The notes beneath the pieces are model-generated. The model did not search any database. It saw only the letters and a program-made list of their open reading frames with translations, and was not told the DNA's origin. A DNA stretch of 64,000 nucleotides. It comes from Rhodanobacter sp. Lineage in GTDB: Bacteria; Pseudomonadota; Gammaproteobacteria; Xanthomonadales; Rhodanobacteraceae. This document shows positions 1-64,000 of the stretch, one piece after another. The translations under genes were made by a program, and so were the position numbers. The stretch lies in the NCBI GenBank assembly GCA_040371205.1, contig AP031382.1:1051562-1115561 (forward strand), read 5' to 3'. Numbering within the stretch: the first letter of the stretch is position 1; every line of letters starts with the position of its first letter.

Positions 1-426
1 GGCTCCACGCTGATCGGCCAGGAGTTCTCCGACCCGAAATATTTCTGGGGACGGCTCTCGGCGACCACGCCCAACCCGTACAACGGCGGATCCTCGTCGG
101 GCTCCAACCTCGGGCCGACCAACCCGGCGCTGACCGAGACGGCGCGGCAACGCATCGCCGCGCTGCGCGCCGCCGATCCGGGCAACGCCGCGCCGGTGCC
201 GGTGGATCTGGTCACCGCGTCCGCCAGCGGCCTCGATCCCGACATCAGCCCGGCCGCGGCGCAGTACCAGGTGGCGCGGGTGGCGCGCGCGCGCGGCCTG
301 TCCGTGACGGCGGTAGAGGCACTGGTGGCGGCGCATACCCGTGGCCGGCAGTTCGGCGTGCTGGGCGAGCCGCGGGTGAACGTGCTGGCGCTCAATCTTG
401 CCTTGGACGCGCTCCAGAAGCGCTAA
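1..426 (+). CDS. kdpC: KdpC, potassium-transporting ATPase C subunit (3' part)
   Basis: The reading frame is open from the first base of the window and ends at TAA 424-426, giving the last 141 residues. KdpC is the small membrane-anchored chaperone-like subunit of the KdpFABC high-affinity K+ ATPase. Visible family features are the GQxF..PxYFxGRPS-like segment (here [18 protein letters not shown]), the [15 protein letters not shown] region, and the C-terminal stretch where DPDISPAAA is followed by LNVLxLNLALD-like sequence. The N-terminal membrane helix and start lie outside the window. It is followed after 30 bases by kdpD, the usual gene order, which supports the call. Confidence 0.93.
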
Positions 427-446
427 GGTACGGCGGTCTCCGTACC
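427..446 (+). promoter_or_regulatory. Hairpin between kdpC and kdpD
   Basis: An inverted repeat GGTACGG (427-433) and CCGTACC (440-446) with a 6-base loop starts directly after the kdpC stop and ends 10 bases before the kdpD start. It has no T-run, so it is more likely an mRNA-processing or partial attenuation structure than a full terminator. That role is inferred. Confidence 0.4.
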
Positions 447-456
447 GCGACAGCCC

Positions 457-3123
457 ATGACCGAGAACGACCACCGCCAGGCCCGCGCCGACGCCCTGCT
501 CAGCACGACGCAGGAGGAACAGCATCGCCGGCTCAAGGTGTTCCTCGGCGCCGCGCCGGGCGTGGGCAAGACGTTCGCCATGCTGTCGGCTGCGCGCGAG
601 CTGAAGCGGCAGGGCGTGGACGTGGTGGTGGGGCTGGTCGAGACCCATGGCCGCGCCGAGACCGCGGCGTTGCTGGAGGGCATGGAGGTGCTGCCGCGGC
701 GCACCGTGAGCTACCGCGAACGCGAGTTCACCGAGTTCGACCTCGACGCCGCGCTGGCGCGCCGGCCGAAGGTGCTGCTGGTCGACGAGCTGGCGCACCG
801 CAACCTGCCCGGCAGCCGGCACGAGCGGCGCTGGCAGGACATCGCCGAACTGCTCGACGCCGGCATCGAGGTCTATACCGCGCTCAACGTGCAGCACCTG
901 GAAAGCCTCAACGACCAGATGCGCCGGATCACCGGCGTCACCGTGCGCGAGACGGTGCCGGATGCCTTCCTCGACCGCGCGCGCGACATCATGCTGATCG
1001 ACCTGCCGCCGCGCGAGCTGATCGAGCGGCTCAAGCAGGGCAAGGTCTACGTGCCCGAGACCGCGGCCGCCGCGCTGGACGCGTTCTTCTCGCCCACCAA
1101 CCTGGCCGCGCTGCGCGAGCTGGCGGTGGAGACGGTGGCCAGCCACGTCGAGAGCGACCTGCGCGAACACATGCTGGCGCGCGGCGGCGCGATGCCGGTG
1201 CGCCGCCGCGTGCTGGCCGCCATCGACGGCCATGCGCAAAGCGAATACCTGGTGCGCGTGGCGCGGCGCATCGCCGAACGCCGCGGCGCGCCGTGGAGCG
1301 TGGTCTACGTCGATACCGGCGGCGCAAGCGACCCGGCGCGGCGCGAGCGCACCGACGCGGCGATGCGCTTGGCGCGCCGGCTCGGCGGCGAGGCGCTCGT
1401 CCTGCGCGGCCACTCGGTGGCCGACGAGCTGCTGGCGCATGCCGACCGCGAGGGCGTGGGCCAGATCATTCTCGGCCGCACCCGCGAACGGCCGCTGGCG
1501 CGCATGCTCGGCCGTTCGCTCACCCAGCAGTTGCTGCGCCGGGGCGCCCACCTGGAGCTGGCGATCATCGCCACCCCGGCGGAACGGGCGAGGTCGCGCC
1601 GCCGGCTGCAGCGATCCGCGTTGCAGGGATCGCGCAGCGAGTACATCCATGCGTCCATCGCCACCCTGGTCGCCTTCGCGCTGGCCTTTGCCGTGGACCG
1701 CTACCTGTCGGTGGCCAACCTGTCGCTGATTTTCCTCACCGCCGTGCTGGTGGTGGCGGTGCGCACGCGCATGTCGGTCGCGGTGTACACCGCGCTGGCG
1801 TGCTTCCTCGGCGACAATTTCTTTTTCACCCCGCCGCGCTACACGCTGATGATCAACAACGCCGGCGACGTGCTCACGGTCGGGTTGTTCCTGGTGGCGG
1901 CGCTGGTCAGCAGCCGGCTGGCGACGCGGTTGTCCAGCCAGGTGGTGTCCTTGCGTACCGCGCAGGTGCGTTCGCGCGCCCTGCTTGCGCTGGGGCAACG
2001 GCTGGCTGCCAGTACCGATGCCGATGGCGTGCGCAACGTGGGCGCGCAGGCCATGGCCAAGACGCTGGACGCACAGGTGGCGATCCTGGCGCGGGACGCC
2101 GCGCGGCTGCAGGCCGTGGCCGTCTCGCCGCACGGCATGGTGCTGAGCATGCAGGACCTGGCGGCCGCGGACTGGAGCGAGCAGCACGCCGAGCCGGCCG
2201 GCCGCTACACCGACACGATCAACGCCGCGAGTTGCTGGACGCTGCCGCTGGGCGGCGAGGACAGCCGGCTCGGCGTGGCGGCCCTGCGATTCGCGCCGGA
2301 CGTTGCGGAGCCCGATCCGGAACGGCGCAGCCTGGCGCTGGCGATGGCGCAGGACATTGGCCAGGCGCTGGAGCGGGCGCGTCTGGCCGACGAGCTGGAA
2401 AGCGCGCGCGTGCAGGGCGAGACCGAACGCCTGCGCAGCGCCTTGCTCTCCTCCGTGTCGCACGACCTGCGCTCGCCGCTGTCTTCGATGATCGGCGCCG
2501 CCGGCACCCTGGTCGACTACGAGGACCGCCTGCCGCCCGCCGAACGGCGCGAGCTGCTGGAGGCCATCCTGGGCGAAGGCCAGCGGCTGGATCGCTACAT
2601 CCAGAACCTGCTCGACATGACCCGGCTCGGCCACGGCACGCTCAAGCTCAACCGCGACTGGGTGGACGTGGCCGAGATCGTGGGTGCCGCGGCGACGCGC
2701 CTGCGCAAGCTGTTCCCGGCGCAGCGGCTGGAGACGGCGCTGCCGCGGGATACGGTGCTGCTGCATGCGCATCCCGCGCTGATCGAGCAGGCGCTGTTCA
2801 ACATTCTCGAAAACGCCGCGCGTTTCTCGCCGCCGGATCAGCCGGTGGCCGTGGAAGCGCGCACCGAGGGCGGACGCCTGCTGCTGGACGTGGCCGACCG
2901 CGGCCCCGGCATCCCCGAGGACGAGCGCGCGCGCATCTTCGACATGTTCTATTCCGTCTCGCGCGGCGACCGTGCCGCGCAGGGCACCGGGCTGGGCCTG
3001 GCGATCTGCCGCGGCATGATCGGCGCGCACGGCGGCAGCGTGGAGGCCTTGCCGCGCGCCGGCGGCGGCACCACCATCCGCATCAGCCTGCCGCTGCCCG
3101 AGCCGCCCGACACCAACGCATGA
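457..3123 (+). CDS. kdpD: KdpD, sensor histidine kinase for potassium/turgor
   Basis: Membrane sensor kinase of 888 residues (E. coli KdpD is 894) that phosphorylates KdpE and so controls kdpFABC. Domains in order: N-terminal KdpD domain with Walker A GAAPGVGKT (residues 31-39); a universal-stress-protein-like domain at about 245-370; four closely spaced membrane helices at about 400-500, ending before NNAGDVLTVG; a GAF-like region at about 515-640; HisKA domain with phospho-acceptor His669 in SHDLRSPL; and a HATPase domain with NILENAARFSPP and DRGPGIPEDE. The ATG at 457 is 30 bases after kdpC. The stop overlaps the kdpE start by 4 bases (ATGA), indicating translational coupling. Confidence 0.97.
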   Translation: MTENDHRQARADALLSTTQEEQHRRLKVFLGAAPGVGKTFAMLSAARELKRQGVDVVVGLVETHGRAETAALLEGMEVLPRRTVSYREREFTEFDLDAALARRPKVLLVDELAHRNLPGSRHERRWQDIAELLDAGIEVYTALNVQHLESLNDQMRRITGVTVRETVPDAFLDRARDIMLIDLPPRELIERLKQGKVYVPETAAAALDAFFSPTNLAALRELAVETVASHVESDLREHMLARGGAMPVRRRVLAAIDGHAQSEYLVRVARRIAERRGAPWSVVYVDTGGASDPARRERTDAAMRLARRLGGEALVLRGHSVADELLAHADREGVGQIILGRTRERPLARMLGRSLTQQLLRRGAHLELAIIATPAERARSRRRLQRSALQGSRSEYIHASIATLVAFALAFAVDRYLSVANLSLIFLTAVLVVAVRTRMSVAVYTALACFLGDNFFFTPPRYTLMINNAGDVLTVGLFLVAALVSSRLATRLSSQVVSLRTAQVRSRALLALGQRLAASTDADGVRNVGAQAMAKTLDAQVAILARDAARLQAVAVSPHGMVLSMQDLAAADWSEQHAEPAGRYTDTINAASCWTLPLGGEDSRLGVAALRFAPDVAEPDPERRSLALAMAQDIGQALERARLADELESARVQGETERLRSALLSSVSHDLRSPLSSMIGAAGTLVDYEDRLPPAERRELLEAILGEGQRLDRYIQNLLDMTRLGHGTLKLNRDWVDVAEIVGAAATRLRKLFPAQRLETALPRDTVLLHAHPALIEQALFNILENAARFSPPDQPVAVEARTEGGRLLLDVADRGPGIPEDERARIFDMFYSVSRGDRAAQGTGLGLAICRGMIGAHGGSVEALPRAGGGTTIRISLPLPEPPDTNA

Positions 3124-3812
3124 ATGCCGCCGCGCCCCGCATCCTGGTGATCGACGACGAAGCGCAGATCCGCCGCTTCCTCGACATCGGCCTGCGCGCC
3201 GAGGGCTATCAGGTGCTGCTCGCCGCCAACGCCGCCGAAGGCCTGGCGCAGGCCGCCACCGGCAACCCGGACCTGGTGATCCTCGACCTCGGCCTGCCCG
3301 ACCGCGACGGCCACGAAGTGTTGGCGGAGTTGCGCCAATGGAGCCGGGTGCCGGTGCTCATGCTGTCGGTGCGCGACGCCGAAACGGAAAAGGTGCGCGC
3401 CCTGGACGCCGGCGCCAACGACTACGTCACCAAGCCCTTCGGCATCCAGGAACTGATGGCGCGCCTGCGCGCGTTGTTGCGCCAGCGCCCGGCCGGCGAA
3501 CCGGAGGCGCCGCAGCGCTGGAGCGACGACCGGCTCAGCGTCGACCTGTTGCGCCGCGAAGTGCGCCTGGACGGCGCCGAGGTGGCGTTGACCCGCAAGG
3601 AATATGCCGTGCTGGCCCTGCTGCTGCGCCATGCCGGCCGCGTGGTCACCCAGCCGCATCTGCTGCGCGAAGTGTGGGGGCCCAGCCATGCGGCCGACAG
3701 CCAGTACCTGCGCATCGTGATCGGCAAACTGCGCCAGAAACTGGGCGACGATCCCGCGCAGCCGCGCTGGCTGAAGACCGAGCCGGGCGTGGGTTACCGC
3801 TTCCTGGGTTGA
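3120..3812 (+). CDS. kdpE: KdpE, OmpR-family response regulator
   Basis: Response regulator of 230 residues and DNA-binding partner of KdpD, activating kdpFABC at low K+ or high osmolarity. The receiver domain covers about residues 7-120, with acidic pocket Asp12-Asp13, phospho-acceptor Asp56 (VILDLGLP) and the conserved Lys in VTKPFG. The C-terminal winged helix covers about 130-228 (TRKEYAVLALL, followed by GVGYRFL). The start is the ATG overlapping the kdpD stop as ATGA. A GTG or ATG further upstream would lie inside kdpD and add non-homologous sequence. Confidence 0.96.
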   Translation: MNAAAPRILVIDDEAQIRRFLDIGLRAEGYQVLLAANAAEGLAQAATGNPDLVILDLGLPDRDGHEVLAELRQWSRVPVLMLSVRDAETEKVRALDAGANDYVTKPFGIQELMARLRALLRQRPAGEPEAPQRWSDDRLSVDLLRREVRLDGAEVALTRKEYAVLALLLRHAGRVVTQPHLLREVWGPSHAADSQYLRIVIGKLRQKLGDDPAQPRWLKTEPGVGYRFLG

Positions 3813-3901
3813 AGGCGGCGCGATAGGCCACGGCGGCCAGCGGGGTCGAAAGGCATCGCCCGTGAGGGGCGCCCATGCCGGTTGCCGGATACGGGTTCCT
3901 T

Positions 3902-3920
3902 GGGCCGGCATCGCCGGCCC
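3902..3920. terminator. Candidate bidirectional terminator hairpin
   Basis: A perfect inverted repeat GGGCCGGC-atc-GCCGGCCC lies in the 181-base gap between the converging kdpE and demethylase genes. It has no clear T-run on either side, so its efficiency is uncertain. Nothing else recognisable was seen in this gap. Confidence 0.4.
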
Positions 3921-3993
3921 GTCGTGGCGAAACGCCGCCCGTGTTGCCCGCCACTGCCGGCCCCGGCGGGTAGCCGCGCGCCAGCTTGGGCGA

Positions 3994-6087
3994 TCAGCCG
4001 CCGGGTTCGCGCGCGCGCCGCAAGTCGCCGGCGTCGGCGCTGTGGAAATGCCGTTCGAACGCGACCTCGCCGCGGGCCGGCTCCTGCAACTCGCGGGCGT
4101 AGCGGTGGCCGGCGTACACCGCGTGCGCGATCAGGCCCGGCGCCTCGGCGTCGCCGATGCAGCGCAGCGTGCGGATGCCGGCGTCGGCCCATGCCGCCTC
4201 GCGTTGCCGCAGTTGCTGGAACAACGCGTCGTCGGGCAGGCGCGCGGTGACGGTGACCACGGCCTCGCAGGCCAGCTCGCGTCGCTGATGGGTCCACACG
4301 TCCTCGACGAGCAGCGTGGTGTCGGCGTAGCCGATCACGTCGTGCGACGCCATCGCCGCGATGCCCAGCGCGGCCATCCGCTTGCGGACATGCCGGTAGT
4401 CCAGCGTGTGCTGGCCCCACGGCGCGATCAGGTCGTCGGGCGTGAGGTGGGTCACCTCGCAGCCCCGCAGGCGCAGCAGCTCGGCCGCCACGCTGCCGTA
4501 GTAGCAGCCGTCGTCGTCGAACACCACCACGCGGCCTTGCGGCAGGCGGCCGTCCAGCAGGTCGTCCAGCGTGAACACGCGCGGGTTGTCGGCGAAGCCG
4601 GGGATGGCGAAGCCGTGGCTGCGGCCGTAGCCGTCGCGGCGCCAGTGGCTGCCGGTGGCCAGCACCACGTGCTCCGCGCCGAAGTCGAGCACGTCCTGCG
4701 TGCTCAGCGCCGAGTCGAGATAGACGTCCACGTTCGCGAGCTTGTTGATCTGGCCCGTGCGCCAGTCGCGCACGCGCGCCCACTCGGCCAAGCCGGGCAG
4801 GCGCGCCTCGCGGCTGACGCGGCCGCCCAGCTCGCGGCGCGCTTCGGCCAGGCTCACCGTGCAGCCGCGCTGGCCCAGCGCGCGTGCGGCCTCCAGCCCG
4901 GCGGGGCCGGCGCCGACCACCAGCACGCGTGCCGGCGTGCGGGCCGGCGCGATGCGCTCCGGGTGCCAGCCCTTGCGCCATTCCTCGCCCATGCTCGGGT
5001 TCTGCGTGCAGCGGATCGGCGAAATGGTCATGTCGCCGGAGACGCAGACGTTGCAGCCGATGCATTCGCGGATGTCGTCGATGCGGCCCTGCTCGACCTT
5101 GCGCGGCAGGAACGGATCGGCAATCGACGGCCGCGCGCAGCCGATCAGGTCCAGCACGCCGCGCCGGAGCTGCGACACCATGGTGTCGGGCGAGGTGAAG
5201 CGGCCCACGCCCACCACCGGCTTGCTGGTGGCCTTCTTGACGAAGGCGATGAACGGCTCCTGCGCGCCCTCGGCAGCGAAGCGCGAGGGCACCGAGTCGT
5301 TGTACCAGGCGGCCAGGTTCACGTCCCAGAGATCCGGCAGCTCGGCCAGCATGCCGACGATGTCCTGCGCTTCGGCCAGTTCCACGCCGCCCGGGCCCAG
5401 CATCTCATCGACGGCGAAGCGCAGCGCCACCGCGCAGCGGTCGCCCACCGCATCCTTCGTGTCCTGCAGCACCTCGCGCAGCAGGCGCACGCGGTTCTCC
5501 AGCGGGCCGCCGTAGGCGTCGCTGCGCTGATTGCGCCGGTGCTGCAGGAAATGCATCGCCAGCGAGAGATCGTGCGCCGCATAGACGTAGACGATGTCCA
5601 TGCCGGCGCGCTTGCCGCGGATCGCCGCCTCGCGGTGCCAGCGGCGGTACTCGCGGATGTCGTGCAACGTCATCGCGCGCGCCTGGTGCGGATAGCCGTA
5701 CTTGGCGGGCTGGTGCGACGGCGCGATCAGCACCTCGCGCGAATACAGGTTCGACGCGGTGGGGCCGTTGTGGGTCAGCTCCAGCGCGGCCAGCGCGCCG
5801 TGCGCGTGCACCTTGTCGCACATCAGCGCCAGCGCGGGGATGTCGCGGTCGTCCCACAGCCGCGCCTCGACGTAGGGCGTGAGGTCGCCGCTGGGATGGA
5901 TCTCGCACTCCTCGGTGGACACCACCGCCCAGCCGCCCTCGGCCTTCACCTCGCGCATTGCCGCGTGCGCCAGCGGCATCGCGTGGCCCATGCCGTTGCA
6001 GTGCGGCACCTGGAAGAAGCGGTTCTTCGCAGTGACCGGGCCGATCCGCACCGGTTCGAACAGGATGTCGTAGCGCGGATCCCTCAT
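3994..6087 (-). CDS. FMN/4Fe-4S/FAD demethylase, dimethylglycine or stachydrine demethylase-like (TMADH family)
   Basis: 697-residue protein of the trimethylamine dehydrogenase/old-yellow-enzyme family. The N-terminal TIM barrel starts with YDILFEPVRIGPVTAKNRF, and ALELTHNG carries the active-site region. The 4Fe-4S cysteines are C342-x2-C345-x2-C348-x11-C360, the TMADH spacing. A C-terminal nucleotide-binding domain begins at about residue 386 (VLVVGAGPAGLEAARALG). Relatives demethylate dimethylglycine, stachydrine or similar N-methylated amines. The start ATG overlaps the stop of the upstream permease gene (ATGA), and the Rieske oxygenase gene is first in the same operon, so these genes probably act together on a betaine-type compound. 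The substrate cannot be read from the sequence. Confidence 0.8.
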   Translation of the reverse strand: MRDPRYDILFEPVRIGPVTAKNRFFQVPHCNGMGHAMPLAHAAMREVKAEGGWAVVSTEECEIHPSGDLTPYVEARLWDDRDIPALALMCDKVHAHGALAALELTHNGPTASNLYSREVLIAPSHQPAKYGYPHQARAMTLHDIREYRRWHREAAIRGKRAGMDIVYVYAAHDLSLAMHFLQHRRNQRSDAYGGPLENRVRLLREVLQDTKDAVGDRCAVALRFAVDEMLGPGGVELAEAQDIVGMLAELPDLWDVNLAAWYNDSVPSRFAAEGAQEPFIAFVKKATSKPVVGVGRFTSPDTMVSQLRRGVLDLIGCARPSIADPFLPRKVEQGRIDDIRECIGCNVCVSGDMTISPIRCTQNPSMGEEWRKGWHPERIAPARTPARVLVVGAGPAGLEAARALGQRGCTVSLAEARRELGGRVSREARLPGLAEWARVRDWRTGQINKLANVDVYLDSALSTQDVLDFGAEHVVLATGSHWRRDGYGRSHGFAIPGFADNPRVFTLDDLLDGRLPQGRVVVFDDDGCYYGSVAAELLRLRGCEVTHLTPDDLIAPWGQHTLDYRHVRKRMAALGIAAMASHDVIGYADTTLLVEDVWTHQRRELACEAVVTVTARLPDDALFQQLRQREAAWADAGIRTLRCIGDAEAPGLIAHAVYAGHRYARELQEPARGEVAFERHFHSADAGDLRRAREPGG

Positions 6088-7442
6088 CCCGGCGCCGCTC
6101 CGGCGACGGCGCGGCGGCGCAGGCGCATCAGCGCGTACAGCGGCAGTCCGGCCACGATCAGCCCCAGCGCATAGAGGAAGGGTTCGCGGCCGGTGCCGAT
6201 GAAGGCGAACACCACGAAGGCCACGCACACGGCGGCCTCCAGCACGGTCCGGCGCGTGCCGCAGGCGACGTGGCGGCGGCGCCAGAGCACGGCCAGCGCC
6301 AGCGCGCAGCACAGGTAGAGCGGCAGGCTGGCGGCCGTCCCGACCCGGGTGAGGAAGGTGAAGGCCGACACCAGCGACTTGCTGTAGCTCATCGCGATCA
6401 TCGCCGCGGCCAGCGCGCCGGTGACGAGCAGCGCCGGCACCGGCGTGCCCTGGCGGTTGGTGCGCGCAAGCATGGCCGGCAGCCCGCCGTTGCCGGCCAT
6501 CGTGCAGGTCAATTCGCCGGCCAGCAGGGTCCAGCCGTTGAGCGCGCCCAGTCCGCTGATCGCCACGAACAACGCCAGCCAGCGTCCGGAGCCGGCGGCG
6601 TAGCGGTCCATCACCAGGGCGAACGGCGCGCTGGTGTTGGCCAGTTCCTGCTGCGGGATCAGCAGCAGCGGCACGGCCGAGACGACGATGTAGATGGCCG
6701 CGGTCAGCACGGTGCCGGCCATGGTGGCGCGCGGGATGGTTCGCGCCGGATCGTCCACCCGCGCCGCCGGCACGCTGGCGGACTCGATGCCGATCATCGC
6801 GAACAGCGCGATGGTCGAGGCGGCGGTGATGCCGCCAAACGTGAGCGGCGTGGTGGGCAGGTGGGCGGTGTAGCTGGCCGGCGAGGTCAACAGCAGCCAG
6901 CCGCCCAGCAGCGCGATCGCCAGCATCGGCAGCAGCTTGAGCGCGGTGGTGGCGATCTGCATGCCGCCGCTGCTGCGCACGCCGCACAGGTTGACCGCCA
7001 CCATCGCCCACAGCAGGCCCTGCGCGAACCACATCGGCGGCAACGCCCCCAGCGGCGGGAACACCACCGCCAGGTAGCCGACCACGCCCGTCGCCAGCGC
7101 GGAATTGGTGAGCCACACCGAGACCCAGTACGCCCACAGCGCCAGGTAGGCGGTCAGGCCGCCCAGCGTGCGGCTGATGTAGCCGTAAGGGCCGCCGGCT
7201 TCGGGCAGCGCCCGCGCCAGTTGCGAGAACACGCGGGCCAGCATCAGGCAGCCGGCCAGCACGATGATCCAGCCGATCAGCGCGTTGAACCCGTAAGGCG
7301 CCAGCGAGGCGGGCAGCACGAAGATGCCCATGCCGATCACGTTGCCGATCACCAGCGCGGTGCAGGTCCAGAAGCCGATCCTGCGTCCGCCGTGCGCGCC
7401 GCTTCCGCGTTCGTCCGCGGCGGGGTCCGCGCTGCCGCTCAC
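6084..7442 (-). CDS. APC-family amino acid/polyamine/organocation permease
   Basis: 452-residue integral membrane protein with about 12 hydrophobic segments, the usual length for APC-superfamily transporters. The first helix carries the substrate-binding GxG-type motif (VIGNVIGMGIFVLP), and a conserved segment near helix 6 reads FAMIGIESASVPA, as in arginine/agmatine-type antiporters (AdiC group). The start is the GTG that overlaps the upstream Rieske gene stop (GTGA); the open frame runs further upstream but only inside that gene. Placement between an oxygenase and a demethylase suggests it imports the methylated amine or exchanges it for a product. This role is inferred. Confidence 0.82.
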   Translation of the reverse strand: MSGSADPAADERGSGAHGGRRIGFWTCTALVIGNVIGMGIFVLPASLAPYGFNALIGWIIVLAGCLMLARVFSQLARALPEAGGPYGYISRTLGGLTAYLALWAYWVSVWLTNSALATGVVGYLAVVFPPLGALPPMWFAQGLLWAMVAVNLCGVRSSGGMQIATTALKLLPMLAIALLGGWLLLTSPASYTAHLPTTPLTFGGITAASTIALFAMIGIESASVPAARVDDPARTIPRATMAGTVLTAAIYIVVSAVPLLLIPQQELANTSAPFALVMDRYAAGSGRWLALFVAISGLGALNGWTLLAGELTCTMAGNGGLPAMLARTNRQGTPVPALLVTGALAAAMIAMSYSKSLVSAFTFLTRVGTAASLPLYLCCALALAVLWRRRHVACGTRRTVLEAAVCVAFVVFAFIGTGREPFLYALGLIVAGLPLYALMRLRRRAVAGAAPG

Positions 7443-8509
7443 GCGGGCGCCCCGGCATGGGCGGCGTAGGCCGCGCGCAGCAGGTTCTGGAAATGCCACA
7501 CGCCGCTCTCGCGCTTCGGGTTGAGCCGGCCGGGCACGTAGAACCCCGACGCAAGCCCCTGCTGCACCGCCTGGCAGATCGCGATGTCCTCCTGCTGTAC
7601 CTCGTCGCTGAATTCCTGATCGGCGGCGATGCGCGCCTGCGCGGCGTCGTCCTGCGCGTAGTAGTAGTCGAACTCCACGCGGCAGCGGCCCGGGCCCAGC
7701 GGCAGGATGCGGTTGGTCTGCAGCCGCCCCGGCATGATGTTGAGCATCACGTTGGGGTAGACGAAGTAGTAGAACGCCTCGCCGTCGCCGTAGATCGCCG
7801 TGCTGTTGCGCAGCGGCGAGGACTGCAGCGAGTACCAGTCGAACAGCTCGGTGTCGTAGGCGCGGTAGTCCAGCACCTTCGACAGCCCCGGATGCACGTG
7901 CGGCAGGTGGTAGCCCTCCAGGAAGTTGTCGACGTAGACCTTCCAGTTGCAGTCGATGTCGTAGCTGTCGCGGCGCAGGTAGCCCATGGCGGACAGGTCG
8001 ATCGGTGCGATGCGTTCGGCGATGCCGCCGTAGACCGACTCGAACGGCGGCACGGCGTCGTCCAGCGCCACGAACACCAAGCCCTGCCATTCGTGCACGC
8101 GGATCGGCGGCAGGCGGATGGCGGCGACGTCGAAATCCGCCGCGTCCTGCATTTCCGGCGCGCTGCGCAGCTGGCCCTCCAGCGTGTAGGTCCAGCCGTG
8201 GTACTTGCAATGCAACGCGCGGGCGCCCTTGCCGTCGCACAGCGCCAGCGGTCCGGCGCGGTGGCGGCAGACGTTGGGAAAGGCGCGCAGCACGCCGTCC
8301 GTGCCGCGGACCAGCAGGAGAGGGACGCCGGCGACCTGTGCGACCACGTGGTCGCCCGGTTCGGCCAGTTGCCCCTGATGGGCCACCAGTTGCCAGCTGC
8401 GTGCGAAGACCGCGCGTTGCTCCATCGCCAGCATCGCGTCACCGGCGTAGTAGCGGGCGGGCAGGGCGTGTGCGCGGTCGAGTTCCTCGACCCTGGTGTC
8501 GGCGGTCAT
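7439..8509 (-). CDS. Rieske oxygenase alpha subunit, choline/betaine monooxygenase-like
   Basis: 356-residue non-heme iron oxygenase. The Rieske 2Fe-2S site is C81-x-H83-x17-C101-x2-H104. The mononuclear iron site is DNFLEGYHLPHVH (194-206), with His201 and His206 as ligands. This Dx2-type motif is closer to plant choline monooxygenase and bacterial betaine/stachydrine demethylases than to aromatic ring dioxygenases. No ferredoxin reductase gene is adjacent, so electrons must come from a partner encoded elsewhere. The start at 8509 (MTADTR) is a choice; in-frame ATGs at 8536, 8551 and 8566 would add 9 to 19 residues. It is the first gene of a three-gene minus-strand operon. Confidence 0.8.
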   Translation of the reverse strand: MTADTRVEELDRAHALPARYYAGDAMLAMEQRAVFARSWQLVAHQGQLAEPGDHVVAQVAGVPLLLVRGTDGVLRAFPNVCRHRAGPLALCDGKGARALHCKYHGWTYTLEGQLRSAPEMQDAADFDVAAIRLPPIRVHEWQGLVFVALDDAVPPFESVYGGIAERIAPIDLSAMGYLRRDSYDIDCNWKVYVDNFLEGYHLPHVHPGLSKVLDYRAYDTELFDWYSLQSSPLRNSTAIYGDGEAFYYFVYPNVMLNIMPGRLQTNRILPLGPGRCRVEFDYYYAQDDAAQARIAADQEFSDEVQQEDIAICQAVQQGLASGFYVPGRLNPKRESGVWHFQNLLRAAYAAHAGAPA

Positions 8510-8786
8510 GGCGGCTTCGATTTCCCCGGATGGCATGGGCGCGACGGGCATCGTCTTCGGGGGCATCCATGCTCCGCGCGTTCCCGGCAGTGTATGTCCG
8601 TTCCCTGCGCGCGTGTCCAGCCTCGCCCTGCGGCCATCGCCCCCTATCTGCCGTACGGATCCGGATGCTAGATTGGCGCGAACATCGTGAGGAGCCGCCG
8701 TCGCCCATGCCACGCGCCGTGTCCCAGTCGTGCCGTCCCGGAGACGCCCGGCGCGTGCCCGTTGCTGCCTCGCACCGGGGCGGCGC

Positions 8787-10805
8787 ATGACGGAAGCCGC
8801 CATCACCGGCACGCTGGAGCAGGCGCTGGCGCATGCCGCGCGGTTGCTGCAGCGCGACCCGGCACTGGCGGCCGAACAGCTCGACGAGATCCTGCGCGCG
8901 GCTCCCGGCCATCCGCTCGCCCTGCAGTGGCTGGCGACGGCGCATTCGCTGCGGGGCGACCCCGCCGGCGCGCTGGCCATCCTCGTGCCGCTGGCGCGCA
9001 GCCGGCCGGACTGGGCGGCGATCCACCTGGACCTGGGACTGGCCCTGGCGCGCTGCGGCCGCGGGCAGGAGGCGATCGCCGCCCTGCAGCGCGCGGTCGC
9101 GCTGCAGCCGGATCTCCCGCAGGCCTGGCGCGCCCTGGGCGATGGCCTGATGGCCGCCGGCGAGCAGGAGGCGGCCGATGCGGCCTACGCCAGCCACGTG
9201 CGTCACTCCATCCGCGATCCACGGCTGCTGGCCGCCGCCGTGGCCCTGGTCGAGCAGCGCATCCCCGACGCCGAAGGCATCCTGCGCGCCCATCTCAAGC
9301 AGGCGCCCACCGACGTGGCGGCGATCCGCATGTTCGCCGAGGTCGCCGCCCGGCTCGGCCGCAACGAGGACGCCCTGCACCTGCTGGAGCGTTGCCTGGA
9401 GCTGGCGCCGGGTTTCCGCGAGGCGCGCCGCAACTACGCGCTGGTCCTGCATCGCAGCAACCGGCCGGAACAGGCGTTGGCCGAGATCGAGCGCCTGCTC
9501 GCGGACGATCCCGGCGATGCCGGTTGCCGCAACCTCAAGGCGGCGGTGCTGTGCCGGGTCGGTGACTACGAGCCGGCCATCCGCATCTACGCCGACCTGC
9601 TGAAGGCTTATCCGGACACGCCGAAACTCTGGGTGAGCTACGGCCACGCGCTGAAGACGGCCGGCCATGCCGAGCGCGCCATCGCCGCCTACCGGCGCAG
9701 CCTGGAGCTGGAGCCGTCGTTCGGCGAGGTCTGGTGGAGCCTGGCCAACCTCAAGACCTTCCGCTTCAGCGCCGGCGAACTCGCCACGATGCGCGCGCAG
9801 CTGGCGCGCGCCGGCCTGGCCGAAAGCGACCGCCTGCATCTGGAGTTCGCCGTCGGCAAGGCGCTGGAGGACGCCGGCGAGTACGCGCCGTCGTTCCGGC
9901 ACTACGCGCGGGGCAACGCGATCCGCCGCGCGCAGCTGCACTACAGCGCCGACGACACCCACGACCGCGTGCAGTACATCCGCGAGCACTACACGCGCGA
10001 GTTCTTCGCCGCGCGCGCGGCGGCCTGCAGCACTGCGCCCGATCCGATCTTCGTGGTTGGCCTGCCGCGTGCCGGCTCCACCCTGGTCGAGCAGATACTG
10101 TCCAGCCACAGCCAGGTCGAAGGCACGATGGAACTGCCGGAGATCATCTCGATCACGCGCCTGTTGCGCCGGCAGGAGGGCAGCGACGACGCGATGCCCT
10201 ACCACGCCGCGTTGGCGGCCCTCGACGCCGATGCGCTGCGCGCGTTCGGCGAGCGTTACCTGGAGCACACCCGGATCCAGCGCAAGACATCGGCGCCGCT
10301 GTTCATCGACAAGATGCCGAACAACTTCATGCACATCGGCCTGATCCAGCTGATGCTGCCGAACGCCAAGATCATCGACGCGCGCCGCCATCCCATGGCC
10401 TGCGGCTTCTCGGCCTTCAAGCAGCACTTCGCGCGCGGCCAGAGCTTCAGCTACGACCTTGCCGACGTGGGTCGCTACTACCGCGACTACGCGGCGCTAA
10501 TGGCGCATTTCGACGCCGTGCTGCCGGGGCGCATCCATCGCGTGTTCTACGAACGGATGGTGGCGGACACCGAGGGCGAGGTGCGCCGGCTGCTCGACTA
10601 TTGCGGCCTGCCGTTCGAAGCCGCGTGTCTGCGTTTTTTCGAGAATCCGCGGCCGGTGCGCACGGCCAGTTCGGAGCAGGTGCGCCAGCCGATCTACCGC
10701 GAGGGGATCGACCACTGGCGGCACTACGCGGCATGGCTGGATCCGCTGGCATCGGCGCTGGGGCCGGAGCTGGCGGGGTATCCGGGCGTTGCGCAAAGCG
10801 GGTAG
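8787..10805 (+). CDS. Tetratricopeptide-repeat sulfotransferase
   Basis: 672-residue protein. Residues about 1-400 are helical TPR repeats (for example LARCGRGQEAIAALQRAVAL and YRRSLELEPSFGEVWWSLAN). Residues about 419-660 form a PAPS-dependent sulfotransferase domain (Sulfotransfer_3 type), with the 5'-phosphosulfate loop at 427-432 (PRAGST) inside DPIFVVGLPRAGSTLVEQIL and a 3'-phosphate-binding region around IDARRHPMACGFS. No signal peptide is seen. The target is unknown; TPR-linked sulfotransferases may modify proteins or small metabolites. Start 8787 has a weak ribosome site (CGGGGCGG). A GTG at 8730 is an alternative. It is transcribed divergently from the Rieske operon across about 280 bases. 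Confidence 0.85.
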   Translation: MTEAAITGTLEQALAHAARLLQRDPALAAEQLDEILRAAPGHPLALQWLATAHSLRGDPAGALAILVPLARSRPDWAAIHLDLGLALARCGRGQEAIAALQRAVALQPDLPQAWRALGDGLMAAGEQEAADAAYASHVRHSIRDPRLLAAAVALVEQRIPDAEGILRAHLKQAPTDVAAIRMFAEVAARLGRNEDALHLLERCLELAPGFREARRNYALVLHRSNRPEQALAEIERLLADDPGDAGCRNLKAAVLCRVGDYEPAIRIYADLLKAYPDTPKLWVSYGHALKTAGHAERAIAAYRRSLELEPSFGEVWWSLANLKTFRFSAGELATMRAQLARAGLAESDRLHLEFAVGKALEDAGEYAPSFRHYARGNAIRRAQLHYSADDTHDRVQYIREHYTREFFAARAAACSTAPDPIFVVGLPRAGSTLVEQILSSHSQVEGTMELPEIISITRLLRRQEGSDDAMPYHAALAALDADALRAFGERYLEHTRIQRKTSAPLFIDKMPNNFMHIGLIQLMLPNAKIIDARRHPMACGFSAFKQHFARGQSFSYDLADVGRYYRDYAALMAHFDAVLPGRIHRVFYERMVADTEGEVRRLLDYCGLPFEAACLRFFENPRPVRTASSEQVRQPIYREGIDHWRHYAAWLDPLASALGPELAGYPGVAQSG

Positions 10806-10851
10806 CAGTCCAATCACGATCGATGGCCGTTGACTTGCCTGGGGAGGGCAT

Positions 10852-13410
10852 ATGCACGCAAGGGGAAACAGACATATCACGGCCATGCCGCGGGCCGGCA
10901 TGGCCAGGTTGCCGCTGGCGGCGGCGATCTGCCTGGCCATCGCCGCACCGGCCATGGCGCAGGACGCGGGGCAGGGCGCGCCGGCGAAGACGACCTCGGG
11001 GCAGGCCGCCGCGTCGGCGAAAAAGCCGAGGACCACCACCCTGAGCGAGGTCACGGTGACCGCGCAGAAGCGCGTCGAGAACCTGCAGAAGGTGCCGATC
11101 AGCATCAACGTGCTGGAGAACGACCAGCTGCAGGCGCTGCAGGTGCAGGGCTTCAAGGACTACGTGCAGTACCTGCCCAGCGTCGATTTTCAGGAGGGCG
11201 GCGGCGGCATCGCCACCGGACCGGGCTTCGCCTCGATCTACATGCGCGGCGTGGCCAGCGGCGGCAACACCAACCATTCCGGTTCGCAGCCCAGCGTGGG
11301 CGTGTACCTGGACGAGCAGCCGATCACCACGATCCAGGGTCCGCTCGACATCCACATGTACGACATCGCCCGCATCGAGGTGCTGGCCGGGCCGCAGGGC
11401 ACGCTGTACGGCGCCAGCGCCGAGGCGGGCGCGTTGCGCATCATCACCAACAAGCCCGACCCGAGCGGCTTCGCGGCGAACTACTCGCTGGACGCCAACA
11501 CGGTCACGCACGGCGGCATCGGCGGCACCGCGGAGGGCATGCTCAACATCCCGCTCAGCAGCAAGGCGGCGATCCGCCTGGTGGGCTGGCACGAACACGA
11601 TGCCGGCTACGTGGACAACGTGGCCGGCAGCCGTACCTTCCCGTCCTCCGGCATCACGATCAGCAACGCGGACAACTGTGTGCCCGGCGCCAAGCTGCAA
11701 TGCGTGGGGCATGCCCGCAACGACTACAACGACGTCAACACCAACGGCGGCCGCGCCGCGCTCAAGGTGGACCTGGACGACAACTGGTCGATCACGCCCA
11801 CCCTGATGGGCCAGCAGACCATTTCGCACGGCACCTTCGCCAGCGACCCGTCGGTCGGCTACCAGAAGGTCACCCACTTCTACCCCGAGTACGTCGACGA
11901 CCGCTGGTGGCAGGGCGCGCTCACCGTGCAGGGCAAGGTCGGCAATTTCGACCTGACGTACAACTACTCGCATCTCAGGCGCAATCAGGAAGAGGCGACC
12001 GATTACAGCGACTACTCCTTCTGGTACGACACGCTGGACGGCTTGGGCAACTACATCACCGACAGCAGCGGCCAGTTGATCAACCCGTCCCAGTTCATCG
12101 CCGACCGCGACCAGTACACCGACAGCAGCCACGAATTGCGCCTCGCCTCGCCCGGCGACGACCGCCTGCGCCTGGTGGCCGGCGCGTTCTGGCAGAAGGA
12201 CAAGCACGACATCCTGCAGGACTACCAGATCGCCGGCCTCTCGCCGTCGCTCTCGGTGCCGGGCTGGGCGAACACGATCTGGCTGACCCGGCAGATACGC
12301 TATGACTACAACGAGGCGGTGTACGGCGAGCTGTCCTACGACCTCGTCCCCGACGCGCTGACCATGACGGTCGGCGAGCGCTATTACCGCACCAGGAACA
12401 ACCTGTACGGCTTCTACGGCTACAGCACCGGCTTCGATCCGGGGTCGAGCTACGGCCAGGCCGGCTGCATCAGTTCCACGCCTTTCCTCGGTGCGCCGTG
12501 CCTGGACTTCAACAAGTCGGTCAAGGACAGCGGTTCGCTGGGCAAGGTCAACCTGACCTGGAACATCTCGCACGACGCAATGGTCTACCTCACCCGCTCG
12601 GAAGGCTTCCGCCCGGGCGGCATCAATCGCGCGGGCGACACGCCGCCCTACCAGGCCGACTTCCTCACCAACCTCGAATTCGGCTGGAAAACCTCCTGGT
12701 TCGACGACCGCCTGTCGTTCAACGGCGCGGTGTTCCGCGAGAACTGGAACAATTTCCAGTTCAACATCCTCGGCCCCAACGGCCTGACCATCATCAAGAA
12801 CGCAGGCTCCGCCCGCATCGACGGTCTCGAATCGCAGCTGGTCTGGCAGGCCACCTACCATCTGAACCTCAGCGCCGGCGTCGCGTTCTACGATGCCAAG
12901 CTGACCACGAACTACTGCGGCTTCACCGACAACGCCGGCAACCCGGTCACCCAGTGCCCCGCCGGCACCATCAACCCGCAGACCGGCGGCGCGGTGACCG
13001 GGCCGGAGGCGCCCAGCGGCACGCGCCTGCCGATCACGCCGCGCTTCAAGGGCAACCTCATCGCGCGCTACACCTTCGACCTCGGCGAGAACGATGCCTA
13101 CGTGCAGGGTGCGCTGGTGCATGTGGGCGAGCGCACCACCGACCTGCGCGTGCTGGAGAACGGCCTGTCCGGCAACCTGCCGGCGTACAACCTGGTCAAC
13201 CTTTCGGCGGGTTTCGAGAAAGGCAGCTGGACGGCCAGCCTCTATCTCAACAATGCGTTCAACGCGCATGCGGCGATGTACAAGTTCAGCGAGTGCGGCG
13301 TGGACATCTGCGGCGCGCACGGCGTCTCGACGCTGTACCCGAACGGTCAGGTCTACACGGGTTTCAGCCAGCCGCGCACGTTCGGCATCCGTTTCAAGCA
13401 GGACTTCTAG
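10852..13410 (+). CDS. TonB-dependent outer-membrane receptor
   Basis: 852-residue receptor with a leader peptide (about residues 1-36, ending APAMA-QD). A plug domain starts with TLSEVTVTAQKRVENLQKVP, with IEVLAGPQGTLYGASAEAGA in the plug. The beta-barrel ends FGIRFKQDF with a C-terminal Phe recognised by the Bam machinery. It takes up a TonB-dependent ligand such as a siderophore, a glycan or a B12-like compound; the ligand cannot be told. The ribosome site GGGAGGG lies 5 bases before the ATG. It resembles the IroN/FyuA-like receptors abundant in Xanthomonadales. A strong hairpin follows the gene and separates it from the efflux locus. Confidence 0.93.
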   Translation: MHARGNRHITAMPRAGMARLPLAAAICLAIAAPAMAQDAGQGAPAKTTSGQAAASAKKPRTTTLSEVTVTAQKRVENLQKVPISINVLENDQLQALQVQGFKDYVQYLPSVDFQEGGGGIATGPGFASIYMRGVASGGNTNHSGSQPSVGVYLDEQPITTIQGPLDIHMYDIARIEVLAGPQGTLYGASAEAGALRIITNKPDPSGFAANYSLDANTVTHGGIGGTAEGMLNIPLSSKAAIRLVGWHEHDAGYVDNVAGSRTFPSSGITISNADNCVPGAKLQCVGHARNDYNDVNTNGGRAALKVDLDDNWSITPTLMGQQTISHGTFASDPSVGYQKVTHFYPEYVDDRWWQGALTVQGKVGNFDLTYNYSHLRRNQEEATDYSDYSFWYDTLDGLGNYITDSSGQLINPSQFIADRDQYTDSSHELRLASPGDDRLRLVAGAFWQKDKHDILQDYQIAGLSPSLSVPGWANTIWLTRQIRYDYNEAVYGELSYDLVPDALTMTVGERYYRTRNNLYGFYGYSTGFDPGSSYGQAGCISSTPFLGAPCLDFNKSVKDSGSLGKVNLTWNISHDAMVYLTRSEGFRPGGINRAGDTPPYQADFLTNLEFGWKTSWFDDRLSFNGAVFRENWNNFQFNILGPNGLTIIKNAGSARIDGLESQLVWQATYHLNLSAGVAFYDAKLTTNYCGFTDNAGNPVTQCPAGTINPQTGGAVTGPEAPSGTRLPITPRFKGNLIARYTFDLGENDAYVQGALVHVGERTTDLRVLENGLSGNLPAYNLVNLSAGFEKGSWTASLYLNNAFNAHAAMYKFSECGVDICGAHGVSTLYPNGQVYTGFSQPRTFGIRFKQDF

Positions 13411-13430
13411 CCAGCGTGGTTCGTTCGTGA

Positions 13431-13462
13431 CGAAGGGCTCCGGTTCGCGCCGGAGCCCTTCG
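13431..13462 (+). terminator. Rho-independent-like terminator after the TonB receptor gene
   Basis: A perfect 13-bp stem, CGAAGGGCTCCGG (13431-13443) and its complement (13450-13462), with a 6-base loop TTCGCG, begins 20 bases after the receptor stop. It is followed by a weak T-containing stretch (CGTTTCCG). Confidence 0.75.
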
Positions 13463-13516
13463 CGTTTCCGCGGTCGCCGCTTCGCCGCGGCCGGCGCGCC
13501 CGTCCGGTTGTCCGGG

Positions 13517-13532
13517 GGTGTCCGCGGACACC
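13517..13532. promoter_or_regulatory. 16-bp perfect palindrome, candidate enhancer for the sigma-54 activator
   Basis: GGTGTCCGCGGACACC is a perfect palindrome centred about 100 bases before the start site predicted from the sigma-54 promoter at 13598-13613, a usual distance for NtrC-type upstream activating sites. The half-site TGTCCG also occurs at 13509-13514 and, within TGTCCGCGG, at 13635-13643. Binding by the regulator encoded at 40888-42228 is inferred. Confidence 0.5.
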
Positions 13533-13597
13533 TTTTCGCGCCGGCTGATGTGACGCAACCATTTGAAAACATGGATGTTTGATTTCGGTGTTCGGGA

Positions 13598-13613
13598 TGG
13601 CACGGCGTTTGCT
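13598..13613 (+). promoter_or_regulatory. Sigma-54 (RpoN) -24/-12 promoter of the efflux locus
   Basis: TGGCACG (13598-13604), four bases, then TTGCT (13609-13613) matches the TGGCACG-N4-TTGCW consensus exactly, with the invariant GG and GC 10 bases apart. Transcription would begin near 13624, about 34 bases before the adaptor gene start. A sigma-54 activator gene lies at the far end of the same locus. Confidence 0.85.
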
Positions 13614-13657
13614 GGAGAGGGTTCGGGGCCGCACTGTCCGCGGCAAGGGAACCCACG

Positions 13658-14929
13658 ATGATCCGCGACACTTCCGCACAAGACCGCATGGTCGAGATCA
13701 AGCCCAACCGCAAGCGCCGCCTGCTCTTCATCGGTGGCGGCGTGGCCCTGTTGGCAGTGCTGGCGTTCGCCATGCCAAGCATCCTTCGACTGTTCTCCGC
13801 CGACGCGTCGGTGAGCGCCTCGCGGCTGGCCTTCGCCACCGTCGAGCGCGGACCGTTCGTGCGCGACATCGCCGCCGAGGGCAAGGTGGTGGCGGCGAAC
13901 AGCCCCACGCTCTACGCCACCTACGGCGGTGCGGTGAAGCTGCTGGTGCATGCCGGCGACGCGGTGAAGAAGGGCCAGGTGCTGGCGGTGATCGACAGCC
14001 CCGAACTGCGCAACAAGCTGGCGCAGGAAGAGTCCAAGGCCGACGCGATGCAGGTGGACTACCTGCAGGCGCAGGTGGATGCGCGCACCAAGCGCGGCGA
14101 CCTGCAGAAGGCCTACGACAACGCGCAGATCGACGCCAAGAGCGCCCAGACCAACCTCGACCGCGAGCAGAAGGCGTTCGCCGCCGGCGCCGCCACCGGC
14201 GTGGAGGTCGACGCCTCGAAGGACGCGCTGGAGAAGGCCAACATCGCGCTCTCGCATGCCAAGTCCGATCTCGGCATGAACAACGACAGCCTCAACTTCA
14301 ACATCCAGGCGAAGAAGCTGGCGCACGACAACCAGATGCTGGTGGTGCAGGACCTGCAGCGCCAGGTGGACAACCTCAACGTGAAGTCGCCGGTGGACGG
14401 CCAGGTCGGCCAGCTGTTCATCGCGCCGGTGGCCACCGTGGCCAAGGACGCGCAACTGCTGAGCGTGATCGACCTCACCGCGCTGGAAGTGGAAGTGCAG
14501 GTGCCGGAGAGCTTCGCGCGCGACCTCGCCATCGGCATGAAGGGCGAGATCAGCGGCAACGGCACCACCTGGAAGGGCCTGGTCAGCGCGATCTCGCCCG
14601 AAGTGGTGAACGGCGAAGTGGCCGCCCGCGTGCGCTTCGAGGGCAGCACGCCGAAGGAACTGCGCCAGAACCAGCGCCTGTCCGTGCGCATCCTGCTCGA
14701 CCAGCGCAGCGACGTGCTCACCGTGCAGCGCGGCTCCTTCGTCGACGAATCCGGCGGCAGCTACGCCTACGTGGTCAAGGACGGCATCGCTACCAAGACC
14801 CCGATCCGCGTCGGCGAGAGCAGCATCGACAAGGTGGAGATCCTGCAGGGCCTGAAGGAAGGCGACCAGATCGTGATCTCCGGCACCGACAGCTTCAAGG
14901 GCGCGCAGCGCGTGGCCATCAGCAGGTAA
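13658..14929 (+). CDS. Periplasmic adaptor of a tripartite ABC efflux system (HlyD/MacA-like)
   Basis: 423-residue membrane-fusion protein with a single N-terminal membrane anchor (about residues 21-41). A split biotinyl-lipoyl domain comes first ([17 protein letters not shown]) and its second half follows [11 protein letters not shown] long coiled-coil hairpin of about residues 110-235, rich in Lys, Gln and Ala, lies between them. Beta-barrel and membrane-proximal domains follow ([23 protein letters not shown], then [21 protein letters not shown]). It would connect inner-membrane permeases with the TolC-like protein encoded downstream. Ribosome site AAGGGA precedes the ATG. It is the first gene after the sigma-54 promoter, and the 132-base gap to the ATPase gene holds a dispersed hairpin repeat. 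Confidence 0.9.
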
Positions 14930-14941
14930 CCGGTGCGCTCA

Positions 14942-14994
14942 TCCGTGGGCGCGAGAGTCAAAAGCGGCCATCGCTGGCCGCACTTCTCAGAAAA
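14942..14994 (+). repeat. Dispersed REP-like hairpin repeat, copy 1
   Basis: The core is a perfect stem GCGGCCA-tcgc-TGGCCGC (14964-14981) followed by CACTTCTCAGAAAA. The whole element, including the leading TCCGTG and GAGAGTCAAA, matches copy 2 at 59358-59412 closely. It lies inside the operon between the adaptor and ATPase genes. A second small hairpin (CCTCTCC-ttgc-GGGGAGG, near 14996-15013) follows directly. It may affect mRNA stability; that role is inferred. Confidence 0.65.
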
Positions 14995-15061
14995 CCCTCT
15001 CCTTGCGGGGAGGCAACGGAAACACCGAAGAACCATCCACCACCACCGAGGAACGTGAACC

Positions 15062-15786
15062 ATGCTGAAGATGACCCACCTGTCCAAGGTCTACCGCACC
15101 GAAGTGGTGGAGACCTACGCGCTGCGCGATTTCAACATCGACGTGAAGGAAGGCGAGTTCGTCGCCGTGACCGGCCCGTCCGGCTCGGGCAAGACCACCT
15201 TCCTCACCATCGCCGGCCTGCTGGAGACCTTCACCGGCGGCGAGTACCACCTCGACGGCATCGAGGTGAGCCAGCTCAACGACAACGCGCGCTCGAAGAT
15301 CCGCAACGAGAAGATCGGCTTCATCTTCCAGGCGTTCAACCTGATTCCCGACCTCAACGTGTTCGACAACGTGGAAGTGCCGCTGCGCTACCGCGGCATG
15401 AAGGCGCCGGAACGCAAGCAGCGCATCATGGACGCGCTGGAGCGCGTGGGCCGGCTTCGCGCTTCAAGCACTACCCGGCCGAACTCTCCGGCGGCCAGCA
15501 GCAGCGCGTGGCGATCGCGCGCGCACTTGCCGGCTCGCCGCGCCTGCTGCTCGCCGACGAACCGACCGGCAACCTGGATACCCAGATGGCCCGCGGCGTG
15601 ATGGAGCTGCTGGAGGAGATCCACCGCGACGGCGCCACCATCGTGATGGTGACCCACGACCCCGAGCTGGCCGCGCGCGCGCAGCGCAACGTGCACATCA
15701 TCGACGGCCAGGTGGTGGACCTGTCCGAAGACCCGCGCTTCCACGCCAGCGTGTCCGCCGCGCGCGGCAATACCGGCCAGGCCTGA
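15062..15786 (+). pseudogene. ABC transporter ATP-binding protein, MacB/LolD type, with -1 frameshift
   Basis: The sole ATPase gene of the locus. Frame one (from ATG 15062) carries Walker [10 protein letters not shown] (residues 38-46) and the Q-loop ([18 protein letters not shown]), reaching ...DALERVG. The protein then continues in another frame from about 15454: [23 protein letters not shown] (signature), [12 protein letters not shown] (Walker B) and the H-loop VMVTHD, ending at TGA 15784-15786. Restoring one base near 15452 (GGCCGGCT to GGC-CNG-GCT) gives a normal 241-residue protein. As written, translation would stop at 15601 without signature or Walker B. It could be a sequencing error or a recent mutation; no slippery site for programmed shifting is evident. 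The intact neighbours favour an error. Confidence 0.85.
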
Positions 15787-15830
15787 GCGCGCATGTCCGC
15801 CCACGTATCCGTCAACCGCGAGTTCCGTCC

Positions 15831-17177
15831 ATGCGCCTGAAGCTGTTGCCCGCACTGCTCCTGCTCGCCGCCGCCCCGTTCGCGGGGCATGGCGAGGACT
15901 TGATGGATGCCTACCGGCAAGCCGTGGCCAACGACCCGGTGCTGGCCACCGCCGATGCGCAACGGCTGCTGGTGGCCGAGGGCGTGCCGGTGGCCCGCGC
16001 GGCGCTGCTGCCGCAGCTGTCCGCCGGGCTGGAACTGGACCAGATCCACAGCGGCGGCAGTGCGCAGACCACCGATAGCAACGGCAACATCGTCAGTACG
16101 GGTGGCGGCGGGCACACGCGCGACCGCAACCTCACCGGCACGCTGAGCCAGCCGATCATCGACCTGTCCGCCATCGCCAACCTGCGTGCGGCGCATGCGG
16201 CGCGCGATGCGCAGGACCAGACCTACCAGGCCGCCTTGCAGAACCTGTACGTGCGCGTGGCGCAGGCCTACTTCAACGTGCTGGTGGCGCAGGACGTGGT
16301 CGGCATCGACCGCGACTACGAAGACGCCTACAAGCAGGAGTACGACCAGACCTCGACACGCTTCAAGAATGGCCTGTCGATGTCGGCGGACGTCAACCAG
16401 TCCAAGGCGTTCTACCTGTACATCAAGGCGCAGCGCATCAGCGCGGAGGACAACCTCAAGGACGCGCGTCGGGCATTGCAGCAGATCACCGGCGAGCCGG
16501 TGGGCGCGTTGAAGAAGCTGCGCGACGACCTGCCGATGCAGGCGCCGAAGCCGGACAACGAGAAGGCGTGGATGGAAGCGGCGGCCGAAACCAACCCCAC
16601 CGTGCTTGCCGCGCGCTATGCGGTGAGCGCGGACGAGCATCGGGTGTCGGCCGCGCGCGCCGGCCACCTGCCTACGCTCGTGGCGGGCGCGGGCTACAAC
16701 AAGTTCGGCCAGTGGTCGAACACGATGCCGGGCACGGCGGGCTACGGGCCGGCCACCACCACGGTGGGGCTCACGCTCAACATTCCGCTGTTCAGCGGCG
16801 GGCTCACCCATGCGCAGGTGAAGCAGGCGCTGTACCAGCGCGACGCCGACCAGGGCGTGCTGGAAAGCCAGCGCCGCCAGGCCGCGCGCGACGCCGCCAA
16901 CTACTTCAACCTGGTGCAGGACGGCATCGAGCAGGTCGACAGCGCGCGCAACTCGGTGGACGCGGCACAGAAGACGCTGGCCTCGATGCGCGCGGGCTAC
17001 GCCATCGGCACGCAGTCGCTCACCAACGTGGTGTTCGCCATCGAGATGCTCGCCAACGTGCAGAGCGAATACACCGTGGTGCGCCACCAGTTCATCCTCG
17101 ACAAGCTGCTGCTCAAGCAGGCCGCCGGCACCATCGACGTGCACGACCTGGAAGCGGTGAACCGCCTGCTGCAGTAG
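15831..17177 (+). CDS. TolC-family outer-membrane efflux protein
   Basis: 448-residue outer-membrane channel protein with signal peptide 1-21 (cleavage after GHG). It has two internally repeated OEP segments with long helices, for example ALQNLYVRVAQAYFNVLVAQDVV and SQRRQAARDAANYFNLVQDGIEQ, and strand segments LTGTLSQPIID and VGLTLNIPLFSGG at matching places in the two halves. Length and motifs match TolC/type I secretion channels. It would form the exit duct for the adaptor and permeases of this locus. It starts 44 bases after the ATPase gene and is followed by a 78-base gap holding two small hairpins and then permease A1. Confidence 0.93.
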   Translation: MRLKLLPALLLLAAAPFAGHGEDLMDAYRQAVANDPVLATADAQRLLVAEGVPVARAALLPQLSAGLELDQIHSGGSAQTTDSNGNIVSTGGGGHTRDRNLTGTLSQPIIDLSAIANLRAAHAARDAQDQTYQAALQNLYVRVAQAYFNVLVAQDVVGIDRDYEDAYKQEYDQTSTRFKNGLSMSADVNQSKAFYLYIKAQRISAEDNLKDARRALQQITGEPVGALKKLRDDLPMQAPKPDNEKAWMEAAAETNPTVLAARYAVSADEHRVSAARAGHLPTLVAGAGYNKFGQWSNTMPGTAGYGPATTTVGLTLNIPLFSGGLTHAQVKQALYQRDADQGVLESQRRQAARDAANYFNLVQDGIEQVDSARNSVDAAQKTLASMRAGYAIGTQSLTNVVFAIEMLANVQSEYTVVRHQFILDKLLLKQAAGTIDVHDLEAVNRLLQ

Positions 17178-17189
17178 CCCGCACGCCGC

Positions 17190-17235
17190 CTCCCTGGAAG
17201 GAGGCGCCAACGGTCCTCTCCCGCGGGAGGGGCGA
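17190..17235 (+). repeat. Two small hairpins before permease A1
   Basis: CGCCTCC-ctggaa-GGAGGCG is followed by CCTCTCCCGCGGGAGGGG just upstream of the A1 start. Similar pyrimidine/purine hairpins occur before A3 (near 22463) and A8 (near 35560). They resemble short palindromic repeats common in this bacterial group. The effect on transcript processing is unknown. Confidence 0.5.
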
Positions 17236-17255
17236 ATCAACCACGGAGCGAAGGC

Positions 17256-18569
17256 ATGTTCGCCTATTACTTCCAACTCGGCCTGCGCAGCCTGCGCCGC
17301 AACCCGGCGCTCACCGCGCTGATGGTGATGGCGATCGGCTTCGGCGTGGCCGCGTCGATGACCACCTACTCCGTGTTCCGCGCGGTGTCGGGCAATCCCA
17401 TTCCGGACAAGGCGGCACAGCTGTTCACCCCGCAGGTGGACGCCTGGGGGCCGCAGCAAAATCTCAAGGGCGGCGAGCCGGCCGAAGCGCTGGGCTACAT
17501 CGACGCGATGGCGCTGATGCGCGCGCACCAGGCGAAGCGGCAGACATTGCTGTACCCGGTACAGCTTTCGGTCATACCGGGCGGTGATCGCGATATGCCC
17601 TTGAACGCCACCGGCTACGCCGTCACCAGCGATTTCTTCAGCATGTTCGAGGTGCCGTTCCGCTATGGCAGCGGCTGGAGCACGCAGGATGACGACGCGC
17701 GTGCCGCCGATGTCGTCATCAGCGACGTGCTCGACCAGAAGCTGTTCGGTGGCGCCGACAGCGTGGGCCGCACGCTCAACCTTGGCGGGCACGACTACCG
17801 CATCGTGGGCGTCGCCAGCCACTGGAATCCGCGCCCGCGTTTCTACGACCTGTTCAGCACCAGCGGCTTTGCCGACGAACCGGACGTCTACATGGTGCTC
17901 AACCGGGCGCTGGATCTGCAGATGCGCACCGGCGGCCGCAACAGTTGCCGCGGCTCGCTCGACTTCACCACCTGGCAGGAGTACCTGCAGAGCAATTGTG
18001 TGTGGATCACGCCATGGGTGGAGCTGGACAGCCCGGCCGATGTCGCCGGCTACCGGCGCTTCCTCACCAACTATGCCGCCGAGCAGCAGCATGCGGGTCG
18101 CTTCAACTGGTCGCCGAACGTGCGCCTGCGCGACGTGGTGCAGTGGATGGACTACGAGCAGGTGGTGCCGCCGGAGAGTCGCATATCGCTGGCGGTGGCG
18201 CTGGGTTTCTTCCTGATCTGTCTGGTCAACACCATCGGCCTGCTGCTGGCCAAGTTCATGCGCCGCGCCGGCGAGATCGGCGTGCGCCGCGCACTGGGCG
18301 CCACGCGCGGGGAGATCTATGCGCAATACCTGATCGAGGCCGGCACGGTGGGCCTGGCCGGCGGCGCGCTGGGTCTGCTGCTTACCGCGGCGGGGGTGGG
18401 CGGCGTGGGCGTGCTGTTCCGGCCCGAGATCGCGAGGCTGGCGAAGCTCGATCCGTCGCTGGTGGCGCTCACGTTCGCCGTGGCCATCGTCGCCACGGTG
18501 CTCGCGGCGTTCTATCCGGCATGGCGCGCGGCGCACGTGCAGCCGGCCTGGCAACTGAAGTCGAGCTGA
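17256..18569 (+). CDS. MacB/FtsX-type ABC permease A1
   Basis: 437 residues with MacB topology: one N-terminal helix (about 15-40), a large periplasmic MacB_PCD-like domain (about 45-305), then three helices of the FtsX domain. The cytoplasmic coupling segment is RRAGEIGVRRALGATRGEI, as in MacB. Like all A genes it begins with Met-Phe-x-Tyr-Tyr and has the DFFSMFEVPFRYGSGW motif. The periplasmic Cys pair C231/C248 precedes a conserved VxWxxxWVELD segment. It is most like A3 (shared AVSGxPIP, LFxPQxD, DAWG/DIWG). B1 follows after 10 bases, so A1/B1 probably form a heterodimer. Confidence 0.9.
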   Translation: MFAYYFQLGLRSLRRNPALTALMVMAIGFGVAASMTTYSVFRAVSGNPIPDKAAQLFTPQVDAWGPQQNLKGGEPAEALGYIDAMALMRAHQAKRQTLLYPVQLSVIPGGDRDMPLNATGYAVTSDFFSMFEVPFRYGSGWSTQDDDARAADVVISDVLDQKLFGGADSVGRTLNLGGHDYRIVGVASHWNPRPRFYDLFSTSGFADEPDVYMVLNRALDLQMRTGGRNSCRGSLDFTTWQEYLQSNCVWITPWVELDSPADVAGYRRFLTNYAAEQQHAGRFNWSPNVRLRDVVQWMDYEQVVPPESRISLAVALGFFLICLVNTIGLLLAKFMRRAGEIGVRRALGATRGEIYAQYLIEAGTVGLAGGALGLLLTAAGVGGVGVLFRPEIARLAKLDPSLVALTFAVAIVATVLAAFYPAWRAAHVQPAWQLKSS

Positions 18570-18579
18570 GGAATACGCC

Positions 18580-19821
18580 ATGAATATCCAGATCAGGCCC
18601 ATCCTCGTCGCCTTGCGCCGGCACAAGGCGGGCACCTTGCTGATCGCGCTGCAGATCGCGTTGACCCTGGCCATCGTGTGCAATGCGCTGTTCATCATCC
18701 ACCAGCGGCTGGCCAACCTATCCGAGGCCAGTGGCGTTGACGAAGCGGACGTGTTCGTCGTCGCCAACTATTGGGCCGACGTGAACCGGTCGACGGAGCA
18801 GGTCGATGCGCAAGTTCGCGCCGATCTGGCCGCGCTGCGGCAACTGCCCGCCGTACTCGATGCCACGCCTGCCAGCGGCTACCCGCTGCGGGGCGGCGGC
18901 TGGGACAACTTCGTCACCAAGACCCCCGACCAGGTCAAGCCGACCACGGACGCGGCGGTGTACACCGGCGACGAGCATTTCATCGACACGCTGGGCCTGA
19001 AACTCGTCGCGGGGCGCAACTTCCGTCCCGACGAGGTGATGGTGATGGGCACCCAGCAGGCGATCACCCCGCCGACGGCGATCGTGAGCAAGGCGCTGGC
19101 CGAGCGCCTGTTCCCCGGCGGCGACGCGCTGGGCAAGAGCTTCTACGCGATGGGCACCACGCCGAGCACCATCATCGGCATCGTCGATCCGCTGCATCGG
19201 CAAGGTGTCGATTCGTCGAGCAACAGCTACGCCGGGCAGGCACTGATCTGGCCGTTGCGGGCGGACGATTCGAAAGGCATCTATTACATCGTGCGCGCCA
19301 AGCCCGGTCAGCTCGCCGCGGCGATGCGCGAGGCGCCCAAGGCGCTGTTCGCGCAAAGCCGGATGCGCATCATCGACCCGAAGGACGGTGTCCAGGACTA
19401 CGCCACCATCCGCCACAAGGTGTTCGACAGCGACCGCGGCATGGCGATCCTGATGGGCATCATCTGCGCGGTGCTGCTGGCGATCACCGCCGCAGGCATC
19501 GTCGGCCTCACCAGTTTCTGGGTGGGCCAGCGGCGCAGGCAGATCGGCGTGCGCCGCGCGCTGGGCGCGCGGCAGCGCGACATCCTCGCGTACTTCCTCA
19601 CCGAGAATTTCCTCATCAGCGTTGCCGGCGTGGCGCTGGGCACCGTGCTGGCCATCGTCTTCAACCTGTGGACGATGACCCGCTTCGCGATGGCCCCGAT
19701 GTCGATGGCCTATGTGGGCGTGGGTGTGCTGGTGCTGCTGTTGCTGGGGCAGGGCGCCGTGCTGGCGCCGGCGCTGCGCGCCTCGCGCGTGCCGCCGGTG
19801 GAAGCGACGCGCGGCAGCTGA
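18580..19821 (+). CDS. MacB/FtsX-type ABC permease B1
   Basis: 413 residues. B-type partner of A1: short Met-start followed by IRPILVALRRHK, one helix containing the B-family IVCNA motif, a periplasmic domain, and a three-helix FtsX domain with the coupling segment QRRRQIGVRRALGARQRDI. The C-terminus reads VPPVEATRGS, whereas most B proteins end VPPVVATR. The periplasmic domain has no Cys. It is closest to B3 (RRHKAG, LIALQIALTLAIVCNA), paralleling the A1-A3 similarity. Ribosome site GAGGA precedes the ATG. Confidence 0.9.
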   Translation: MNIQIRPILVALRRHKAGTLLIALQIALTLAIVCNALFIIHQRLANLSEASGVDEADVFVVANYWADVNRSTEQVDAQVRADLAALRQLPAVLDATPASGYPLRGGGWDNFVTKTPDQVKPTTDAAVYTGDEHFIDTLGLKLVAGRNFRPDEVMVMGTQQAITPPTAIVSKALAERLFPGGDALGKSFYAMGTTPSTIIGIVDPLHRQGVDSSSNSYAGQALIWPLRADDSKGIYYIVRAKPGQLAAAMREAPKALFAQSRMRIIDPKDGVQDYATIRHKVFDSDRGMAILMGIICAVLLAITAAGIVGLTSFWVGQRRRQIGVRRALGARQRDILAYFLTENFLISVAGVALGTVLAIVFNLWTMTRFAMAPMSMAYVGVGVLVLLLLGQGAVLAPALRASRVPPVEATRGS

Positions 19822-19867
19822 CTTTTCATCCCGCGGCGTGCGGGCGACGCATGGAGGAAGACTGGAC

Positions 19868-21175
19868 ATGTTCCGTTACTACATCGACCTCGCCTTGCGC
19901 AGCCTCGGGCGCAACAAGGTGCTTACGGCGCTGATGGTGCTGGCCATTGCGCTGGGCATCGGTGCGTCGATGACCACGCTCACCGTGCTGCACGTGCTGT
20001 CGGGCGATCCGCTGCCGGGGCGCAGCGGCACGCTGTACTACCCGCAGATCGACCCGCGCGACAGCCAGGGCTACCTGCCCGGCAAGACGCCGCCGATGGA
20101 CCAGGTGACCTGGACCGACGGCATGAACCTGCTGCGTGCGAAGCGCGCGGACCGGCAGGCGCTGATGACCGGCGGCGACGTGGCGGTGCAACCTGGCGAG
20201 AGCACGCTCGACCCGTTCTACGAGGATGCGCGCTTCACCACCGCCGGGTTCTTCCCGATGTTCGGCGTGCCGTTCGCATACGGCCACGCCTGGGGCGGGG
20301 CGGAGGACGAGGCGCATGCGCGCGTGGCGGTAATCAGTAGCACGCTCAACGACAAATTGTTCGGCGGCAAGGACAGCACCGGGCAGACGCTGCGCCTGTC
20401 CGGCACCGACTTCCGCATCGTCGGCGTGATCGGCGACTGGAACCCCAATCCGCATTTCTACGACCTCGACCGCGCGAGCTACAACGAGGACGAAGGCGTG
20501 TACGTGCCGCTGTCCACCTCGCAGGACGTGGGCATGAACCACGACGGCAACGTCGAGTGCTGGGGCAACGGCGGCAACGGCATCAATCCCATCCACGATT
20601 CGCCCTGCACATGGCTACAGTTCTGGGTGCAACTGGACAGCCCGGCCAAGGCGACGGCGTACAGGCAGTTCCTCGTCAACTACTCGGAGCAGCAGAAGGC
20701 GCTTGGGCGTTTCCAGCGGCCGCCGAACGTGCAGTTGCGCAACGTGATGCAGTGGCTGGACTACAACCAGGTAGTGCCCGACGACGTGCGCCTGCAGAAC
20801 GGATTGGCGTTCGGTTTCCTGCTGGTGTGCCTGGTCAACACGGTGGGCCTGATGCTGGCGAAGTTCCTGCGCCGCGCGGGCGAGCTGGGCGTGCGCCGCG
20901 CACTGGGCGCGTCGAAGCGCGCGCTGTTCGCGCAGTTGCTGGTCGAGGCCGGCGTGGTCGGCATGGTCGGCGGCGTCGGCGGCTTGCTGCTGGCTTTCGC
21001 CGGCCTGTGGTTGGTGCGGCAGCAGCCGGCCAGCTATGCCGCGCTGGCGCATCTCGATCCGGCGATGCTGCTGGCCACCTTCCTGCTGGCCCTGGGCGCG
21101 AGCCTGTTGGCCGGCCTGTTGCCCGCGTGGCGCGCCTGCCAGATCGCGCCAGCGCTGCAGCTCAAGAGCCAATGA
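19868..21175 (+). CDS. MacB/FtsX-type ABC permease A2
   Basis: 435 residues with A-type layout. It starts MFRYYIDLALRSLGRNKVL, then TTLTVLHVLSGDPLPGRSGTLYYPQID. The periplasmic Cys pair is C231/C247 (ECWG to SPCTW). Coupling segment: RRAGELGVRRALGASKRAL. The ATG at 19868 was chosen over an upstream in-frame GTG/ATG inside B1, because every A protein begins with this Met-Phe-x-Tyr-Tyr sequence and GGAGGA precedes it. B2 follows after 11 bases. N-terminal wording places it with A5, A7 and A8. Confidence 0.9.
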   Translation: MFRYYIDLALRSLGRNKVLTALMVLAIALGIGASMTTLTVLHVLSGDPLPGRSGTLYYPQIDPRDSQGYLPGKTPPMDQVTWTDGMNLLRAKRADRQALMTGGDVAVQPGESTLDPFYEDARFTTAGFFPMFGVPFAYGHAWGGAEDEAHARVAVISSTLNDKLFGGKDSTGQTLRLSGTDFRIVGVIGDWNPNPHFYDLDRASYNEDEGVYVPLSTSQDVGMNHDGNVECWGNGGNGINPIHDSPCTWLQFWVQLDSPAKATAYRQFLVNYSEQQKALGRFQRPPNVQLRNVMQWLDYNQVVPDDVRLQNGLAFGFLLVCLVNTVGLMLAKFLRRAGELGVRRALGASKRALFAQLLVEAGVVGMVGGVGGLLLAFAGLWLVRQQPASYAALAHLDPAMLLATFLLALGASLLAGLLPAWRACQIAPALQLKSQ

Positions 21176-21186
21176 GGAGCGGCACC

Positions 21187-22422
21187 ATGGAACTGCGACC
21201 GATCCTCTCCACGCTGCGCCGGCACAAGGTCACCTCGTGGCTGCTGGTGCTGGAGATCGCGCTCACCTGCGCGATCGTCTGCAACGCCGTGTTCATGATC
21301 GGCCAGCGGCTGCATCGCATGAACCTGCCCAGCGGCGTCGCCGAACACCAACTGCTGCAGATCCAGCTGGGCGGTATCGGCCCGAAATCCGACGCCGATG
21401 CGCAGACGGAAACCGATCTGGCCGCACTGCGGCAGATTCCTGGCGTGCGTCAGGCGACGATGACCAACCAGTTGCCCTTCAGTTTCGGCAGCGACTCCAA
21501 CGGTACCCTCATGCTGGACCCGCACCAGCAGCAGGGAACCGCGCAGGTTGCGCAGTACATGGGCGGCGTGGGCTTGCTGGCGACGCTGGGCACGCGACTG
21601 ATCGCCGGGCGCGACTTCGAACCCGGCGAATACGTCGATTTCGATGCGGCGGTGCAGGCGCTGCACGACGACAATACGCGCGGCCTGCCGCAAGACCTCA
21701 TCATCACCCGCGGACTGGCCGAGCGCCTGTGGCCCGGGGAGAGTGCGCTGGGCAAGACGGTGTATTTCGGCAAGGCCCTGCCGTTTCGCGTCATCGGCGT
21801 GGTCGCCAACCTGGCGCGGCCGAAGAATCATTGGGATGGCGTGGAGTACAGCACGCTCTGGCCGATCCGCATGACGTCGGCGGAGGGGGCGAGCTACATC
21901 CTGCGCACCGCGCCGCAGGATCGCCAGGCGGTACTCAAGGCCGCCGTGGCCAAGCTCAAGCAGCTCGACCCCAACCGCGTGGTGCTGGTGAAGCGCACCT
22001 ACGACGAGGCACGCCATGAGTATTTCGCCAACGACCGCGCGATGGCCGGCATCCTGGTCGGCGTGATCGCGGCCCTGCTGATCGTGACCGCGCTAGGCAT
22101 CGTCGGCCTGGCCAGTTTCTGGGTGGGGCAGCGCCGGCGCACCATCGGCGTGCGCCGCGCGCTGGGCGCCACGCGCGGCGACATCCTGCGCTACTTCCTC
22201 ACCGAGAACTTCTTGCTGGCCGGCTTCGGCATCGCGCTGGGCATGGTGCTGGCCTACGGCATGAACCTGTTCCTGATGGTGCATTACGAATTGCCGCGCT
22301 TGCCCGGCATCTATTTTCCGGTGGGCGCCGCGGTGCTGTGGATCATCGGCCAGTGCGCCGTGCTCGGCCCCGCGTTGCGCGCCGCGAACGTGCCGCCGGT
22401 GGTGGCGACCAGAAGCGTCTGA
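21187..22422 (+). CDS. MacB/FtsX-type ABC permease B2
   Basis: 411 residues with B-type layout. It starts MELRPILSTLRRHK, with TM1 motif AIVCNAVFMIGQR. The periplasmic domain begins with SGVAEHQLLQIQLGG and contains the ALRQIPGVRQ motif seen in most B proteins. The FtsX domain has SFWVGQRRRTIGVRRALGATR and the protein ends VPPVVATRSV. No periplasmic Cys. It is the partner of A2 and is followed by an 87-base gap with two hairpins. Confidence 0.9.
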   Translation: MELRPILSTLRRHKVTSWLLVLEIALTCAIVCNAVFMIGQRLHRMNLPSGVAEHQLLQIQLGGIGPKSDADAQTETDLAALRQIPGVRQATMTNQLPFSFGSDSNGTLMLDPHQQQGTAQVAQYMGGVGLLATLGTRLIAGRDFEPGEYVDFDAAVQALHDDNTRGLPQDLIITRGLAERLWPGESALGKTVYFGKALPFRVIGVVANLARPKNHWDGVEYSTLWPIRMTSAEGASYILRTAPQDRQAVLKAAVAKLKQLDPNRVVLVKRTYDEARHEYFANDRAMAGILVGVIAALLIVTALGIVGLASFWVGQRRRTIGVRRALGATRGDILRYFLTENFLLAGFGIALGMVLAYGMNLFLMVHYELPRLPGIYFPVGAAVLWIIGQCAVLGPALRAANVPPVVATRSV

Positions 22423-22462
22423 AAGTTTTCCCCTTCCCGCGCTAGCGGAAGAAGGGAATGGC

Positions 22463-22481
22463 GGTTGGCCTCTCCCGCAGG
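22463..22481 (+). repeat. CCTCTCCC/GGGAGGGG hairpin before permease A3
   Basis: CCTCTCCC-gca-GGGAGGGG is a short hairpin like the one before A1, preceded by another stem around 22434-22453 (CTTCCCGC-gcta-GCGGAAG). Together they fill most of the gap between B2 and A3. Confidence 0.5.
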
Positions 22482-22509
22482 GAGGGGAAGATCAACGAAG
22501 GAGTGCGAC

Positions 22510-23835
22510 ATGTTCGGCTACTACCTCGACCTGGCCTTGCGCAGCCTCAAGCGCAGCCCCGGCCTCACCGCGCTGATGGTGCTAGCCATCGGCTTCGGCG
22601 TGGCCGCCTCGATGACCACCTGGTCGGTGTTTCGCGCCGTGTCGGGCGACCCGATTCCGTGGAAGTCGTCCAAGCTGTTCGTGCCGCAGCTCGACATCTG
22701 GGGGCCGGACAGCCGCAAGAAGGGCGGCTACAACGACATCGCCGACGCGTTCGACTACACCGACGCGGTGGCGCTGATGCGCGACCACCGCGGCAAGCTG
22801 CAATCGGCGATGTACCAGGTGTCGCCGTCGGTGGTGCCGGCGGATGCCGCCAAGCATCCGATCAACGTCACCGGGCATGCGGTGTTCAGCGAGTTCTTCC
22901 CGATGGTGGATGCGCCGTTCAAGTACGGCAGCGGCTGGAGCGCGCAGGACGACCAGAACCGTTCGCGCGTGCTGGTGCTGAGCGACAAGCTCAACCAGAA
23001 GCTGTTCGGCGACGTCAACAGCGTGGGCAGGAGCGTCGACATCGAAGGCAAGGACTACCGCGTGGTGGGCGTGGTCGCGCACTGGAATCCGCAGCCGCGC
23101 TACTACGACGTGGTCAACACCGGCGGCTTCGTCGGCGACGGCGCCGAGGACGTGTTCCTGCCGTTCAACACCGCCATCGACGTGGGTATGCCCAACAACG
23201 GCAACACCAACTGCAACGCGATCCCCAAGGAGTCGGGCTTCGTCGGCCTGCAGCATTCCACCTGCGTATGGATTTCCTACATGGTGGAGCTGGACAACGC
23301 CGCGCAAGTGGAGAGCTACCGGAACTACCTCGAAGGCTACATGCGCCAGCAACAGCAGGCGGGCCGCTTCAACTGGCCGCCCAAATACGAGTTGCGCGTG
23401 CTGCCCGACTGGCTGAGCTTCGAGCATGTGGTGCCGGACGACACCAAGGTGTCGCTGCTCGTGGCGCTGGGCCTGTTGATCGTCTGCCTGGTGAATACCG
23501 CGGGCCTGCTGCTGGCGAAGTTCCTGCGCCGCAGCGGCGAGATCGGCGTGCGCCGCGCGCTCGGCGCGCCGCGCAATGCGGTGTACGCGCAGTTCCTCAC
23601 CGAGGCGGGCATGGTCGGCGCGGCGGGCGGCGTGCTCGGCCTGTTGCTCACCGGCGTGGGCGTGGCCTGCGTGGGCTGGGTGCTGCCCAAGGACATCGCC
23701 GCGCTGGCGAAGCTGGACGTCTCGTTGTTGGCCATGACCCTGCTGGTGGCGGTGGTCGCCACCGTGCTGGCCGGCCTGTATCCCACCTGGCGAGCCTCGC
23801 GCGTGCAACCCGCGTGGCAGCTGAAGAGCAATTGA
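22510..23835 (+). CDS. MacB/FtsX-type ABC permease A3
   Basis: 441 residues with A-type layout (MFGYYLDLALRSLKRSPGL). The periplasmic Cys pair is C235/C252 (TNCNA to STCVW). The coupling segment is RRSGEIGVRRALGAPRNAV. It is the closest relative of A1, sharing the GFGVAASMTT start of helix 1 and PIPWKSSKLFVPQLDIWG. An in-frame ATG at 22465 exists, but 22510 has the GAAGGAG ribosome site and the family N-terminus. B3 follows after 10 bases. Confidence 0.9.
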   Translation: MFGYYLDLALRSLKRSPGLTALMVLAIGFGVAASMTTWSVFRAVSGDPIPWKSSKLFVPQLDIWGPDSRKKGGYNDIADAFDYTDAVALMRDHRGKLQSAMYQVSPSVVPADAAKHPINVTGHAVFSEFFPMVDAPFKYGSGWSAQDDQNRSRVLVLSDKLNQKLFGDVNSVGRSVDIEGKDYRVVGVVAHWNPQPRYYDVVNTGGFVGDGAEDVFLPFNTAIDVGMPNNGNTNCNAIPKESGFVGLQHSTCVWISYMVELDNAAQVESYRNYLEGYMRQQQQAGRFNWPPKYELRVLPDWLSFEHVVPDDTKVSLLVALGLLIVCLVNTAGLLLAKFLRRSGEIGVRRALGAPRNAVYAQFLTEAGMVGAAGGVLGLLLTGVGVACVGWVLPKDIAALAKLDVSLLAMTLLVAVVATVLAGLYPTWRASRVQPAWQLKSN

Positions 23836-23845
23836 GGAGCGCGCC

Positions 23846-25099
23846 ATGACCATCCATCCCATGATCTCGGCGCTGCGCAGGCACAAGGCGGGCGTGGTGC
23901 TGATCGCGCTGCAGATCGCGCTGACCCTGGCCATCGTCTGCAACGCGGTGTTCATCATCGGCCAGCGCATCCAGCGCGTGAACCGGCCCACCGGCCTGGA
24001 CGAACAAAACCTGTTCCTCGTCTCCCAGCAGTGGGTGGGCGCGCCAGCCGGCGACGATCCGGCCAGCATCCAGAAGCTGGACGCCTTGCTGCGCGAGGAC
24101 CTCGCCGCGTTGCGCGCCATGCCCGACGTGGCCTCGGTGACGCCGACCAACTCGCTGCCGTTGCTCAATTCGAGCTGGAACGGCTCGGTCTCGCTGCACG
24201 CCGACGCCAACCTGATCGGCGGCAACGCGCGCACCACGTACTACTTCGGCGACGAGAACTTCGTGCGCACGCTGGGCCTGCATCTGGTCGCCGGGCGCGA
24301 CTTCAATGCGGGCGACGTCACCAACAAAGGCTTCCGCGACCCCAGCGAACCCACGGTGGTGATCGTGACCAAGGCGCTGGCCGACAAGCTGTTCCCGAAG
24401 GGCGATGCGGTCGGCAAGGTCGTCTATCTCGACGGCAGCGGCACGCCCAGCACCATCATCGGCGTGGTCGAGCGCCTGCAGGTGCCCGCCACCGGCAGCT
24501 GGGTCAGCGACTTTGCCTGGAACGCGACCATCGCGCCGGTGCGCCTCAACGCCAACTTCGCGCGCTACGCCGTGCGCACCAAACCGGGGCGGCTGCAGGC
24601 CGCGATGAAGGCGGTCACGTCCACGCTGTACAAGGTCGACCCGCTGCGCGTGCTCGACGACGACAGCGTCAAATCGTTTGCCGACATCCGTACCCAGGCC
24701 TACCGCGCCGACGTGGGCATGGCCGCGCTGATGGGCGTGATCTGCCTGATCCTGCTCGGCGTCACCGCCGCCGGCATCGTCGGCTTGACCAGTTTCTGGG
24801 TGGGTCAGCGCCACCGCCAGATCGGCGTGCGCCGCGCGCTGGGCGCACGCAAGGCGGACATCCTGCAGTACTTCCAAATGGAGAACCTGCTGATCGCCGG
24901 CCTCGGCGCGGCGGTGGGGATCGCGCTGGCCGTCGGCCTCAACCTGCTGTTGATGAAGTACTACGAAATGGACCGCATGCCGGTGCTCTACGTGCTGGCC
25001 GGCGTGGTGCTGGTGCTGGCGCTGGGGCAGGGCGCGGTATTCGCGCCCGCCCGCCGCGCCTCCAACGTGCCGCCGGTGGTGGCGACGCGGGCGGCTTGA
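23846..25099 (+). CDS. MacB/FtsX-type ABC permease B3
   Basis: 417 residues with B-type layout (MTIHPMISALRRHKAG, TM1 motif AIVCNAVFIIGQR). The FtsX coupling segment is QRHRQIGVRRALGARKADI and the protein ends VPPVVATRAA. It is closest to B1, matching the A1-A3 relationship, so the pair was probably duplicated as a unit. Ribosome site GAGGAG. It is followed by the longest gap in the array (145 bases), which contains a long stem-loop. Confidence 0.9.
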   Translation: MTIHPMISALRRHKAGVVLIALQIALTLAIVCNAVFIIGQRIQRVNRPTGLDEQNLFLVSQQWVGAPAGDDPASIQKLDALLREDLAALRAMPDVASVTPTNSLPLLNSSWNGSVSLHADANLIGGNARTTYYFGDENFVRTLGLHLVAGRDFNAGDVTNKGFRDPSEPTVVIVTKALADKLFPKGDAVGKVVYLDGSGTPSTIIGVVERLQVPATGSWVSDFAWNATIAPVRLNANFARYAVRTKPGRLQAAMKAVTSTLYKVDPLRVLDDDSVKSFADIRTQAYRADVGMAALMGVICLILLGVTAAGIVGLTSFWVGQRHRQIGVRRALGARKADILQYFQMENLLIAGLGAAVGIALAVGLNLLLMKYYEMDRMPVLYVLAGVVLVLALGQGAVFAPARRASNVPPVVATRAA

Positions 25100-25146
25100 T
25101 CGTTACCCCTGTAGCAAAGGCAGTGTTTGGATTCTTCGCTCCCAAC

Positions 25147-25213
25147 GGAAGGTCCGGGTGGAGGATGGTGTGGCTGGAATGCCGTGGAAAGCCATCCCCA
25201 CTCCGGCCCTTCC
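25147..25213 (+). repeat. Long imperfect stem-loop in the B3-A4 gap
   Basis: The 22-base arm 25147-25168 pairs imperfectly with 25192-25213 (about three mismatches or wobble pairs) around a 23-base loop. There is no T-run. It divides the array between the third and fourth pair, and could be an mRNA-processing or partial termination site. That role is inferred. Confidence 0.5.
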
Positions 25214-25244
25214 GATGGGGGCAAGTGCCATCGGAGATAGATGA

Positions 25245-26552
25245 ATGTTCGGCTATTACCTTGATCTTGCCGTGCGCAGCTTCAGGCGCAACAGGGTGCT
25301 CACGGCGCTGATGGTGCTGGCGTTGGCGCTGGGCATCGGCGCGACGATTACCACGCTGACGATACTGCGGCTGCTTTCGGGCGACCCGTTGCCGCAGAAG
25401 AGCGCGCAACTGTTCTATCCGCAGCTCGATCCGAGTCCCATGGACGGCTACGTCGCCGGGCAGACCAAGCCGCCGGCGATCATGACGTGGCCCGATGCGA
25501 TGAACCTGCTGCGCGCGCATCGCGCGCGCTACCAGGCGGCGATGGCCCCGTTGCAGGCGCGCATCGTGCCGCAACGCGCGAACCAACCGCCGTATTTCGC
25601 CGACGGCGTGATGACCACGGCGGATTTCTTCCCGATGTTCGATGTGCCGTTCCAGTACGGCGGCGGTTGGACGGCGGGCGACGACGACAGCCACGCGGCG
25701 GTGGCCGTCATCAGCGGCGCGTTGAACCAGCGGCTGTTCGGCGGCGAGAACAGCGTCGGCAAGACGCTGCGCATCGAGGACCACGACTTCCGCATCATCG
25801 GGGTGCTCAAGCCCTGGTCGCCGCAACCCATGTTCTACAGCGTGGCGCAGAGCGGTCGCAATTATGGCGACGGCACGTCGATCTTCCTGCCGCTGCAGAC
25901 CGCCCGTGCGAACCTGATGAGCCCGAGCGGCGACATCGAGTGCTACGCCGCCATTACCGACATCCAGCACCTCGAGACGGCGCCATGCGAATGGCTGGCG
26001 GTGTGGGTGCAGCTTGATACGCCGGCCGCAGTGGCCGACTACAAGCGATTCCTCGACGGCTACGTGCACCAGCAGATCGCGCTTGGACGGCTCAAGCGGC
26101 CGGACAATTCGCTGCTGAGCCTGATGGGCGTGTTGCGCGAACAACAGGTGGTGCCGGACGACGTGCGGCTGCAGGTGTACCTCGCCTTCGGTTTTCTGTT
26201 GATCTGCGTGGTCAATACGGTGGGCCTGCTGTTGGCGAAATGCCTGCGCCGCTCGGGTGAGATCGGCGTGCGCCGCGCGCTGGGCGCCACGCGCCGCGCC
26301 GTTTTCGCGCAATTCATGGTCGAGGCGGGCATCGTCGGCATGGCCGGCGGCGTGCTCGGCCTGGTGTTCGCCGAGTTGGGGCTTTGGGCGATCCGCCACC
26401 AGCCCGCGCAGTACGCGAGCCTCGCGCATCTGGACATCGGCATGTTTGCTTTCACCTTCGTCGTCGCACTGACGGCGAGCCTGATCGCCGGTCTTCTTCC
26501 CGCGTGGCGCGCCTGTCTGCTGGCGCCCGCACCCCAACTGAAAGCGTCCTGA
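25245..26552 (+). CDS. MacB/FtsX-type ABC permease A4
   Basis: 435 residues with A-type layout (MFGYYLDLAVRSFRRNRVL). TM1 ends with ATITTLTILRLLSGDPLPQKS and LFYPQLDPSP, nearly the same as A6. The periplasmic Cys pair is C233/C248 (ECYA to APCEW). Coupling segment: RRSGEIGVRRALGATRRAV. The ATG at 25245 has GGAG upstream; an overlapping ATG at 25241 is in another frame. B4 starts 7 bases after its stop. Confidence 0.9.
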   Translation: MFGYYLDLAVRSFRRNRVLTALMVLALALGIGATITTLTILRLLSGDPLPQKSAQLFYPQLDPSPMDGYVAGQTKPPAIMTWPDAMNLLRAHRARYQAAMAPLQARIVPQRANQPPYFADGVMTTADFFPMFDVPFQYGGGWTAGDDDSHAAVAVISGALNQRLFGGENSVGKTLRIEDHDFRIIGVLKPWSPQPMFYSVAQSGRNYGDGTSIFLPLQTARANLMSPSGDIECYAAITDIQHLETAPCEWLAVWVQLDTPAAVADYKRFLDGYVHQQIALGRLKRPDNSLLSLMGVLREQQVVPDDVRLQVYLAFGFLLICVVNTVGLLLAKCLRRSGEIGVRRALGATRRAVFAQFMVEAGIVGMAGGVLGLVFAELGLWAIRHQPAQYASLAHLDIGMFAFTFVVALTASLIAGLLPAWRACLLAPAPQLKAS

Positions 26553-26559
26553 GGTGGCC

Positions 26560-27774
26560 ATGGAACTTCGACCCATCTTCGCCACGCTGCGCAAGCACCG
26601 CATTCCGGCCATCCTGATCGTGCTGGAGATCGCGTTGGCCTGCGCCGTGCTGTGCAATGCGGTGTTCATGATCAGCCTGCGCGTCGGGCAGATGCATCTC
26701 CCCAACGCCATCGACGAACGCGGCATTTCGCTGATCACGGTGAACGGCGCCGATCCCAAGCTGGCGGGCAGCGACATTCCGCGCGACCTGGCCGCCTTGC
26801 GCGGCATTGCCGGCGTCACCGCCGCGGCGGCAAGCAACACGGTGCCGCTCTCCACCAACAACATCGGCTGGAGTTTCGGCACCTCGCCCGACACGACGCT
26901 ATCCACCCAGCACACCCTCAACATGTCGATGTACTTCGTCGGCGAAGGCGCGGATCAGGCGCTTGGCCTCAAGCTCTTGCAGGGCCGGTTCTTCACCAAT
27001 GACGAATATGCCGACAGCAAACTCGGCAGCGGGGTGCTGCCCGGCATCCACGTGGCCGTGTTGACCAAGAACGCGGCGGATCGGATGTGGCCCGGACAGT
27101 CGGCGCTGGGCAAGACCTTCTACTCCAAGCCCAATTTCTACCAGGTGATCGGCGTGGTGGCCAACGTGATGCGGCCCTGGGTCGGCGACGAAGAGCATGC
27201 CTACAACGCGGTCTACTTCCCGCTTGCGCCGGACGGTATGACCAGCGGCTACATCGTGCGCAGTGCGCCGGAGGATCGCGAGCGCATCCTGCAGCAGGCC
27301 GAACAGATTTTGCAGAAACTCAATCCCAGCGCGGTGGTGAAAGGACGCACCTTCACCGATATCCGCAACCGCTTCTTCGCGGATACCAACAGCATGGCGT
27401 GGATGCTGGCGCTGGTCTGCGTGGTGATGCTGGCGGTGACGGCCTTCGGCATCGTCGGCCTGACCAGTTTCTGGGTGGCGCAGCGGCGACGCCAGATCGG
27501 CGTGCGCCGTGCGGTGGGCGCCACGCGCGGCGACATCCTGCGTTACTTCCAGACCGAGAACTTCCTGCTTGCCGGCCTCGGCATCGTGCTGGGCATGGCA
27601 TTGGCCTACGGCTTCAACCTGTTCCTGATGCGGCATTACGAGTTGCCGCGATTGCCGGGCATCTATCTGCCGGCGGGCGCCCTGGCGCTTTGGGTCATCG
27701 GCCAGCTCGCCGTGCTTGGCCCTGCGTTGCGCGCTTCGAACGTGCCGCCGGTGGTGGCGACGCGGGCGGCGTGA
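26560..27774 (+). CDS. MacB/FtsX-type ABC permease B4
   Basis: 404 residues with B-type layout (MELRPIFATLRKHRIPA, TM1 motif AVLCNAVFMI). The periplasmic N-part (NAIDERGISLITVNGADPKL) is almost repeated in B6. The coupling segment is QRRRQIGVRRAVGATRGDI and the protein ends VPPVVATRAA. Start 26560 has GAGG five bases away; a GTG at 26554 would add two residues. Its last 66 bases (27700-27765) differ from B6 at a single position. Confidence 0.9.
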   Translation: MELRPIFATLRKHRIPAILIVLEIALACAVLCNAVFMISLRVGQMHLPNAIDERGISLITVNGADPKLAGSDIPRDLAALRGIAGVTAAAASNTVPLSTNNIGWSFGTSPDTTLSTQHTLNMSMYFVGEGADQALGLKLLQGRFFTNDEYADSKLGSGVLPGIHVAVLTKNAADRMWPGQSALGKTFYSKPNFYQVIGVVANVMRPWVGDEEHAYNAVYFPLAPDGMTSGYIVRSAPEDRERILQQAEQILQKLNPSAVVKGRTFTDIRNRFFADTNSMAWMLALVCVVMLAVTAFGIVGLTSFWVAQRRRQIGVRRAVGATRGDILRYFQTENFLLAGLGIVLGMALAYGFNLFLMRHYELPRLPGIYLPAGALALWVIGQLAVLGPALRASNVPPVVATRAA

Positions 27775-27834
27775 AGCCGGAGGCTTGCGGGCGCGTCCGG
27801 TCGCGCCCGCGAGGCAATACCTAAGGAGTGAAGG

Positions 27835-29145
27835 ATGTTCGGTTACTACCTCGATCTGGCATGGCGCAGCCTCAAACGGCACAAGGTGCTGGCAGCGCTG
27901 ATGACGCTGGCGATCGCGCTGGGTATCGGCGCGTCGGTCACCATGCTGGCGGTGCTGCACAACCTCTCCGGCAATCCGTTGCCGGGGCGAAGCGACGTGC
28001 TGTTCCATCCGCAGGTGGACCCGCGTCCGGTGGATTTGCCGGGTGCGAAGGACGAGCCGCCGGACGACCTCACCTATATCGATGCGCTGAACCTCTACCG
28101 GCTCGGCATCGCGCCGCGCCGCGCTGTGATGAGCCGCAACTGGTTGCCGGTGCGCAAGGACGCGCCGGACAGCCCGCTGGCGATGTTCACCGACCGCGCC
28201 ACTACCGCCGATTTCTTCGCGATGTTCGGTGTGCCCTTTCTCTACGGCTCCGCGTGGTCGGCGCAGGACGACGCCAGCCACGCGCAGGTGGTGGTGCTGT
28301 CGCGCGCGATGAACCAGAAGTTGTTCGGCGGCGAAGACAGCGTGGGCAAGACCCTGGTGATCGCCACCAAGACCTTCTGCGTGATCGGCGTGATCGACGA
28401 CTGGAACCCGCAGCCGCGCTTCTACGACTTGAACGACGGCGCCTTCGGCAAGGCCGAGCAGATGTACCTGCCGTTCTTCACCTGGCTGGACCTGCCGCAG
28501 GACTACGGCTACGGCCCGATGGACTGCTGGGGCAGCAACCCGGAAGCAGGCGGGCACGATCCCAAGGCCAAGCAATGCACTTGGGCGCAGTTCTGGGTGG
28601 AACTGGATACGCCCGCACAGGTGGCGGATTATCGCGCCGCGCTGGTCCAGTACAGCGCGCAGCAACAACAGTTGGGCCGGTTCCAGCGAGCGCCCAACGT
28701 ACGCCTGCGCGGCCTGCTCGACTGGCTGGATGCCAAGCACGTGGTGCCGGTGACGGTGCGCATGCAGACCTGGATCGCCTTCGGCGTGCTGCTGATCTGC
28801 CTGGTCAACACCGTGGGCCTGATGGTGGCGAAGTTCCTGCGCAAGTCGGGCGAGATCGGCGTGCGGCGTGCGTTGGGCGCGTCGCGGCGCGCGATCTTCG
28901 CGCAGTGCCTGGTCGAGGCCGGCGTGGTGGGCGTGGCCGGCGGCCTGCTCGGCCTGCCGATGGCATGGCTGGGCCTGTGGATGGTGCGCCAGCAGCCGGT
29001 GAGCTTCGCCGCTTCGGCGCATTTCGATCCTTCCATGCTGGGCATCGCACTGGGACTGGCCGTGCTGTCTGCGCTGCTCGCCGGTGTGTGGCCCGCCCTG
29101 CGCGCCTCGCGCGTGGCTCCCGCCCTGCAGGTGAAATCGCTATGA
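27835..29145 (+). CDS. MacB/FtsX-type ABC permease A5
   Basis: 436 residues with A-type layout (MFGYYLDLAWRSLKRHKVL, VLHNLSGNPLPGRSDVLFHPQVD). The periplasmic Cys pair is C231/C248 (DCWG to KQCTW), plus one extra periplasmic Cys in KTFCVIG. Coupling segment: RKSGEIGVRRALGASRRAI. A good ribosome site (AAGGAG) precedes the ATG. Its stop overlaps the B5 start (ATGA), the only overlapping pair in the array. Confidence 0.9.
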   Translation: MFGYYLDLAWRSLKRHKVLAALMTLAIALGIGASVTMLAVLHNLSGNPLPGRSDVLFHPQVDPRPVDLPGAKDEPPDDLTYIDALNLYRLGIAPRRAVMSRNWLPVRKDAPDSPLAMFTDRATTADFFAMFGVPFLYGSAWSAQDDASHAQVVVLSRAMNQKLFGGEDSVGKTLVIATKTFCVIGVIDDWNPQPRFYDLNDGAFGKAEQMYLPFFTWLDLPQDYGYGPMDCWGSNPEAGGHDPKAKQCTWAQFWVELDTPAQVADYRAALVQYSAQQQQLGRFQRAPNVRLRGLLDWLDAKHVVPVTVRMQTWIAFGVLLICLVNTVGLMVAKFLRKSGEIGVRRALGASRRAIFAQCLVEAGVVGVAGGLLGLPMAWLGLWMVRQQPVSFAASAHFDPSMLGIALGLAVLSALLAGVWPALRASRVAPALQVKSL

Positions 29146-30362
29146 GAATTTTCCTGCAGATCCGCCCCATCCTCGCCGCGCTGCGCAGCCACAAGGCCGC
29201 CGTGCTGCTGTTGGTGCTGGAGATCGCGCTGACCATGGCGGTGCTCGGCAACCTGGTGTTCGTCGTGTACGGCACGATGCAGAGGTCGCATACGCCATCG
29301 GGCGTGACGGAAAGCCAGATCGGCTTGATCCAAAGCATTGGCGTGGTCGGCGAGGACAATCCCGGCACCGTCGCGGGCAACCTTGCCGTAATGCGTAGCG
29401 CTCCCGGCGTTGAGGACGCCGCATACGGCTTCCTGCCGCTGTGGCATGCAGATCGCAGTCCGCTCTTTCTCGATGCCTCGCGGCAGCATCCCGCTGTGCA
29501 TGCCTACGAGTTCATGGGCAGCCAGGGCCTGAATCGCACCCTTGGCCTGCACGTCGTGCGCGGGCATGACTTCACGGATACCGAGATTCCCGATGTCATG
29601 GATGTCTTCATGGGCAGGCTCTCCGCGCCCGTTCCGGTCTTGCTGACCGAGTCGCTCGCCGGGCGCTTGTACCCGAACGGGAATGCCCTGGGCAGCATTC
29701 TCTACGACGGAACAAAGAGCCTGCGGGTGATCGGCATCGTGAATCACCTGCGCGGCGAGATCACCGGTAGCGCAAGCGACGACGATTCGCTGGTGTACGA
29801 ATTCCGCGTCGGTGCGCAGAACATGGGCGGGGGCTATCTCGTGCGCAGCCAGCCGGGCCGTCTGCCGGAAGCATTGCGCGCCGCCGCGGCGGCACTGCAG
29901 AAAGCCAACCCCGGCCACGTGGAGAGCAAGGTGCTCACCATGGCCGAGCTGCGCGAAAACTACTTCAAGAGCGACCTGGCCTCCGGTCGCATGCTGGTGG
30001 CGATCATGCTGATCCTGCTGGTGGTCACGGCGCTGGGCGTGAGCGGTCTGGCCAGTTTCTGGGTGCAGCAGCGGCGCCGGCAGATCGGCATGCGCCGTGC
30101 GCTGGGCGCCACGCGCCGCGACATCCTGCATTACTTCCAGGCCGAGAATTTCCTCATCGTTACCGGCGGCGTGGCACTGGGGGCGTTGTTCGCCTACGCG
30201 CTGAACCTGTTCCTGATGAAGCGCTTCGAGCTGGCGCACCTGCCATCGCATTATCTGCTCGTGGGCGCGGTGGCGTTGTGGGTACTGGGTCAGCTTGCGG
30301 TACTCGGCCCGGCGTTGCGCGCAGCGGCAGTGCCGCCGGTGGTGGCGACACGGTCGGTTTGA
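29142..30362 (+). CDS. MacB/FtsX-type ABC permease B5
   Basis: 406 residues with B-type layout (LQIRPILAALRSHKAA). TM1 reads AVLGNLVFVVYG, so it is the only B protein lacking the CNA motif. The coupling segment is QRRRQIGMRRALGATRRDI and the protein ends VPPVVATRSV. Its ATG overlaps the A5 stop by 4 bases, suggesting translational coupling and equal amounts of the two partners. Confidence 0.9.
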   Translation: MRIFLQIRPILAALRSHKAAVLLLVLEIALTMAVLGNLVFVVYGTMQRSHTPSGVTESQIGLIQSIGVVGEDNPGTVAGNLAVMRSAPGVEDAAYGFLPLWHADRSPLFLDASRQHPAVHAYEFMGSQGLNRTLGLHVVRGHDFTDTEIPDVMDVFMGRLSAPVPVLLTESLAGRLYPNGNALGSILYDGTKSLRVIGIVNHLRGEITGSASDDDSLVYEFRVGAQNMGGGYLVRSQPGRLPEALRAAAAALQKANPGHVESKVLTMAELRENYFKSDLASGRMLVAIMLILLVVTALGVSGLASFWVQQRRRQIGMRRALGATRRDILHYFQAENFLIVTGGVALGALFAYALNLFLMKRFELAHLPSHYLLVGAVALWVLGQLAVLGPALRAAAVPPVVATRSV

Positions 30363-30430
30363 ATTTTCCCTCTCGCCTATCGGGGGCGGATGCCCGGAAG
30401 AAGAGAGGAGATCGGTGACGGAGAGATGCG

Positions 30431-31738
30431 ATGTTCGGCTACTACCTCGATCTGGCCTTGCGCAGCCTCAGGCGCAACAAGGTACTCACCACCTTGATGG
30501 TGATGGCGCTGGCGCTTGGCATCGGCGCCACCATCACCACGCTGACCGTGCTGCGGCTGCTGTCCGGCGACCCGTTGCCGCAGAAGAGCGCACAGCTGTT
30601 CTATCCGCAGGTGGATCCCTATCCGGCGGACCAACCTTTCTCGCGTAGTGGCAAGCGGTTGCCGTTCGCGATGAGCTACGTCGACGTGATGAACCTGCTG
30701 CATGCGCGCAAGGCGAAACGGCAGGTCGCGGTGGCGTTGTCGCAGGTCAAGGTGACGCCGGATGCGCAGGCGGGCAAGCCGTTCTACGCGGACGGCGTGA
30801 TGGCTACGGCGGATTTCTTTCCGATGTTCGACGTGCCGTTCCGGTACGGCGCGGGCTGGACCGCGGCCGAAGACGACGGCCGCGCGCAGGTGGCGGTGAT
30901 CGCGGGCTACCTCAACGACAGGCTGTTCGGTGGCGCAAACAGCGTGGGCCGCATGATCCACATCGAGGGCCACGACTTTCGCATCATCGGCGTACTCAAG
31001 CACTGGGCGCCGCAGCCGCGCTTCTATGCGTTGCACCTGGGCGGACACAATTACGGCAAGGGCGAAGGCGTGTACCTGCCCCTGCTCGCCGCACGCGCCG
31101 ACGGCATTGCGCCCAGCATGATGATGTCGTACGCGCCGGGATCCAGCTTGCAGCATCTGGAAACCTCGCCCGCGATCTGGCTGGGCATGTGGGTGGAGCT
31201 GCCCGACGCTTCCGCTGTTTCGGCTTACCGCCTGTTTCTCGCCAATTACGCGCGGCAGCAGGTGGCGTTGGGCCGGTTCCAGAAGTCCCGCACGGCCATG
31301 CCGAGCCTGATGGAGTGGTTGCGCAGCGAACATGTAGTGCCGGACGACGCGCGACTGCAGGCGGGGCTGGCGTTCGGTTTCCTGCTGATCTGCGTGGTGA
31401 ACACGGTAGGGTTGCTGCTGGCGAAATGCCTGCGACGCGCACGCGAGATCGGCGTGCGCCGTGTGCTGGGTGCCTCGCGCGGCGCGATCTTCGCCCAGTT
31501 CATGGTCGAGGCCGCCATCGTGGGTCTGGCAGGCGGCGTGCTGGGGCTCGTCTTTGCCGTGCTCGGGCTGTGGGGCATCCGTCATCAGCCGGCGCAGTAC
31601 GCGAGCCTCGCGCACCTGGACTTTCCCATGTTCCTGTTCACCTTCGTGGTGGCGCTGGCGGCCAGCCTGGTCGCGGGTTTGCTGCCCGCGTGGCGCGCTT
31701 GCGCGGTGGCGCCGGCGCCGCAACTCAAGGCCAGTTGA
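30431..31738 (+). CDS. MacB/FtsX-type ABC permease A6
   Basis: 435 residues with A-type layout (MFGYYLDLALRSLRRNKVL, ATITTLTVLRLLSGDPLPQKS). It is very like A4, but both periplasmic Cys are replaced: where A4 has ECY and APCEW, A6 has MSY and SPAIW. The coupling segment is RRAREIGVRRVLGASRGAI. B6 follows after 10 bases. The 68-base gap before it contains CCTCTC and GAGAGG arms. Confidence 0.9.
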   Translation: MFGYYLDLALRSLRRNKVLTTLMVMALALGIGATITTLTVLRLLSGDPLPQKSAQLFYPQVDPYPADQPFSRSGKRLPFAMSYVDVMNLLHARKAKRQVAVALSQVKVTPDAQAGKPFYADGVMATADFFPMFDVPFRYGAGWTAAEDDGRAQVAVIAGYLNDRLFGGANSVGRMIHIEGHDFRIIGVLKHWAPQPRFYALHLGGHNYGKGEGVYLPLLAARADGIAPSMMMSYAPGSSLQHLETSPAIWLGMWVELPDASAVSAYRLFLANYARQQVALGRFQKSRTAMPSLMEWLRSEHVVPDDARLQAGLAFGFLLICVVNTVGLLLAKCLRRAREIGVRRVLGASRGAIFAQFMVEAAIVGLAGGVLGLVFAVLGLWGIRHQPAQYASLAHLDFPMFLFTFVVALAASLVAGLLPAWRACAVAPAPQLKAS

Positions 31739-31748
31739 GGAGACGAGC

Positions 31749-32954
31749 ATGCAAATCCGCCCCATACTCGCCAGCCTGCGCAAGCACCGTATTCCAGCCA
31801 CGCTGATCGTTCTGGAGATCGCGCTGGCGTGCGCGGTTCTGTGCAACGCAGTGTTCATGATCGGCCAGCGTCTGGCTGACATCCATTGGCCGAACGCGAT
31901 CGACGAACAGGGCATCTCGGTGGTCACCGTCAATGGCACCGATGCCAAGCTCGCTGCCAGCGACATCCCGCGCGACCTCGCCGCCCTGCGCGGTATCGCC
32001 GGGGTAACGGCCGTTGCTGCCGCGACCAGCATGCCGCTGGACCAGAATCCGGCATTGTCGAGCTTCACCACCACGCCGGACGGCAATACCACGGTGAACA
32101 CCTCGGTCTATTTCATCGGCAGCGGCGGCGAACAGGCGCTGGGCCTGCGGTTGCTGGAAGGGCGCTTCTTCAATGCCGACGAATATGCGGACAGCGGCTT
32201 CAAGGATTTCGCTTCCACCGGCCACGTCATGCTGATCACGCAGAGCGACGCGCGGCGGTTGTGGCCGGGTCAAAGCGCGCTGGGCAAGACCCTCTACACC
32301 AACGAGCAGGCCTGGACAGTGGTCGGCGTGGTGGCCGACGTGCTGGCGCAGGACCCGAAAATGAGCGGGCCGGGCGGCCGCTACTCCAGCGCGTTCTTCC
32401 CGCTGCGCCCGGACGGGGCGATGGGCGACTACGTGCTGCGCAGCGCGCCGCAGGATCGCGTACGCGTCCTACGCGAGGCGTTGCAGGTGCTGGGCCGGCT
32501 GGAATCGGATGGGGTGGTGCAGGGCGCAACTTATGCCGGCATGCGCGACGCGTACTTTGCAGACACCCGCAGCATGGCGTGGATGCTGCTGCTGGTCTGC
32601 ATGGTGATGCTGGCGGTGACCGCGTTCGGCATCGTCGGCCTCACCAGCTTCTGGGTGGGCCAGCGGCGGCGGCAGATTGGCATACGCCGTGCGGTGGGGG
32701 CCACGCGCGGCCACATCCTTCAGTACTTCCAGACCGAGAATTTTCTGCTCGGCACGGCCGGCGTGGCGCTGGGGATGGTGCTGGCCTTCGGCATCAACCT
32801 GTACCTGATGCAGCGCTACGAGATGGCGCGCATGCCTTGGTACTACCTGCCGGTCAGCGCTGTTGCGTTGTGGGTGCTGGGCCAGCTCGCCGTGCTTGGT
32901 CCTGCGTTGCGCGCTTCGAACGTGCCGCCGGTGGTGGCGACGCGGAGCGTGTGA
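31749..32954 (+). CDS. MacB/FtsX-type ABC permease B6
   Basis: 401 residues with B-type layout (MQIRPILASLRKHRIPA, TM1 AVLCNAVFMIGQR). The periplasmic N-part NAIDEQGISVVTVNGTDAKL parallels B4. The coupling segment is QRRRQIGIRRAVGATRGHI and the protein ends VPPVVATRSV. Ribosome site GAGGAG. Its 3' end (32880-32945) is 65/66 identical to B4, pointing to recent gene conversion or duplication. Confidence 0.9.
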   Translation: MQIRPILASLRKHRIPATLIVLEIALACAVLCNAVFMIGQRLADIHWPNAIDEQGISVVTVNGTDAKLAASDIPRDLAALRGIAGVTAVAAATSMPLDQNPALSSFTTTPDGNTTVNTSVYFIGSGGEQALGLRLLEGRFFNADEYADSGFKDFASTGHVMLITQSDARRLWPGQSALGKTLYTNEQAWTVVGVVADVLAQDPKMSGPGGRYSSAFFPLRPDGAMGDYVLRSAPQDRVRVLREALQVLGRLESDGVVQGATYAGMRDAYFADTRSMAWMLLLVCMVMLAVTAFGIVGLTSFWVGQRRRQIGIRRAVGATRGHILQYFQTENFLLGTAGVALGMVLAFGINLYLMQRYEMARMPWYYLPVSAVALWVLGQLAVLGPALRASNVPPVVATRSV

Positions 32955-33003
32955 ATCGACCTTTCCTGCATGCGGCAGGGGAGAGCAGTGAGGAGAGATG
33001 GAT

Positions 33004-34326
33004 ATGTTCGGTTACTACCTCGACCTGGCCCTGCGCAGCCTCAAGCGCAACAAGGTGCTCACCGCGCTGATGGTGCTGGCCATCGCGGTGGGCATCGGCG
33101 CCAGCATGACCACGTTGACGGTGATGCATGTGCTGTCAGGCGATCCGCTGCCCGGCCGAAGCGGCACGCTGTTTTTTCCGCAGGTCGACCCGAACCCCTA
33201 CACAGATGGGCCGTCGCTGCCCTACGACATGATGGACTACCGTTCGGCGCTCGATTTGTGGAGTGCGCACCGGGCCGACCGGCAGGCGCTGATCGCGCAC
33301 GGCCAGCTGAAGCTGACCGCGCCGCAGGTGAGCCTGCCGCCGCTGATGGCGCAGGTGCTGTCCACCACCAGCGACTTTTTCCCGATGTTCGACGTGCCGT
33401 TTCGCTATGGCCGTGGGTGGTCGGCGCAGGACGACGCGAACCGCGCACGGGTCGCCGTGATCTCCTCGGACCTCAACGACAAGCTGTTCCACGGCGCCGA
33501 CAGCGTGGGCCGCACGATCCGGTTGAAAGACTCCGACGTGCGCATCGTCGGCGTGCTGGGCGCGTGGCGCCCCTCACCGCAATTCTACGACGTGGCCGGC
33601 GGGCGCTTCGCCGACGGCCAGACGGGCGACTTTTACGGTCGTCCGGAAGACGTGTTCATGCCGCTCAACAGTTCGTCGGACATCGATCCTGCGGGCTTCA
33701 ATTTCTTTACCTGCTGGAGCATGCCCAAAAGCGATGCGAATCTGCAGACCTCGCCCTGCGTGTGGGTGACGCTTTGGGTGCAGCTGGACAGCGCGGCCAA
33801 GGTTCGCGACTACCGTCAGTTCGTGGCCGGCTACGCCACTCAACAGAAGGCTCTCGGGCGCTTCGCGCGTGCCGACAATACGCAGCTGCGCAGCCTGATG
33901 GGATGGCTGGACTTCAATCACGTGGTACCCAGCGATGTGCGTTTGCAGATGTGGCTGGCCTTTGCGTTTCTGTTGATCTGCTTGTTCAACACCGTCGGCC
34001 TGCTGTTGGCGAAGTTCCTGAGCCGAGCCGGCGAGATCGGAGTGCGGCGCGCGCTCGGTGCCAGTCGTGCAGCGGTGCTGGCGCAGTGCCTGTTCGAGGC
34101 GGGATTGATCGGTCTGCTCGGCGGTGGCGGCGGCCTGCTTCTGACCCTGCTGGGACTGTGGCTGGTACGTCGCCAGCCGGTGGCCTATGCCGACCTGGTG
34201 CATCTGGATGCGGCGATGTTCCTGCTCACGTTTGCGCTGGCGATCGCCACCAGCCTGCTCGCCGGGTTGCTGCCCGCATTGCGTGCCAGCCGCATGGCGC
34301 TCGGTCTGCAGCTGAAGATCACTTGA
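33004..34326 (+). CDS. MacB/FtsX-type ABC permease A7
   Basis: 440 residues with A-type layout (MFGYYLDLALRSLKRNKVL, MHVLSGDPLPGRSGTLFFPQVD). The periplasmic Cys pair is C237/C252 (FTCWS to SPCVW). The coupling segment is SRAGEIGVRRALGASRAAV. The ATG at 33004 fits the family N-terminus and a normal distance from GAGGAGA; an ATG at 32998 would add two residues but sits too close to that site. B7 follows after 11 bases. Confidence 0.9.
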   Translation: MFGYYLDLALRSLKRNKVLTALMVLAIAVGIGASMTTLTVMHVLSGDPLPGRSGTLFFPQVDPNPYTDGPSLPYDMMDYRSALDLWSAHRADRQALIAHGQLKLTAPQVSLPPLMAQVLSTTSDFFPMFDVPFRYGRGWSAQDDANRARVAVISSDLNDKLFHGADSVGRTIRLKDSDVRIVGVLGAWRPSPQFYDVAGGRFADGQTGDFYGRPEDVFMPLNSSSDIDPAGFNFFTCWSMPKSDANLQTSPCVWVTLWVQLDSAAKVRDYRQFVAGYATQQKALGRFARADNTQLRSLMGWLDFNHVVPSDVRLQMWLAFAFLLICLFNTVGLLLAKFLSRAGEIGVRRALGASRAAVLAQCLFEAGLIGLLGGGGGLLLTLLGLWLVRRQPVAYADLVHLDAAMFLLTFALAIATSLLAGLLPALRASRMALGLQLKIT

Positions 34327-34337
34327 GGACGACGGCC

Positions 34338-35552
34338 ATGCTCATCCGCCCCATTTTCGCCTCCTTGCGCAAGCATCGTCTTGCCACTTTCCTGATCGCT
34401 ATGGAGATCGCGCTGGCCTGCGCGGTGCTGTGCAATGCCTGCTTTCTGATCGTCAACAGGGTGCAGCAGATCCGCATCCACAGCGGCGTCGACGAGAGCG
34501 CCCTGGCCGCCATCCGGCTCACCGGTTTCGACGACGGCCAGGGCGTCGACCTCAATGCCCGCGTGCTCAGCGGCCTGGCAAAGGTTCCGGGCATGCAGTC
34601 GGTCAGCGTGATCAGCGCCGTCCCGTTCGGCGGTTTCGCCAACAATGCCGGCATCGCCACGGATGCAGCCGGCAAGCAGTTTGCCGGCGTGGTGAATTTC
34701 TATTCGGGCGGCCCGGGCAGCTTCAAGGCACTCGGCCTTCAACTGATTGCGGGACGCCTGCCGCAGGATGGCGACTATCAGCCCGTGATCCACTTCGTAC
34801 CCGACGACGCGCTGGTGTGGGTCACCAAGTCGTTGGCCGATCATGCATGGCCCGGCGTCGATCCGCTGGGTAAGGAGTTCTGGGTCGGCAAGCCCCATTT
34901 CCGGGTGGCTGGCGTGGTGGCGCACCTGGCGCGGCCTGCTCCGGGCGAGGGCGGGCCGTCCACCATCGATTGGTCGGTGTTCGTGCCTTCCCAACCCGGC
35001 GCGCACTTCGCCGGAAGCTACCTCTTGCGTGCGTCGCCTGCGCAACTGCCGCGCGTGCTTCGCGATGCGCGCGCGGCCATCGCCAGGATCGCCCCAGACG
35101 CGGTGCTGGACACCGCCGCCAGCCAGAGCGTGACCAACCTGCGCGAAAGCTTCTTCCAGCAGGACGGCAGCATGGCCCGCATCCTGCTAGGCGTCATCGC
35201 CGCGATGCTGCTGGTCACGGCGCTGGGTATCGTCGGGCTGGCCAGCTTCTGGGTGGCGCAACGGCGCAGGCAGATCGGCATCCGCCGCGCGCTGGGCGCC
35301 ACGCGCGGCGACATCCTGCGCTACTTCCAGACCGAAAACTTTCTCATCGTGAGTCTTGGCATCGCGCTAGGCATGCTGATCGCCTACGTGCTCAACGCCG
35401 TGCTGATGGAGTTCTACGAACTGCCGCACCTGCCGCTGTACTACCTGCCGATCGGCGCATTCGCGCTCTGGGCGCTGGGCCAGCTCGCCGTGCTCGGCCC
35501 GGCGCTGCGCGCATCGCACGTGCCGCCGGTGGTGGCGACACGCAGCGTGTGA
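34338..35552 (+). CDS. MacB/FtsX-type ABC permease B7
   Basis: 404 residues with B-type layout (MLIRPIFASLRKHRLA, TM1 AVLCNACFLIVNR). The periplasmic region is unusual: SGVDESALAAIRLTGFDDGQG followed by a Gly-rich stretch (GGFANNAG, NFYSGGPGSF). The coupling segment is QRRRQIGIRRALGATRGDI and the protein ends VPPVVATRSV. It has no periplasmic Cys. It is the partner of A7. Confidence 0.9.
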   Translation: MLIRPIFASLRKHRLATFLIAMEIALACAVLCNACFLIVNRVQQIRIHSGVDESALAAIRLTGFDDGQGVDLNARVLSGLAKVPGMQSVSVISAVPFGGFANNAGIATDAAGKQFAGVVNFYSGGPGSFKALGLQLIAGRLPQDGDYQPVIHFVPDDALVWVTKSLADHAWPGVDPLGKEFWVGKPHFRVAGVVAHLARPAPGEGGPSTIDWSVFVPSQPGAHFAGSYLLRASPAQLPRVLRDARAAIARIAPDAVLDTAASQSVTNLRESFFQQDGSMARILLGVIAAMLLVTALGIVGLASFWVAQRRRQIGIRRALGATRGDILRYFQTENFLIVSLGIALGMLIAYVLNAVLMEFYELPHLPLYYLPIGAFALWALGQLAVLGPALRASHVPPVVATRSV

Positions 35553-35603
35553 GGTTCTTCCCTTCCCTTGCGGAAGGGCGCAGTACAAACGAGGGGAAAG
35601 GGA

Positions 35604-36908
35604 ATGTTCGGCTACTACCTTGATCTGGCACGACGCAGCCTCCAGCGCACGCCGGTGCTCACCGGCCTCATGGTGCTGGCGATCGGGCTGGGCATCGGTG
35701 CGTCGATGACGATGCTGACGGTACTGCACGTGATGACCGACGACCCGATGCCGGGGCGTAGCGCGTATCTGTTCCGTCCCTATCTGAACCCGGTGCCGCT
35801 TCGCATGAATCGGGGCATGGGGCCCGATCCAAGCATCAACCTCACCTGGCCGGATGCCATGGCCTTGTTGCATGCACGCAAAGGGACATACCAGGCGGCC
35901 ATGGCGGGAAACAGCCTGGTGGTGACGCCCGTGCAGGGGCGGCTTCGCCCGTTCACCGCCGACGGACGCATGACGACGCGGGACTTATTCGCCATGTTCG
36001 GGCTCCGCTTCGTCGCAGGCGCTGCATGGAGCGCCGAGCAGGACGATGGCGCCGCGGCAGTCGTGGTCGTTTCCCGTTCATTCGCGCAGCGAGTGTTCGG
36101 GAAGACGCAAGTCGTCGGCAGCGTCGTGTCGATGGGCGGGCACGATTTCCGCGTGATCGGCGTGGTCAGCGATTGGGCGCCGCGCCCCATGTTCTACGTC
36201 GATGCGTCGGAGAAGCGCTATGCGGGCGCCGATGCGTTCTTCATGCCGTTGTCGACCGGAATGGCCTTGAATCTAGGCACCAATGGCAACCAGAGCGGCT
36301 GGGGCTCGGATGAAAACAACCTGCACAGCCCTACCGTGACGTGGTTGCAGTTCTGGGTGGAACTCGACTCGCCGGCTGCCGTAGCCGGCTACCGGCGCTT
36401 TCTGTACGACTACGCGGCAAGCCAGAAGGCGGCAGGAAGGTTCCAGCAGCCGGCGTCGACGGCGCACTTGTACGGATTGATGGGCTGGCTCGGAAAGCAG
36501 CACATCGTTCCCGGCGATGTGAACATGCAGGCCGGGTTGGCGCTGATTTTTTTTGGCGTCTGCTTGCTCAATATCGTGGCCTTGCTGTTGGCCAAATACC
36601 TGCGGCGCGCGGCCGAGGTCAGCGTGCGGCGTGCGCTCGGCGCCTGCCGCCGGGACATTTTCGTGCAGTTCTCCGTCGAGTCGGCGCTGATCGGCCTGCT
36701 GGGCGGCGCTGTGGGGCTGGTGGCGGCAGAGTTGGGCCTGTGGAGCGTGCGCCAGCGGCCGGACGACTACGCCCATTTGGCCCGCATGGATTTGCCGATG
36801 CTTGCATTGGCGTTGACTGCTTCCGTCCTCGCAAGCGTGGCCGCCGGTGTCTTGCCGGCTTGGCGGGCTGCGTCGGTAGCTCCGGCCATGCGGCTCAAAT
36901 CTCAGTGA
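35604..36908 (+). CDS. MacB/FtsX-type ABC permease A8
   Basis: 434 residues with A-type layout (MFGYYLDLARRSLQRTPVL, VLHVMTDDPMPGRSAYLF). Both periplasmic Cys positions are lost (SGWG and SPTVTW where A2 has ECWG and SPCTW). The coupling segment AAEVSVRRALGACRRDI deviates from the EIGVRR consensus. Its base use is slightly less GC-biased than its neighbours, with a run of eight T at 36547-36554. A strong ribosome site (GAGGGGAAAGGGA) precedes the ATG. B8 follows after 13 bases. Confidence 0.88.
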   Translation: MFGYYLDLARRSLQRTPVLTGLMVLAIGLGIGASMTMLTVLHVMTDDPMPGRSAYLFRPYLNPVPLRMNRGMGPDPSINLTWPDAMALLHARKGTYQAAMAGNSLVVTPVQGRLRPFTADGRMTTRDLFAMFGLRFVAGAAWSAEQDDGAAAVVVVSRSFAQRVFGKTQVVGSVVSMGGHDFRVIGVVSDWAPRPMFYVDASEKRYAGADAFFMPLSTGMALNLGTNGNQSGWGSDENNLHSPTVTWLQFWVELDSPAAVAGYRRFLYDYAASQKAAGRFQQPASTAHLYGLMGWLGKQHIVPGDVNMQAGLALIFFGVCLLNIVALLLAKYLRRAAEVSVRRALGACRRDIFVQFSVESALIGLLGGAVGLVAAELGLWSVRQRPDDYAHLARMDLPMLALALTASVLASVAAGVLPAWRAASVAPAMRLKSQ

Positions 36909-36921
36909 AGGAGGACATGGT

Positions 36922-38181
36922 ATGCGTGTGCCGCCGATGATTGCCGCGCTCGGTCGCCACCGACTGACGTGCTGGCTGCTTGTCCTGCAGGCGGCCGTGA
37001 CCTGCGCGGTGGTGTGCAACGCCGCCTTCATGGTGACGCAGCGCGTGCAGCGGGTGAATGAGCCGAGCGGGCTGCGCGAATCCGGACTGTCGATCATGTC
37101 GCTATCGCTGGCCAAACTGCACGACGACCAGCTTGCCCAGTACCTGGGAGATGTCGATGCCTTGCGGCGCATCCCAGGCGTGCAGGCGGCGGCGCTGGTG
37201 GACGGCGTTCCGTACCTTGGCGGGGAATCCTCCGGGACGACGTGCGGTAGCCTGGATGCGGTCCGTCGCATGTTGGCTGCGCGTGCCGACGTACCGGGTT
37301 GTGCGGAGCCGGTGTTGTACAGCGGTGGACGACAGGTTCTTCAGGCGTTGGGGTTGACCTTGGTGGCCGGCCGGGATTTTCGCGACGGCGACTACGTGCA
37401 CGGGAAAGCCGGTTACCAAATGGGCGACGCATCGTCGGTGATCGTCAGCCAGAGCCTGGCGCGACGCCTTTATCCCGAGGGAAACGCGGTTGGGCAGATG
37501 GTCTACTTCGGCGCCGGTTTGTCGAAAGGGCAGGGCCAGCGGATCGTTGGCGTCGTGGAGCATCTGCAGCGCGGCATCCTGGGTAAGGCGATCGATGACG
37601 ATCAGGCCGTGCTGGTCCCGTCCGAGCCGGCGGATGCATCCGTCCTGTTTGCCTTGCGCAGCGCTGCGCGCGATCAGCGGCGCGTATTGGCGGCGGCCGC
37701 GGCATTGCTCGACGAACGCCATCCGGATCGTCTGCAGGATCCGAATTTCGGACGTCCGTATGCGCAGGTCCGTGCCGCCTACTTCCAGCGCGACCGCACC
37801 ATGATCGGCCTGCTGATCGCCTCAGCGCTGGGTCTGCTGTTCGTCACTGCGCTGGGCATTGCGGGGCTCGCCAACTTCTGGGTACAGCAGCGCACGCGCA
37901 GCATCGGCATCCGCCGTGCGATAGGCGCGACACGCGGCGACATCCTGCGTTACTTCCAGGCCGAGAACTTCCTGATCGTCGGCGTGGGCATCGTGCTTGG
38001 CATGCTGCTCGCACTGGCGCTCAATCTATGGCTGATGCAGCAATATGAGTTGACCCGCCTGCCGTGGCCGTACCTGCCGGTAGGCGCGCTGCTGCTGTGG
38101 CTGCTGGGGCAAGGCGCCGTGCTGGCGCCGGCGCTGCGCGCGGCCGCGGTTCCGCCGGTGGTGGCGACACGCACGATATGA
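36922..38181 (+). CDS. MacB/FtsX-type ABC permease B8
   Basis: 419 residues with divergent B-type layout (VPPMIAALGRHRLTC, TM1 AVVCNAAFMVTQR). The coupling segment is QQRTRSIGIRRAIGATRGDI and the protein ends VPPVVATRTI. It is the only B protein with a periplasmic Cys pair, C108 and C127, within an insertion after LGGESSG. Its partner A8 is one of the two A proteins that lost the usual pair. Ribosome site AAGGAGG. Confidence 0.88.
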   Translation: MRVPPMIAALGRHRLTCWLLVLQAAVTCAVVCNAAFMVTQRVQRVNEPSGLRESGLSIMSLSLAKLHDDQLAQYLGDVDALRRIPGVQAAALVDGVPYLGGESSGTTCGSLDAVRRMLAARADVPGCAEPVLYSGGRQVLQALGLTLVAGRDFRDGDYVHGKAGYQMGDASSVIVSQSLARRLYPEGNAVGQMVYFGAGLSKGQGQRIVGVVEHLQRGILGKAIDDDQAVLVPSEPADASVLFALRSAARDQRRVLAAAAALLDERHPDRLQDPNFGRPYAQVRAAYFQRDRTMIGLLIASALGLLFVTALGIAGLANFWVQQRTRSIGIRRAIGATRGDILRYFQAENFLIVGVGIVLGMLLALALNLWLMQQYELTRLPWPYLPVGALLLWLLGQGAVLAPALRAAAVPPVVATRTI

Positions 38182-38234
38182 ACCTTGCGCCGCCGCACAT
38201 GCGGTGAGCCTGCACGAACAGGAGGAGTGGACGG

Positions 38235-39554
38235 ATGATGGATTACTACCTGCGACTGGCGCTTAGCCGCTGCCGGCAGAACGTGCCGATGGTGTTGCTG
38301 TTGGTGTTGACCATGGCCATCGGCATTGCTTCCACCATGACGGCGCTGACGATTTTTCGCGCATTGGCGGGTGCGCCGCTGCCGGGCGTCAGTCCCTCTT
38401 TGTACGTGGCGACGATGGATGCGCGCGAGTCGGTGGACAAGGACAACCCCGACTACAAGCAGCCGGACAGCCTGCTGAAATTCGCCGACGCCAAGGCGCT
38501 GGTGGACGCGCACCGCGCCGTGCAGCAGGTGGCGGTGGCGCAGAGCCTCACGCAGATCGGCCGGCCGGATGGCGATCAGTCGGCTCAAGCCTATGGCCTG
38601 ATGGCCTACGGTCCGGTGTTGCAGGCCTTCGGCGTGCCCTTGCGCTACGGCCGGCCGTGGACGGAGGCCGAGCTGGCATCCAACGCGCCGGTGTTGGTGA
38701 TCGACACCCATACGGCGCAGAAGCTGTTCGGCACCGAGAACGCCGTGGGTCGCAGCGTGACGCTGGGGCGACGAAGTTTCCGCGTGATCGGCGTGAGTGC
38801 GCCGTGGAAACCGCGCGTGCAGATGTTCGACGTGGCGCAAAGCCGCGGCAACCTGATGGGACAGGACGAGAACTTCTTCGTGCCGGCGGAGGCCTCGCTG
38901 GATGCCGGAGTGGGGCCGCTCATCGCCGGCGAGTGCGGCAAGGATGCGCCGGTGGCCAGCTTCCAGTCCACGCAGGTTTCGCAGTGCCGCTGGCTGGAAG
39001 CCTGGGTGCGGCTGGACACGCCGGCGCAAGTGAGCGCCTATGGCCCGTTCCTCGCCGGTTACGCGAATGCCCAGCACGACGCGGGGCGTTTCGTGTATCC
39101 GCCGCAGGCAAGGCTGTACAGCACTCAGGCGTGGCTGGCGCTGAACCACGTGGTGCCGGATGACGTGCACCTCAACCTGATGCTGGCGGGCGGCTTCCTG
39201 CTGCTGTGTCTGGTCAACGTGGCCGGGTTGCTGGCCGCGCGTTTTCTGCGCCGGCAGGGCGACGTGGCGATCCGTCGCGCGCTGGGCGCCTCGAAGCGCG
39301 ACGTGTTCGTGCAGCATCTGGTGGAGACCGGTCTGCTCGGCCTGCTCGGCGGCGTGCTGGCCTTGCCGCTCACGTGGTTGGGTTTGTGGATAGTGCGCAT
39401 GCAGCCGGTGAGCTACGCGGAGGCCGCTCGCTTCAGTCCTGGCGTGTTCGCGATCCTGCTGGCGCTCTCGGTGGGCGTGGGGCTGGTGGTTGGCATTCTG
39501 CCGGCATGGCGTGTTTGCCGGCAGCCGCCGGCGTTGCAGATCAAGCTGGCCTGA
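38235..39554 (+). CDS. MacB/FtsX-type ABC permease A9
   Basis: 439 residues. The most divergent A protein: MMDYYLRLALSRCRQNVPM replaces the usual start, and TM1 ends with IFRALAGAPLPGVSPSLYVATMD. The Cys pair C234/C251 is retained (GECGK to SQCRW). The coupling segment is RRQGDVAIRRALGASKRDV. The start could be either of two adjacent ATGs (38235 or 38238); GAGGAG lies upstream. B9 follows after 10 bases. Confidence 0.88.
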   Translation: MMDYYLRLALSRCRQNVPMVLLLVLTMAIGIASTMTALTIFRALAGAPLPGVSPSLYVATMDARESVDKDNPDYKQPDSLLKFADAKALVDAHRAVQQVAVAQSLTQIGRPDGDQSAQAYGLMAYGPVLQAFGVPLRYGRPWTEAELASNAPVLVIDTHTAQKLFGTENAVGRSVTLGRRSFRVIGVSAPWKPRVQMFDVAQSRGNLMGQDENFFVPAEASLDAGVGPLIAGECGKDAPVASFQSTQVSQCRWLEAWVRLDTPAQVSAYGPFLAGYANAQHDAGRFVYPPQARLYSTQAWLALNHVVPDDVHLNLMLAGGFLLLCLVNVAGLLAARFLRRQGDVAIRRALGASKRDVFVQHLVETGLLGLLGGVLALPLTWLGLWIVRMQPVSYAEAARFSPGVFAILLALSVGVGLVVGILPAWRVCRQPPALQIKLA

Positions 39555-39564
39555 GGAGAGCCCC

Positions 39565-40800
39565 ATGCGACACATCGTCAAGCCACTGCTTCGCCAACGC
39601 ATGATGCCTTTGCTGGTCGCGCTGCAGGTGGCGCTGGCCTGCGCCATCGCCTGCAACGCGCTGTTCCTGCTGCAGCAGAAACTGGTGCCCATCGTGACGC
39701 CGGATGGCGTGGGGCAGCCGGATTGCCTGATCGTGGCGTGGAACATCGCGCCGCGCGGCAACCCGTGGCCGCCGGCCACCTTGCGCCAGACGGCGACAGA
39801 GCTGCGTGCCATCCCCGGCGTGGCGTCGGCCAGCCTCGCCGCCTCGTGGCCGATGGAGACCATGGCGCAGTTGAGCGGTACCGTGGTTGCGGAGGGCAAG
39901 GGCATCAAGGCCAGCGCGTCGGTCTACATCGGCGACCACCTGCTCGATACCCTGGGCCTGAAACTGCTGGAGGGGCGCAACTTCAGTGCGGGCGAGGACG
40001 CCTTGATCTACAAGGGCATGGGGCTGGAGGCCGACGGGCCGGCGATCATCACGCAGGCGCTGGCCCGGCACCTGTTCCCCGATGGCGATGCGCTGGGCAA
40101 GGTCATCCGCATCGGCGACCAGGCGGATGCCGCACGGCGCACCGTGGTGGGCGTGGTCGCGCATCTGATGCGCAACAAGTTCGGCCAGGACGACCGTGAG
40201 GACGTGGACTACACCTTGCTGTTCCCCGGCACCCCGTCGAACTGGCCGGTGCCGATCTTCGGCGTGCGGGTGCGTTCCAAGGCGGAAGCCACTGGCGTGC
40301 TCAAGGCCATGAAGGCCGTGGTCCAGCGCGAGCTGGGACCGAACATGATCCAGGGCATCGACCCGGCCTACGAGAGTTACGGCGACATGCGCGAACGCAT
40401 GCTGGCGCAATCGAAGGCCGCCGTGTGGCTGCTGTCCGGCGTCAGCCTGATCGTGCTGCTGGTCACCGTGGTCGGCATCATGGGCCTCACCAGCTACTGG
40501 GTGCAGCAACGCGCGCGGCAGATCGGCATCCGCCGCGCGCTGGGTGCGCAGCGCGGCAACATCCTGCGCGAGGTGCAACTGGAGAACCTGCTGGTGGTGG
40601 GCGTGGGCATCCTGTTCGGCATGGTGCTGGCCTATGCGATCAACCTGTGGCTGATGCACCGCTACGAACTGTCGCGCCTGCCGTGGAACTATCTGCCCTA
40701 CGGCGCCGCGCTGATGCTGCTGCTCGGCCAGTGCGCGGTGCTGTCGCCGGCGCTGCGCGCCGCGCGGGTGCCGCCGGTGGTGGCGACGCGCAGCGTGTGA
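39565..40800 (+). CDS. MacB/FtsX-type ABC permease B9
   Basis: 411 residues with B-type layout (MRHIVKPLLRQRMMP, TM1 AIACNALFLLQQK). The coupling segment is QQRARQIGIRRALGAQRGNI and the protein ends VPPVVATRSV. It contains KKxFGQD/DREDVDYTLLF-like sequence not seen in the other B proteins. It is the partner of A9 and the last permease gene, followed after 87 bases by the sigma-54 activator gene. Confidence 0.88.
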   Translation: MRHIVKPLLRQRMMPLLVALQVALACAIACNALFLLQQKLVPIVTPDGVGQPDCLIVAWNIAPRGNPWPPATLRQTATELRAIPGVASASLAASWPMETMAQLSGTVVAEGKGIKASASVYIGDHLLDTLGLKLLEGRNFSAGEDALIYKGMGLEADGPAIITQALARHLFPDGDALGKVIRIGDQADAARRTVVGVVAHLMRNKFGQDDREDVDYTLLFPGTPSNWPVPIFGVRVRSKAEATGVLKAMKAVVQRELGPNMIQGIDPAYESYGDMRERMLAQSKAAVWLLSGVSLIVLLVTVVGIMGLTSYWVQQRARQIGIRRALGAQRGNILREVQLENLLVVGVGILFGMVLAYAINLWLMHRYELSRLPWNYLPYGAALMLLLGQCAVLSPALRAARVPPVVATRSV

Positions 40801-40887
40801 TGGCGACGATTTTCCTAGGCGTAGGCCGATCGTCATGGCAACCTTTTTCTTCGGAGCCGCATCCATGCGGACATGTGCAGGAACAAG

Positions 40888-42228
<1,341 letters not shown>

Positions 42229-42302
42229 CGGATGTCGCTTGTGGCCGCGCTGGCGGCGTGGAAAGCTTCCGCTACCTTCATGTCCTTCGTCTGGAGAGCG
42301 TC

Positions 42303-42620
42303 ATGCGCATCCGTAACCTCATCGCATTGCCGTGTTGCCTGCTGTCCCTCGCCGCCATGGCGCAGACGGCGCCCGACCAGTGGGCGCGCGTCGCGCCGGC
42401 GGCCAGCGTCGCCGCGCCTCAGCGCGACTACGGCGCGCATGGCGACAAGGCCAAGCCGTCGCCGTTCAAGTTCAAGGAGTCGCGCAAGACGTGGGAAAAG
42501 GAGCCGCCGCCGCCACGCGCCAACGACAAGAACGCGGTGATGGGCACCGCGCGGCCATGGCAGAACGGCCAGCCGCCGGTGGATTGCGCGCAGACGCCGC
42601 ACGACGCCGCGTGCCATTGA
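42303..42620 (+). CDS. Small secreted protein, unknown function
   Basis: 105 residues with a signal peptide 1-20 (cleavage after AAMA). The mature part is short, polar and Pro/Lys-rich (KAKPSPFKFKESRKTWEKEPPPP), with two Cys near the C-terminus (VDCAQ and the final AACH) that could form a disulfide. I do not recognise a family. It lies between the response regulator and the sensor kinase genes, 10 bases before the latter, so it may modulate signal sensing in the periplasm. That role is inferred. Ribosome site GGAGAG precedes the ATG at 5 bases. Confidence 0.7.
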   Translation: MRIRNLIALPCCLLSLAAMAQTAPDQWARVAPAASVAAPQRDYGAHGDKAKPSPFKFKESRKTWEKEPPPPRANDKNAVMGTARPWQNGQPPVDCAQTPHDAACH

Positions 42621-42630
42621 GCCGGCTCGC

Positions 42631-44016
42631 ATGTGGCGCCGGCTGAATTCGCTGCAGTTCCGGCTGACCCTGTTGCTCGCGGTGGCGGCGGTGGCGGGGG
42701 CGCTGGTTTACGTGGGTCTCACGCAATGGCCGCTGCCGCAACTGATCGATTGGGCGCACAAGGACCTCTCGGTATCGCTGCACAAGCCGGCGCAGATGGG
42801 CGTGTACGGCGGCCTGGCGATCAGCGCCCTGGTGCTGCTGCCGCTGGCGTGGTGGCTGGCGCATCTGGTGATGTCGCCGGTGAGCCGGATGCTGCGAGCG
42901 CTGGAGGGCGCGGTGGCCAGCTATCGCGACGGCGACTTCAGCTTCTCCATCGCGGCGCGCCGCCGCGACGAGCTGGGCGAGTTGATCCAGATGCACAACG
43001 CGCTGGGCCAGACCCTGCGCGAGCAGCGCCAGCACCTGGTGCAGCGCGAGCTGCTGCTGGAGACGGTGGTGCAGAACACGCCGGTGGCGCTGGTGCTGTC
43101 CGACGTCAACGGTCGCGTGGTGTATTCCAACATCGCCTCGCGCCACCTGTTCAATGACGGCAAGAGCCTCAATGGGCTGAATTTCGCCGAGGTGCTGGCC
43201 GCCGCGCCGGAGGCGCTGTCGCGCGCGGTGGAGAGCGGCGAGGACGCGCTGCTCAGCGTGGAGCTGGACGGCAACGAGGAAACCTTCCACCTCTCGCAGC
43301 GCGCGTTCCGCCTGCAGGGCCGGCCGCACCGGCTGCACCTGTTCCGGCGCATGACGCGCGAGCTGTCGCGCCAGGAAGTGGCGACCTGGAAGCGGGTGAT
43401 CCGCGTGATCAGCCACGAGTTGAACAATTCGTTGGCGCCGATCTCCTCGCTGGCGCATTCCGGCGCCGAGCTGGCGCGTCGCGGCGACCTGGAGCGGCTG
43501 CCCGGCGTGTTCGCCACCATCGGCGAGCGCGCGAGGCACCTGCACGGCTTCATCGCCGGCTACGCCAGTTTCGCCAAGTTGCCCGCGCCGCAGCCGCAGA
43601 CGGTGGCGTGGGAGCCGTTCCTGGCTTCGCTGGCGCTGCACTGCCGCTACCGGCTGGCCGCGCCGGCGCCGGCGCAGCCGGGGCGCTTCGATCCGGTGCA
43701 GATCGAGCAGGTGCTGATCAACCTGATCAAGAACGCGCACGAGTCCGGCAGCTCGGACGACGAGGTCACCCTTGCCATCCTCGACGCCGGCAGCGAGCTG
43801 CGCATCGAGGTGTCCGACCGCGGCCCGGGCATGAGCGAGACCGTGCTGGCGCAGGCATTGCTGCCGTTCTATTCCACCAAGCGCTCCGGCACCGGGCTGG
43901 GCCTTGCGCTGGCGCGCGAGATCGCCGAGGCCCACGGCGGTCGCGTGCTGCTGGCCAACCGCGAGGGCGGCGGCCTGCGCGTGAGCCTGCGCCTGCCGCA
44001 ACACGGCGCGCGATAG
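42631..44016 (+). CDS. Sensor histidine kinase (NtrY/NtrB-like)
   Basis: 461 residues. Two membrane helices (about 9-31 and 58-82) flank a short periplasmic loop of about 25 residues. A HAMP domain follows (MSPVSRMLRALEGAVASYRDGDFSF). A PAS-like domain covers about 145-240 (VVQNTPVALVLSDVNGRVVYSN). The HisKA region carries phospho-acceptor His262 in ISHELNNSLAPISS, a form typical of NtrY-type kinases. The HATPase domain has NLIKNAHES, DRGPGMSE and GTGLGLALAREIAEAHGG. It is probably the partner of the response regulator at 40888 and the last gene of the efflux locus. Confidence 0.92.
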   Translation: MWRRLNSLQFRLTLLLAVAAVAGALVYVGLTQWPLPQLIDWAHKDLSVSLHKPAQMGVYGGLAISALVLLPLAWWLAHLVMSPVSRMLRALEGAVASYRDGDFSFSIAARRRDELGELIQMHNALGQTLREQRQHLVQRELLLETVVQNTPVALVLSDVNGRVVYSNIASRHLFNDGKSLNGLNFAEVLAAAPEALSRAVESGEDALLSVELDGNEETFHLSQRAFRLQGRPHRLHLFRRMTRELSRQEVATWKRVIRVISHELNNSLAPISSLAHSGAELARRGDLERLPGVFATIGERARHLHGFIAGYASFAKLPAPQPQTVAWEPFLASLALHCRYRLAAPAPAQPGRFDPVQIEQVLINLIKNAHESGSSDDEVTLAILDAGSELRIEVSDRGPGMSETVLAQALLPFYSTKRSGTGLGLALAREIAEAHGGRVLLANREGGGLRVSLRLPQHGAR

Positions 44017-44023
44017 CCTCGCC

Positions 44024-44029
44024 TATACT
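44024..44029 (+). promoter_or_regulatory. Possible -10 box (TATACT) before the SPFH gene
   Basis: TATACT lies about 30 bases before the SPFH start, in the short gap after the sensor kinase gene. No convincing -35 box is seen at the proper distance, so the call is weak. A change of function at this point supports a separate promoter. Confidence 0.3.
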
Positions 44030-44058
44030 GACCTCCTCACGGGAAAGAGGGGCGGGTC

Positions 44059-45003
44059 ATGGGGTCGATTCTTGCGTTGCTCATTGTGGTGCTGGTGGTC
44101 GTCGCCCTGCTGAAGATGGTGCGCATCGTGCCGCAGGGTTACGAGTGGACAGTGGAAACCTTCGGCAAGTACACCCGCACGCTCACGCCGGGCCTGCATT
44201 TGCTGATCCCGGTGTACCAGTCGGTCGGGCGCAAGATGAACCTGATGGAGCAGGTGCTGGACGTGCCTTCGCAGGACGTCATCACCAAGGACAACGCCGT
44301 GGTACGCGTGGACGGCGTGGTGTTCTACCAGGTGCTGGACGCCGCCAAGGCAGCCTACGAGGTGGCGCAGCTCGAACAGGCCGCGCTGGCGCTGGTGATG
44401 ACCAACATCCGCACCGTGCTCGGCTCGCTGGACCTGGACGAATCATTGAGCAAGCGCGACGAGATCAACGCACGCCTGCTCAAGGTGGTGGACGAGGCCA
44501 CCCATCCGTGGGGCGTCAAGGTCAACCGCATCGAGATCAAGGACATCGCGCCGCCGCGCGACCTGGTGGACGCGATGGCGCGGCAGATGAAGGCCGAGCG
44601 CGAGAAGCGCGCCAACATCCTCGACGCCGAGGGCTTTCGCCAGGCGGCGATCCTCAAGGCCGAAGGCGAGAAGCAATCGGTGATCCTCGCCGCCGAAGGC
44701 GAGAAGGAAGCCGCCTTCCGTGCCGCCGAGGCGCGCGAACGCACGGCGGAAGCCGAAGCCAAGGCCACCACGATGGTGTCCGAGGCGATCGCCGGCGGCA
44801 ACGTCAACGCGCTCAACTACTTCGTTGCGAACAACTACGTCGAGGCGCTGAAGGCGATGGCCGCCTCGCCCAACCAGAAAATGCTGCTGCTGCCGGTGGA
44901 GGCCACCGGCGTGCTGGGTTCGCTGGCGGGCATCGCCGAGCTGGCCAAGGAATCGTTGAGCCAGCAGCAGGCCTCCGCCAAGGCCGTGCCGCCGTCGCGT
45001 TGA
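44059..45003 (+). CDS. SPFH/Band 7 membrane protein (QmcA/paraslipin-like)
   Basis: 314 residues. N-terminal membrane anchor (about 3-20), SPFH domain (VPQGYEWTVETFGKYTRTLTPGLHLLIP), then a long Ala/Glu/Lys-rich coiled coil (about 175-250; KAEREKRANILDAEGFRQAA) and a C-terminal hydrophobic part. Such proteins scaffold membrane microdomains and are partnered with NfeD proteins, as encoded immediately downstream. Ribosome site AGAGGGG. The substrate or client cannot be read from sequence. Confidence 0.92.
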   Translation: MGSILALLIVVLVVVALLKMVRIVPQGYEWTVETFGKYTRTLTPGLHLLIPVYQSVGRKMNLMEQVLDVPSQDVITKDNAVVRVDGVVFYQVLDAAKAAYEVAQLEQAALALVMTNIRTVLGSLDLDESLSKRDEINARLLKVVDEATHPWGVKVNRIEIKDIAPPRDLVDAMARQMKAEREKRANILDAEGFRQAAILKAEGEKQSVILAAEGEKEAAFRAAEARERTAEAEAKATTMVSEAIAGGNVNALNYFVANNYVEALKAMAASPNQKMLLLPVEATGVLGSLAGIAELAKESLSQQQASAKAVPPSR

Positions 45004-45059
45004 TGCACTTCGCCGGCCCGCCTGCGCGAGCCGGCATCCGGACAGCCAGGACCATCGCC

Positions 45060-45509
45060 ATGCTCGGACAGATCGCAATCCATTACCTCTGGTGGCTGCT
45101 CGCCCTGCTGCTGATCATGGGCGAGGTCATGGTGCCCGGCTACTTCCTCTTGTGGATCGGCATCGCCGCGGCCGCGATGGGCGTGCTGCTGTGGCTGTTC
45201 CCGGGGCTGGGCCTGCTGGTGCAGGCAATATTGTTTGCGGCGCTCGCGCTGGCCGCCTGCGTGGCTTACGCGCGCTGGCTGCGGCCGCGCATCGAGCGCG
45301 ATGCGCCCGATGGCGAGCGGCTCAACCGCCGCGGCGAGCGGATGATCGGCCAGCGCTACGAGCTGGTCGAGCCCATCGTCAACGGCCGCGGCAAGGTGCG
45401 CGTCGGCGACGGCCAGTGGCTGGTGAGCGGGCCGGATCTGCCGCAAGGCAGCACGGTGGAAGTAGTGGCGGTGGACGGCACCACGCTGCTGGTGCGCGCT
45501 ACCGCATGA
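45060..45509 (+). CDS. NfeD-like membrane protein (short form)
   Basis: 149 residues. Three hydrophobic segments (about 5-75) followed by a small OB-fold domain (IVNGRGKVRVGDGQWLVSGPDLPQGSTVEVV). This is the NfeD1b type that accompanies SPFH proteins. The start at 45060 has AGGA upstream. An in-frame ATG at 45003 overlapping the SPFH stop would add 19 residues and cannot be excluded. The stop overlaps the next gene start (ATGA). Confidence 0.9.
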   Translation: MLGQIAIHYLWWLLALLLIMGEVMVPGYFLLWIGIAAAAMGVLLWLFPGLGLLVQAILFAALALAACVAYARWLRPRIERDAPDGERLNRRGERMIGQRYELVEPIVNGRGKVRVGDGQWLVSGPDLPQGSTVEVVAVDGTTLLVRATA

Positions 45510-46783
45510 GCGTTTCGGCAACGAGTACACGGCCTTCCGCCGTCGAGGCCTCGAACACGCGCATCGCCTTCCTGCTGGAACTGGCGCGCCGCCTGCACCA
45601 GTACGGCACTTCGGCGCCGCGGCTGGAGATGTCCATCGACCTCTGCGCGCGCCGCCTGGGCCTGCAGGCCGACGTGTGGTCCAGCCCGACCGCGATCATC
45701 GTTTCGTTTGCGGATCTGGCGCAGGACAACGGCGGCGTGGCGCAGACCACGCAGGTGATGCGGCTTGCCCCTGGCGACGTGAACCTGGCGCGCCTGTGCG
45801 AGGCGGATGCGATTGCCGATCGCGTGATCGCGGGCGAACTGGACCTGCGCCAGGGCTGGCGCCTGCTGCGTGCGCTCGGCGCGCCCGAATCGCGCAAGGC
45901 CAAGGTCAACACGATTGTCAGCTACGGCCTCTCCGCCGCCAGCATCGAGGCGTTGTTCCTGCACAGTTCCTGGGCGGATCTGGTGGTGGCTTCGATCATC
46001 GGCATGCTGATCGGCTTCATCACCCTGCGTGCGGCCAGCCGGCCTCGATTGGCCGTGGCCAGCGACGCGATCAGCGCTGTCGTGGCGACCACGGTAGTGA
46101 TCCTGGTCAGCGCGTTCGTGGTGCCGCTGGCGATCAAGTCGGTGGTGCTGGCGGCGCTGATCGTGCTGGTGCCCGGCATGTCGCTCACCACGGCCGTGCG
46201 CGAGGTATCCAGCGGGCACCTCGTATCCGGCATGGCGCGCATGGGCGGCGCCACGGCGACCCTGCTCAAGCTGGTGTTCGGCACGGTGGCGGCCAGCGAG
46301 GTCTGCGCCGCGTTCGGCATCCATGCGCGGGAGTTCGTGCTGCCGCCGCTGCCGGGTTGGGTCGACTGGCCGGCACTGATGGTGGCGGCGGTGGCGTTCG
46401 CGATGTTGTTCCGCGCGGCGTGGCGCGACTGGCCAGCGGTGATCGTGGCGGTGATCGTCGGATACCTCGCCACGCGCTGGGGCGGCGAATATTCCGGGCG
46501 GCTGCCCGGCGCGCCATTCGGCGTGTTCGTCGGCGGCCTGTTGGTCAGCGCGCTGGCCAACCTGTATGCGCGACTGTGGCACCGGCCCGGCGCGGTGATC
46601 CGCGAGCCCGGCATCCTGCTGCTGGTGCCGGGCAGCGTGGGCTTCCGCAGCGTGTCTTTCCTGCTCGATCGCGATACCACGCTGGGCATGGATACGGCGC
46701 TGTTGCTGGTGACCCTGCTGGTGTCGCTGGTGGCGGGACTGCTGTTTGGCGAACTGCTGGTTTCGCCGCGCCGCTCCCTGTGA
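45506..46783 (+). CDS. ThrE/YjjP-YjjB-family threonine/serine exporter-like protein
   Basis: 425 residues. A cytoplasmic N-terminal domain (about 1-130; FLLELARRLHQYGTSAPRLE, then RLGLQADVWSSPTAIIVSF) precedes about ten membrane helices. The two halves correspond to YjjP (DUF1212) and YjjB (DUF3815) fused, as in Corynebacterium ThrE. It is expected to export small amino or organic acids such as Thr/Ser or succinate. It overlaps the nfeD-like gene by 4 bases, so the three genes from 44059 form an operon. Confidence 0.88.
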   Translation: MSVSATSTRPSAVEASNTRIAFLLELARRLHQYGTSAPRLEMSIDLCARRLGLQADVWSSPTAIIVSFADLAQDNGGVAQTTQVMRLAPGDVNLARLCEADAIADRVIAGELDLRQGWRLLRALGAPESRKAKVNTIVSYGLSAASIEALFLHSSWADLVVASIIGMLIGFITLRAASRPRLAVASDAISAVVATTVVILVSAFVVPLAIKSVVLAALIVLVPGMSLTTAVREVSSGHLVSGMARMGGATATLLKLVFGTVAASEVCAAFGIHAREFVLPPLPGWVDWPALMVAAVAFAMLFRAAWRDWPAVIVAVIVGYLATRWGGEYSGRLPGAPFGVFVGGLLVSALANLYARLWHRPGAVIREPGILLLVPGSVGFRSVSFLLDRDTTLGMDTALLLVTLLVSLVAGLLFGELLVSPRRSL

Positions 46784-46897
46784 AACGGGACGGAATCATG
46801 GGCCGGAGGCACTGCGGGATAATGCGGCACGCCGGCGCGTTCGCGCCCTTTTCATTCGCTGGGCGATCGGCGGGAAGCGCGCGGCCTTCGCCAATAA

Positions 46898-46923
46898 AAA
46901 CGCCGGCCACGGGGCCGGCGTTT
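46898..46923. terminator. Bidirectional terminator between the exporter and H-NS genes
   Basis: AAACGCCGGCC (46898-46908) pairs perfectly with GGCCGGCGTTT (46913-46923) around a 4-base loop. An A-run before it (AATAAAAA) acts as a T-run for the minus-strand gene, and GTTT follows on the plus strand. Confidence 0.85.
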
Positions 46924-46945
46924 GGGTGAGGCTGCAAACGGGCCA

Positions 46946-47269
46946 TCAGACCAGCAGGTCTTTTTCCTTCTTGCCGGCCTTCAGCGCATCGTTGAACCAG
47001 CGCGGACGCTTGCCGCGGCCGGACCAGGTCTGCTCGGCATTCGCCGGGTTGCGGTATTTCGGGGGCACCACGCCGCCGCTGCGGCGCTTGCCGCGAGTGC
47101 CGCCGAAAATGTCGTCGAAGCTGTAACCCTCGGCCTTGATCAGCGCGTGGATCTTCTCGCGCAGCTTGGCGACCTTTTCCTTCTTCATTTCCTGTTGGCG
47201 CGATTGCGCCTTGCTGATCAGGTCGTTGAGCTGGTTGTGATTGAGGTTCTTGATATCGATGGCGGCCAT
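46946..47269 (-). CDS. H-NS family nucleoid-associated protein
   Basis: 107 residues. The N-terminal coiled-coil oligomerisation region (about 1-50; LNDLISKAQSRQQEMKKEKVAKLREK) is followed by a linker and the C-terminal DNA-binding domain (YRNPANAEQTWSGRGKRPRWFNDALKAG). The loop motif TWSGRGKRPRW matches the minor-groove hook of H-NS proteins. It silences AT-rich genes. The start is at 47269, preceded by GGAG; frames further upstream are open but lack a ribosome site and homology. Confidence 0.92.
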   Translation of the reverse strand: MAAIDIKNLNHNQLNDLISKAQSRQQEMKKEKVAKLREKIHALIKAEGYSFDDIFGGTRGKRRSGGVVPPKYRNPANAEQTWSGRGKRPRWFNDALKAGKKEKDLLV

Positions 47270-47333
47270 CGGAGACTCCAGTGACAGGTTGGATTTTGGA
47301 TGAACCGGAAATCCATTGCCGGCGCGGGCGCCA

Positions 47334-47362
47334 TTGTTACCTGAATGAACCGCATTTTGCAA
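47334..47362 (-). promoter_or_regulatory. Candidate sigma-70 promoter of the H-NS gene
   Basis: On the minus strand TTGCAA (-35, 47362-47357) is separated by 17 bases from TAACAA (-10, 47339-47334), in a locally AT-richer gap. The start codon lies about 60 bases downstream. Confidence 0.5.
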
Positions 47363-47431
47363 AGCCAATGGCGGTTCCGGATTGGGTAATGAATCCAATG
47401 CGCCGGGATAATCGCCTTTTCGGCCATGAAA

Positions 47432-47460
47432 ACAAACGGCCGCGCAAGGCGGCCGTTTGT
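47432..47460 (-). terminator. Terminator after proS
   Basis: A perfect 12-bp stem ACAAACGGCCGC / GCGGCCGTTTGT with a 5-base loop lies 21 bases beyond the proS stop. On the minus strand it is followed by GTTTTCATGG, a short T-run. Confidence 0.8.
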
Positions 47461-47480
47461 CGTTGCATTGGAAACCTGTT

Positions 47481-49178
47481 TCAGCCGAGCAATGCCGACA
47501 ATTCGTCGCGCGTCACGGCGCGGCTTTCCGCTTCGCTGCGGGCGCGGTATTCCAGCGTGCCGGCGGCAAGGCCGCGTTCGCTGACCACCACGCGATGCGG
47601 AATGCCGATCAGTTCCATGTCGGCGAACATCGCGCCTGGGCGCAGTCCGCGGTCGTCCAGCACGGTTTCGATGCCGCGTGCGACGAGTTCCTGGTACAGC
47701 GATTCGCCGGCGGCGGCGACGTCGGGATTGCCCTTGGGATTGATCACGCACACCGCCACGCGCCACGGTGCCATGGCTTCCGGCCAGACGATGCCGGCCT
47801 CGTCGTGGCGCTGCTCGATGGCGGCCGCCACGATGCGGCTGATGCCGATGCCATAGCAGCCCATCAGCATCACCTGCGCCTTGCCCTGGTCGTCCAGCAC
47901 GGTGGCGCCCAGCGCTTCGGCGTACTTGTTGCCGAGCTGGAACACGTGGCCCACCTCGATGCCGCGGGCGAGGTGCAGCGTGCCCTTGCCATCGGGCGAG
48001 GGATCGCCGTCGACCACCTGGCGAAGGTCTTCGATGCGCGTGACGTGCGCGTCGCGCTCCCAGTTGGCGCCGGTGTGGTGGGTGCCGTCGGCGTTGCCGC
48101 CGCAGACGAAATCCGCCAGCACGGCGGCGCTGCGGTCCACGATCACCGGGATCGCGGCGGGCAGTCCGGCCGGGCCGATGAAACCGGGACGCACGCCGGT
48201 GGCGGCGAGGATGTCCGCTTCGCTGGCGAGCACCACTTCATCGGGCAGTTCGGCCAGCTTGGCGGCTTTCACTTCGTTCAATTCGTGGTCGCCGCGCAGG
48301 CACAGTGCCACCAGTCCGTCGCGGCCTTTCACCAGCAGGGTCTTCACGCACTGCACGGGCGAAATGCCGAGGAAGGCGCTGACTTCGGCAATGGTTTTCT
48401 GGGTGGGCGTGTCGACGCGCTGCAATGCCGCCGCAGGGGCGGGGCGCGCGATGGCCGGCGCCAGGGCTTCGGCTTTTTCCACATTGGCCGCGTAATCGGA
48501 GCCGTCGGAAAACACGATGGCGTCCTCGCCCGAATCCGCCAGCACCTGGAATTCGTGGCTGGCATTGCCGCCAATGGCGCCGGTATCGGCCTGCACGGCG
48601 CGGAACTTCAGGCCGAGCCGGGTGAAAATGCGCGAATAAGCGTCGTACATCGCCTGGTAGGTTTCGCCCAGCGATGCCTGTCCGAGATGGAAGGAATAGG
48701 CGTCCTTCATCAGGAATTCGCGCGCGCGCATCACGCCGAAACGGGGGCGGATCTCGTCGCGGAACTTGGTCTGGATCTGGTAGAAATTGACCGGCAGCTG
48801 CTTGTAGCTGTTGAGCTCGTTGCGCGCGTAATCGGTGATGACTTCCTCGGCGGTGGGCGCGTAGCAGAACTCCTGCTCCTTGCGGTCCCTGATCTTCAGC
48901 AGCTGCGGGCCGAATTTCGCCCAGCGCGCGGTTTCTTCCCACAGCTCCTTCGGCTGGATCGTGGGCATCAGCATTTCGATGGCGCCGGCGCGGTTCATTT
49001 CCTCGCGCACCACGTTTTCCACCTTGCGCAGCACGCGCAGGCCCAGCGGCGACCAGGTGTAGAGGCCGGAAGCGAGCCTGCGGATCATGCCGGCGCGCAG
49101 CATCAGCTTGTGGCTGGCGATTTCCGCGTCGGCGGGGACTTCCTTGACGGTGGCCAGGTGGAATTGGCTGAGGCGCAT
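47481..49178 (-). CDS. proS: Prolyl-tRNA synthetase (bacterial type)
   Basis: 565 residues, class II aminoacyl-tRNA synthetase charging tRNA-Pro. Class motifs: motif 1 around [29 protein letters not shown], motif 2 with [26 protein letters not shown], motif 3 with [17 protein letters not shown]. The YbaK-like editing insertion lies at about 225-385 ([30 protein letters not shown]) and the anticodon-binding domain at the C-terminus. Length and insertion match the E. coli type (572 residues). The start MRLSQF at 49178 matches the family N-terminus (MRxSQ). The frame is open further upstream through a terminator, which argues against an earlier start. Confidence 0.97.
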
Positions 49179-49208
49179 GCAGGCGGTTTCCGGCGTTGAA
49201 AAAGCCGG

Positions 49209-49214
49209 ATTATA
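49209..49214 (-). promoter_or_regulatory. -10 box (TATAAT) of proS
   Basis: The minus strand reads TATAAT 30 bases before the proS start. No good -35 box is visible because that position overlaps the hairpin 49218-49245. Confidence 0.45.
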
Positions 49215-49217
49215 GCG

Positions 49218-49245
49218 GTGCGGAACCGTTTCTACGGTTCCGCAC
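49218..49245 (-). terminator. Hairpin between the DUF4124 gene and proS
   Basis: A perfect 12-bp stem GTGCGGAACCGT / ACGGTTCCGCAC with loop TTCT. With the palindrome at 49295-49316 it probably ends transcription of the DUF4124 gene before the proS promoter. Confidence 0.65.
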
Positions 49246-49294
49246 ACGGGCATGCGCAAGCGCTTGCCGATCCGGTCGGCGCCAGGAGTCGTCC

Positions 49295-49316
49295 CGGCGG
49301 AAACCGGTTTCCGCCG
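49295..49316 (-). terminator. 22-bp palindrome directly after the DUF4124 gene
   Basis: A perfect palindrome of 22 bases (CGGCGGAAACC and its complement) starts at the base next to the stop codon of the DUF4124 gene. It can form a stem with a small loop. Confidence 0.55.
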
Positions 49317-49754
49317 TCATTGCCCGCCGCAGTACTGCTGGTATTGCGCGTTGGCGGTGGCGGTCTGCTGCTGGCGCTGGGCGTCGTTGAGCACGGTGGG
49401 CTTGCCGCCCTGCTGCATCACTACCGGGCCGCTGCCCTGCAGGGTGGACAGGTTGGACTTGAGCGTGGCGCACAGCTTGGAGCGATTGGCCGGCGTGTCG
49501 GCGACGGGCGCCTGCGATGCCGGGGCGGCGTCGTCGGCCGGCGCGGAGTCGCTGTCCGCGGCAGGACGGTCGGCCGGCTGGTCGGCGGATTCCACGCCGC
49601 CGGCCAGTTTTACCTGCTCGTACTTGGTGCCCTGCGGCGGGGCCGATTGCGAGTAGTGCACCGTGCCCGAGGCGTCGGTCCACTTGTAGATTTGCTGGGC
49701 AGCGGCCAAGGGTGCGACCACCAGCAGCGCCACGACGATCAGCGAACGGGACAT
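49317..49754 (-). CDS. DUF4124-domain periplasmic protein
   Basis: 145 residues with a signal peptide 1-19 (LAAA-QQ). The DUF4124 signature follows directly: QQIYKWTDASGTVHYSQSAPPQG. A low-complexity Ala/Asp/Pro-rich linker (about 55-95) precedes a C-terminal part rich in Gln. There are two Cys (LCATL and the final YCGG). Proteins of this family are common in gammaproteobacteria; their role is unknown. Confidence 0.85.
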   Translation of the reverse strand: MSRSLIVVALLVVAPLAAAQQIYKWTDASGTVHYSQSAPPQGTKYEQVKLAGGVESADQPADRPAADSDSAPADDAAPASQAPVADTPANRSKLCATLKSNLSTLQGSGPVVMQQGGKPTVLNDAQRQQQTATANAQYQQYCGGQ

Positions 49755-49884
49755 GGGTTTCTCCAGATGGTTCGGATGGCCGGGGCTCCCCGCCCCGCAG
49801 TCAGTGCCTTAGTAGAACTCCCGCGCGGCCGGGACTCAAGCGGGGGATGGTTTACACTTCCCGCACCCCGTCACGGATAGCTCC

Positions 49885-50670
49885 ATGAGCGACTCGCTAC
49901 CCGACCGTCCGCCACGGCATCGCGGCATCTACCTGTTGCCGAACCTGTTCACCACCGGGGCGATGTTCGCCGGCTTCTACGCCATCCTCGCCAGCATCGG
50001 CGGCCGCTATGCCGAGGCTGCGGTGGCGGTGTTCGTGGCTGCCTTGCTGGACGGCCTGGACGGCCGCGTGGCGCGCCTCACCGGCACGCAGAGCGAATTC
50101 GGCGTGCAGTACGACTCGCTGTCGGATCTGGTGAGCTTCGGCCTGGCGCCCGCGCTGGTGATGTACACGTGGTCGCTGTCCACGCTGCGCGAGTTCGGCC
50201 CGCTGTGGGGCAAGCTGGGCTGGGCTGCGGCCTTCATCTACGCCGCCTGCGCCGCGCTGCGGCTGGCGCGCTTCAACACCCAGGCGGGCGTGGCCGACAA
50301 GCGCTATTTCCAGGGCTTGGCCAGCCCGGCGGCGGCGGCGGTATGCATGTCCTTCGTGTGGACGATGGACAAGTTCGGGATTCCCGGCGCCGAGCTGTGC
50401 TTCGTCACGCCATGGATCGCCGCGATCACCGGACTGCTGATGGTCAGCCGCATCCGCTACTTCAGCTTCAAGTCGCTGCCGCTGGGCGACCGCCGGCACG
50501 TGCCGTTCGGATGGATCGTGGTGGCGCTGCTGATCCTTGTGCTGCTGTACCTCGACCCGCCCCGCGTGCTGTTCGCCGGGTTCAGCATCTACCTGCTGTC
50601 CGGGCCGGCGCTGACCCTGTGGGGCCTGGCCGCGCATCGCCGGCGCCCGCGGCGCGGGAACCTGGCCTGA
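49885..50670 (+). CDS. pssA: CDP-diacylglycerol-serine O-phosphatidyltransferase
   Basis: 261 residues, integral membrane enzyme making phosphatidylserine from CDP-diacylglycerol and serine, the precursor of phosphatidylethanolamine. The CDP-alcohol phosphotransferase motif DGx2ARx8Gx3Dx3D is present as DGLDGRVARLTGTQSEFGVQ plus YDSLSD. About eight hydrophobic segments follow. This is the type II (PssA of Bacillus/Helicobacter) enzyme, as expected in Xanthomonadales. Its stop overlaps the next start by one base (TGATG). Confidence 0.93.
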   Translation: MSDSLPDRPPRHRGIYLLPNLFTTGAMFAGFYAILASIGGRYAEAAVAVFVAALLDGLDGRVARLTGTQSEFGVQYDSLSDLVSFGLAPALVMYTWSLSTLREFGPLWGKLGWAAAFIYAACAALRLARFNTQAGVADKRYFQGLASPAAAAVCMSFVWTMDKFGIPGAELCFVTPWIAAITGLLMVSRIRYFSFKSLPLGDRRHVPFGWIVVALLILVLLYLDPPRVLFAGFSIYLLSGPALTLWGLAAHRRRPRRGNLA

Positions 50671-51125
50671 TGCCGGCCGCCGCGCACCGCGAACGCGTGC
50701 TGCAGGCCCTGGGGCTGACCCCGTGGCAGCGCCGGCAGGCGCCGGCGCAAGCGACGGGCCAGGCGGCCCAGGCGGGCGCGGTCCATGCCGATTGCGTGGT
50801 GCTGCTGCCGGCGGATTGCGGCACGCGCGAACTCGACCTGCTCGGGCGTGCGCTCACCAGCGGCGGCGCCGCGCTGGCGCGTGCCGCACGCGTGCGGGTG
50901 CAGCCGGGCGAGGCGGAGATCGCGGTGCCGCAGGCGCGCGCCTACCTGGCCTGCGGCGAGGCGCAGGCGCATGCGCTGGGGCGCAGCCTGCCGATGCAGG
51001 TGACCGCGCAGGCGCAGATCGTGCTGGTCGACGAACCGGCACGCCTGCTCGACGATGCAGCCGCCAAGCGGCGGCTGTGGATCGCGCTGCGCACCTTGCA
51101 GCGCAGCCTCGCGGCGGAACGGTAG
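50670..51125 (+). CDS. holD: Putative DNA polymerase III psi subunit (HolD-like)
   Basis: 151 residues. The N-terminus (LQALGLTPWQRRQAP) resembles the chi/SSB-binding start of E. coli HolD (LQQLGITQWSLRRP), and the C-terminus (AAKRRLWIALRTLQRSL) resembles HolD TARAALWQQICTYEHD. The middle fits the Ala-rich alpha/beta fold but is not diagnostic. In E. coli holD is the neighbour of rimI, and rimI follows here after 5 bases, which supports the call. Psi links the clamp loader to chi and SSB. The sequence is poorly conserved, so this is a moderate call. Confidence 0.6.
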   Translation: MPAAAHRERVLQALGLTPWQRRQAPAQATGQAAQAGAVHADCVVLLPADCGTRELDLLGRALTSGGAALARAARVRVQPGEAEIAVPQARAYLACGEAQAHALGRSLPMQVTAQAQIVLVDEPARLLDDAAAKRRLWIALRTLQRSLAAER

Positions 51126-51130
51126 GCCCC

Positions 51131-51601
51131 ATGGTCGCGGTGGCCAGACCGGCCAGCCACATGCGCCTGATGCGCATGGACGACCTCGACGCGGTCGCGG
51201 CGGTGGAAGCGGCTTCCTACGACTTCCCGTGGACGCGCGGCATCTTCGCCGATTGCGTCAAGGCGGGGCATCCGTGCTGGGTGCTGTGCGTCGACGAGGA
51301 GTTGGCCGGTTACGGCATCCTCTCGGTAGGCGCGGGCGAGGCGCACGTGCTCAACATCTGTATCGCCCCCGCGTACCGTGGCCTCGGCCTCGGCCGGCAC
51401 CTGCTGCTGCGCCTGCTGGACGTGGCGCGCTGGAGCGGCGCCCAGCGCGTGTACCTCGAAGTGCGGCCCTCGAATCCGCTGGCGAAGGCGTTGTACGAAT
51501 CGGTGGGTTTCCGCGAGATCGGCCGCCGGCCGCGTTATTACCCCGCGAGGGAGGGGCGCGAGGACGCCATCGTGATGGAGCTGCCCGAGGCCGTTCCGTA
51601 G
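51131..51601 (+). CDS. rimI: Ribosomal protein S18-alanine N-acetyltransferase
   Basis: 156 residues, GNAT fold. The acetyl-CoA-binding loop is IAPAYRGLGLGRHLLLRLL and the C-terminal NPLAKALYESVGFREIGRRPRYYPAREGREDAIVME is typical of RimI (conserved NxxAxxLYxxxGF and YYP...G.EDA). It acetylates the N-terminal Ala of ribosomal protein S18. It starts 5 bases after the holD-like gene; an internal ATG 11 residues later is an alternative start. Confidence 0.92.
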   Translation: MVAVARPASHMRLMRMDDLDAVAAVEAASYDFPWTRGIFADCVKAGHPCWVLCVDEELAGYGILSVGAGEAHVLNICIAPAYRGLGLGRHLLLRLLDVARWSGAQRVYLEVRPSNPLAKALYESVGFREIGRRPRYYPAREGREDAIVMELPEAVP

Positions 51602-51641
51602 CCGTTGCCAGTTGCGCGCCATGCGGGCGCGTGCGCCAGGT

Positions 51642-51670
51642 TTGACCGGGTGGCGCTTAATTAGTACCAT
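51642..51670 (+). promoter_or_regulatory. Candidate promoter of the suf operon
   Basis: TTGACC (51642-51647) and TACCAT (51665-51670) are 17 bases apart, about 40 bases before the Rrf2 regulator start. The -10 match is weak. The site overlaps the inverted repeat 51655-51687. Confidence 0.45.
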
Positions 51671-51687
51671 TTTGGTCTGAATTAAGC
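51655..51687. promoter_or_regulatory. Inverted repeat, candidate Rrf2 operator
   Basis: GCTTAATT and AATTAAGC are separated by 17 bases, with an inner ACCA-TTT-TGGT symmetry. It sits over the presumed -10 region of the suf operon, where an Fe-S-sensing Rrf2 repressor would act. Binding is inferred. Confidence 0.55.
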
Positions 51688-51710
51688 CTGTTTCCTCGCT
51701 CGTATCCCCC

Positions 51711-52171
51711 ATGCTTCGTGTCAGCCGACTCACGGATTACGCCGCGGTGGTGATGACCTGCATCGCCGCCCATCCGGACGACGTGCTGAGCACGGCGCAG
51801 ATCGCCGACGAGACGCACCTGGAGCTGCCCACCGTGAGCAAGCTGCTGAAGTCGCTGGGCCACGCCGGCCTGGTGGAGTCCTTCCGCGGCGTCAACGGCG
51901 GCTACCGGTTGGCGCGGCCGGCCGGCCGCATCTCGCTGGCCGAGATCGTCGAGGCGATGGAAGGGCCGATCGGCATGACCGAATGCGGCGTCGTGGCCGA
52001 AGGCCACTGCGGCCGCGAGGCGCAATGCGGCGTGCGCGGCAGCTGGCAGCGCATCAGCAGCGTGCTCGACCGCGCGCTGCGCGCGGTGAGCCTGGCCGAC
52101 ATGCTGCAGCCGGCGCCGCGCCGGCACGAAGTGACGGTCGACATCAGTACCCTGAAAGGCAGGACCACGGC

Positions 52172-52175
<4 letters not shown>
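51711..52175 (+). CDS. Rrf2-family SUF-system regulator (IscR-like)
   Basis: 154 residues. Winged helix ([50 protein letters not shown]). The Fe-S-ligating Cys cluster is C-x7-C-x5-C (TEC, GHC, AQC), near the IscR arrangement but with a longer first spacing. This is the type described as SUF-system Fe-S assembly regulator. It probably represses the operon when its cluster is loaded. Its stop overlaps the sufB start (ATGA), and an inverted repeat lies in its promoter. Confidence 0.92.
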
Positions 52176-53640
<1,465 letters not shown>

Positions 53641-53644
<4 letters not shown>

Positions 53645-54144
53645 TGGACGGCCACCGCAAATCGCTGTTGATCCGTGCGGCGCGGCCCGACGACGCGGCG
53701 CTGATCCACGCGCTGATCGGCGAACTGGCCGACTACGAGAAGCTGCGCCACGAGGTCGACGCCAGCGTGCAGGACATCGCGCGCGACCTGTTCGGCGACC
53801 GTCCGCGCGTGTTCGCCGAGATCGCGGAGTGGAACGGGGAGCCGGCCGGCTTCGCGCTGTGGTTCTACAACTACTCCACCTTTCGCGGCTGCCACGGACT
53901 CTACCTGGAAGACTTGTTCGTGCGTCCGGCTCATCGCGGCCAGGGCATCGGCAAGGCGCTGATCGTCGCCCTGGCGCGACGCTGCGTGGCCGAAGGGCTC
54001 GCGCGCTTCCAGTGGTCGGTGCTGGACTGGAACCAGCCGTCCATCGATTTCTACAAGGCGCTCGGCGCGAAGCTCACTCCGGAATGGATCGGCTGCCGTG
54101 TCGAGGGCGAGGCGCTCGAGGCGCTGGCGGCGGTCGCCGCGTAA
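53641..54144 (+). CDS. GNAT-family N-acetyltransferase inside the suf operon
   Basis: 167 residues, GNAT fold with acetyl-CoA loop [21 protein letters not shown] and the region [14 protein letters not shown]. The N-terminal motif [25 protein letters not shown] is that of the diamine/polyamine (SpeG/SSAT-like) acetyltransferase group. Substrate unknown. It overlaps sufB by 4 bases and precedes sufC by 17 bases, so it is co-transcribed with Fe-S assembly genes. Start could be 53641 or the next ATG at 53644. Confidence 0.88.
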
Positions 54145-54161
54145 CACAACGGAACCACATC

Positions 54162-54925
<764 letters not shown>

Positions 54926-54929
<4 letters not shown>

Positions 54930-56224
54930 GCCAGCCGTTGCCCTTCGTCGATGCGGTGAGCGCGGCGCCGGTTCCGGCCAGCGGCATCGCGTGGCTGGAC
55001 GCGCTGCGCCGCGAGCAGTTGGATGCCTTCGTGGCCGCCGGCCTGCCGGACACGCGCATGGAGGCATGGAAGTACACCGCGCTGCGTGCGCTTGGGCAGC
55101 GCCGTTTCGCCAACGGCGACGCGCAGGCCGCGATGCGCGCGGTCGACGCGGCCGCGTATGCCTTGCCCGGCGTCGACGGGCCGCGGCTGGTGTTCGTCAA
55201 CGGCGTGTTCCGCGCCGACCTCTCCACGCTGGATACGCTGCCGGCCGGCCTCACCTTGCAGCCGCTGTCGCAGGCCTTGCACCAGAATGCCGAGCCGTTG
55301 CGCTTCGTGCTGTCGCGGCACGAGGCGGAACCCGGCGATGCCTTCGTGCGGCTCAACGCCGCGTTCGCCGCGGACGGCGTGCTGCTGAAGCTGGCGGCCG
55401 GTGCAAAGCCGACTGCTCCTGTGCATCTCGTCTTCCTCGGTGCGCCTGCCGAAGGCGACGTGGCCTGGCACCTGCGCAACATCGTCGAGCTGGGCGAGGG
55501 CGCCGAGCTTGCGCTGGTGGAGCACCATGCCGGCAGCGGCGATCAGCAGCACCTGGCCACGCTGGCGAGCGACATCGTGTTGCGCGACGGCGCGACGTTG
55601 CAGCACGTGTTGCTGCAGCAGGCGGCCACCGGCAGCACCCTGGTGCGGCACAGCCGCCTGCGCCTGGGCAAGCATGCGCAGGCGACCGCGCACGTGCTGG
55701 AACTGGGCGCCGCGCTCGCGCGCCACGACCTGCGCGCCGAGTTGGCGGGCGACGGCGCGCGCTTCGCCACGCGCGGCGTGTTCATGCCGCGCGGTCGCCA
55801 GCACATCGACACGCAACTGGCGATACGTCACCAGGCCTTGAATACGGCGTCGGACTCCGTTTGGCGCGGCGTGGCCGACCAGCGGGGGCGCGGCGTATTC
55901 CGCGGCGCGATCCTGGTGGCGCCGGGCGCCGACGGCAGCGATGCCAGCCTCGGCAACAAGAACCTGCTGCTGTCGCAGAACGCCGAAATCGACACCAAGC
56001 CGGAACTGGAAATCCACGCCGACGAGGTGAAGGCCGCGCACGGCGCCACCGTGGGCCAGCTCGACGAGCGCTCGCTGTTCTACCTGCGTTCGCGCGGTAT
56101 TCCGCTGGCCGAGGCGCGCGCGCTGCTTACTGCTGCGTTCTGCCGCGCGGTGCTGGACGACTTGCCGAACGCGGCGTTGCGCGGACACCTGGCCGAACAG
56201 CTGGCGATCGAGCCGCCGGCATGA
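54926..56224 (+). CDS. sufD: Fe-S cluster assembly protein SufD
   Basis: 432 residues (E. coli 423). Paralogue of SufB in the SufBC2D scaffold. The N-terminal helix has TRMEAWKYTALRAL, a central beta-helix contains LRNIVELGEGAELALVEHHAG, and the C-terminal region (ELEIHADEVKAAHGATVGQL, FYLRSRGIPLAEARALL) carries the conserved His of SufD. ATG overlaps the sufC stop by 4 bases. Confidence 0.95.
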
Positions 56225-56353
56225 AGCCGGCGGAGCGGGGCGCGCGGCAACCACGCATTCCGCGCCATGCATTTGCCTTCGATCAAGGTCGGGGTGTCTG
56301 ACGGTGGATACGCTACGGCGGCACCGCGGCGCCCTGACACGGGAACATTCGAG

Positions 56354-57598
56354 ATGAACGCACCAGCCGACACTCAAGCCACCTTCGACATCCGGCGCGT
56401 CCGCGCGGATTTCCCGCTGCTCGCGCGCACCGTGCACGGCAAGCCGCTGGTGTACTTCGACAACGCGAACACCAGCCAGAAGCCGCTGGCGGTGATCGAG
56501 GCGGTGGACCGCCATTACCGCGAGCACAACGCCAACGTGTCGCGCGCCGTGCACCTGCTGGGCGAAGAGGCCACCGCGGCCTACGAGGGTGCGCGCGACG
56601 CGCTGGCCCGTTTCATCCATGCGCCGTCGCGCAACGAGCTGGTGCTCACCGCCGGCACCACGCAGGCGGCCAACCTGGTGGCCTACAGCTTCGCGCTGCC
56701 CAGGCTCAAGGCCGGCGACGCCATCCTCACCACCACGATGGAGCACCACGCCAACATCGTGCCGTGGCAGATCGTGGCCGCGCGCGCGGGCGCCACGGTG
56801 AAGGCGGCGCCGATCGACGAACGCGGCGAGCTGATCGTGGAGAAGTTCGTCGAACTGCTCACGCCCGAGGTGAAGCTGGCCTGCGTGACGCACGTTTCCA
56901 ACGTGCTGGGCACCGTGAACCCGGTGCGCGAACTGGCCAAGGCCTGCCGCGAGCGCGGCATCCCGCTGTTCGTGGACGGTTCGCAGGCGATGCCGCACCG
57001 CCCGGTGGACGTGCAGGCGCTGGGCTGCGATTTCTACGCGCTCACCGGCCACAAGATGCTGGCGCCCACCGGTACCGGCGCGTTGTGGGCGAAGAAGGAG
57101 CACCTGGCCGCGATGCCGCCGTTCTTCGGCGGCGGCGAGATGATCCGCGAGGTGAAGTTCTCCGGCACCACCTTCGCCGAGCCGCCGCACCGCTTCGAGG
57201 CGGGCACGCCGAACATCGCCGGCTTCGCCGGCGTGGGCGCGGCGATCGGCTATGTCGAAGCGCTGGGCTTCGAGGCGATCCGCGCGCACGAGCATGCCCT
57301 GCTCGAATACGCTACGGCGCAATTGCGGGACATTCCCGGCCTGCGCATCTTCGGCGAGGCGCGCGACAAGGAGCCGGTGATCTCCTTCCTGGTGGAAGGC
57401 GCGCAGGCCACCGACCTGGCCACCTTGCTGGACCTGGAAGGCGTGGCAGTGCGCTCCGGCCACCATTGCGCGCACCCCCTGATGCAGTTCTACGGCGTGC
57501 CGGCCACGCTGCGTGCCTCGCTGGCGTTCTACAACACGCACGAGGAGGTCGATGCCTTCGTGGCGGCCCTGCTCAAGGTGCGCCGACTGCTGCGCTGA
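56354..57598 (+). CDS. sufS: Cysteine desulfurase SufS
   Basis: 414 residues, PLP-dependent group II cysteine desulfurase supplying sulfur to the SUF scaffold. PLP lysine is Lys234 in TGHKMLAPTG, and the persulfide cysteine is Cys372 in RSGHHCAHPLM. DNANTSQKP and TMEHHANIVPWQ are typical of the family. Start 56354 (MNAPAD) fits the family length; an open stretch upstream adds no homologous sequence. A gap of 129 bases separates it from sufD. No sufE or sufU partner is seen in the window. Confidence 0.96.
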   Translation: MNAPADTQATFDIRRVRADFPLLARTVHGKPLVYFDNANTSQKPLAVIEAVDRHYREHNANVSRAVHLLGEEATAAYEGARDALARFIHAPSRNELVLTAGTTQAANLVAYSFALPRLKAGDAILTTTMEHHANIVPWQIVAARAGATVKAAPIDERGELIVEKFVELLTPEVKLACVTHVSNVLGTVNPVRELAKACRERGIPLFVDGSQAMPHRPVDVQALGCDFYALTGHKMLAPTGTGALWAKKEHLAAMPPFFGGGEMIREVKFSGTTFAEPPHRFEAGTPNIAGFAGVGAAIGYVEALGFEAIRAHEHALLEYATAQLRDIPGLRIFGEARDKEPVISFLVEGAQATDLATLLDLEGVAVRSGHHCAHPLMQFYGVPATLRASLAFYNTHEEVDAFVAALLKVRRLLR

Positions 57599-57608
57599 AA
57601 GGATTCCG

Positions 57609-58508
57609 ATGCTCGCCTTCCTTCCTGCCCTGATCCGCGTGCCGCTGGTGCTGCTGCTGCTCGCGCTCAACGTGCTGCTGCACGTGCTGCCGTTGTTCGC
57701 GCTCACCCTGCTGAAGCTGGTTGTGCCGTTGCCGGCATGGCGGCGCCTGTGTTCGCGCCTGCTGGTGGTCATCGCGGAAAGCTGGATCGCCGTGAACAAC
57801 GGGCTGTTCGCGCTGTTCACGCGCATCCGCTGGCAGGTGGACGGGCTGGACAGCCTGCGCCGCGACGCCAATTACCTGGTGCTGGCCAATCACCAGAGCT
57901 GGGTGGACATCCCGGTGCTGCAGAAGATCCTGAACCGGCGCATCCCGTTCCTGCGCTTCTTCCTCAAGAGTCAGCTGGTCTGGGTGCCGCTGCTGGGTCC
58001 GGCGTGGTGGGCGCTGGATTTCCCCTTCATGAAGCGCTACTCGCGGGAAACCCTGGCGAAGCACCCCGAGCTGCAGGGCAAGGACCGGGAGGCCACCCGC
58101 CGCGCCTGCGCCAAGTTCCGCCAGTTGCCGGTGTCGGTGATGAACTTCGTGGAAGGCACGCGCTTCACCCAGGCCAAGCACGATGCGCAGGCTTCGCCGT
58201 ACCGTCATCTGCTGCGGCCGCGGGCCGGCGGCGTGGCCTTCGTGCTGGATGCGATGGGCGAGGGGCTGGATGCCATCCTCGAAGTCGCCATCGTGTATCC
58301 GGGCGGCCCGTGCAGCATGCTCGACCTGATCGCCGGACGCCTGCGCGAAGTGCGGGTCAGCCTGCGCCAGCGGGCCATCGAACCGGGCCTGTGCGGGGAT
58401 TACGAACGCGACGAGGCGTTCCGTCAGCGTTTCCAGGCCTGGATCAACGGTCTGTGGGACGCTCAGGACGGGCGGATCGCGCAGTTGCTGCAAACGCCGG
58501 CCGGATGA
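57609..58508 (+). CDS. Lysophospholipid acyltransferase, PlsC/YihG-like
   Basis: 299 residues with an N-terminal hydrophobic region (about 5-45). Acyltransferase motif I is NHQSWVD and motif III is FVEGTRFT. Domain order and length match E. coli YihG, a second 1-acylglycerol-3-phosphate acyltransferase. It acylates lysophosphatidic acid at the membrane. It lies 10 bases after sufS, so it may be read from the suf operon, although it has no known role there. Confidence 0.88.
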   Translation: MLAFLPALIRVPLVLLLLALNVLLHVLPLFALTLLKLVVPLPAWRRLCSRLLVVIAESWIAVNNGLFALFTRIRWQVDGLDSLRRDANYLVLANHQSWVDIPVLQKILNRRIPFLRFFLKSQLVWVPLLGPAWWALDFPFMKRYSRETLAKHPELQGKDREATRRACAKFRQLPVSVMNFVEGTRFTQAKHDAQASPYRHLLRPRAGGVAFVLDAMGEGLDAILEVAIVYPGGPCSMLDLIAGRLREVRVSLRQRAIEPGLCGDYERDEAFRQRFQAWINGLWDAQDGRIAQLLQTPAG

Positions 58509-58632
58509 TGGACAAGGCGACTGAATACCGCATGAGGCGGCGGACGGCACCCCGTTCGCTACCGCATGGAGGGCGAGGTAAGCTAGGCGGCGGAGCCGGG
58601 GTGTGGCCCATCGGGTGAACGACGAGGTAGTG

Positions 58633-59247
58633 ATGACGGAGCAGCGTGGCCAGACCATGAGCGAGACGCGCGGCCAGGGTGCGCTGCAGGCGATTGCGCG
58701 CATGTCGTCCACACGGGCGAACTACTGGGTCAGCCACGTTGCGGATTTCCTCGTCAGCATGGCCTTGCTGGGTGCGTCGTTCTGGTACGACCACAGCCGT
58801 CCGCTGCTGTCCGCAGCGGTGTTCCTGCTGGGCCTGTTCATCTTCAGCTTCATCGAATACGCCTTCCACCGCTGGCTGTTTCATGGTGCCGTGCCGCTGT
58901 TCGAGCGTGGCCACACCATCCACCACGAACAGCCACTGGGTTACGACTCGCTGCCGTTCTTCTTCCCGCCCGCCGTGGTGACCTTGCTCGCGGCGGTGCT
59001 GGCACTGGTATTGCCTGTGGCGGTCGCGCTGCTGCTTTCCGGCGCGATCGCGCTGGGCTATGCGCTGTACGGATTCAGTCACCTCGTCATCCACCGTCGC
59101 GGCCGCTTCAACCATCCGCTGGCGCGCAAGTGGGCGGCGGTGCACCACGTGCACCACTTCCATCCCGACAAGAACTACGGCGTCACCTCGCCGCTGTGGG
59201 ATTTCCTGCTGGGCACGTGGTACGTGTCCAAGAGCAAGGTGCGCTGA
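58633..59247 (+). CDS. Sterol desaturase/fatty acid hydroxylase-family membrane protein
   Basis: 204 residues with about four hydrophobic segments and the histidine clusters of the di-iron fatty acid hydroxylase family (FHRWLFH, HTIHH, HLVIH, HHVHHFH). Likely hydroxylates a lipid acyl chain or related substrate. The start at 58633 has GAGG upstream; a GTG at 58603 would add ten residues. A tandem repeat follows the gene. Substrate unknown. Confidence 0.85.
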   Translation: MTEQRGQTMSETRGQGALQAIARMSSTRANYWVSHVADFLVSMALLGASFWYDHSRPLLSAAVFLLGLFIFSFIEYAFHRWLFHGAVPLFERGHTIHHEQPLGYDSLPFFFPPAVVTLLAAVLALVLPVAVALLLSGAIALGYALYGFSHLVIHRRGRFNHPLARKWAAVHHVHHFHPDKNYGVTSPLWDFLLGTWYVSKSKVR

Positions 59248-59269
59248 AGTAGCGCTTGCGATCATTGCT

Positions 59270-59363
59270 GATCGCGAAGGCCGGATGGGCGGGCTTTCAC
59301 TTGTGCGGTCGTCGGTGATCGCGAAGATCAGACGGGCGGGCTTTCGCTTGTGCGATCGTCCGT
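59270..59363. repeat. Two tandem copies of a 47-bp repeat
   Basis: Units 59270-59316 and 59317-59363 share GATCGCGAAG at the start and GGGCGGGCTTTC in the middle, and end in TCGTCSGT. A third unit begins at 59364 with the same first 14 bases and then changes into the dispersed hairpin repeat. Non-coding, between converging genes. Confidence 0.75.
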
Positions 59364-59412
59364 GATCGCGAAGATCAAATGGGCGGCCATCCATGGCCGC
59401 ACTTTTCAAAAA
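59358..59412 (+). repeat. Dispersed REP-like hairpin repeat, copy 2
   Basis: Contains the perfect stem GCGGCCAT-cc-ATGGCCGC (59383-59400) followed by ACTTTTCAAAAA. It matches copy 1 at 14942-14994 over most of its length and overlaps the end of lpxH, so it may also act as a terminator for that gene. Confidence 0.65.
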
Positions 59413-60143
59413 GCTTTGTCCAATGGCAAGCCGCGCAGCTCCACGCCGTCGGCGTCGACGCGCAGCACCGAGCCCTGTTCGTACCAGTCGCCCACCACGA
59501 TGCGTTCGGCCGGCGTGCCGTCGAGTTCGAAGCGGTGGATCGCCGGGCGATGGGTGTGGCCGTGGATCAGCCTTGTGGTGCCGGCCGTGCGCATGGCCTC
59601 GGCCACGGCGTCCGCGTCGACGTCCATGATGGTTTCCATGGTGCTGCCGGTATGCGCGCGGCTCTCGGCCCGCGACTTGGCGGCGAAGGCGCGGCGTGCT
59701 TCCAGCGGCATGGCGAGGATCTGCGCCTTCCACTCCGGCGTGCGCACCTGTTGGCGTACCGCCTGGTAGGCCACGTCGGCGGTGCACAGCACGTCGCCGT
59801 GCATCAGCAGGGTGGGGCGGCCATGCAAGGTGTGCACGGTGCCGTCTTCCAGCAGTTCGAAGCCGGCGCGGCGGGCGAAGTCTTCGCCGAGCAGGAAGTC
59901 GCGGTTGCCGGCCATGAAGTACACCGGCACGCCGGCCTCGCGCACGGCGCGGGTGGCGCGGGCGATGCGCTGCGGGAGTTCCGCGTCGTCGTCGTCGCCG
60001 ATCCAGGCCTCGACCAGGTCGCCCAGGATGTACAGCGCGTCGGCATGGCGCACTTCGTCGCCGGCCAGGTAGCGCTCGAACAGTTCGGTGATCTGCGGCC
60101 GGCTGTCGTCCAGGTGTAGGTCGGCGATGAACAGGCTGGCCAT
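59406..60143 (-). CDS. lpxH: UDP-2,3-diacylglucosamine diphosphatase LpxH
   Basis: 245 residues (E. coli 240). Metallophosphoesterase motifs: ADLHLD, GDLVEAW, GNRD, MHGD and HGHTHRP, as in LpxH. It hydrolyses UDP-2,3-diacylglucosamine to lipid X in lipid A synthesis, at the inner face of the cytoplasmic membrane. It starts 4 bases after the cyclophilin gene and is the last gene of the minus-strand ppk-ppx-cyclophilin-lpxH run. Confidence 0.95.
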   Translation of the reverse strand: MASLFIADLHLDDSRPQITELFERYLAGDEVRHADALYILGDLVEAWIGDDDDAELPQRIARATRAVREAGVPVYFMAGNRDFLLGEDFARRAGFELLEDGTVHTLHGRPTLLMHGDVLCTADVAYQAVRQQVRTPEWKAQILAMPLEARRAFAAKSRAESRAHTGSTMETIMDVDADAVAEAMRTAGTTRLIHGHTHRPAIHRFELDGTPAERIVVGDWYEQGSVLRVDADGVELRGLPLDKAF

Positions 60144-60147
60144 CGGA

Positions 60148-60798
60148 TCAGCGGTTGCCGGCGGGCGCGGTCGCGCTGGATGCCGCGGTGGGTGCGGTCT
60201 CGCCGATCACCTTCGCGCTGTCGATCACCACCAGCGGGTTGGGCACGTCGGCGGCGAACGGGCCGATGCCGCGGGTCGGCAGCGCGGCGATCCGGTCCAC
60301 CACGTCCATGCCCTTGATGACCTTGCCGAACACCGCGTAACCCCAGGTGAGGCCGCTCTGGTTGCCCACGAAGTCCAGCCGGCGGTTGTCCACCAGGTTG
60401 ATGAAGAATTGCGAGGTGCCCGAGTTCGGGTCGGCGCCGCGCGCCACCGCGATGGTGCCGCGCAGGTTGGAGAGGCCGTTGTCGGCCTCGCTGGCAATGG
60501 CCGGGCGCGTGCGCTTGGGCTGCAGGTCGCGCGTGTACAGCCCGCCCTGCACCAGATAGCCGGGGATGGCGCGATGGAACAGCGTGCCGGCGTAGAAGCC
60601 GTCGCGCACGTATTGCAGGAAATTCGCCACGCTTTTCGGCGCCTTGTCCGGAAACAGCTCCAGCGTGATGTCGCCCTGCGAGGTATGCAGCACCACTTCG
60701 GGATCGGCCGCATTCGCCGGCTTGGCGTCCTGCGCCCGCGCCGCGGGCGCGAGCAGGGCGACGGACAGAAGCAGCAGGACTAGCTTGGGCTTGGACAT
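60148..60798 (-). CDS. Periplasmic peptidyl-prolyl cis-trans isomerase (cyclophilin)
   Basis: 216 residues with signal peptide 1-22 (cleavage after ARA). Cyclophilin domain (about 35-200) with FHRAIPGYLVQGG, NSGTSQFFINLVDN and the region YAVFGKVIKGMDVVDRI. It catalyses proline isomerisation during folding of exported proteins. Start 60798 (MSKPKLV) gives a clean signal peptide; a further ATG 10 residues upstream is less likely. Confidence 0.92.
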   Translation of the reverse strand: MSKPKLVLLLLSVALLAPAARAQDAKPANAADPEVVLHTSQGDITLELFPDKAPKSVANFLQYVRDGFYAGTLFHRAIPGYLVQGGLYTRDLQPKRTRPAIASEADNGLSNLRGTIAVARGADPNSGTSQFFINLVDNRRLDFVGNQSGLTWGYAVFGKVIKGMDVVDRIAALPTRGIGPFAADVPNPLVVIDSAKVIGETAPTAASSATAPAGNR

Positions 60799-60978
60799 CG
60801 AGGCAGGCCGTTCAAAGTATCCGCGCATGATACGCGGCCCGTTGCTCGATGTGCCTTTCGGGATTCAGGAGGTGTTTTGAGAAGTGCGTCCGCGGCCGTC
60901 GCGAAGGCGGCATGCGCGCTTGAGCTTGCGGTTGCCGCCGAGCCACGGCGATGGCGGACGAACCGCAGCGGTACGGCC

Positions 60979-62496
60979 TCACGTCGTGGACAGTTCCAGC
61001 TCCAGTCCCAGTTCGGCCATCGGCGCCTGCTCCTGATGCAGGTCGGCCTCGCTGAGCGGGTGTTGTTCCAGCCATGCCACGGGCAGGCTGAGGCGAAGCC
61101 GTTGACGGGTGGCGGCGAGCTTCATCGGCGGCAGCGACTCGGCGCGCCGGCCGCGGCGGAACAGCACTGCCAGGCGCAGCAGCGCGGTGATGTGGCGGGC
61201 AAGTTGGCGGTAGCGCTGCGGCAGGGCGGCGATCACCGCCTTGTCCGGCTTGCGCCGGTGCATCTCGACCACCGCGGCGAGCAGTTGCTGCTCCTGCCGC
61301 GAGAAACCGGCGAGGTCGGCGTGGCGCAGGATGTAGGCGCCGTGGTGGTGGTGCTGGCTGTGCGCGATGGCGAGGCCGATTTCGTGCACGCGTGCGGCCC
61401 ACGACAGCCATTCGCGCGCCTCGCCGTCGAGTTTCCATGCCTTCGCGGTCTGGTCGAACAGCTGCAGCGCGGTGGATTCCACCCGTCGCGCCTGCGCACG
61501 GTCCACGCCGTAGCGGTTGGCCAGGGCGTCGATGCTGCCGGTGCGCGGATCGCTGCCGGCGGCGCGGCCGAGCAGGTCCCACATCAGGCCTTCGCGCATC
61601 GAACTCTCGCATACGCGCATGCGGGCGATGCCCAGCGCCTCGAACGCGGCCTCGAAGATCACCACCGCGCCGGCGAGCACCGGTGCGCGTTCCTCCGTCA
61701 GGCCCGGCAGCTTCAGCGCGGCGAGGGTGCCCTGCGCGAGGATCGCGTCGCGCAGCCCGGCCAGCGACGCGGGCGTGATGCCGTCGTCGCTGAGCTTCAT
61801 CGCCTGCACCACCGCGCCGATGGCCTTGGCGCTGCCGGAGGAGCCGTAGGCCTCCTGCCAGCCGGATTCGCGGTATTCCTCGGCGAACTGCTGCAGCAGC
61901 ACGCCGATTTCGCCGCGCGCGCGCTGCCAACGCTTGCGGTTGAGCTTGCCGCCGGGGAAGAAGCGCAGCGTGGAGGCGATGCAGCCGGCCTGCACGCTCT
62001 CGGTATGCAGCGGCGCCAGGCCGCGGCCGATGATGAATTCGGTGCTGCCGCCGCCCACGTCCATGATCAGCCGCGGTTCGCGCGAGGCGGGCAGGTCGTG
62101 CGCGGCGCCTAAGAAGATCAGGCGGCCTTCCTCGCGGCCGGAGACCACCTCGATGGGATGGCCCAGCGCGGCTTCGGCGGCGGCGAGAAACGTCTGCGGC
62201 GAGGCCAGCCGGCGCACCGTATTGGTGGCCACGGCGCGCACGCGCTGGGAAGGCAGGCCGGCGATGCGCTGGCCGAAGCGGGCGAGGCAATCCATCGCGC
62301 GGGCGCGGTGGTCGGCGTCCAGCGAACCGTCGCCGCGCAGGCCGGCGGCCATGCGCACGCTGTCGCGCAGGCGGTCGATCACCCGCGGCTCGCCGTGTTC
62401 CATGCGCGCCACGATCAGGTGGAAGCTGTTCGAACCCATGTCCACTGCGGCCAGCAGTTCGCCGTCGCGGATCGGGGTCTGGTCGGCCTGGCTCAA
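60979..62496 (-). CDS. ppx: Exopolyphosphatase
   Basis: 505 residues (E. coli 513). Hydrolyses terminal phosphate from polyphosphate. ASKHA-fold motifs: AAVDMGSNSFHLIVAR near the N-terminus, VVSGREEGRLIFLGA, and IMDVGGGSTEF. The C-terminal HD-type region contains ARVHEIGLAIAHSQHHHHGAYIL. The start is a TTG (62494-62496) with AGGAG upstream at 7 bases; no ATG fits. Placed after ppk on the same strand, the usual order. Confidence 0.94.
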   Translation of the reverse strand: MSQADQTPIRDGELLAAVDMGSNSFHLIVARMEHGEPRVIDRLRDSVRMAAGLRGDGSLDADHRARAMDCLARFGQRIAGLPSQRVRAVATNTVRRLASPQTFLAAAEAALGHPIEVVSGREEGRLIFLGAAHDLPASREPRLIMDVGGGSTEFIIGRGLAPLHTESVQAGCIASTLRFFPGGKLNRKRWQRARGEIGVLLQQFAEEYRESGWQEAYGSSGSAKAIGAVVQAMKLSDDGITPASLAGLRDAILAQGTLAALKLPGLTEERAPVLAGAVVIFEAAFEALGIARMRVCESSMREGLMWDLLGRAAGSDPRTGSIDALANRYGVDRAQARRVESTALQLFDQTAKAWKLDGEAREWLSWAARVHEIGLAIAHSQHHHHGAYILRHADLAGFSRQEQQLLAAVVEMHRRKPDKAVIAALPQRYRQLARHITALLRLAVLFRRGRRAESLPPMKLAATRQRLRLSLPVAWLEQHPLSEADLHQEQAPMAELGLELELSTT

Positions 62497-62581
62497 GCGC
62501 GGGCTCCTGGTCGGCTCGGTGGCATGCGGAAGCGTGCATCATGCCGCATCCGCGCGCGGCTTTCTTGAGGTTCCTTGCCGT

Positions 62582-64000
62582 CTACGGGCACAGCTTGTCG
62601 AGCAGCGCCTGCTGTGCGCTGTAGGGCGCGTCTTCGCCCGAGGCGGCGCGGGTGTAGCGGCCGTTGCCGTCCAGCCGCCAGGCCTGGGTGTTGTCGGCGA
62701 GGCTGTCGGCGAGGGTTTCCGCGTAGACGCGCGCGGCAAGCTCGGGGTCGCGGATGGGAAAGGCGATCTCGATGCGGCGCATCAGGTTGCGCTCCATCCA
62801 GTCGGCGCTGGCGCAGTAAAGCTCGGGCGATCCGTCGTTGCCGAACCAGTACACGCGGCTGTGCTCGAGGAAACGGCCGACGATGGAGCGCACGCGGATG
62901 CGTTCGGAGATGCCGGGCAGGCCGGGGCGCAGCGTGCAGGCGCCGCGCACGATCAGGTCGATCTCCACGCCGGCCTGCGAGGCGCGGTACAGCGCCTCGA
63001 TCACGTGCGCTTCGTTCAGCGCGTTGAGCTTGGCCACGATGCGCGCGGGGCGGCCGGCGCGGGCCAGTTCCGTCTCGCGTTCGATGCGCTCCATCACGCC
63101 GGTGTAGAGGGTGAACGGCGAGTGCAGCAGGCGCTTCAGCGCGATGCGCGGGCCCAGCCCGGAGAGCTGCTGGAAGACCTTGTGCAGATCCTCGCCGATC
63201 TCGGGGTCGGCGGTCATCAGGCCGATGTCGGTGTAGGTGCGGCTGTTGATCTGGTGGTAGTTGCCGGTGGAAAGATGCGCGTAGCGGCGCAGCGTGTCGC
63301 CCTCGCGGCGCACGATCAGCATCATCTTGGCGTGGGTCTTGTAGCCCACCACGCCGTACACCACCTGCACGCCGGCCTCCTGCAGGCGCGTGGCGAGGCG
63401 GATGTTGGCCTCTTCGTCGAAGCGCGCGCGCAACTCGATCACCACGGTGACGTCCTTGCCGTGGCGTGCCGCCTCCACCAGCAGATCCACCAGCGGCGTG
63501 TCTTCGCCGGCGCGGTACAGGGTCTGCTTGATCGCCAGCACCTTGGGGTCGGTGCTGGCCTGGCGCAGCAGATCCACCACGGCGGCGAAACTCTGGTAGG
63601 GGTGGTGCAGCAGCACGTCGTGCCGGGCGATCCGCTCGAACTTGTCGCGGCTGCCCTCCAGTTCGGCGGGCAGCTTCGGGGTGAAGCGCGGGTATTTCAG
63701 GTCCGGACGGTCCAGCCAGTCGCAGATCAGGGCGGCGCGGATGATGTTGACCGGGCCGTCGCAGCGGTAGACGTCGGCCTCCTCAAGCTGGAAGTTGCGC
63801 GTCAGCATCGAGGTGATGGACTGCGGGCAGTCGGTGGCGATCTCCAGTCGCACCGGCCGCGCGTAACCGCGCCCCACCAACTCCTCGCTGAGCGCGCGGG
63901 CGAGGTTGTCCACCTCGGCGTCCTCCACCATCAGCTCGCTGTTGCGGGTGACGCGGAACTGCCAGGAGCCGACCACCTTGAAGCCGGGGAACATCAGGTC
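62582..64000 (-). CDS. ppk: Polyphosphate kinase 1 (C-terminal part)
   Basis: 472 C-terminal residues; the start is beyond the window edge. It makes polyphosphate from ATP. Visible features are the PLD-like C-terminal domains with YKTHAKMMLIVRR (the phospho-His is in this region of PPK1) and VIEALYRASQAGVEIDLIVRGACTLRPG, plus RIEIAFPIRDPELAARV near the end. Stop is TAG at 62584-62582. Upstream of ppx, from which it is separated by 85 bases. Confidence 0.96.
   Translation of the reverse strand, partial: DLMFPGFKVVGSWQFRVTRNSELMVEDAEVDNLARALSEELVGRGYARPVRLEIATDCPQSITSMLTRNFQLEEADVYRCDGPVNIIRAALICDWLDRPDLKYPRFTPKLPAELEGSRDKFERIARHDVLLHHPYQSFAAVVDLLRQASTDPKVLAIKQTLYRAGEDTPLVDLLVEAARHGKDVTVVIELRARFDEEANIRLATRLQEAGVQVVYGVVGYKTHAKMMLIVRREGDTLRRYAHLSTGNYHQINSRTYTDIGLMTADPEIGEDLHKVFQQLSGLGPRIALKRLLHSPFTLYTGVMERIERETELARAGRPARIVAKLNALNEAHVIEALYRASQAGVEIDLIVRGACTLRPGLPGISERIRVRSIVGRFLEHSRVYWFGNDGSPELYCASADWMERNLMRRIEIAFPIRDPELAARVYAETLADSLADNTQAWRLDGNGRYTRAASGEDAPYSAQQALLDKLCP

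Follow-up and report, generated by a model that had tools for sequence, protein, structure and literature searches.

The 64-kb window (the whole stretch of Rhodanobacter DNA analysed here) carries an operon that we read, with a probability of about 0.6, as encoding a type VII ABC exporter of the LolCDE/MacAB kind, in which one motor and one adaptor would serve a set of interchangeable permease heterodimers. The genes follow each other in the order adaptor, ATPase, TolC, nine A-B permease pairs, sigma-54 response regulator and kinase (Table 1). The reading builds on this gene order, the open pairs, the partnership of A and B seen in their sequences, a shared cis-regulatory cassette and the genomic contexts; the genomic pattern suggests that one ATPase is common to all pairs. 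In the proposed mechanism, many permease heterodimers would draw on a single ATPase dimer and a single periplasmic adaptor, with a TolC duct encoded at the locus or elsewhere. Each heterodimer would consist of one A and one B and amount to an ADOP permease split in two: its coupling helices may dock the common ATPase, while its divergent periplasmic domains would select the substrate, whether periplasmic or at the inner membrane. The substrate, assuming transport in the export direction, would be handed from the pair to the adaptor and TolC. Peptides taken from the periplasm are probably the cargo. The pairs would have multiplied by duplication of the A-B unit, some of them living as dispersed, motor-less cassettes. 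Expression of the operon would be turned on by the two-component system, acting at a sigma-54 promoter with TGTCCGCGGACA as its enhancer; the response regulator is the putative binder of this palindrome. The same switch would also govern a family of small peptides, each with one helix, and some of the dispersed pairs.

Table 1. Features of the exporter locus, with positions in the 64-kb window.
Feature	Position	Strand	Basis
Palindrome TGTCCGCGGACA, putative enhancer (UAS) of the sigma-54 response regulator	13519..13530	.	exact, contig 1065080-1065091
Sigma-54 (-24/-12) promoter TGGCAC-N5-TTGC, 45 bp before adaptor	13598..13612	+	exact match
Periplasmic adaptor (HlyD/RND_mfp type; DarC-like below cut-off)	13658..14929	+	domain and profile scans
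ATPase gene (DarD/LolD-like), frameshifted in assembly	15062..15787	+	ORFs, profile, relatives
TolC-type outer membrane factor, optional operon member	15831..17177	+	domain and profile scans
Permease A1 (ADOP N-half; MacB_PCD + FtsX)	17256..18569	+	domain and profile scans
Permease B1 (ADOP C-half)	18580..19821	+	domain and profile scans
Permease A2 (MacB fold)	19868..21175	+	ADOP profile, predicted structure
Permease B2 (alternative start 21172)	21187..22422	+	ORF, ADOP profile
Permease A3	22510..23835	+	MacB_PCD search
Permease B3	23846..25099	+	MacB_PCD search
Permease A4	25245..26552	+	MacB_PCD search
Permease B4 (alternative start 26554)	26560..27774	+	MacB_PCD search
Permease A5	27835..29145	+	ADOP profile
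Permease B5 (4-base overlap with A5)	29142..30362	+	ADOP profile
Permease A6	30431..31738	+	MacB_PCD search
Permease B6	31749..32954	+	MacB_PCD search
Permease A7 (alternative start 32998)	33004..34326	+	ORF, ADOP profile
Permease B7	34338..35552	+	MacB_PCD search
Permease A8	35604..36908	+	MacB_PCD search
Permease B8 (alternative start 36922)	36937..38181	+	ORF, ADOP profile
Permease A9	38235..39554	+	domain and profile scans
Permease B9	39565..40800	+	domain and profile scans
Sigma-54-dependent response regulator (AtoC/NtrC type, Fis-type HTH)	40873..42228	+	domain and profile scans
Sensor histidine kinase with HAMP domain	42631..44016	+	domain and profile scans
SPFH/stomatin-like gene (presumed from its sequence), conserved neighbour	44059..45003	+	ORF

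All 18 MacB/FtsX-type permease genes are open and run in one direction from 17256 to 40800 as nine tandem A-B pairs, with the coordinates given in a preliminary description of this DNA. Its account of the spacing also largely stands: A and B lie 7-11 bases apart inside pairs, with a 4-base overlap for A5/B5 and a gap of 28 or 13 before B8 depending on the start chosen, and neighbouring pairs are separated by 46-145 bases. A MacB_PCD search of the genome returned 27 matches, which include 15 of the 18 array permeases; the three not recovered by it (B2, B5 and B8) align instead to the C-terminal half of the model for ADOP permeases. A Pfam scan of four of the 18 found MacB_PCD and FtsX in each and an ATPase domain in none, in agreement with the earlier claim that the permeases lack an ATPase domain of their own. 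The predicted structure of A2 matches MacB first, then LolC/LolE and HrtBA. By their MacB_PCD and FtsX domains and the A2 fold, the array permeases are type VII (MacB/FtsX/LolCE) ABC permeases, a class laid out as one N-terminal helix, a periplasmic domain and three helices at the C-terminus. Within the 64-kb window no RNA families or tRNAs were found; sigma-70 promoter-like sites number 0 and 0 (1.2 and 1.8 expected), and none of the terminator-like sites (8 and 10, against 7.7 and 8.7 expected) stands out. On the + strand, all of these terminator-like sites fall outside the spaces between pairs, and a weak one extends over the A1 start.

The A and B permeases are related to the two halves of a known permease model, ADOP (TIGR03434). 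In all ten permeases scanned of the 18, A aligns to model positions 5-401 and B to 410-801, the separate halves scoring 124-190 bits against a cut-off of 622.3. A and B are separate genes in all nine window pairs. In one relative, a natural A-B frame of 857 amino acids matches ADOP positions 8-801 with 341 bits, and A-stop-B alignments in relatives agree with the same order of halves. This natural fusion, with its full-length ADOP match, makes an A-B interface within pairs likely. Another stretch (L144) that had looked like an A joined to a B was rejected as a fusion, being an A broken into two frames. The predicted structure of the fusion aligns to YbbP at a TM of only 0.41-0.43; of the alignments prepared for folding it, one was used, while two with B rows on the A half (as judged by invariant columns), one without B rows and one more were set aside. 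As judged from the sequences of pairs of at least 1100 bases and at least 300 bits, A and B evolve as partners: mirror-tree correlations are 0.81-0.90 in 12 genomes, and the nearest A and the nearest B in another genome belong to the same pair in 1020 of 1144 comparisons, where chance would give ~12%. Between paralogues, identity (A/B) is 71/76% in the coupling segment versus 40/30% in the periplasmic part, which bears out the expectation of like coupling segments and differing periplasmic domains.

The number of pairs across genomes, a count that the preliminary description had proposed, is 5-12 in each of 12 same-genus arrays (the window's included), with a shared order, and one in each of nine genomes checked outside the genus; six Luteibacter loci have 1-2 pairs each. 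The array of genome G005 occurs twice as a mirror image and is counted once. Recurrence of the order in the 12 arrays led us to reject chance or a local assembly artefact as the origin of the array. Per-genome candidate counts are lower bounds where at most 14 or at most 52 candidates were scored (G090 gives 14 under the smaller limit and 17 in another count). One ATPase and adaptor with many A-B pairs is a conserved, expanding architecture across relatives. Most pairs being broken in relatives would, according to the preliminary description, speak against its reading; no pair is broken in the 12 arrays. Among 80 named loci, which contain the adaptor by selection, A is split over two frames in three; one genome (G012) has a B split over two frames and another (G123) an A with a stop. 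Among the papers listed in our literature searches, we found none on such permease arrays or on the small peptides.

The preliminary description had placed a single ATPase, adaptor and TolC before the pairs. There is indeed one of each, but the ATPase is frameshifted and a linked TolC is not constant. The ATPase is found as two pieces in different frames (its first ~130 and last ~110 codons), covering profile positions 1-130 and 133-217. A frameshift in a one-contig assembly could mean that this strain has lost or is losing the system, with a true pseudogene for the ATPase and a relic for the array. This is improbable: the pieces remain 98% and 96% identical to the intact copy of a relative, the 18 permeases, adaptor, regulator and kinase are all open, and the ATPase is intact in 12 of 14 same-genus relatives (at least 94% identical). 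Because of this identity and the open state of the other genes, the lesion appears to be a sequencing error or very recent. The adaptor is present in 11 of 12 arrays, missing in the mirrored G005 contig, and the response regulator (at the same place) and histidine kinase in 12 of 12; the SPFH/stomatin-like neighbour is seen in 8 of 12, some stretches ending before its place. A linked TolC occurs in 20 of the 80 named loci, two of which end before that place. The term “tripartite”, used at the outset, holds only in part, because not every locus has a TolC linked to it. That first description did not include the ATPase frameshift, the ADOP kinship or the regulon defined by sigma-54 promoter and palindrome, nor did it mention dispersed pairs or small peptides.

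A motif scan, which misses the window's own split ATPase, revealed at most one ABC ATPase per array in all 12. At 94% identity or more, the ATPase has a single copy in each of 11 relatives and, in the mirrored G005 contig, two copies; the next-best ATPases are 58-60% identical, the one in this genome belonging to another cluster. It is conceivable, and in our opinion decidedly unlikely, that the linked ATPase is used by an ancestral first pair only, the other array pairs and the dispersed ones relying on different LolD-type ATPases or no ATP. Pair 1 does hold its place in 11 of 11 comparisons, with A1 79-88% identical, other LolD-type ATPases (39-60% identical) are present in the genus, and two large arrays of a sister system, made up of 8 and 13 fused ADOP permeases, come with two ATPases. 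Against this, the coupling segments are the part that varies least between paralogues among those measured, the pairs stay unbroken throughout the 12 arrays, dispersed pairs, two cases excepted, have no dedicated ATPase beside them, and five of them carry the exact palindrome of the ATPase operon. ADOP-type genes also form tandem arrays in related genomes.

The regulatory elements point to common control. The sigma-54 promoter has two exact matches in the window, versus 0.29 expected. Over 101 loci, a count that includes nine genomes twice, the palindrome occurs within 400 bp of the adaptor exactly in 92, with one mismatch in 4 and with 3-4 mismatches in 5, and the promoter within 250 bp exactly in 85, with one mismatch in 15 and with two in 1; at one locus (L094) the best promoter match is 203 bp off, not ~45. 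The distance from palindrome to promoter is nearly fixed in operons, some dispersed pairs and peptides. A -24/-12 promoter with an upstream site at fixed spacing is what a sigma-54 regulon with a bEBP enhancer would look like. Even with one mismatch allowed, the palindrome precedes none of 388 array A genes and none of 363 B genes; an exact copy stands before 5 of 23 usable dispersed A genes and is lacking at 18, two A genes at contig ends being left out. Fifteen genomes yielded 21 cassettes, 20 of which (all but that of G028) were listed; these 20, from nine genomes, stand before a small peptide (10), before a dispersed pair (3) or in a main-operon-like setting (7), where 2.1-3.6 kb separate the cassette from the first A of the array. 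As a control, the pattern was reversed and then had no match in 117 genomes. Of 20 further exact palindromes, ten have no sigma-54 site even when one mismatch is allowed: seven of these ten lie near a TetR-type gene (one confirmed as TetR) and three near a cold-shock-type gene. The seven would suit a palindrome that is the operator of a TetR-family repressor instead of the enhancer of the linked response regulator. We consider this unlikely, as the palindrome keeps a nearly fixed distance upstream of the sigma-54 promoter, as an enhancer would, and the linked response regulator is a sigma-54 activator. A literature search for the palindrome returned one unrelated human-gene paper.

Relatives also hold A-B pairs dispersed away from the arrays, some of them behind the palindrome/sigma-54 cassette. 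The 23 dispersed regions contain no adaptor. Unlinked ATPases dedicated to individual pairs, which the preliminary description had considered as a possible objection, are not found beside them, with two exceptions: an MsbA-type exporter gene, and an ATPase 3.8 kb off on the other strand. The dispersed pair of the present genome lies in a class III lanthipeptide cluster with LanKC, and another adjoins an NRPS module and a PPTase. BlaR1/BlaI-type genes immediately precede two of the dispersed pairs, and two follow other two-component systems. The same cassette is followed by small one-helix peptides (MKxExLML...), an undescribed family, two members of which were included in a Pfam/NCBIfam scan. 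Many copies are a single helix of 28 residues, while longer ones have variable tails with two conserved cysteines. The peptide pattern has a match in 18 of 20 regions. Among the 20 peptide loci with the fixed cassette, six were in the alignment used to find them and 14 were outside. No peptide was detected in 13 of 78 genomes with at least two A genes, a count that ignores kinship and includes among the 13 all seven genomes sampled of genus g24; by coordinates, none lies beside the dispersed pairs of G090. The peptides are therefore not a universal cargo.

A wider interpretation, which we hold to be less likely than not, is a plug-in platform with a constant motor, adaptor and sigma-54 switch, and an open split-ADOP repertoire that includes pairs in peptide biosynthesis clusters without a motor for them, the membrane-anchored MKxExLML peptides being the main cargo. 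A competing possibility, to which we give less than even odds, is that the pairs are BceAB-like or MacAB-like pumps removing foreign antimicrobial peptides or envelope-stress agents, the small peptides being pump partners or membrane proteins of a stress response and not cargo. The agents would be cleared from the periplasm or membrane, and pairs would differ in target. The two-component system linked to the array, and those and the BlaR1/BlaI-type genes ahead of dispersed pairs, would fit detoxification, as would the many peptides of one 28-residue helix, odd for cargo; AcrZ is a precedent as a partner of AcrAB (in passages of PMC5985334). The pairs in a lanthipeptide cluster and beside an NRPS module speak against detoxification, even if immunity to an own product would fit too, and so do the cysteine-bearing variable tails of the longer peptides. 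If the shared-motor exporter is correct, substrate choice becomes testable, motor and adaptor being constant while periplasmic domains vary. The shared switch offers a handle on substrates, because by sequence it controls the new peptides and some dispersed pairs. It may also help to find export partners for the orphan peptide clusters of soil bacteria.

Among known systems, ADOP is matched by A and B as its N- and C-halves, in the right order and over their length. The differences are the two genes, the scores below cut-off, and the linked ATPase, adaptor and sigma-54 regulators; to our knowledge, ADOPs are without adjacent ATPases. LolCDE has one permease pair per ATPase and is not known to work with an adaptor or TolC, unlike the 5-12 pairs per ATPase and the dispersed pairs here. 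The traits in common are a separate ATPase and two 4-helix permeases that pair as a heterodimer (passages in PMC5985334 and PMC8277102), together with the match of the predicted A2 fold to LolC/LolE. LolC/LolE models give 18-34 bits where matched and LolD 106 of 308 bits on the partial ATPase gene, so that by these cut-offs the system falls outside LolCDE. The darobactin exporter DarBCD provides DarC and DarD among the best NCBIfam matches of adaptor and ATPase, DarD being the best for the ATPase. These scores are far below the equivalog cut-offs (DarC 85 of 450 bits; DarD 135 of 375 on the partial gene; DarB, a single 777-position permease model, 14-19 of 700 where matched), which places the locus outside DarBCD by score.

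Accounts of MacB-type exporters generally assign a single permease set to each motor. MacAB-TolC and YknWXYZ resemble the present system by a MacB-fold permease, an adaptor and, for MacAB, a TolC, here linked at part of the loci, and peptide substrates (STII and SDP) are reported for them in passages of PMC5985334. MacB differs as a homodimer with its own ATPase domain, one permease type per pump; the ATPase-permease fusion of MacAB is missing here (four of 18 permeases scanned; motif scan of the arrays). MsmK/MsmX serve sugar importers of the CUT1 family, which have another ABC fold, unlike this type VII export-type system. MsmK is common to six sugar importers in S. pneumoniae, according to passages of PMC8579813. 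The likeness, here a genomic pattern only, is that of one ATPase for several permease sets without their own, and up to 12 heterodimers per motor would, if true, constitute the export counterpart of the shared MsmK ATPase.

The array, its conservation in relatives, the A-B pair as its unit and the common switch are solidly established. In the window, an adaptor, an ATPase and a TolC gene are followed by nine A-B pairs of MacB/FtsX-type permeases, a sigma-54 response regulator, a histidine kinase and a last gene that we take to be of the SPFH type. All 18 permease genes are full length with uninterrupted reading frames. Members of a pair are 7-11 bases apart, except for one pair overlapping by 4 and one spaced 13 or 28, and 46-145 bases separate the pairs; the nine-pair layout and spacing pattern of the preliminary description are thereby borne out. 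Paralogues in this array share 33-66% (A) and 35-64% (B) identity. A MacB_PCD profile search of the genome (single contig, 3.48 Mb) was passed by 15 of the 18; B2, B5 and B8 fell below it, yet were matched by the model of the duplicated permease family ADOP (TIGR03434).

Coordinates of the array, its control elements and related loci of the same genome
Feature	Position	Reference	Strand	Remark
Palindrome TGTCCGCGGACA	13519-13530	window		upstream of sigma-54 promoter
Sigma-54 promoter	13598-13612	window		45 bp upstream of adaptor
Adaptor to presumed SPFH-type gene	13658-45003	window	+	
ATPase gene	15062-15787	window	+	frameshifted
Nine A-B pairs	17256-40800	window	+	
Second exact sigma-54 consensus	59000-59014	window		within a reading frame
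Two tandem small-peptide genes	281640-281834, 281935-282108	own genome		L154:4141-4612 (281640-282111)
Dispersed A-B pair	1793671-1796282	own genome		
Low-G+C island		own genome		L053:4908-12283
Fused ADOP cluster	3070500-3086000	own genome		L012

Ten of the 18 permeases were scanned with the ADOP model, and in all ten A covers positions ~5-401 or B ~410-801, the scores of the separate halves being far under the cut-off. One relative carries A and B fused in a single 857-aa frame that matches ADOP 8-801, and further ADOP matches in relatives continue from A into B across one stop. The predicted structure of A2 (pLDDT 86) has MacB as its top fold match, then LolC/LolE, HrtBA and YbbP among others, and a model of the A-B fusion (pLDDT 80.6, pTM 0.81) is matched by YbbP along most of its length, though at a TM of 0.41-0.43. 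The half-matches, the natural fusion and the fold matches suggest that each pair most likely forms one predicted permease dimer.

The partners have also evolved together. Over 12 arrays (104 pairs), the A and B distance matrices show correlations of 0.81-0.90 (permutation p 0.0005-0.0175). The closest A and the closest B of another genome belong to one pair in 1020 of 1144 cases, where chance would give ~12%. Pair 1 stands first in 11/11 comparisons; several other pairs have been gained and lost. Paralogues share 71% (A) and 76% (B) identity in the coupling segment, and 40% and 30% in the periplasmic part. Coevolution and alike coupling segments beside divergent periplasmic parts are the trace that one motor with differing substrates would be expected to leave; they fall short of proof, and a single ATPase common to all pairs is likely. 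The single ATPase gene of the preliminary description is present, and in this assembly carries a frameshift that had been overlooked: in a profile search, the matches to positions 1-130 and to positions 133-217 fall in two separate reading frames. An intact ATPase is found in 12 of 14 same-genus relatives (234-241 residues matched, at least 94% identity to the copy of G009, the reference of this comparison and itself counted among the 12), the other two being incomplete genomes (85 and 87%). Both pieces of the window gene are close to the intact G009 protein (98% and 96% identity), which argues that the frameshift is a sequence error or a very young lesion.

The 12 same-genus arrays, window included, hold 5, 7, 7, 7, 8, 9, 9, 9, 9, 11, 11 and 12 pairs. 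A response regulator and a kinase lie downstream of the pairs in 12/12, the adaptor is present in 11 (absent from the mirrored G005 contig) and TolC in 11 (absent from G002). That contig (G005:C44; L023, L024) contains two mirror-image copies of the array only 4.6 kb apart, a palindrome that was probably created in error during assembly. In other genera, nine genomes have exactly one pair each, downstream of adaptor and ATPase; the stretches examined include the regulator in 8 of them and the kinase in 7. Six Luteibacter loci have 1-2 pairs each. The comparison of pair number across strains, proposed in the preliminary description, thus gives 5-12 within the genus and one in these nine genomes, and the decay of most pairs that it had held to count against its reading is not seen, with no broken member in the 12 arrays. 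Outside them, A is split over two frames at L094, L121 and L144, B lacks a preceding A at L086 and L092, G012 has a B split over two frames and G123 an A with a stop. A genes occur in 112/117 family genomes and 25/26 genera, at 1 to at least 14 per genome, counts that are lower bounds, up to 14 candidates per genome having been scored. In a class sample with up to six candidates scored per genome, at least 7/274 genomes have them, including the own genome and two of the same order. Among the 80 named loci with the nearest adaptors, retained out of 352, TolC is linked in 20. These relatives belong to Rhodanobacter, Fulvimonas, Frateuria, Dyella and Luteibacter, genera of soil- and plant-associated Rhodanobacteraceae, or are metagenome bins.

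The sigma-54 promoter upstream of the adaptor was compared at 101 loci, where it is exact in 85, with one mismatch in 15 and with two in 1; the palindrome is exact in 92, with one mismatch in 4 and with three or four in 5. It is absent within 400 bp of 388 array A and 363 array B genes, even allowing one mismatch. The second sigma-54 consensus of the window, lying inside a reading frame, is probably due to chance. Palindrome and promoter together, hereafter the cassette, were found in 86/117 genomes, and a reversed control pattern in 0. All 20 cassettes listed in nine genomes could be placed: 10 before a small peptide, 3 before a dispersed pair and 7 at the main-operon position, 2.1-3.6 kb 5′ of the first array A. 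Among 20 further exact palindromes in the genus, 10 precede a sigma-54 site (at most one mismatch) and then a peptide; the other 10 have no site at that threshold, which speaks against a closed regulon. Exact palindromes without such a site lie beside a TetR-type gene at seven loci (L155, L157, L159, L162, L165, L169, L173), and the palindrome might be bound by the neighbouring TetR, an identity confirmed in L162; the other TetR-type genes and the TolC-like or ThiC-like neighbours are presumptive names taken from sequence. At L156, L161 and L170, the exact palindrome, again without a site at that threshold, is near a presumably cold-shock-type gene.

The small peptides reached through the cassette start with MKxExLML, contain a single hydrophobic helix and end in a tail of 0 to ~45 residues; in the longer peptides, two invariant cysteines lie close to the C-terminal end. 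The family is undescribed, and a Pfam and NCBIfam scan of two members gave no match. The two tandem genes of the own genome, whose products have C-terminal cysteine pairs, lie downstream of the palindrome and of a one-mismatch sigma-54 site. At 20 loci obtained by protein similarity (14 independent of the query), the first peptide gene is preceded in every case by the palindrome and by the promoter, each 18 times exact and twice with one mismatch. Among short forms (28-51 residues), first genes carry both elements in 18/20 regions, allowing one mismatch in the palindrome and two in the promoter. Peptides are present in at least 69/117 family genomes (1-10 each): 65/78 with two or more A genes versus 4/39 with none or one, kinship being ignored. 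At genus level the rank correlation is 0.58. Against this association, no peptide was detected in any of the seven sampled genomes of genus g24, which have 2-9 A genes. To note, an M16 peptidase gene adjoins the tandem peptide genes divergently in G014 (L158). Similar genes of 392-402 residues follow the cassette-bearing genes for 28-residue peptides at L222, L224 and L233; the copy scanned, at L222 (also L166), is a beta-lactamase-family serine hydrolase nearest AmpH, under cut-off. Genome G119 has four dispersed near-identical 43-residue copies (L234-L237), each with palindrome and one-mismatch promoter; is this a mobile cassette?

Many genomes have A-B pairs outside the array, such as G090, with seven of its 17 A genes in the array and ten elsewhere. 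The exact palindrome is found at 5 of 23 usable dispersed A genes and absent at 18; the sigma-54 site of those five has at most one mismatch in four and two in one. No adaptor was found in the 23 dispersed-pair regions. Unlinked ATPases dedicated to individual pairs had been named as evidence against a common motor: none adjoins the pair in 21 of these regions, and an ABC-ATPase gene is within reach in 2. The dispersed pair of the own genome has an MsbA-type exporter gene directly 5′, and that of G001 an ATPase ~3.8 kb away on the opposite strand. The former lies within a stretch of ~50% G+C; the low-G+C island there encodes a LanKC-type class III lanthipeptide synthetase (519 bits, under the cut-off of 575) and a 43-residue frame, a possible precursor without NCBIfam match, whose LxLxxLDL-like start we take to be that of class III lanthipeptide precursors. 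In G090, one pair has an NRPS module and a phosphopantetheinyl transferase as neighbours. Two dispersed pairs directly follow BlaR1/BlaI-type genes and two follow other two-component systems.

As presented in PMC5985334, STII enters the periplasm through Sec, acquires its disulfides and exits through MacAB-TolC, and the SDP peptide, against which YknWXYZ protects, has 42 residues and one disulfide. Peptides on the periplasmic side are therefore natural substrates for a MacB-type platform. By analogy, the platform would export peptides taken up on the periplasmic side, those of a local cluster would leave through its own A-B pair, and the MKxE peptides may be further cargo. Nearly as likely, since many of them consist of one helix only, the MKxE peptides would be pump partners resembling AcrZ, the partner of AcrAB (PMC5985334).

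Fused ADOPs are also arranged in arrays, so a high number of permeases per motor is found beyond the split pairs too. A second cluster of the own genome comprises adaptor, ATPase, three fused ADOP permeases, a sigma-54-type regulator and a kinase. One ATPase accompanies three fused ADOPs in G008 and one in G049; two accompany eight in G030 (L274-L275) and thirteen in G018 (L271-L273), a caution against taking one motor as always enough. We know of no shared-ATPase precedent for exporters of MacB-type fold, and there was none among the papers listed by literature searches. For one ATPase likely common to all pairs, the tested precedent is MsmK, described as serving several sugar importers (PMC8579813).
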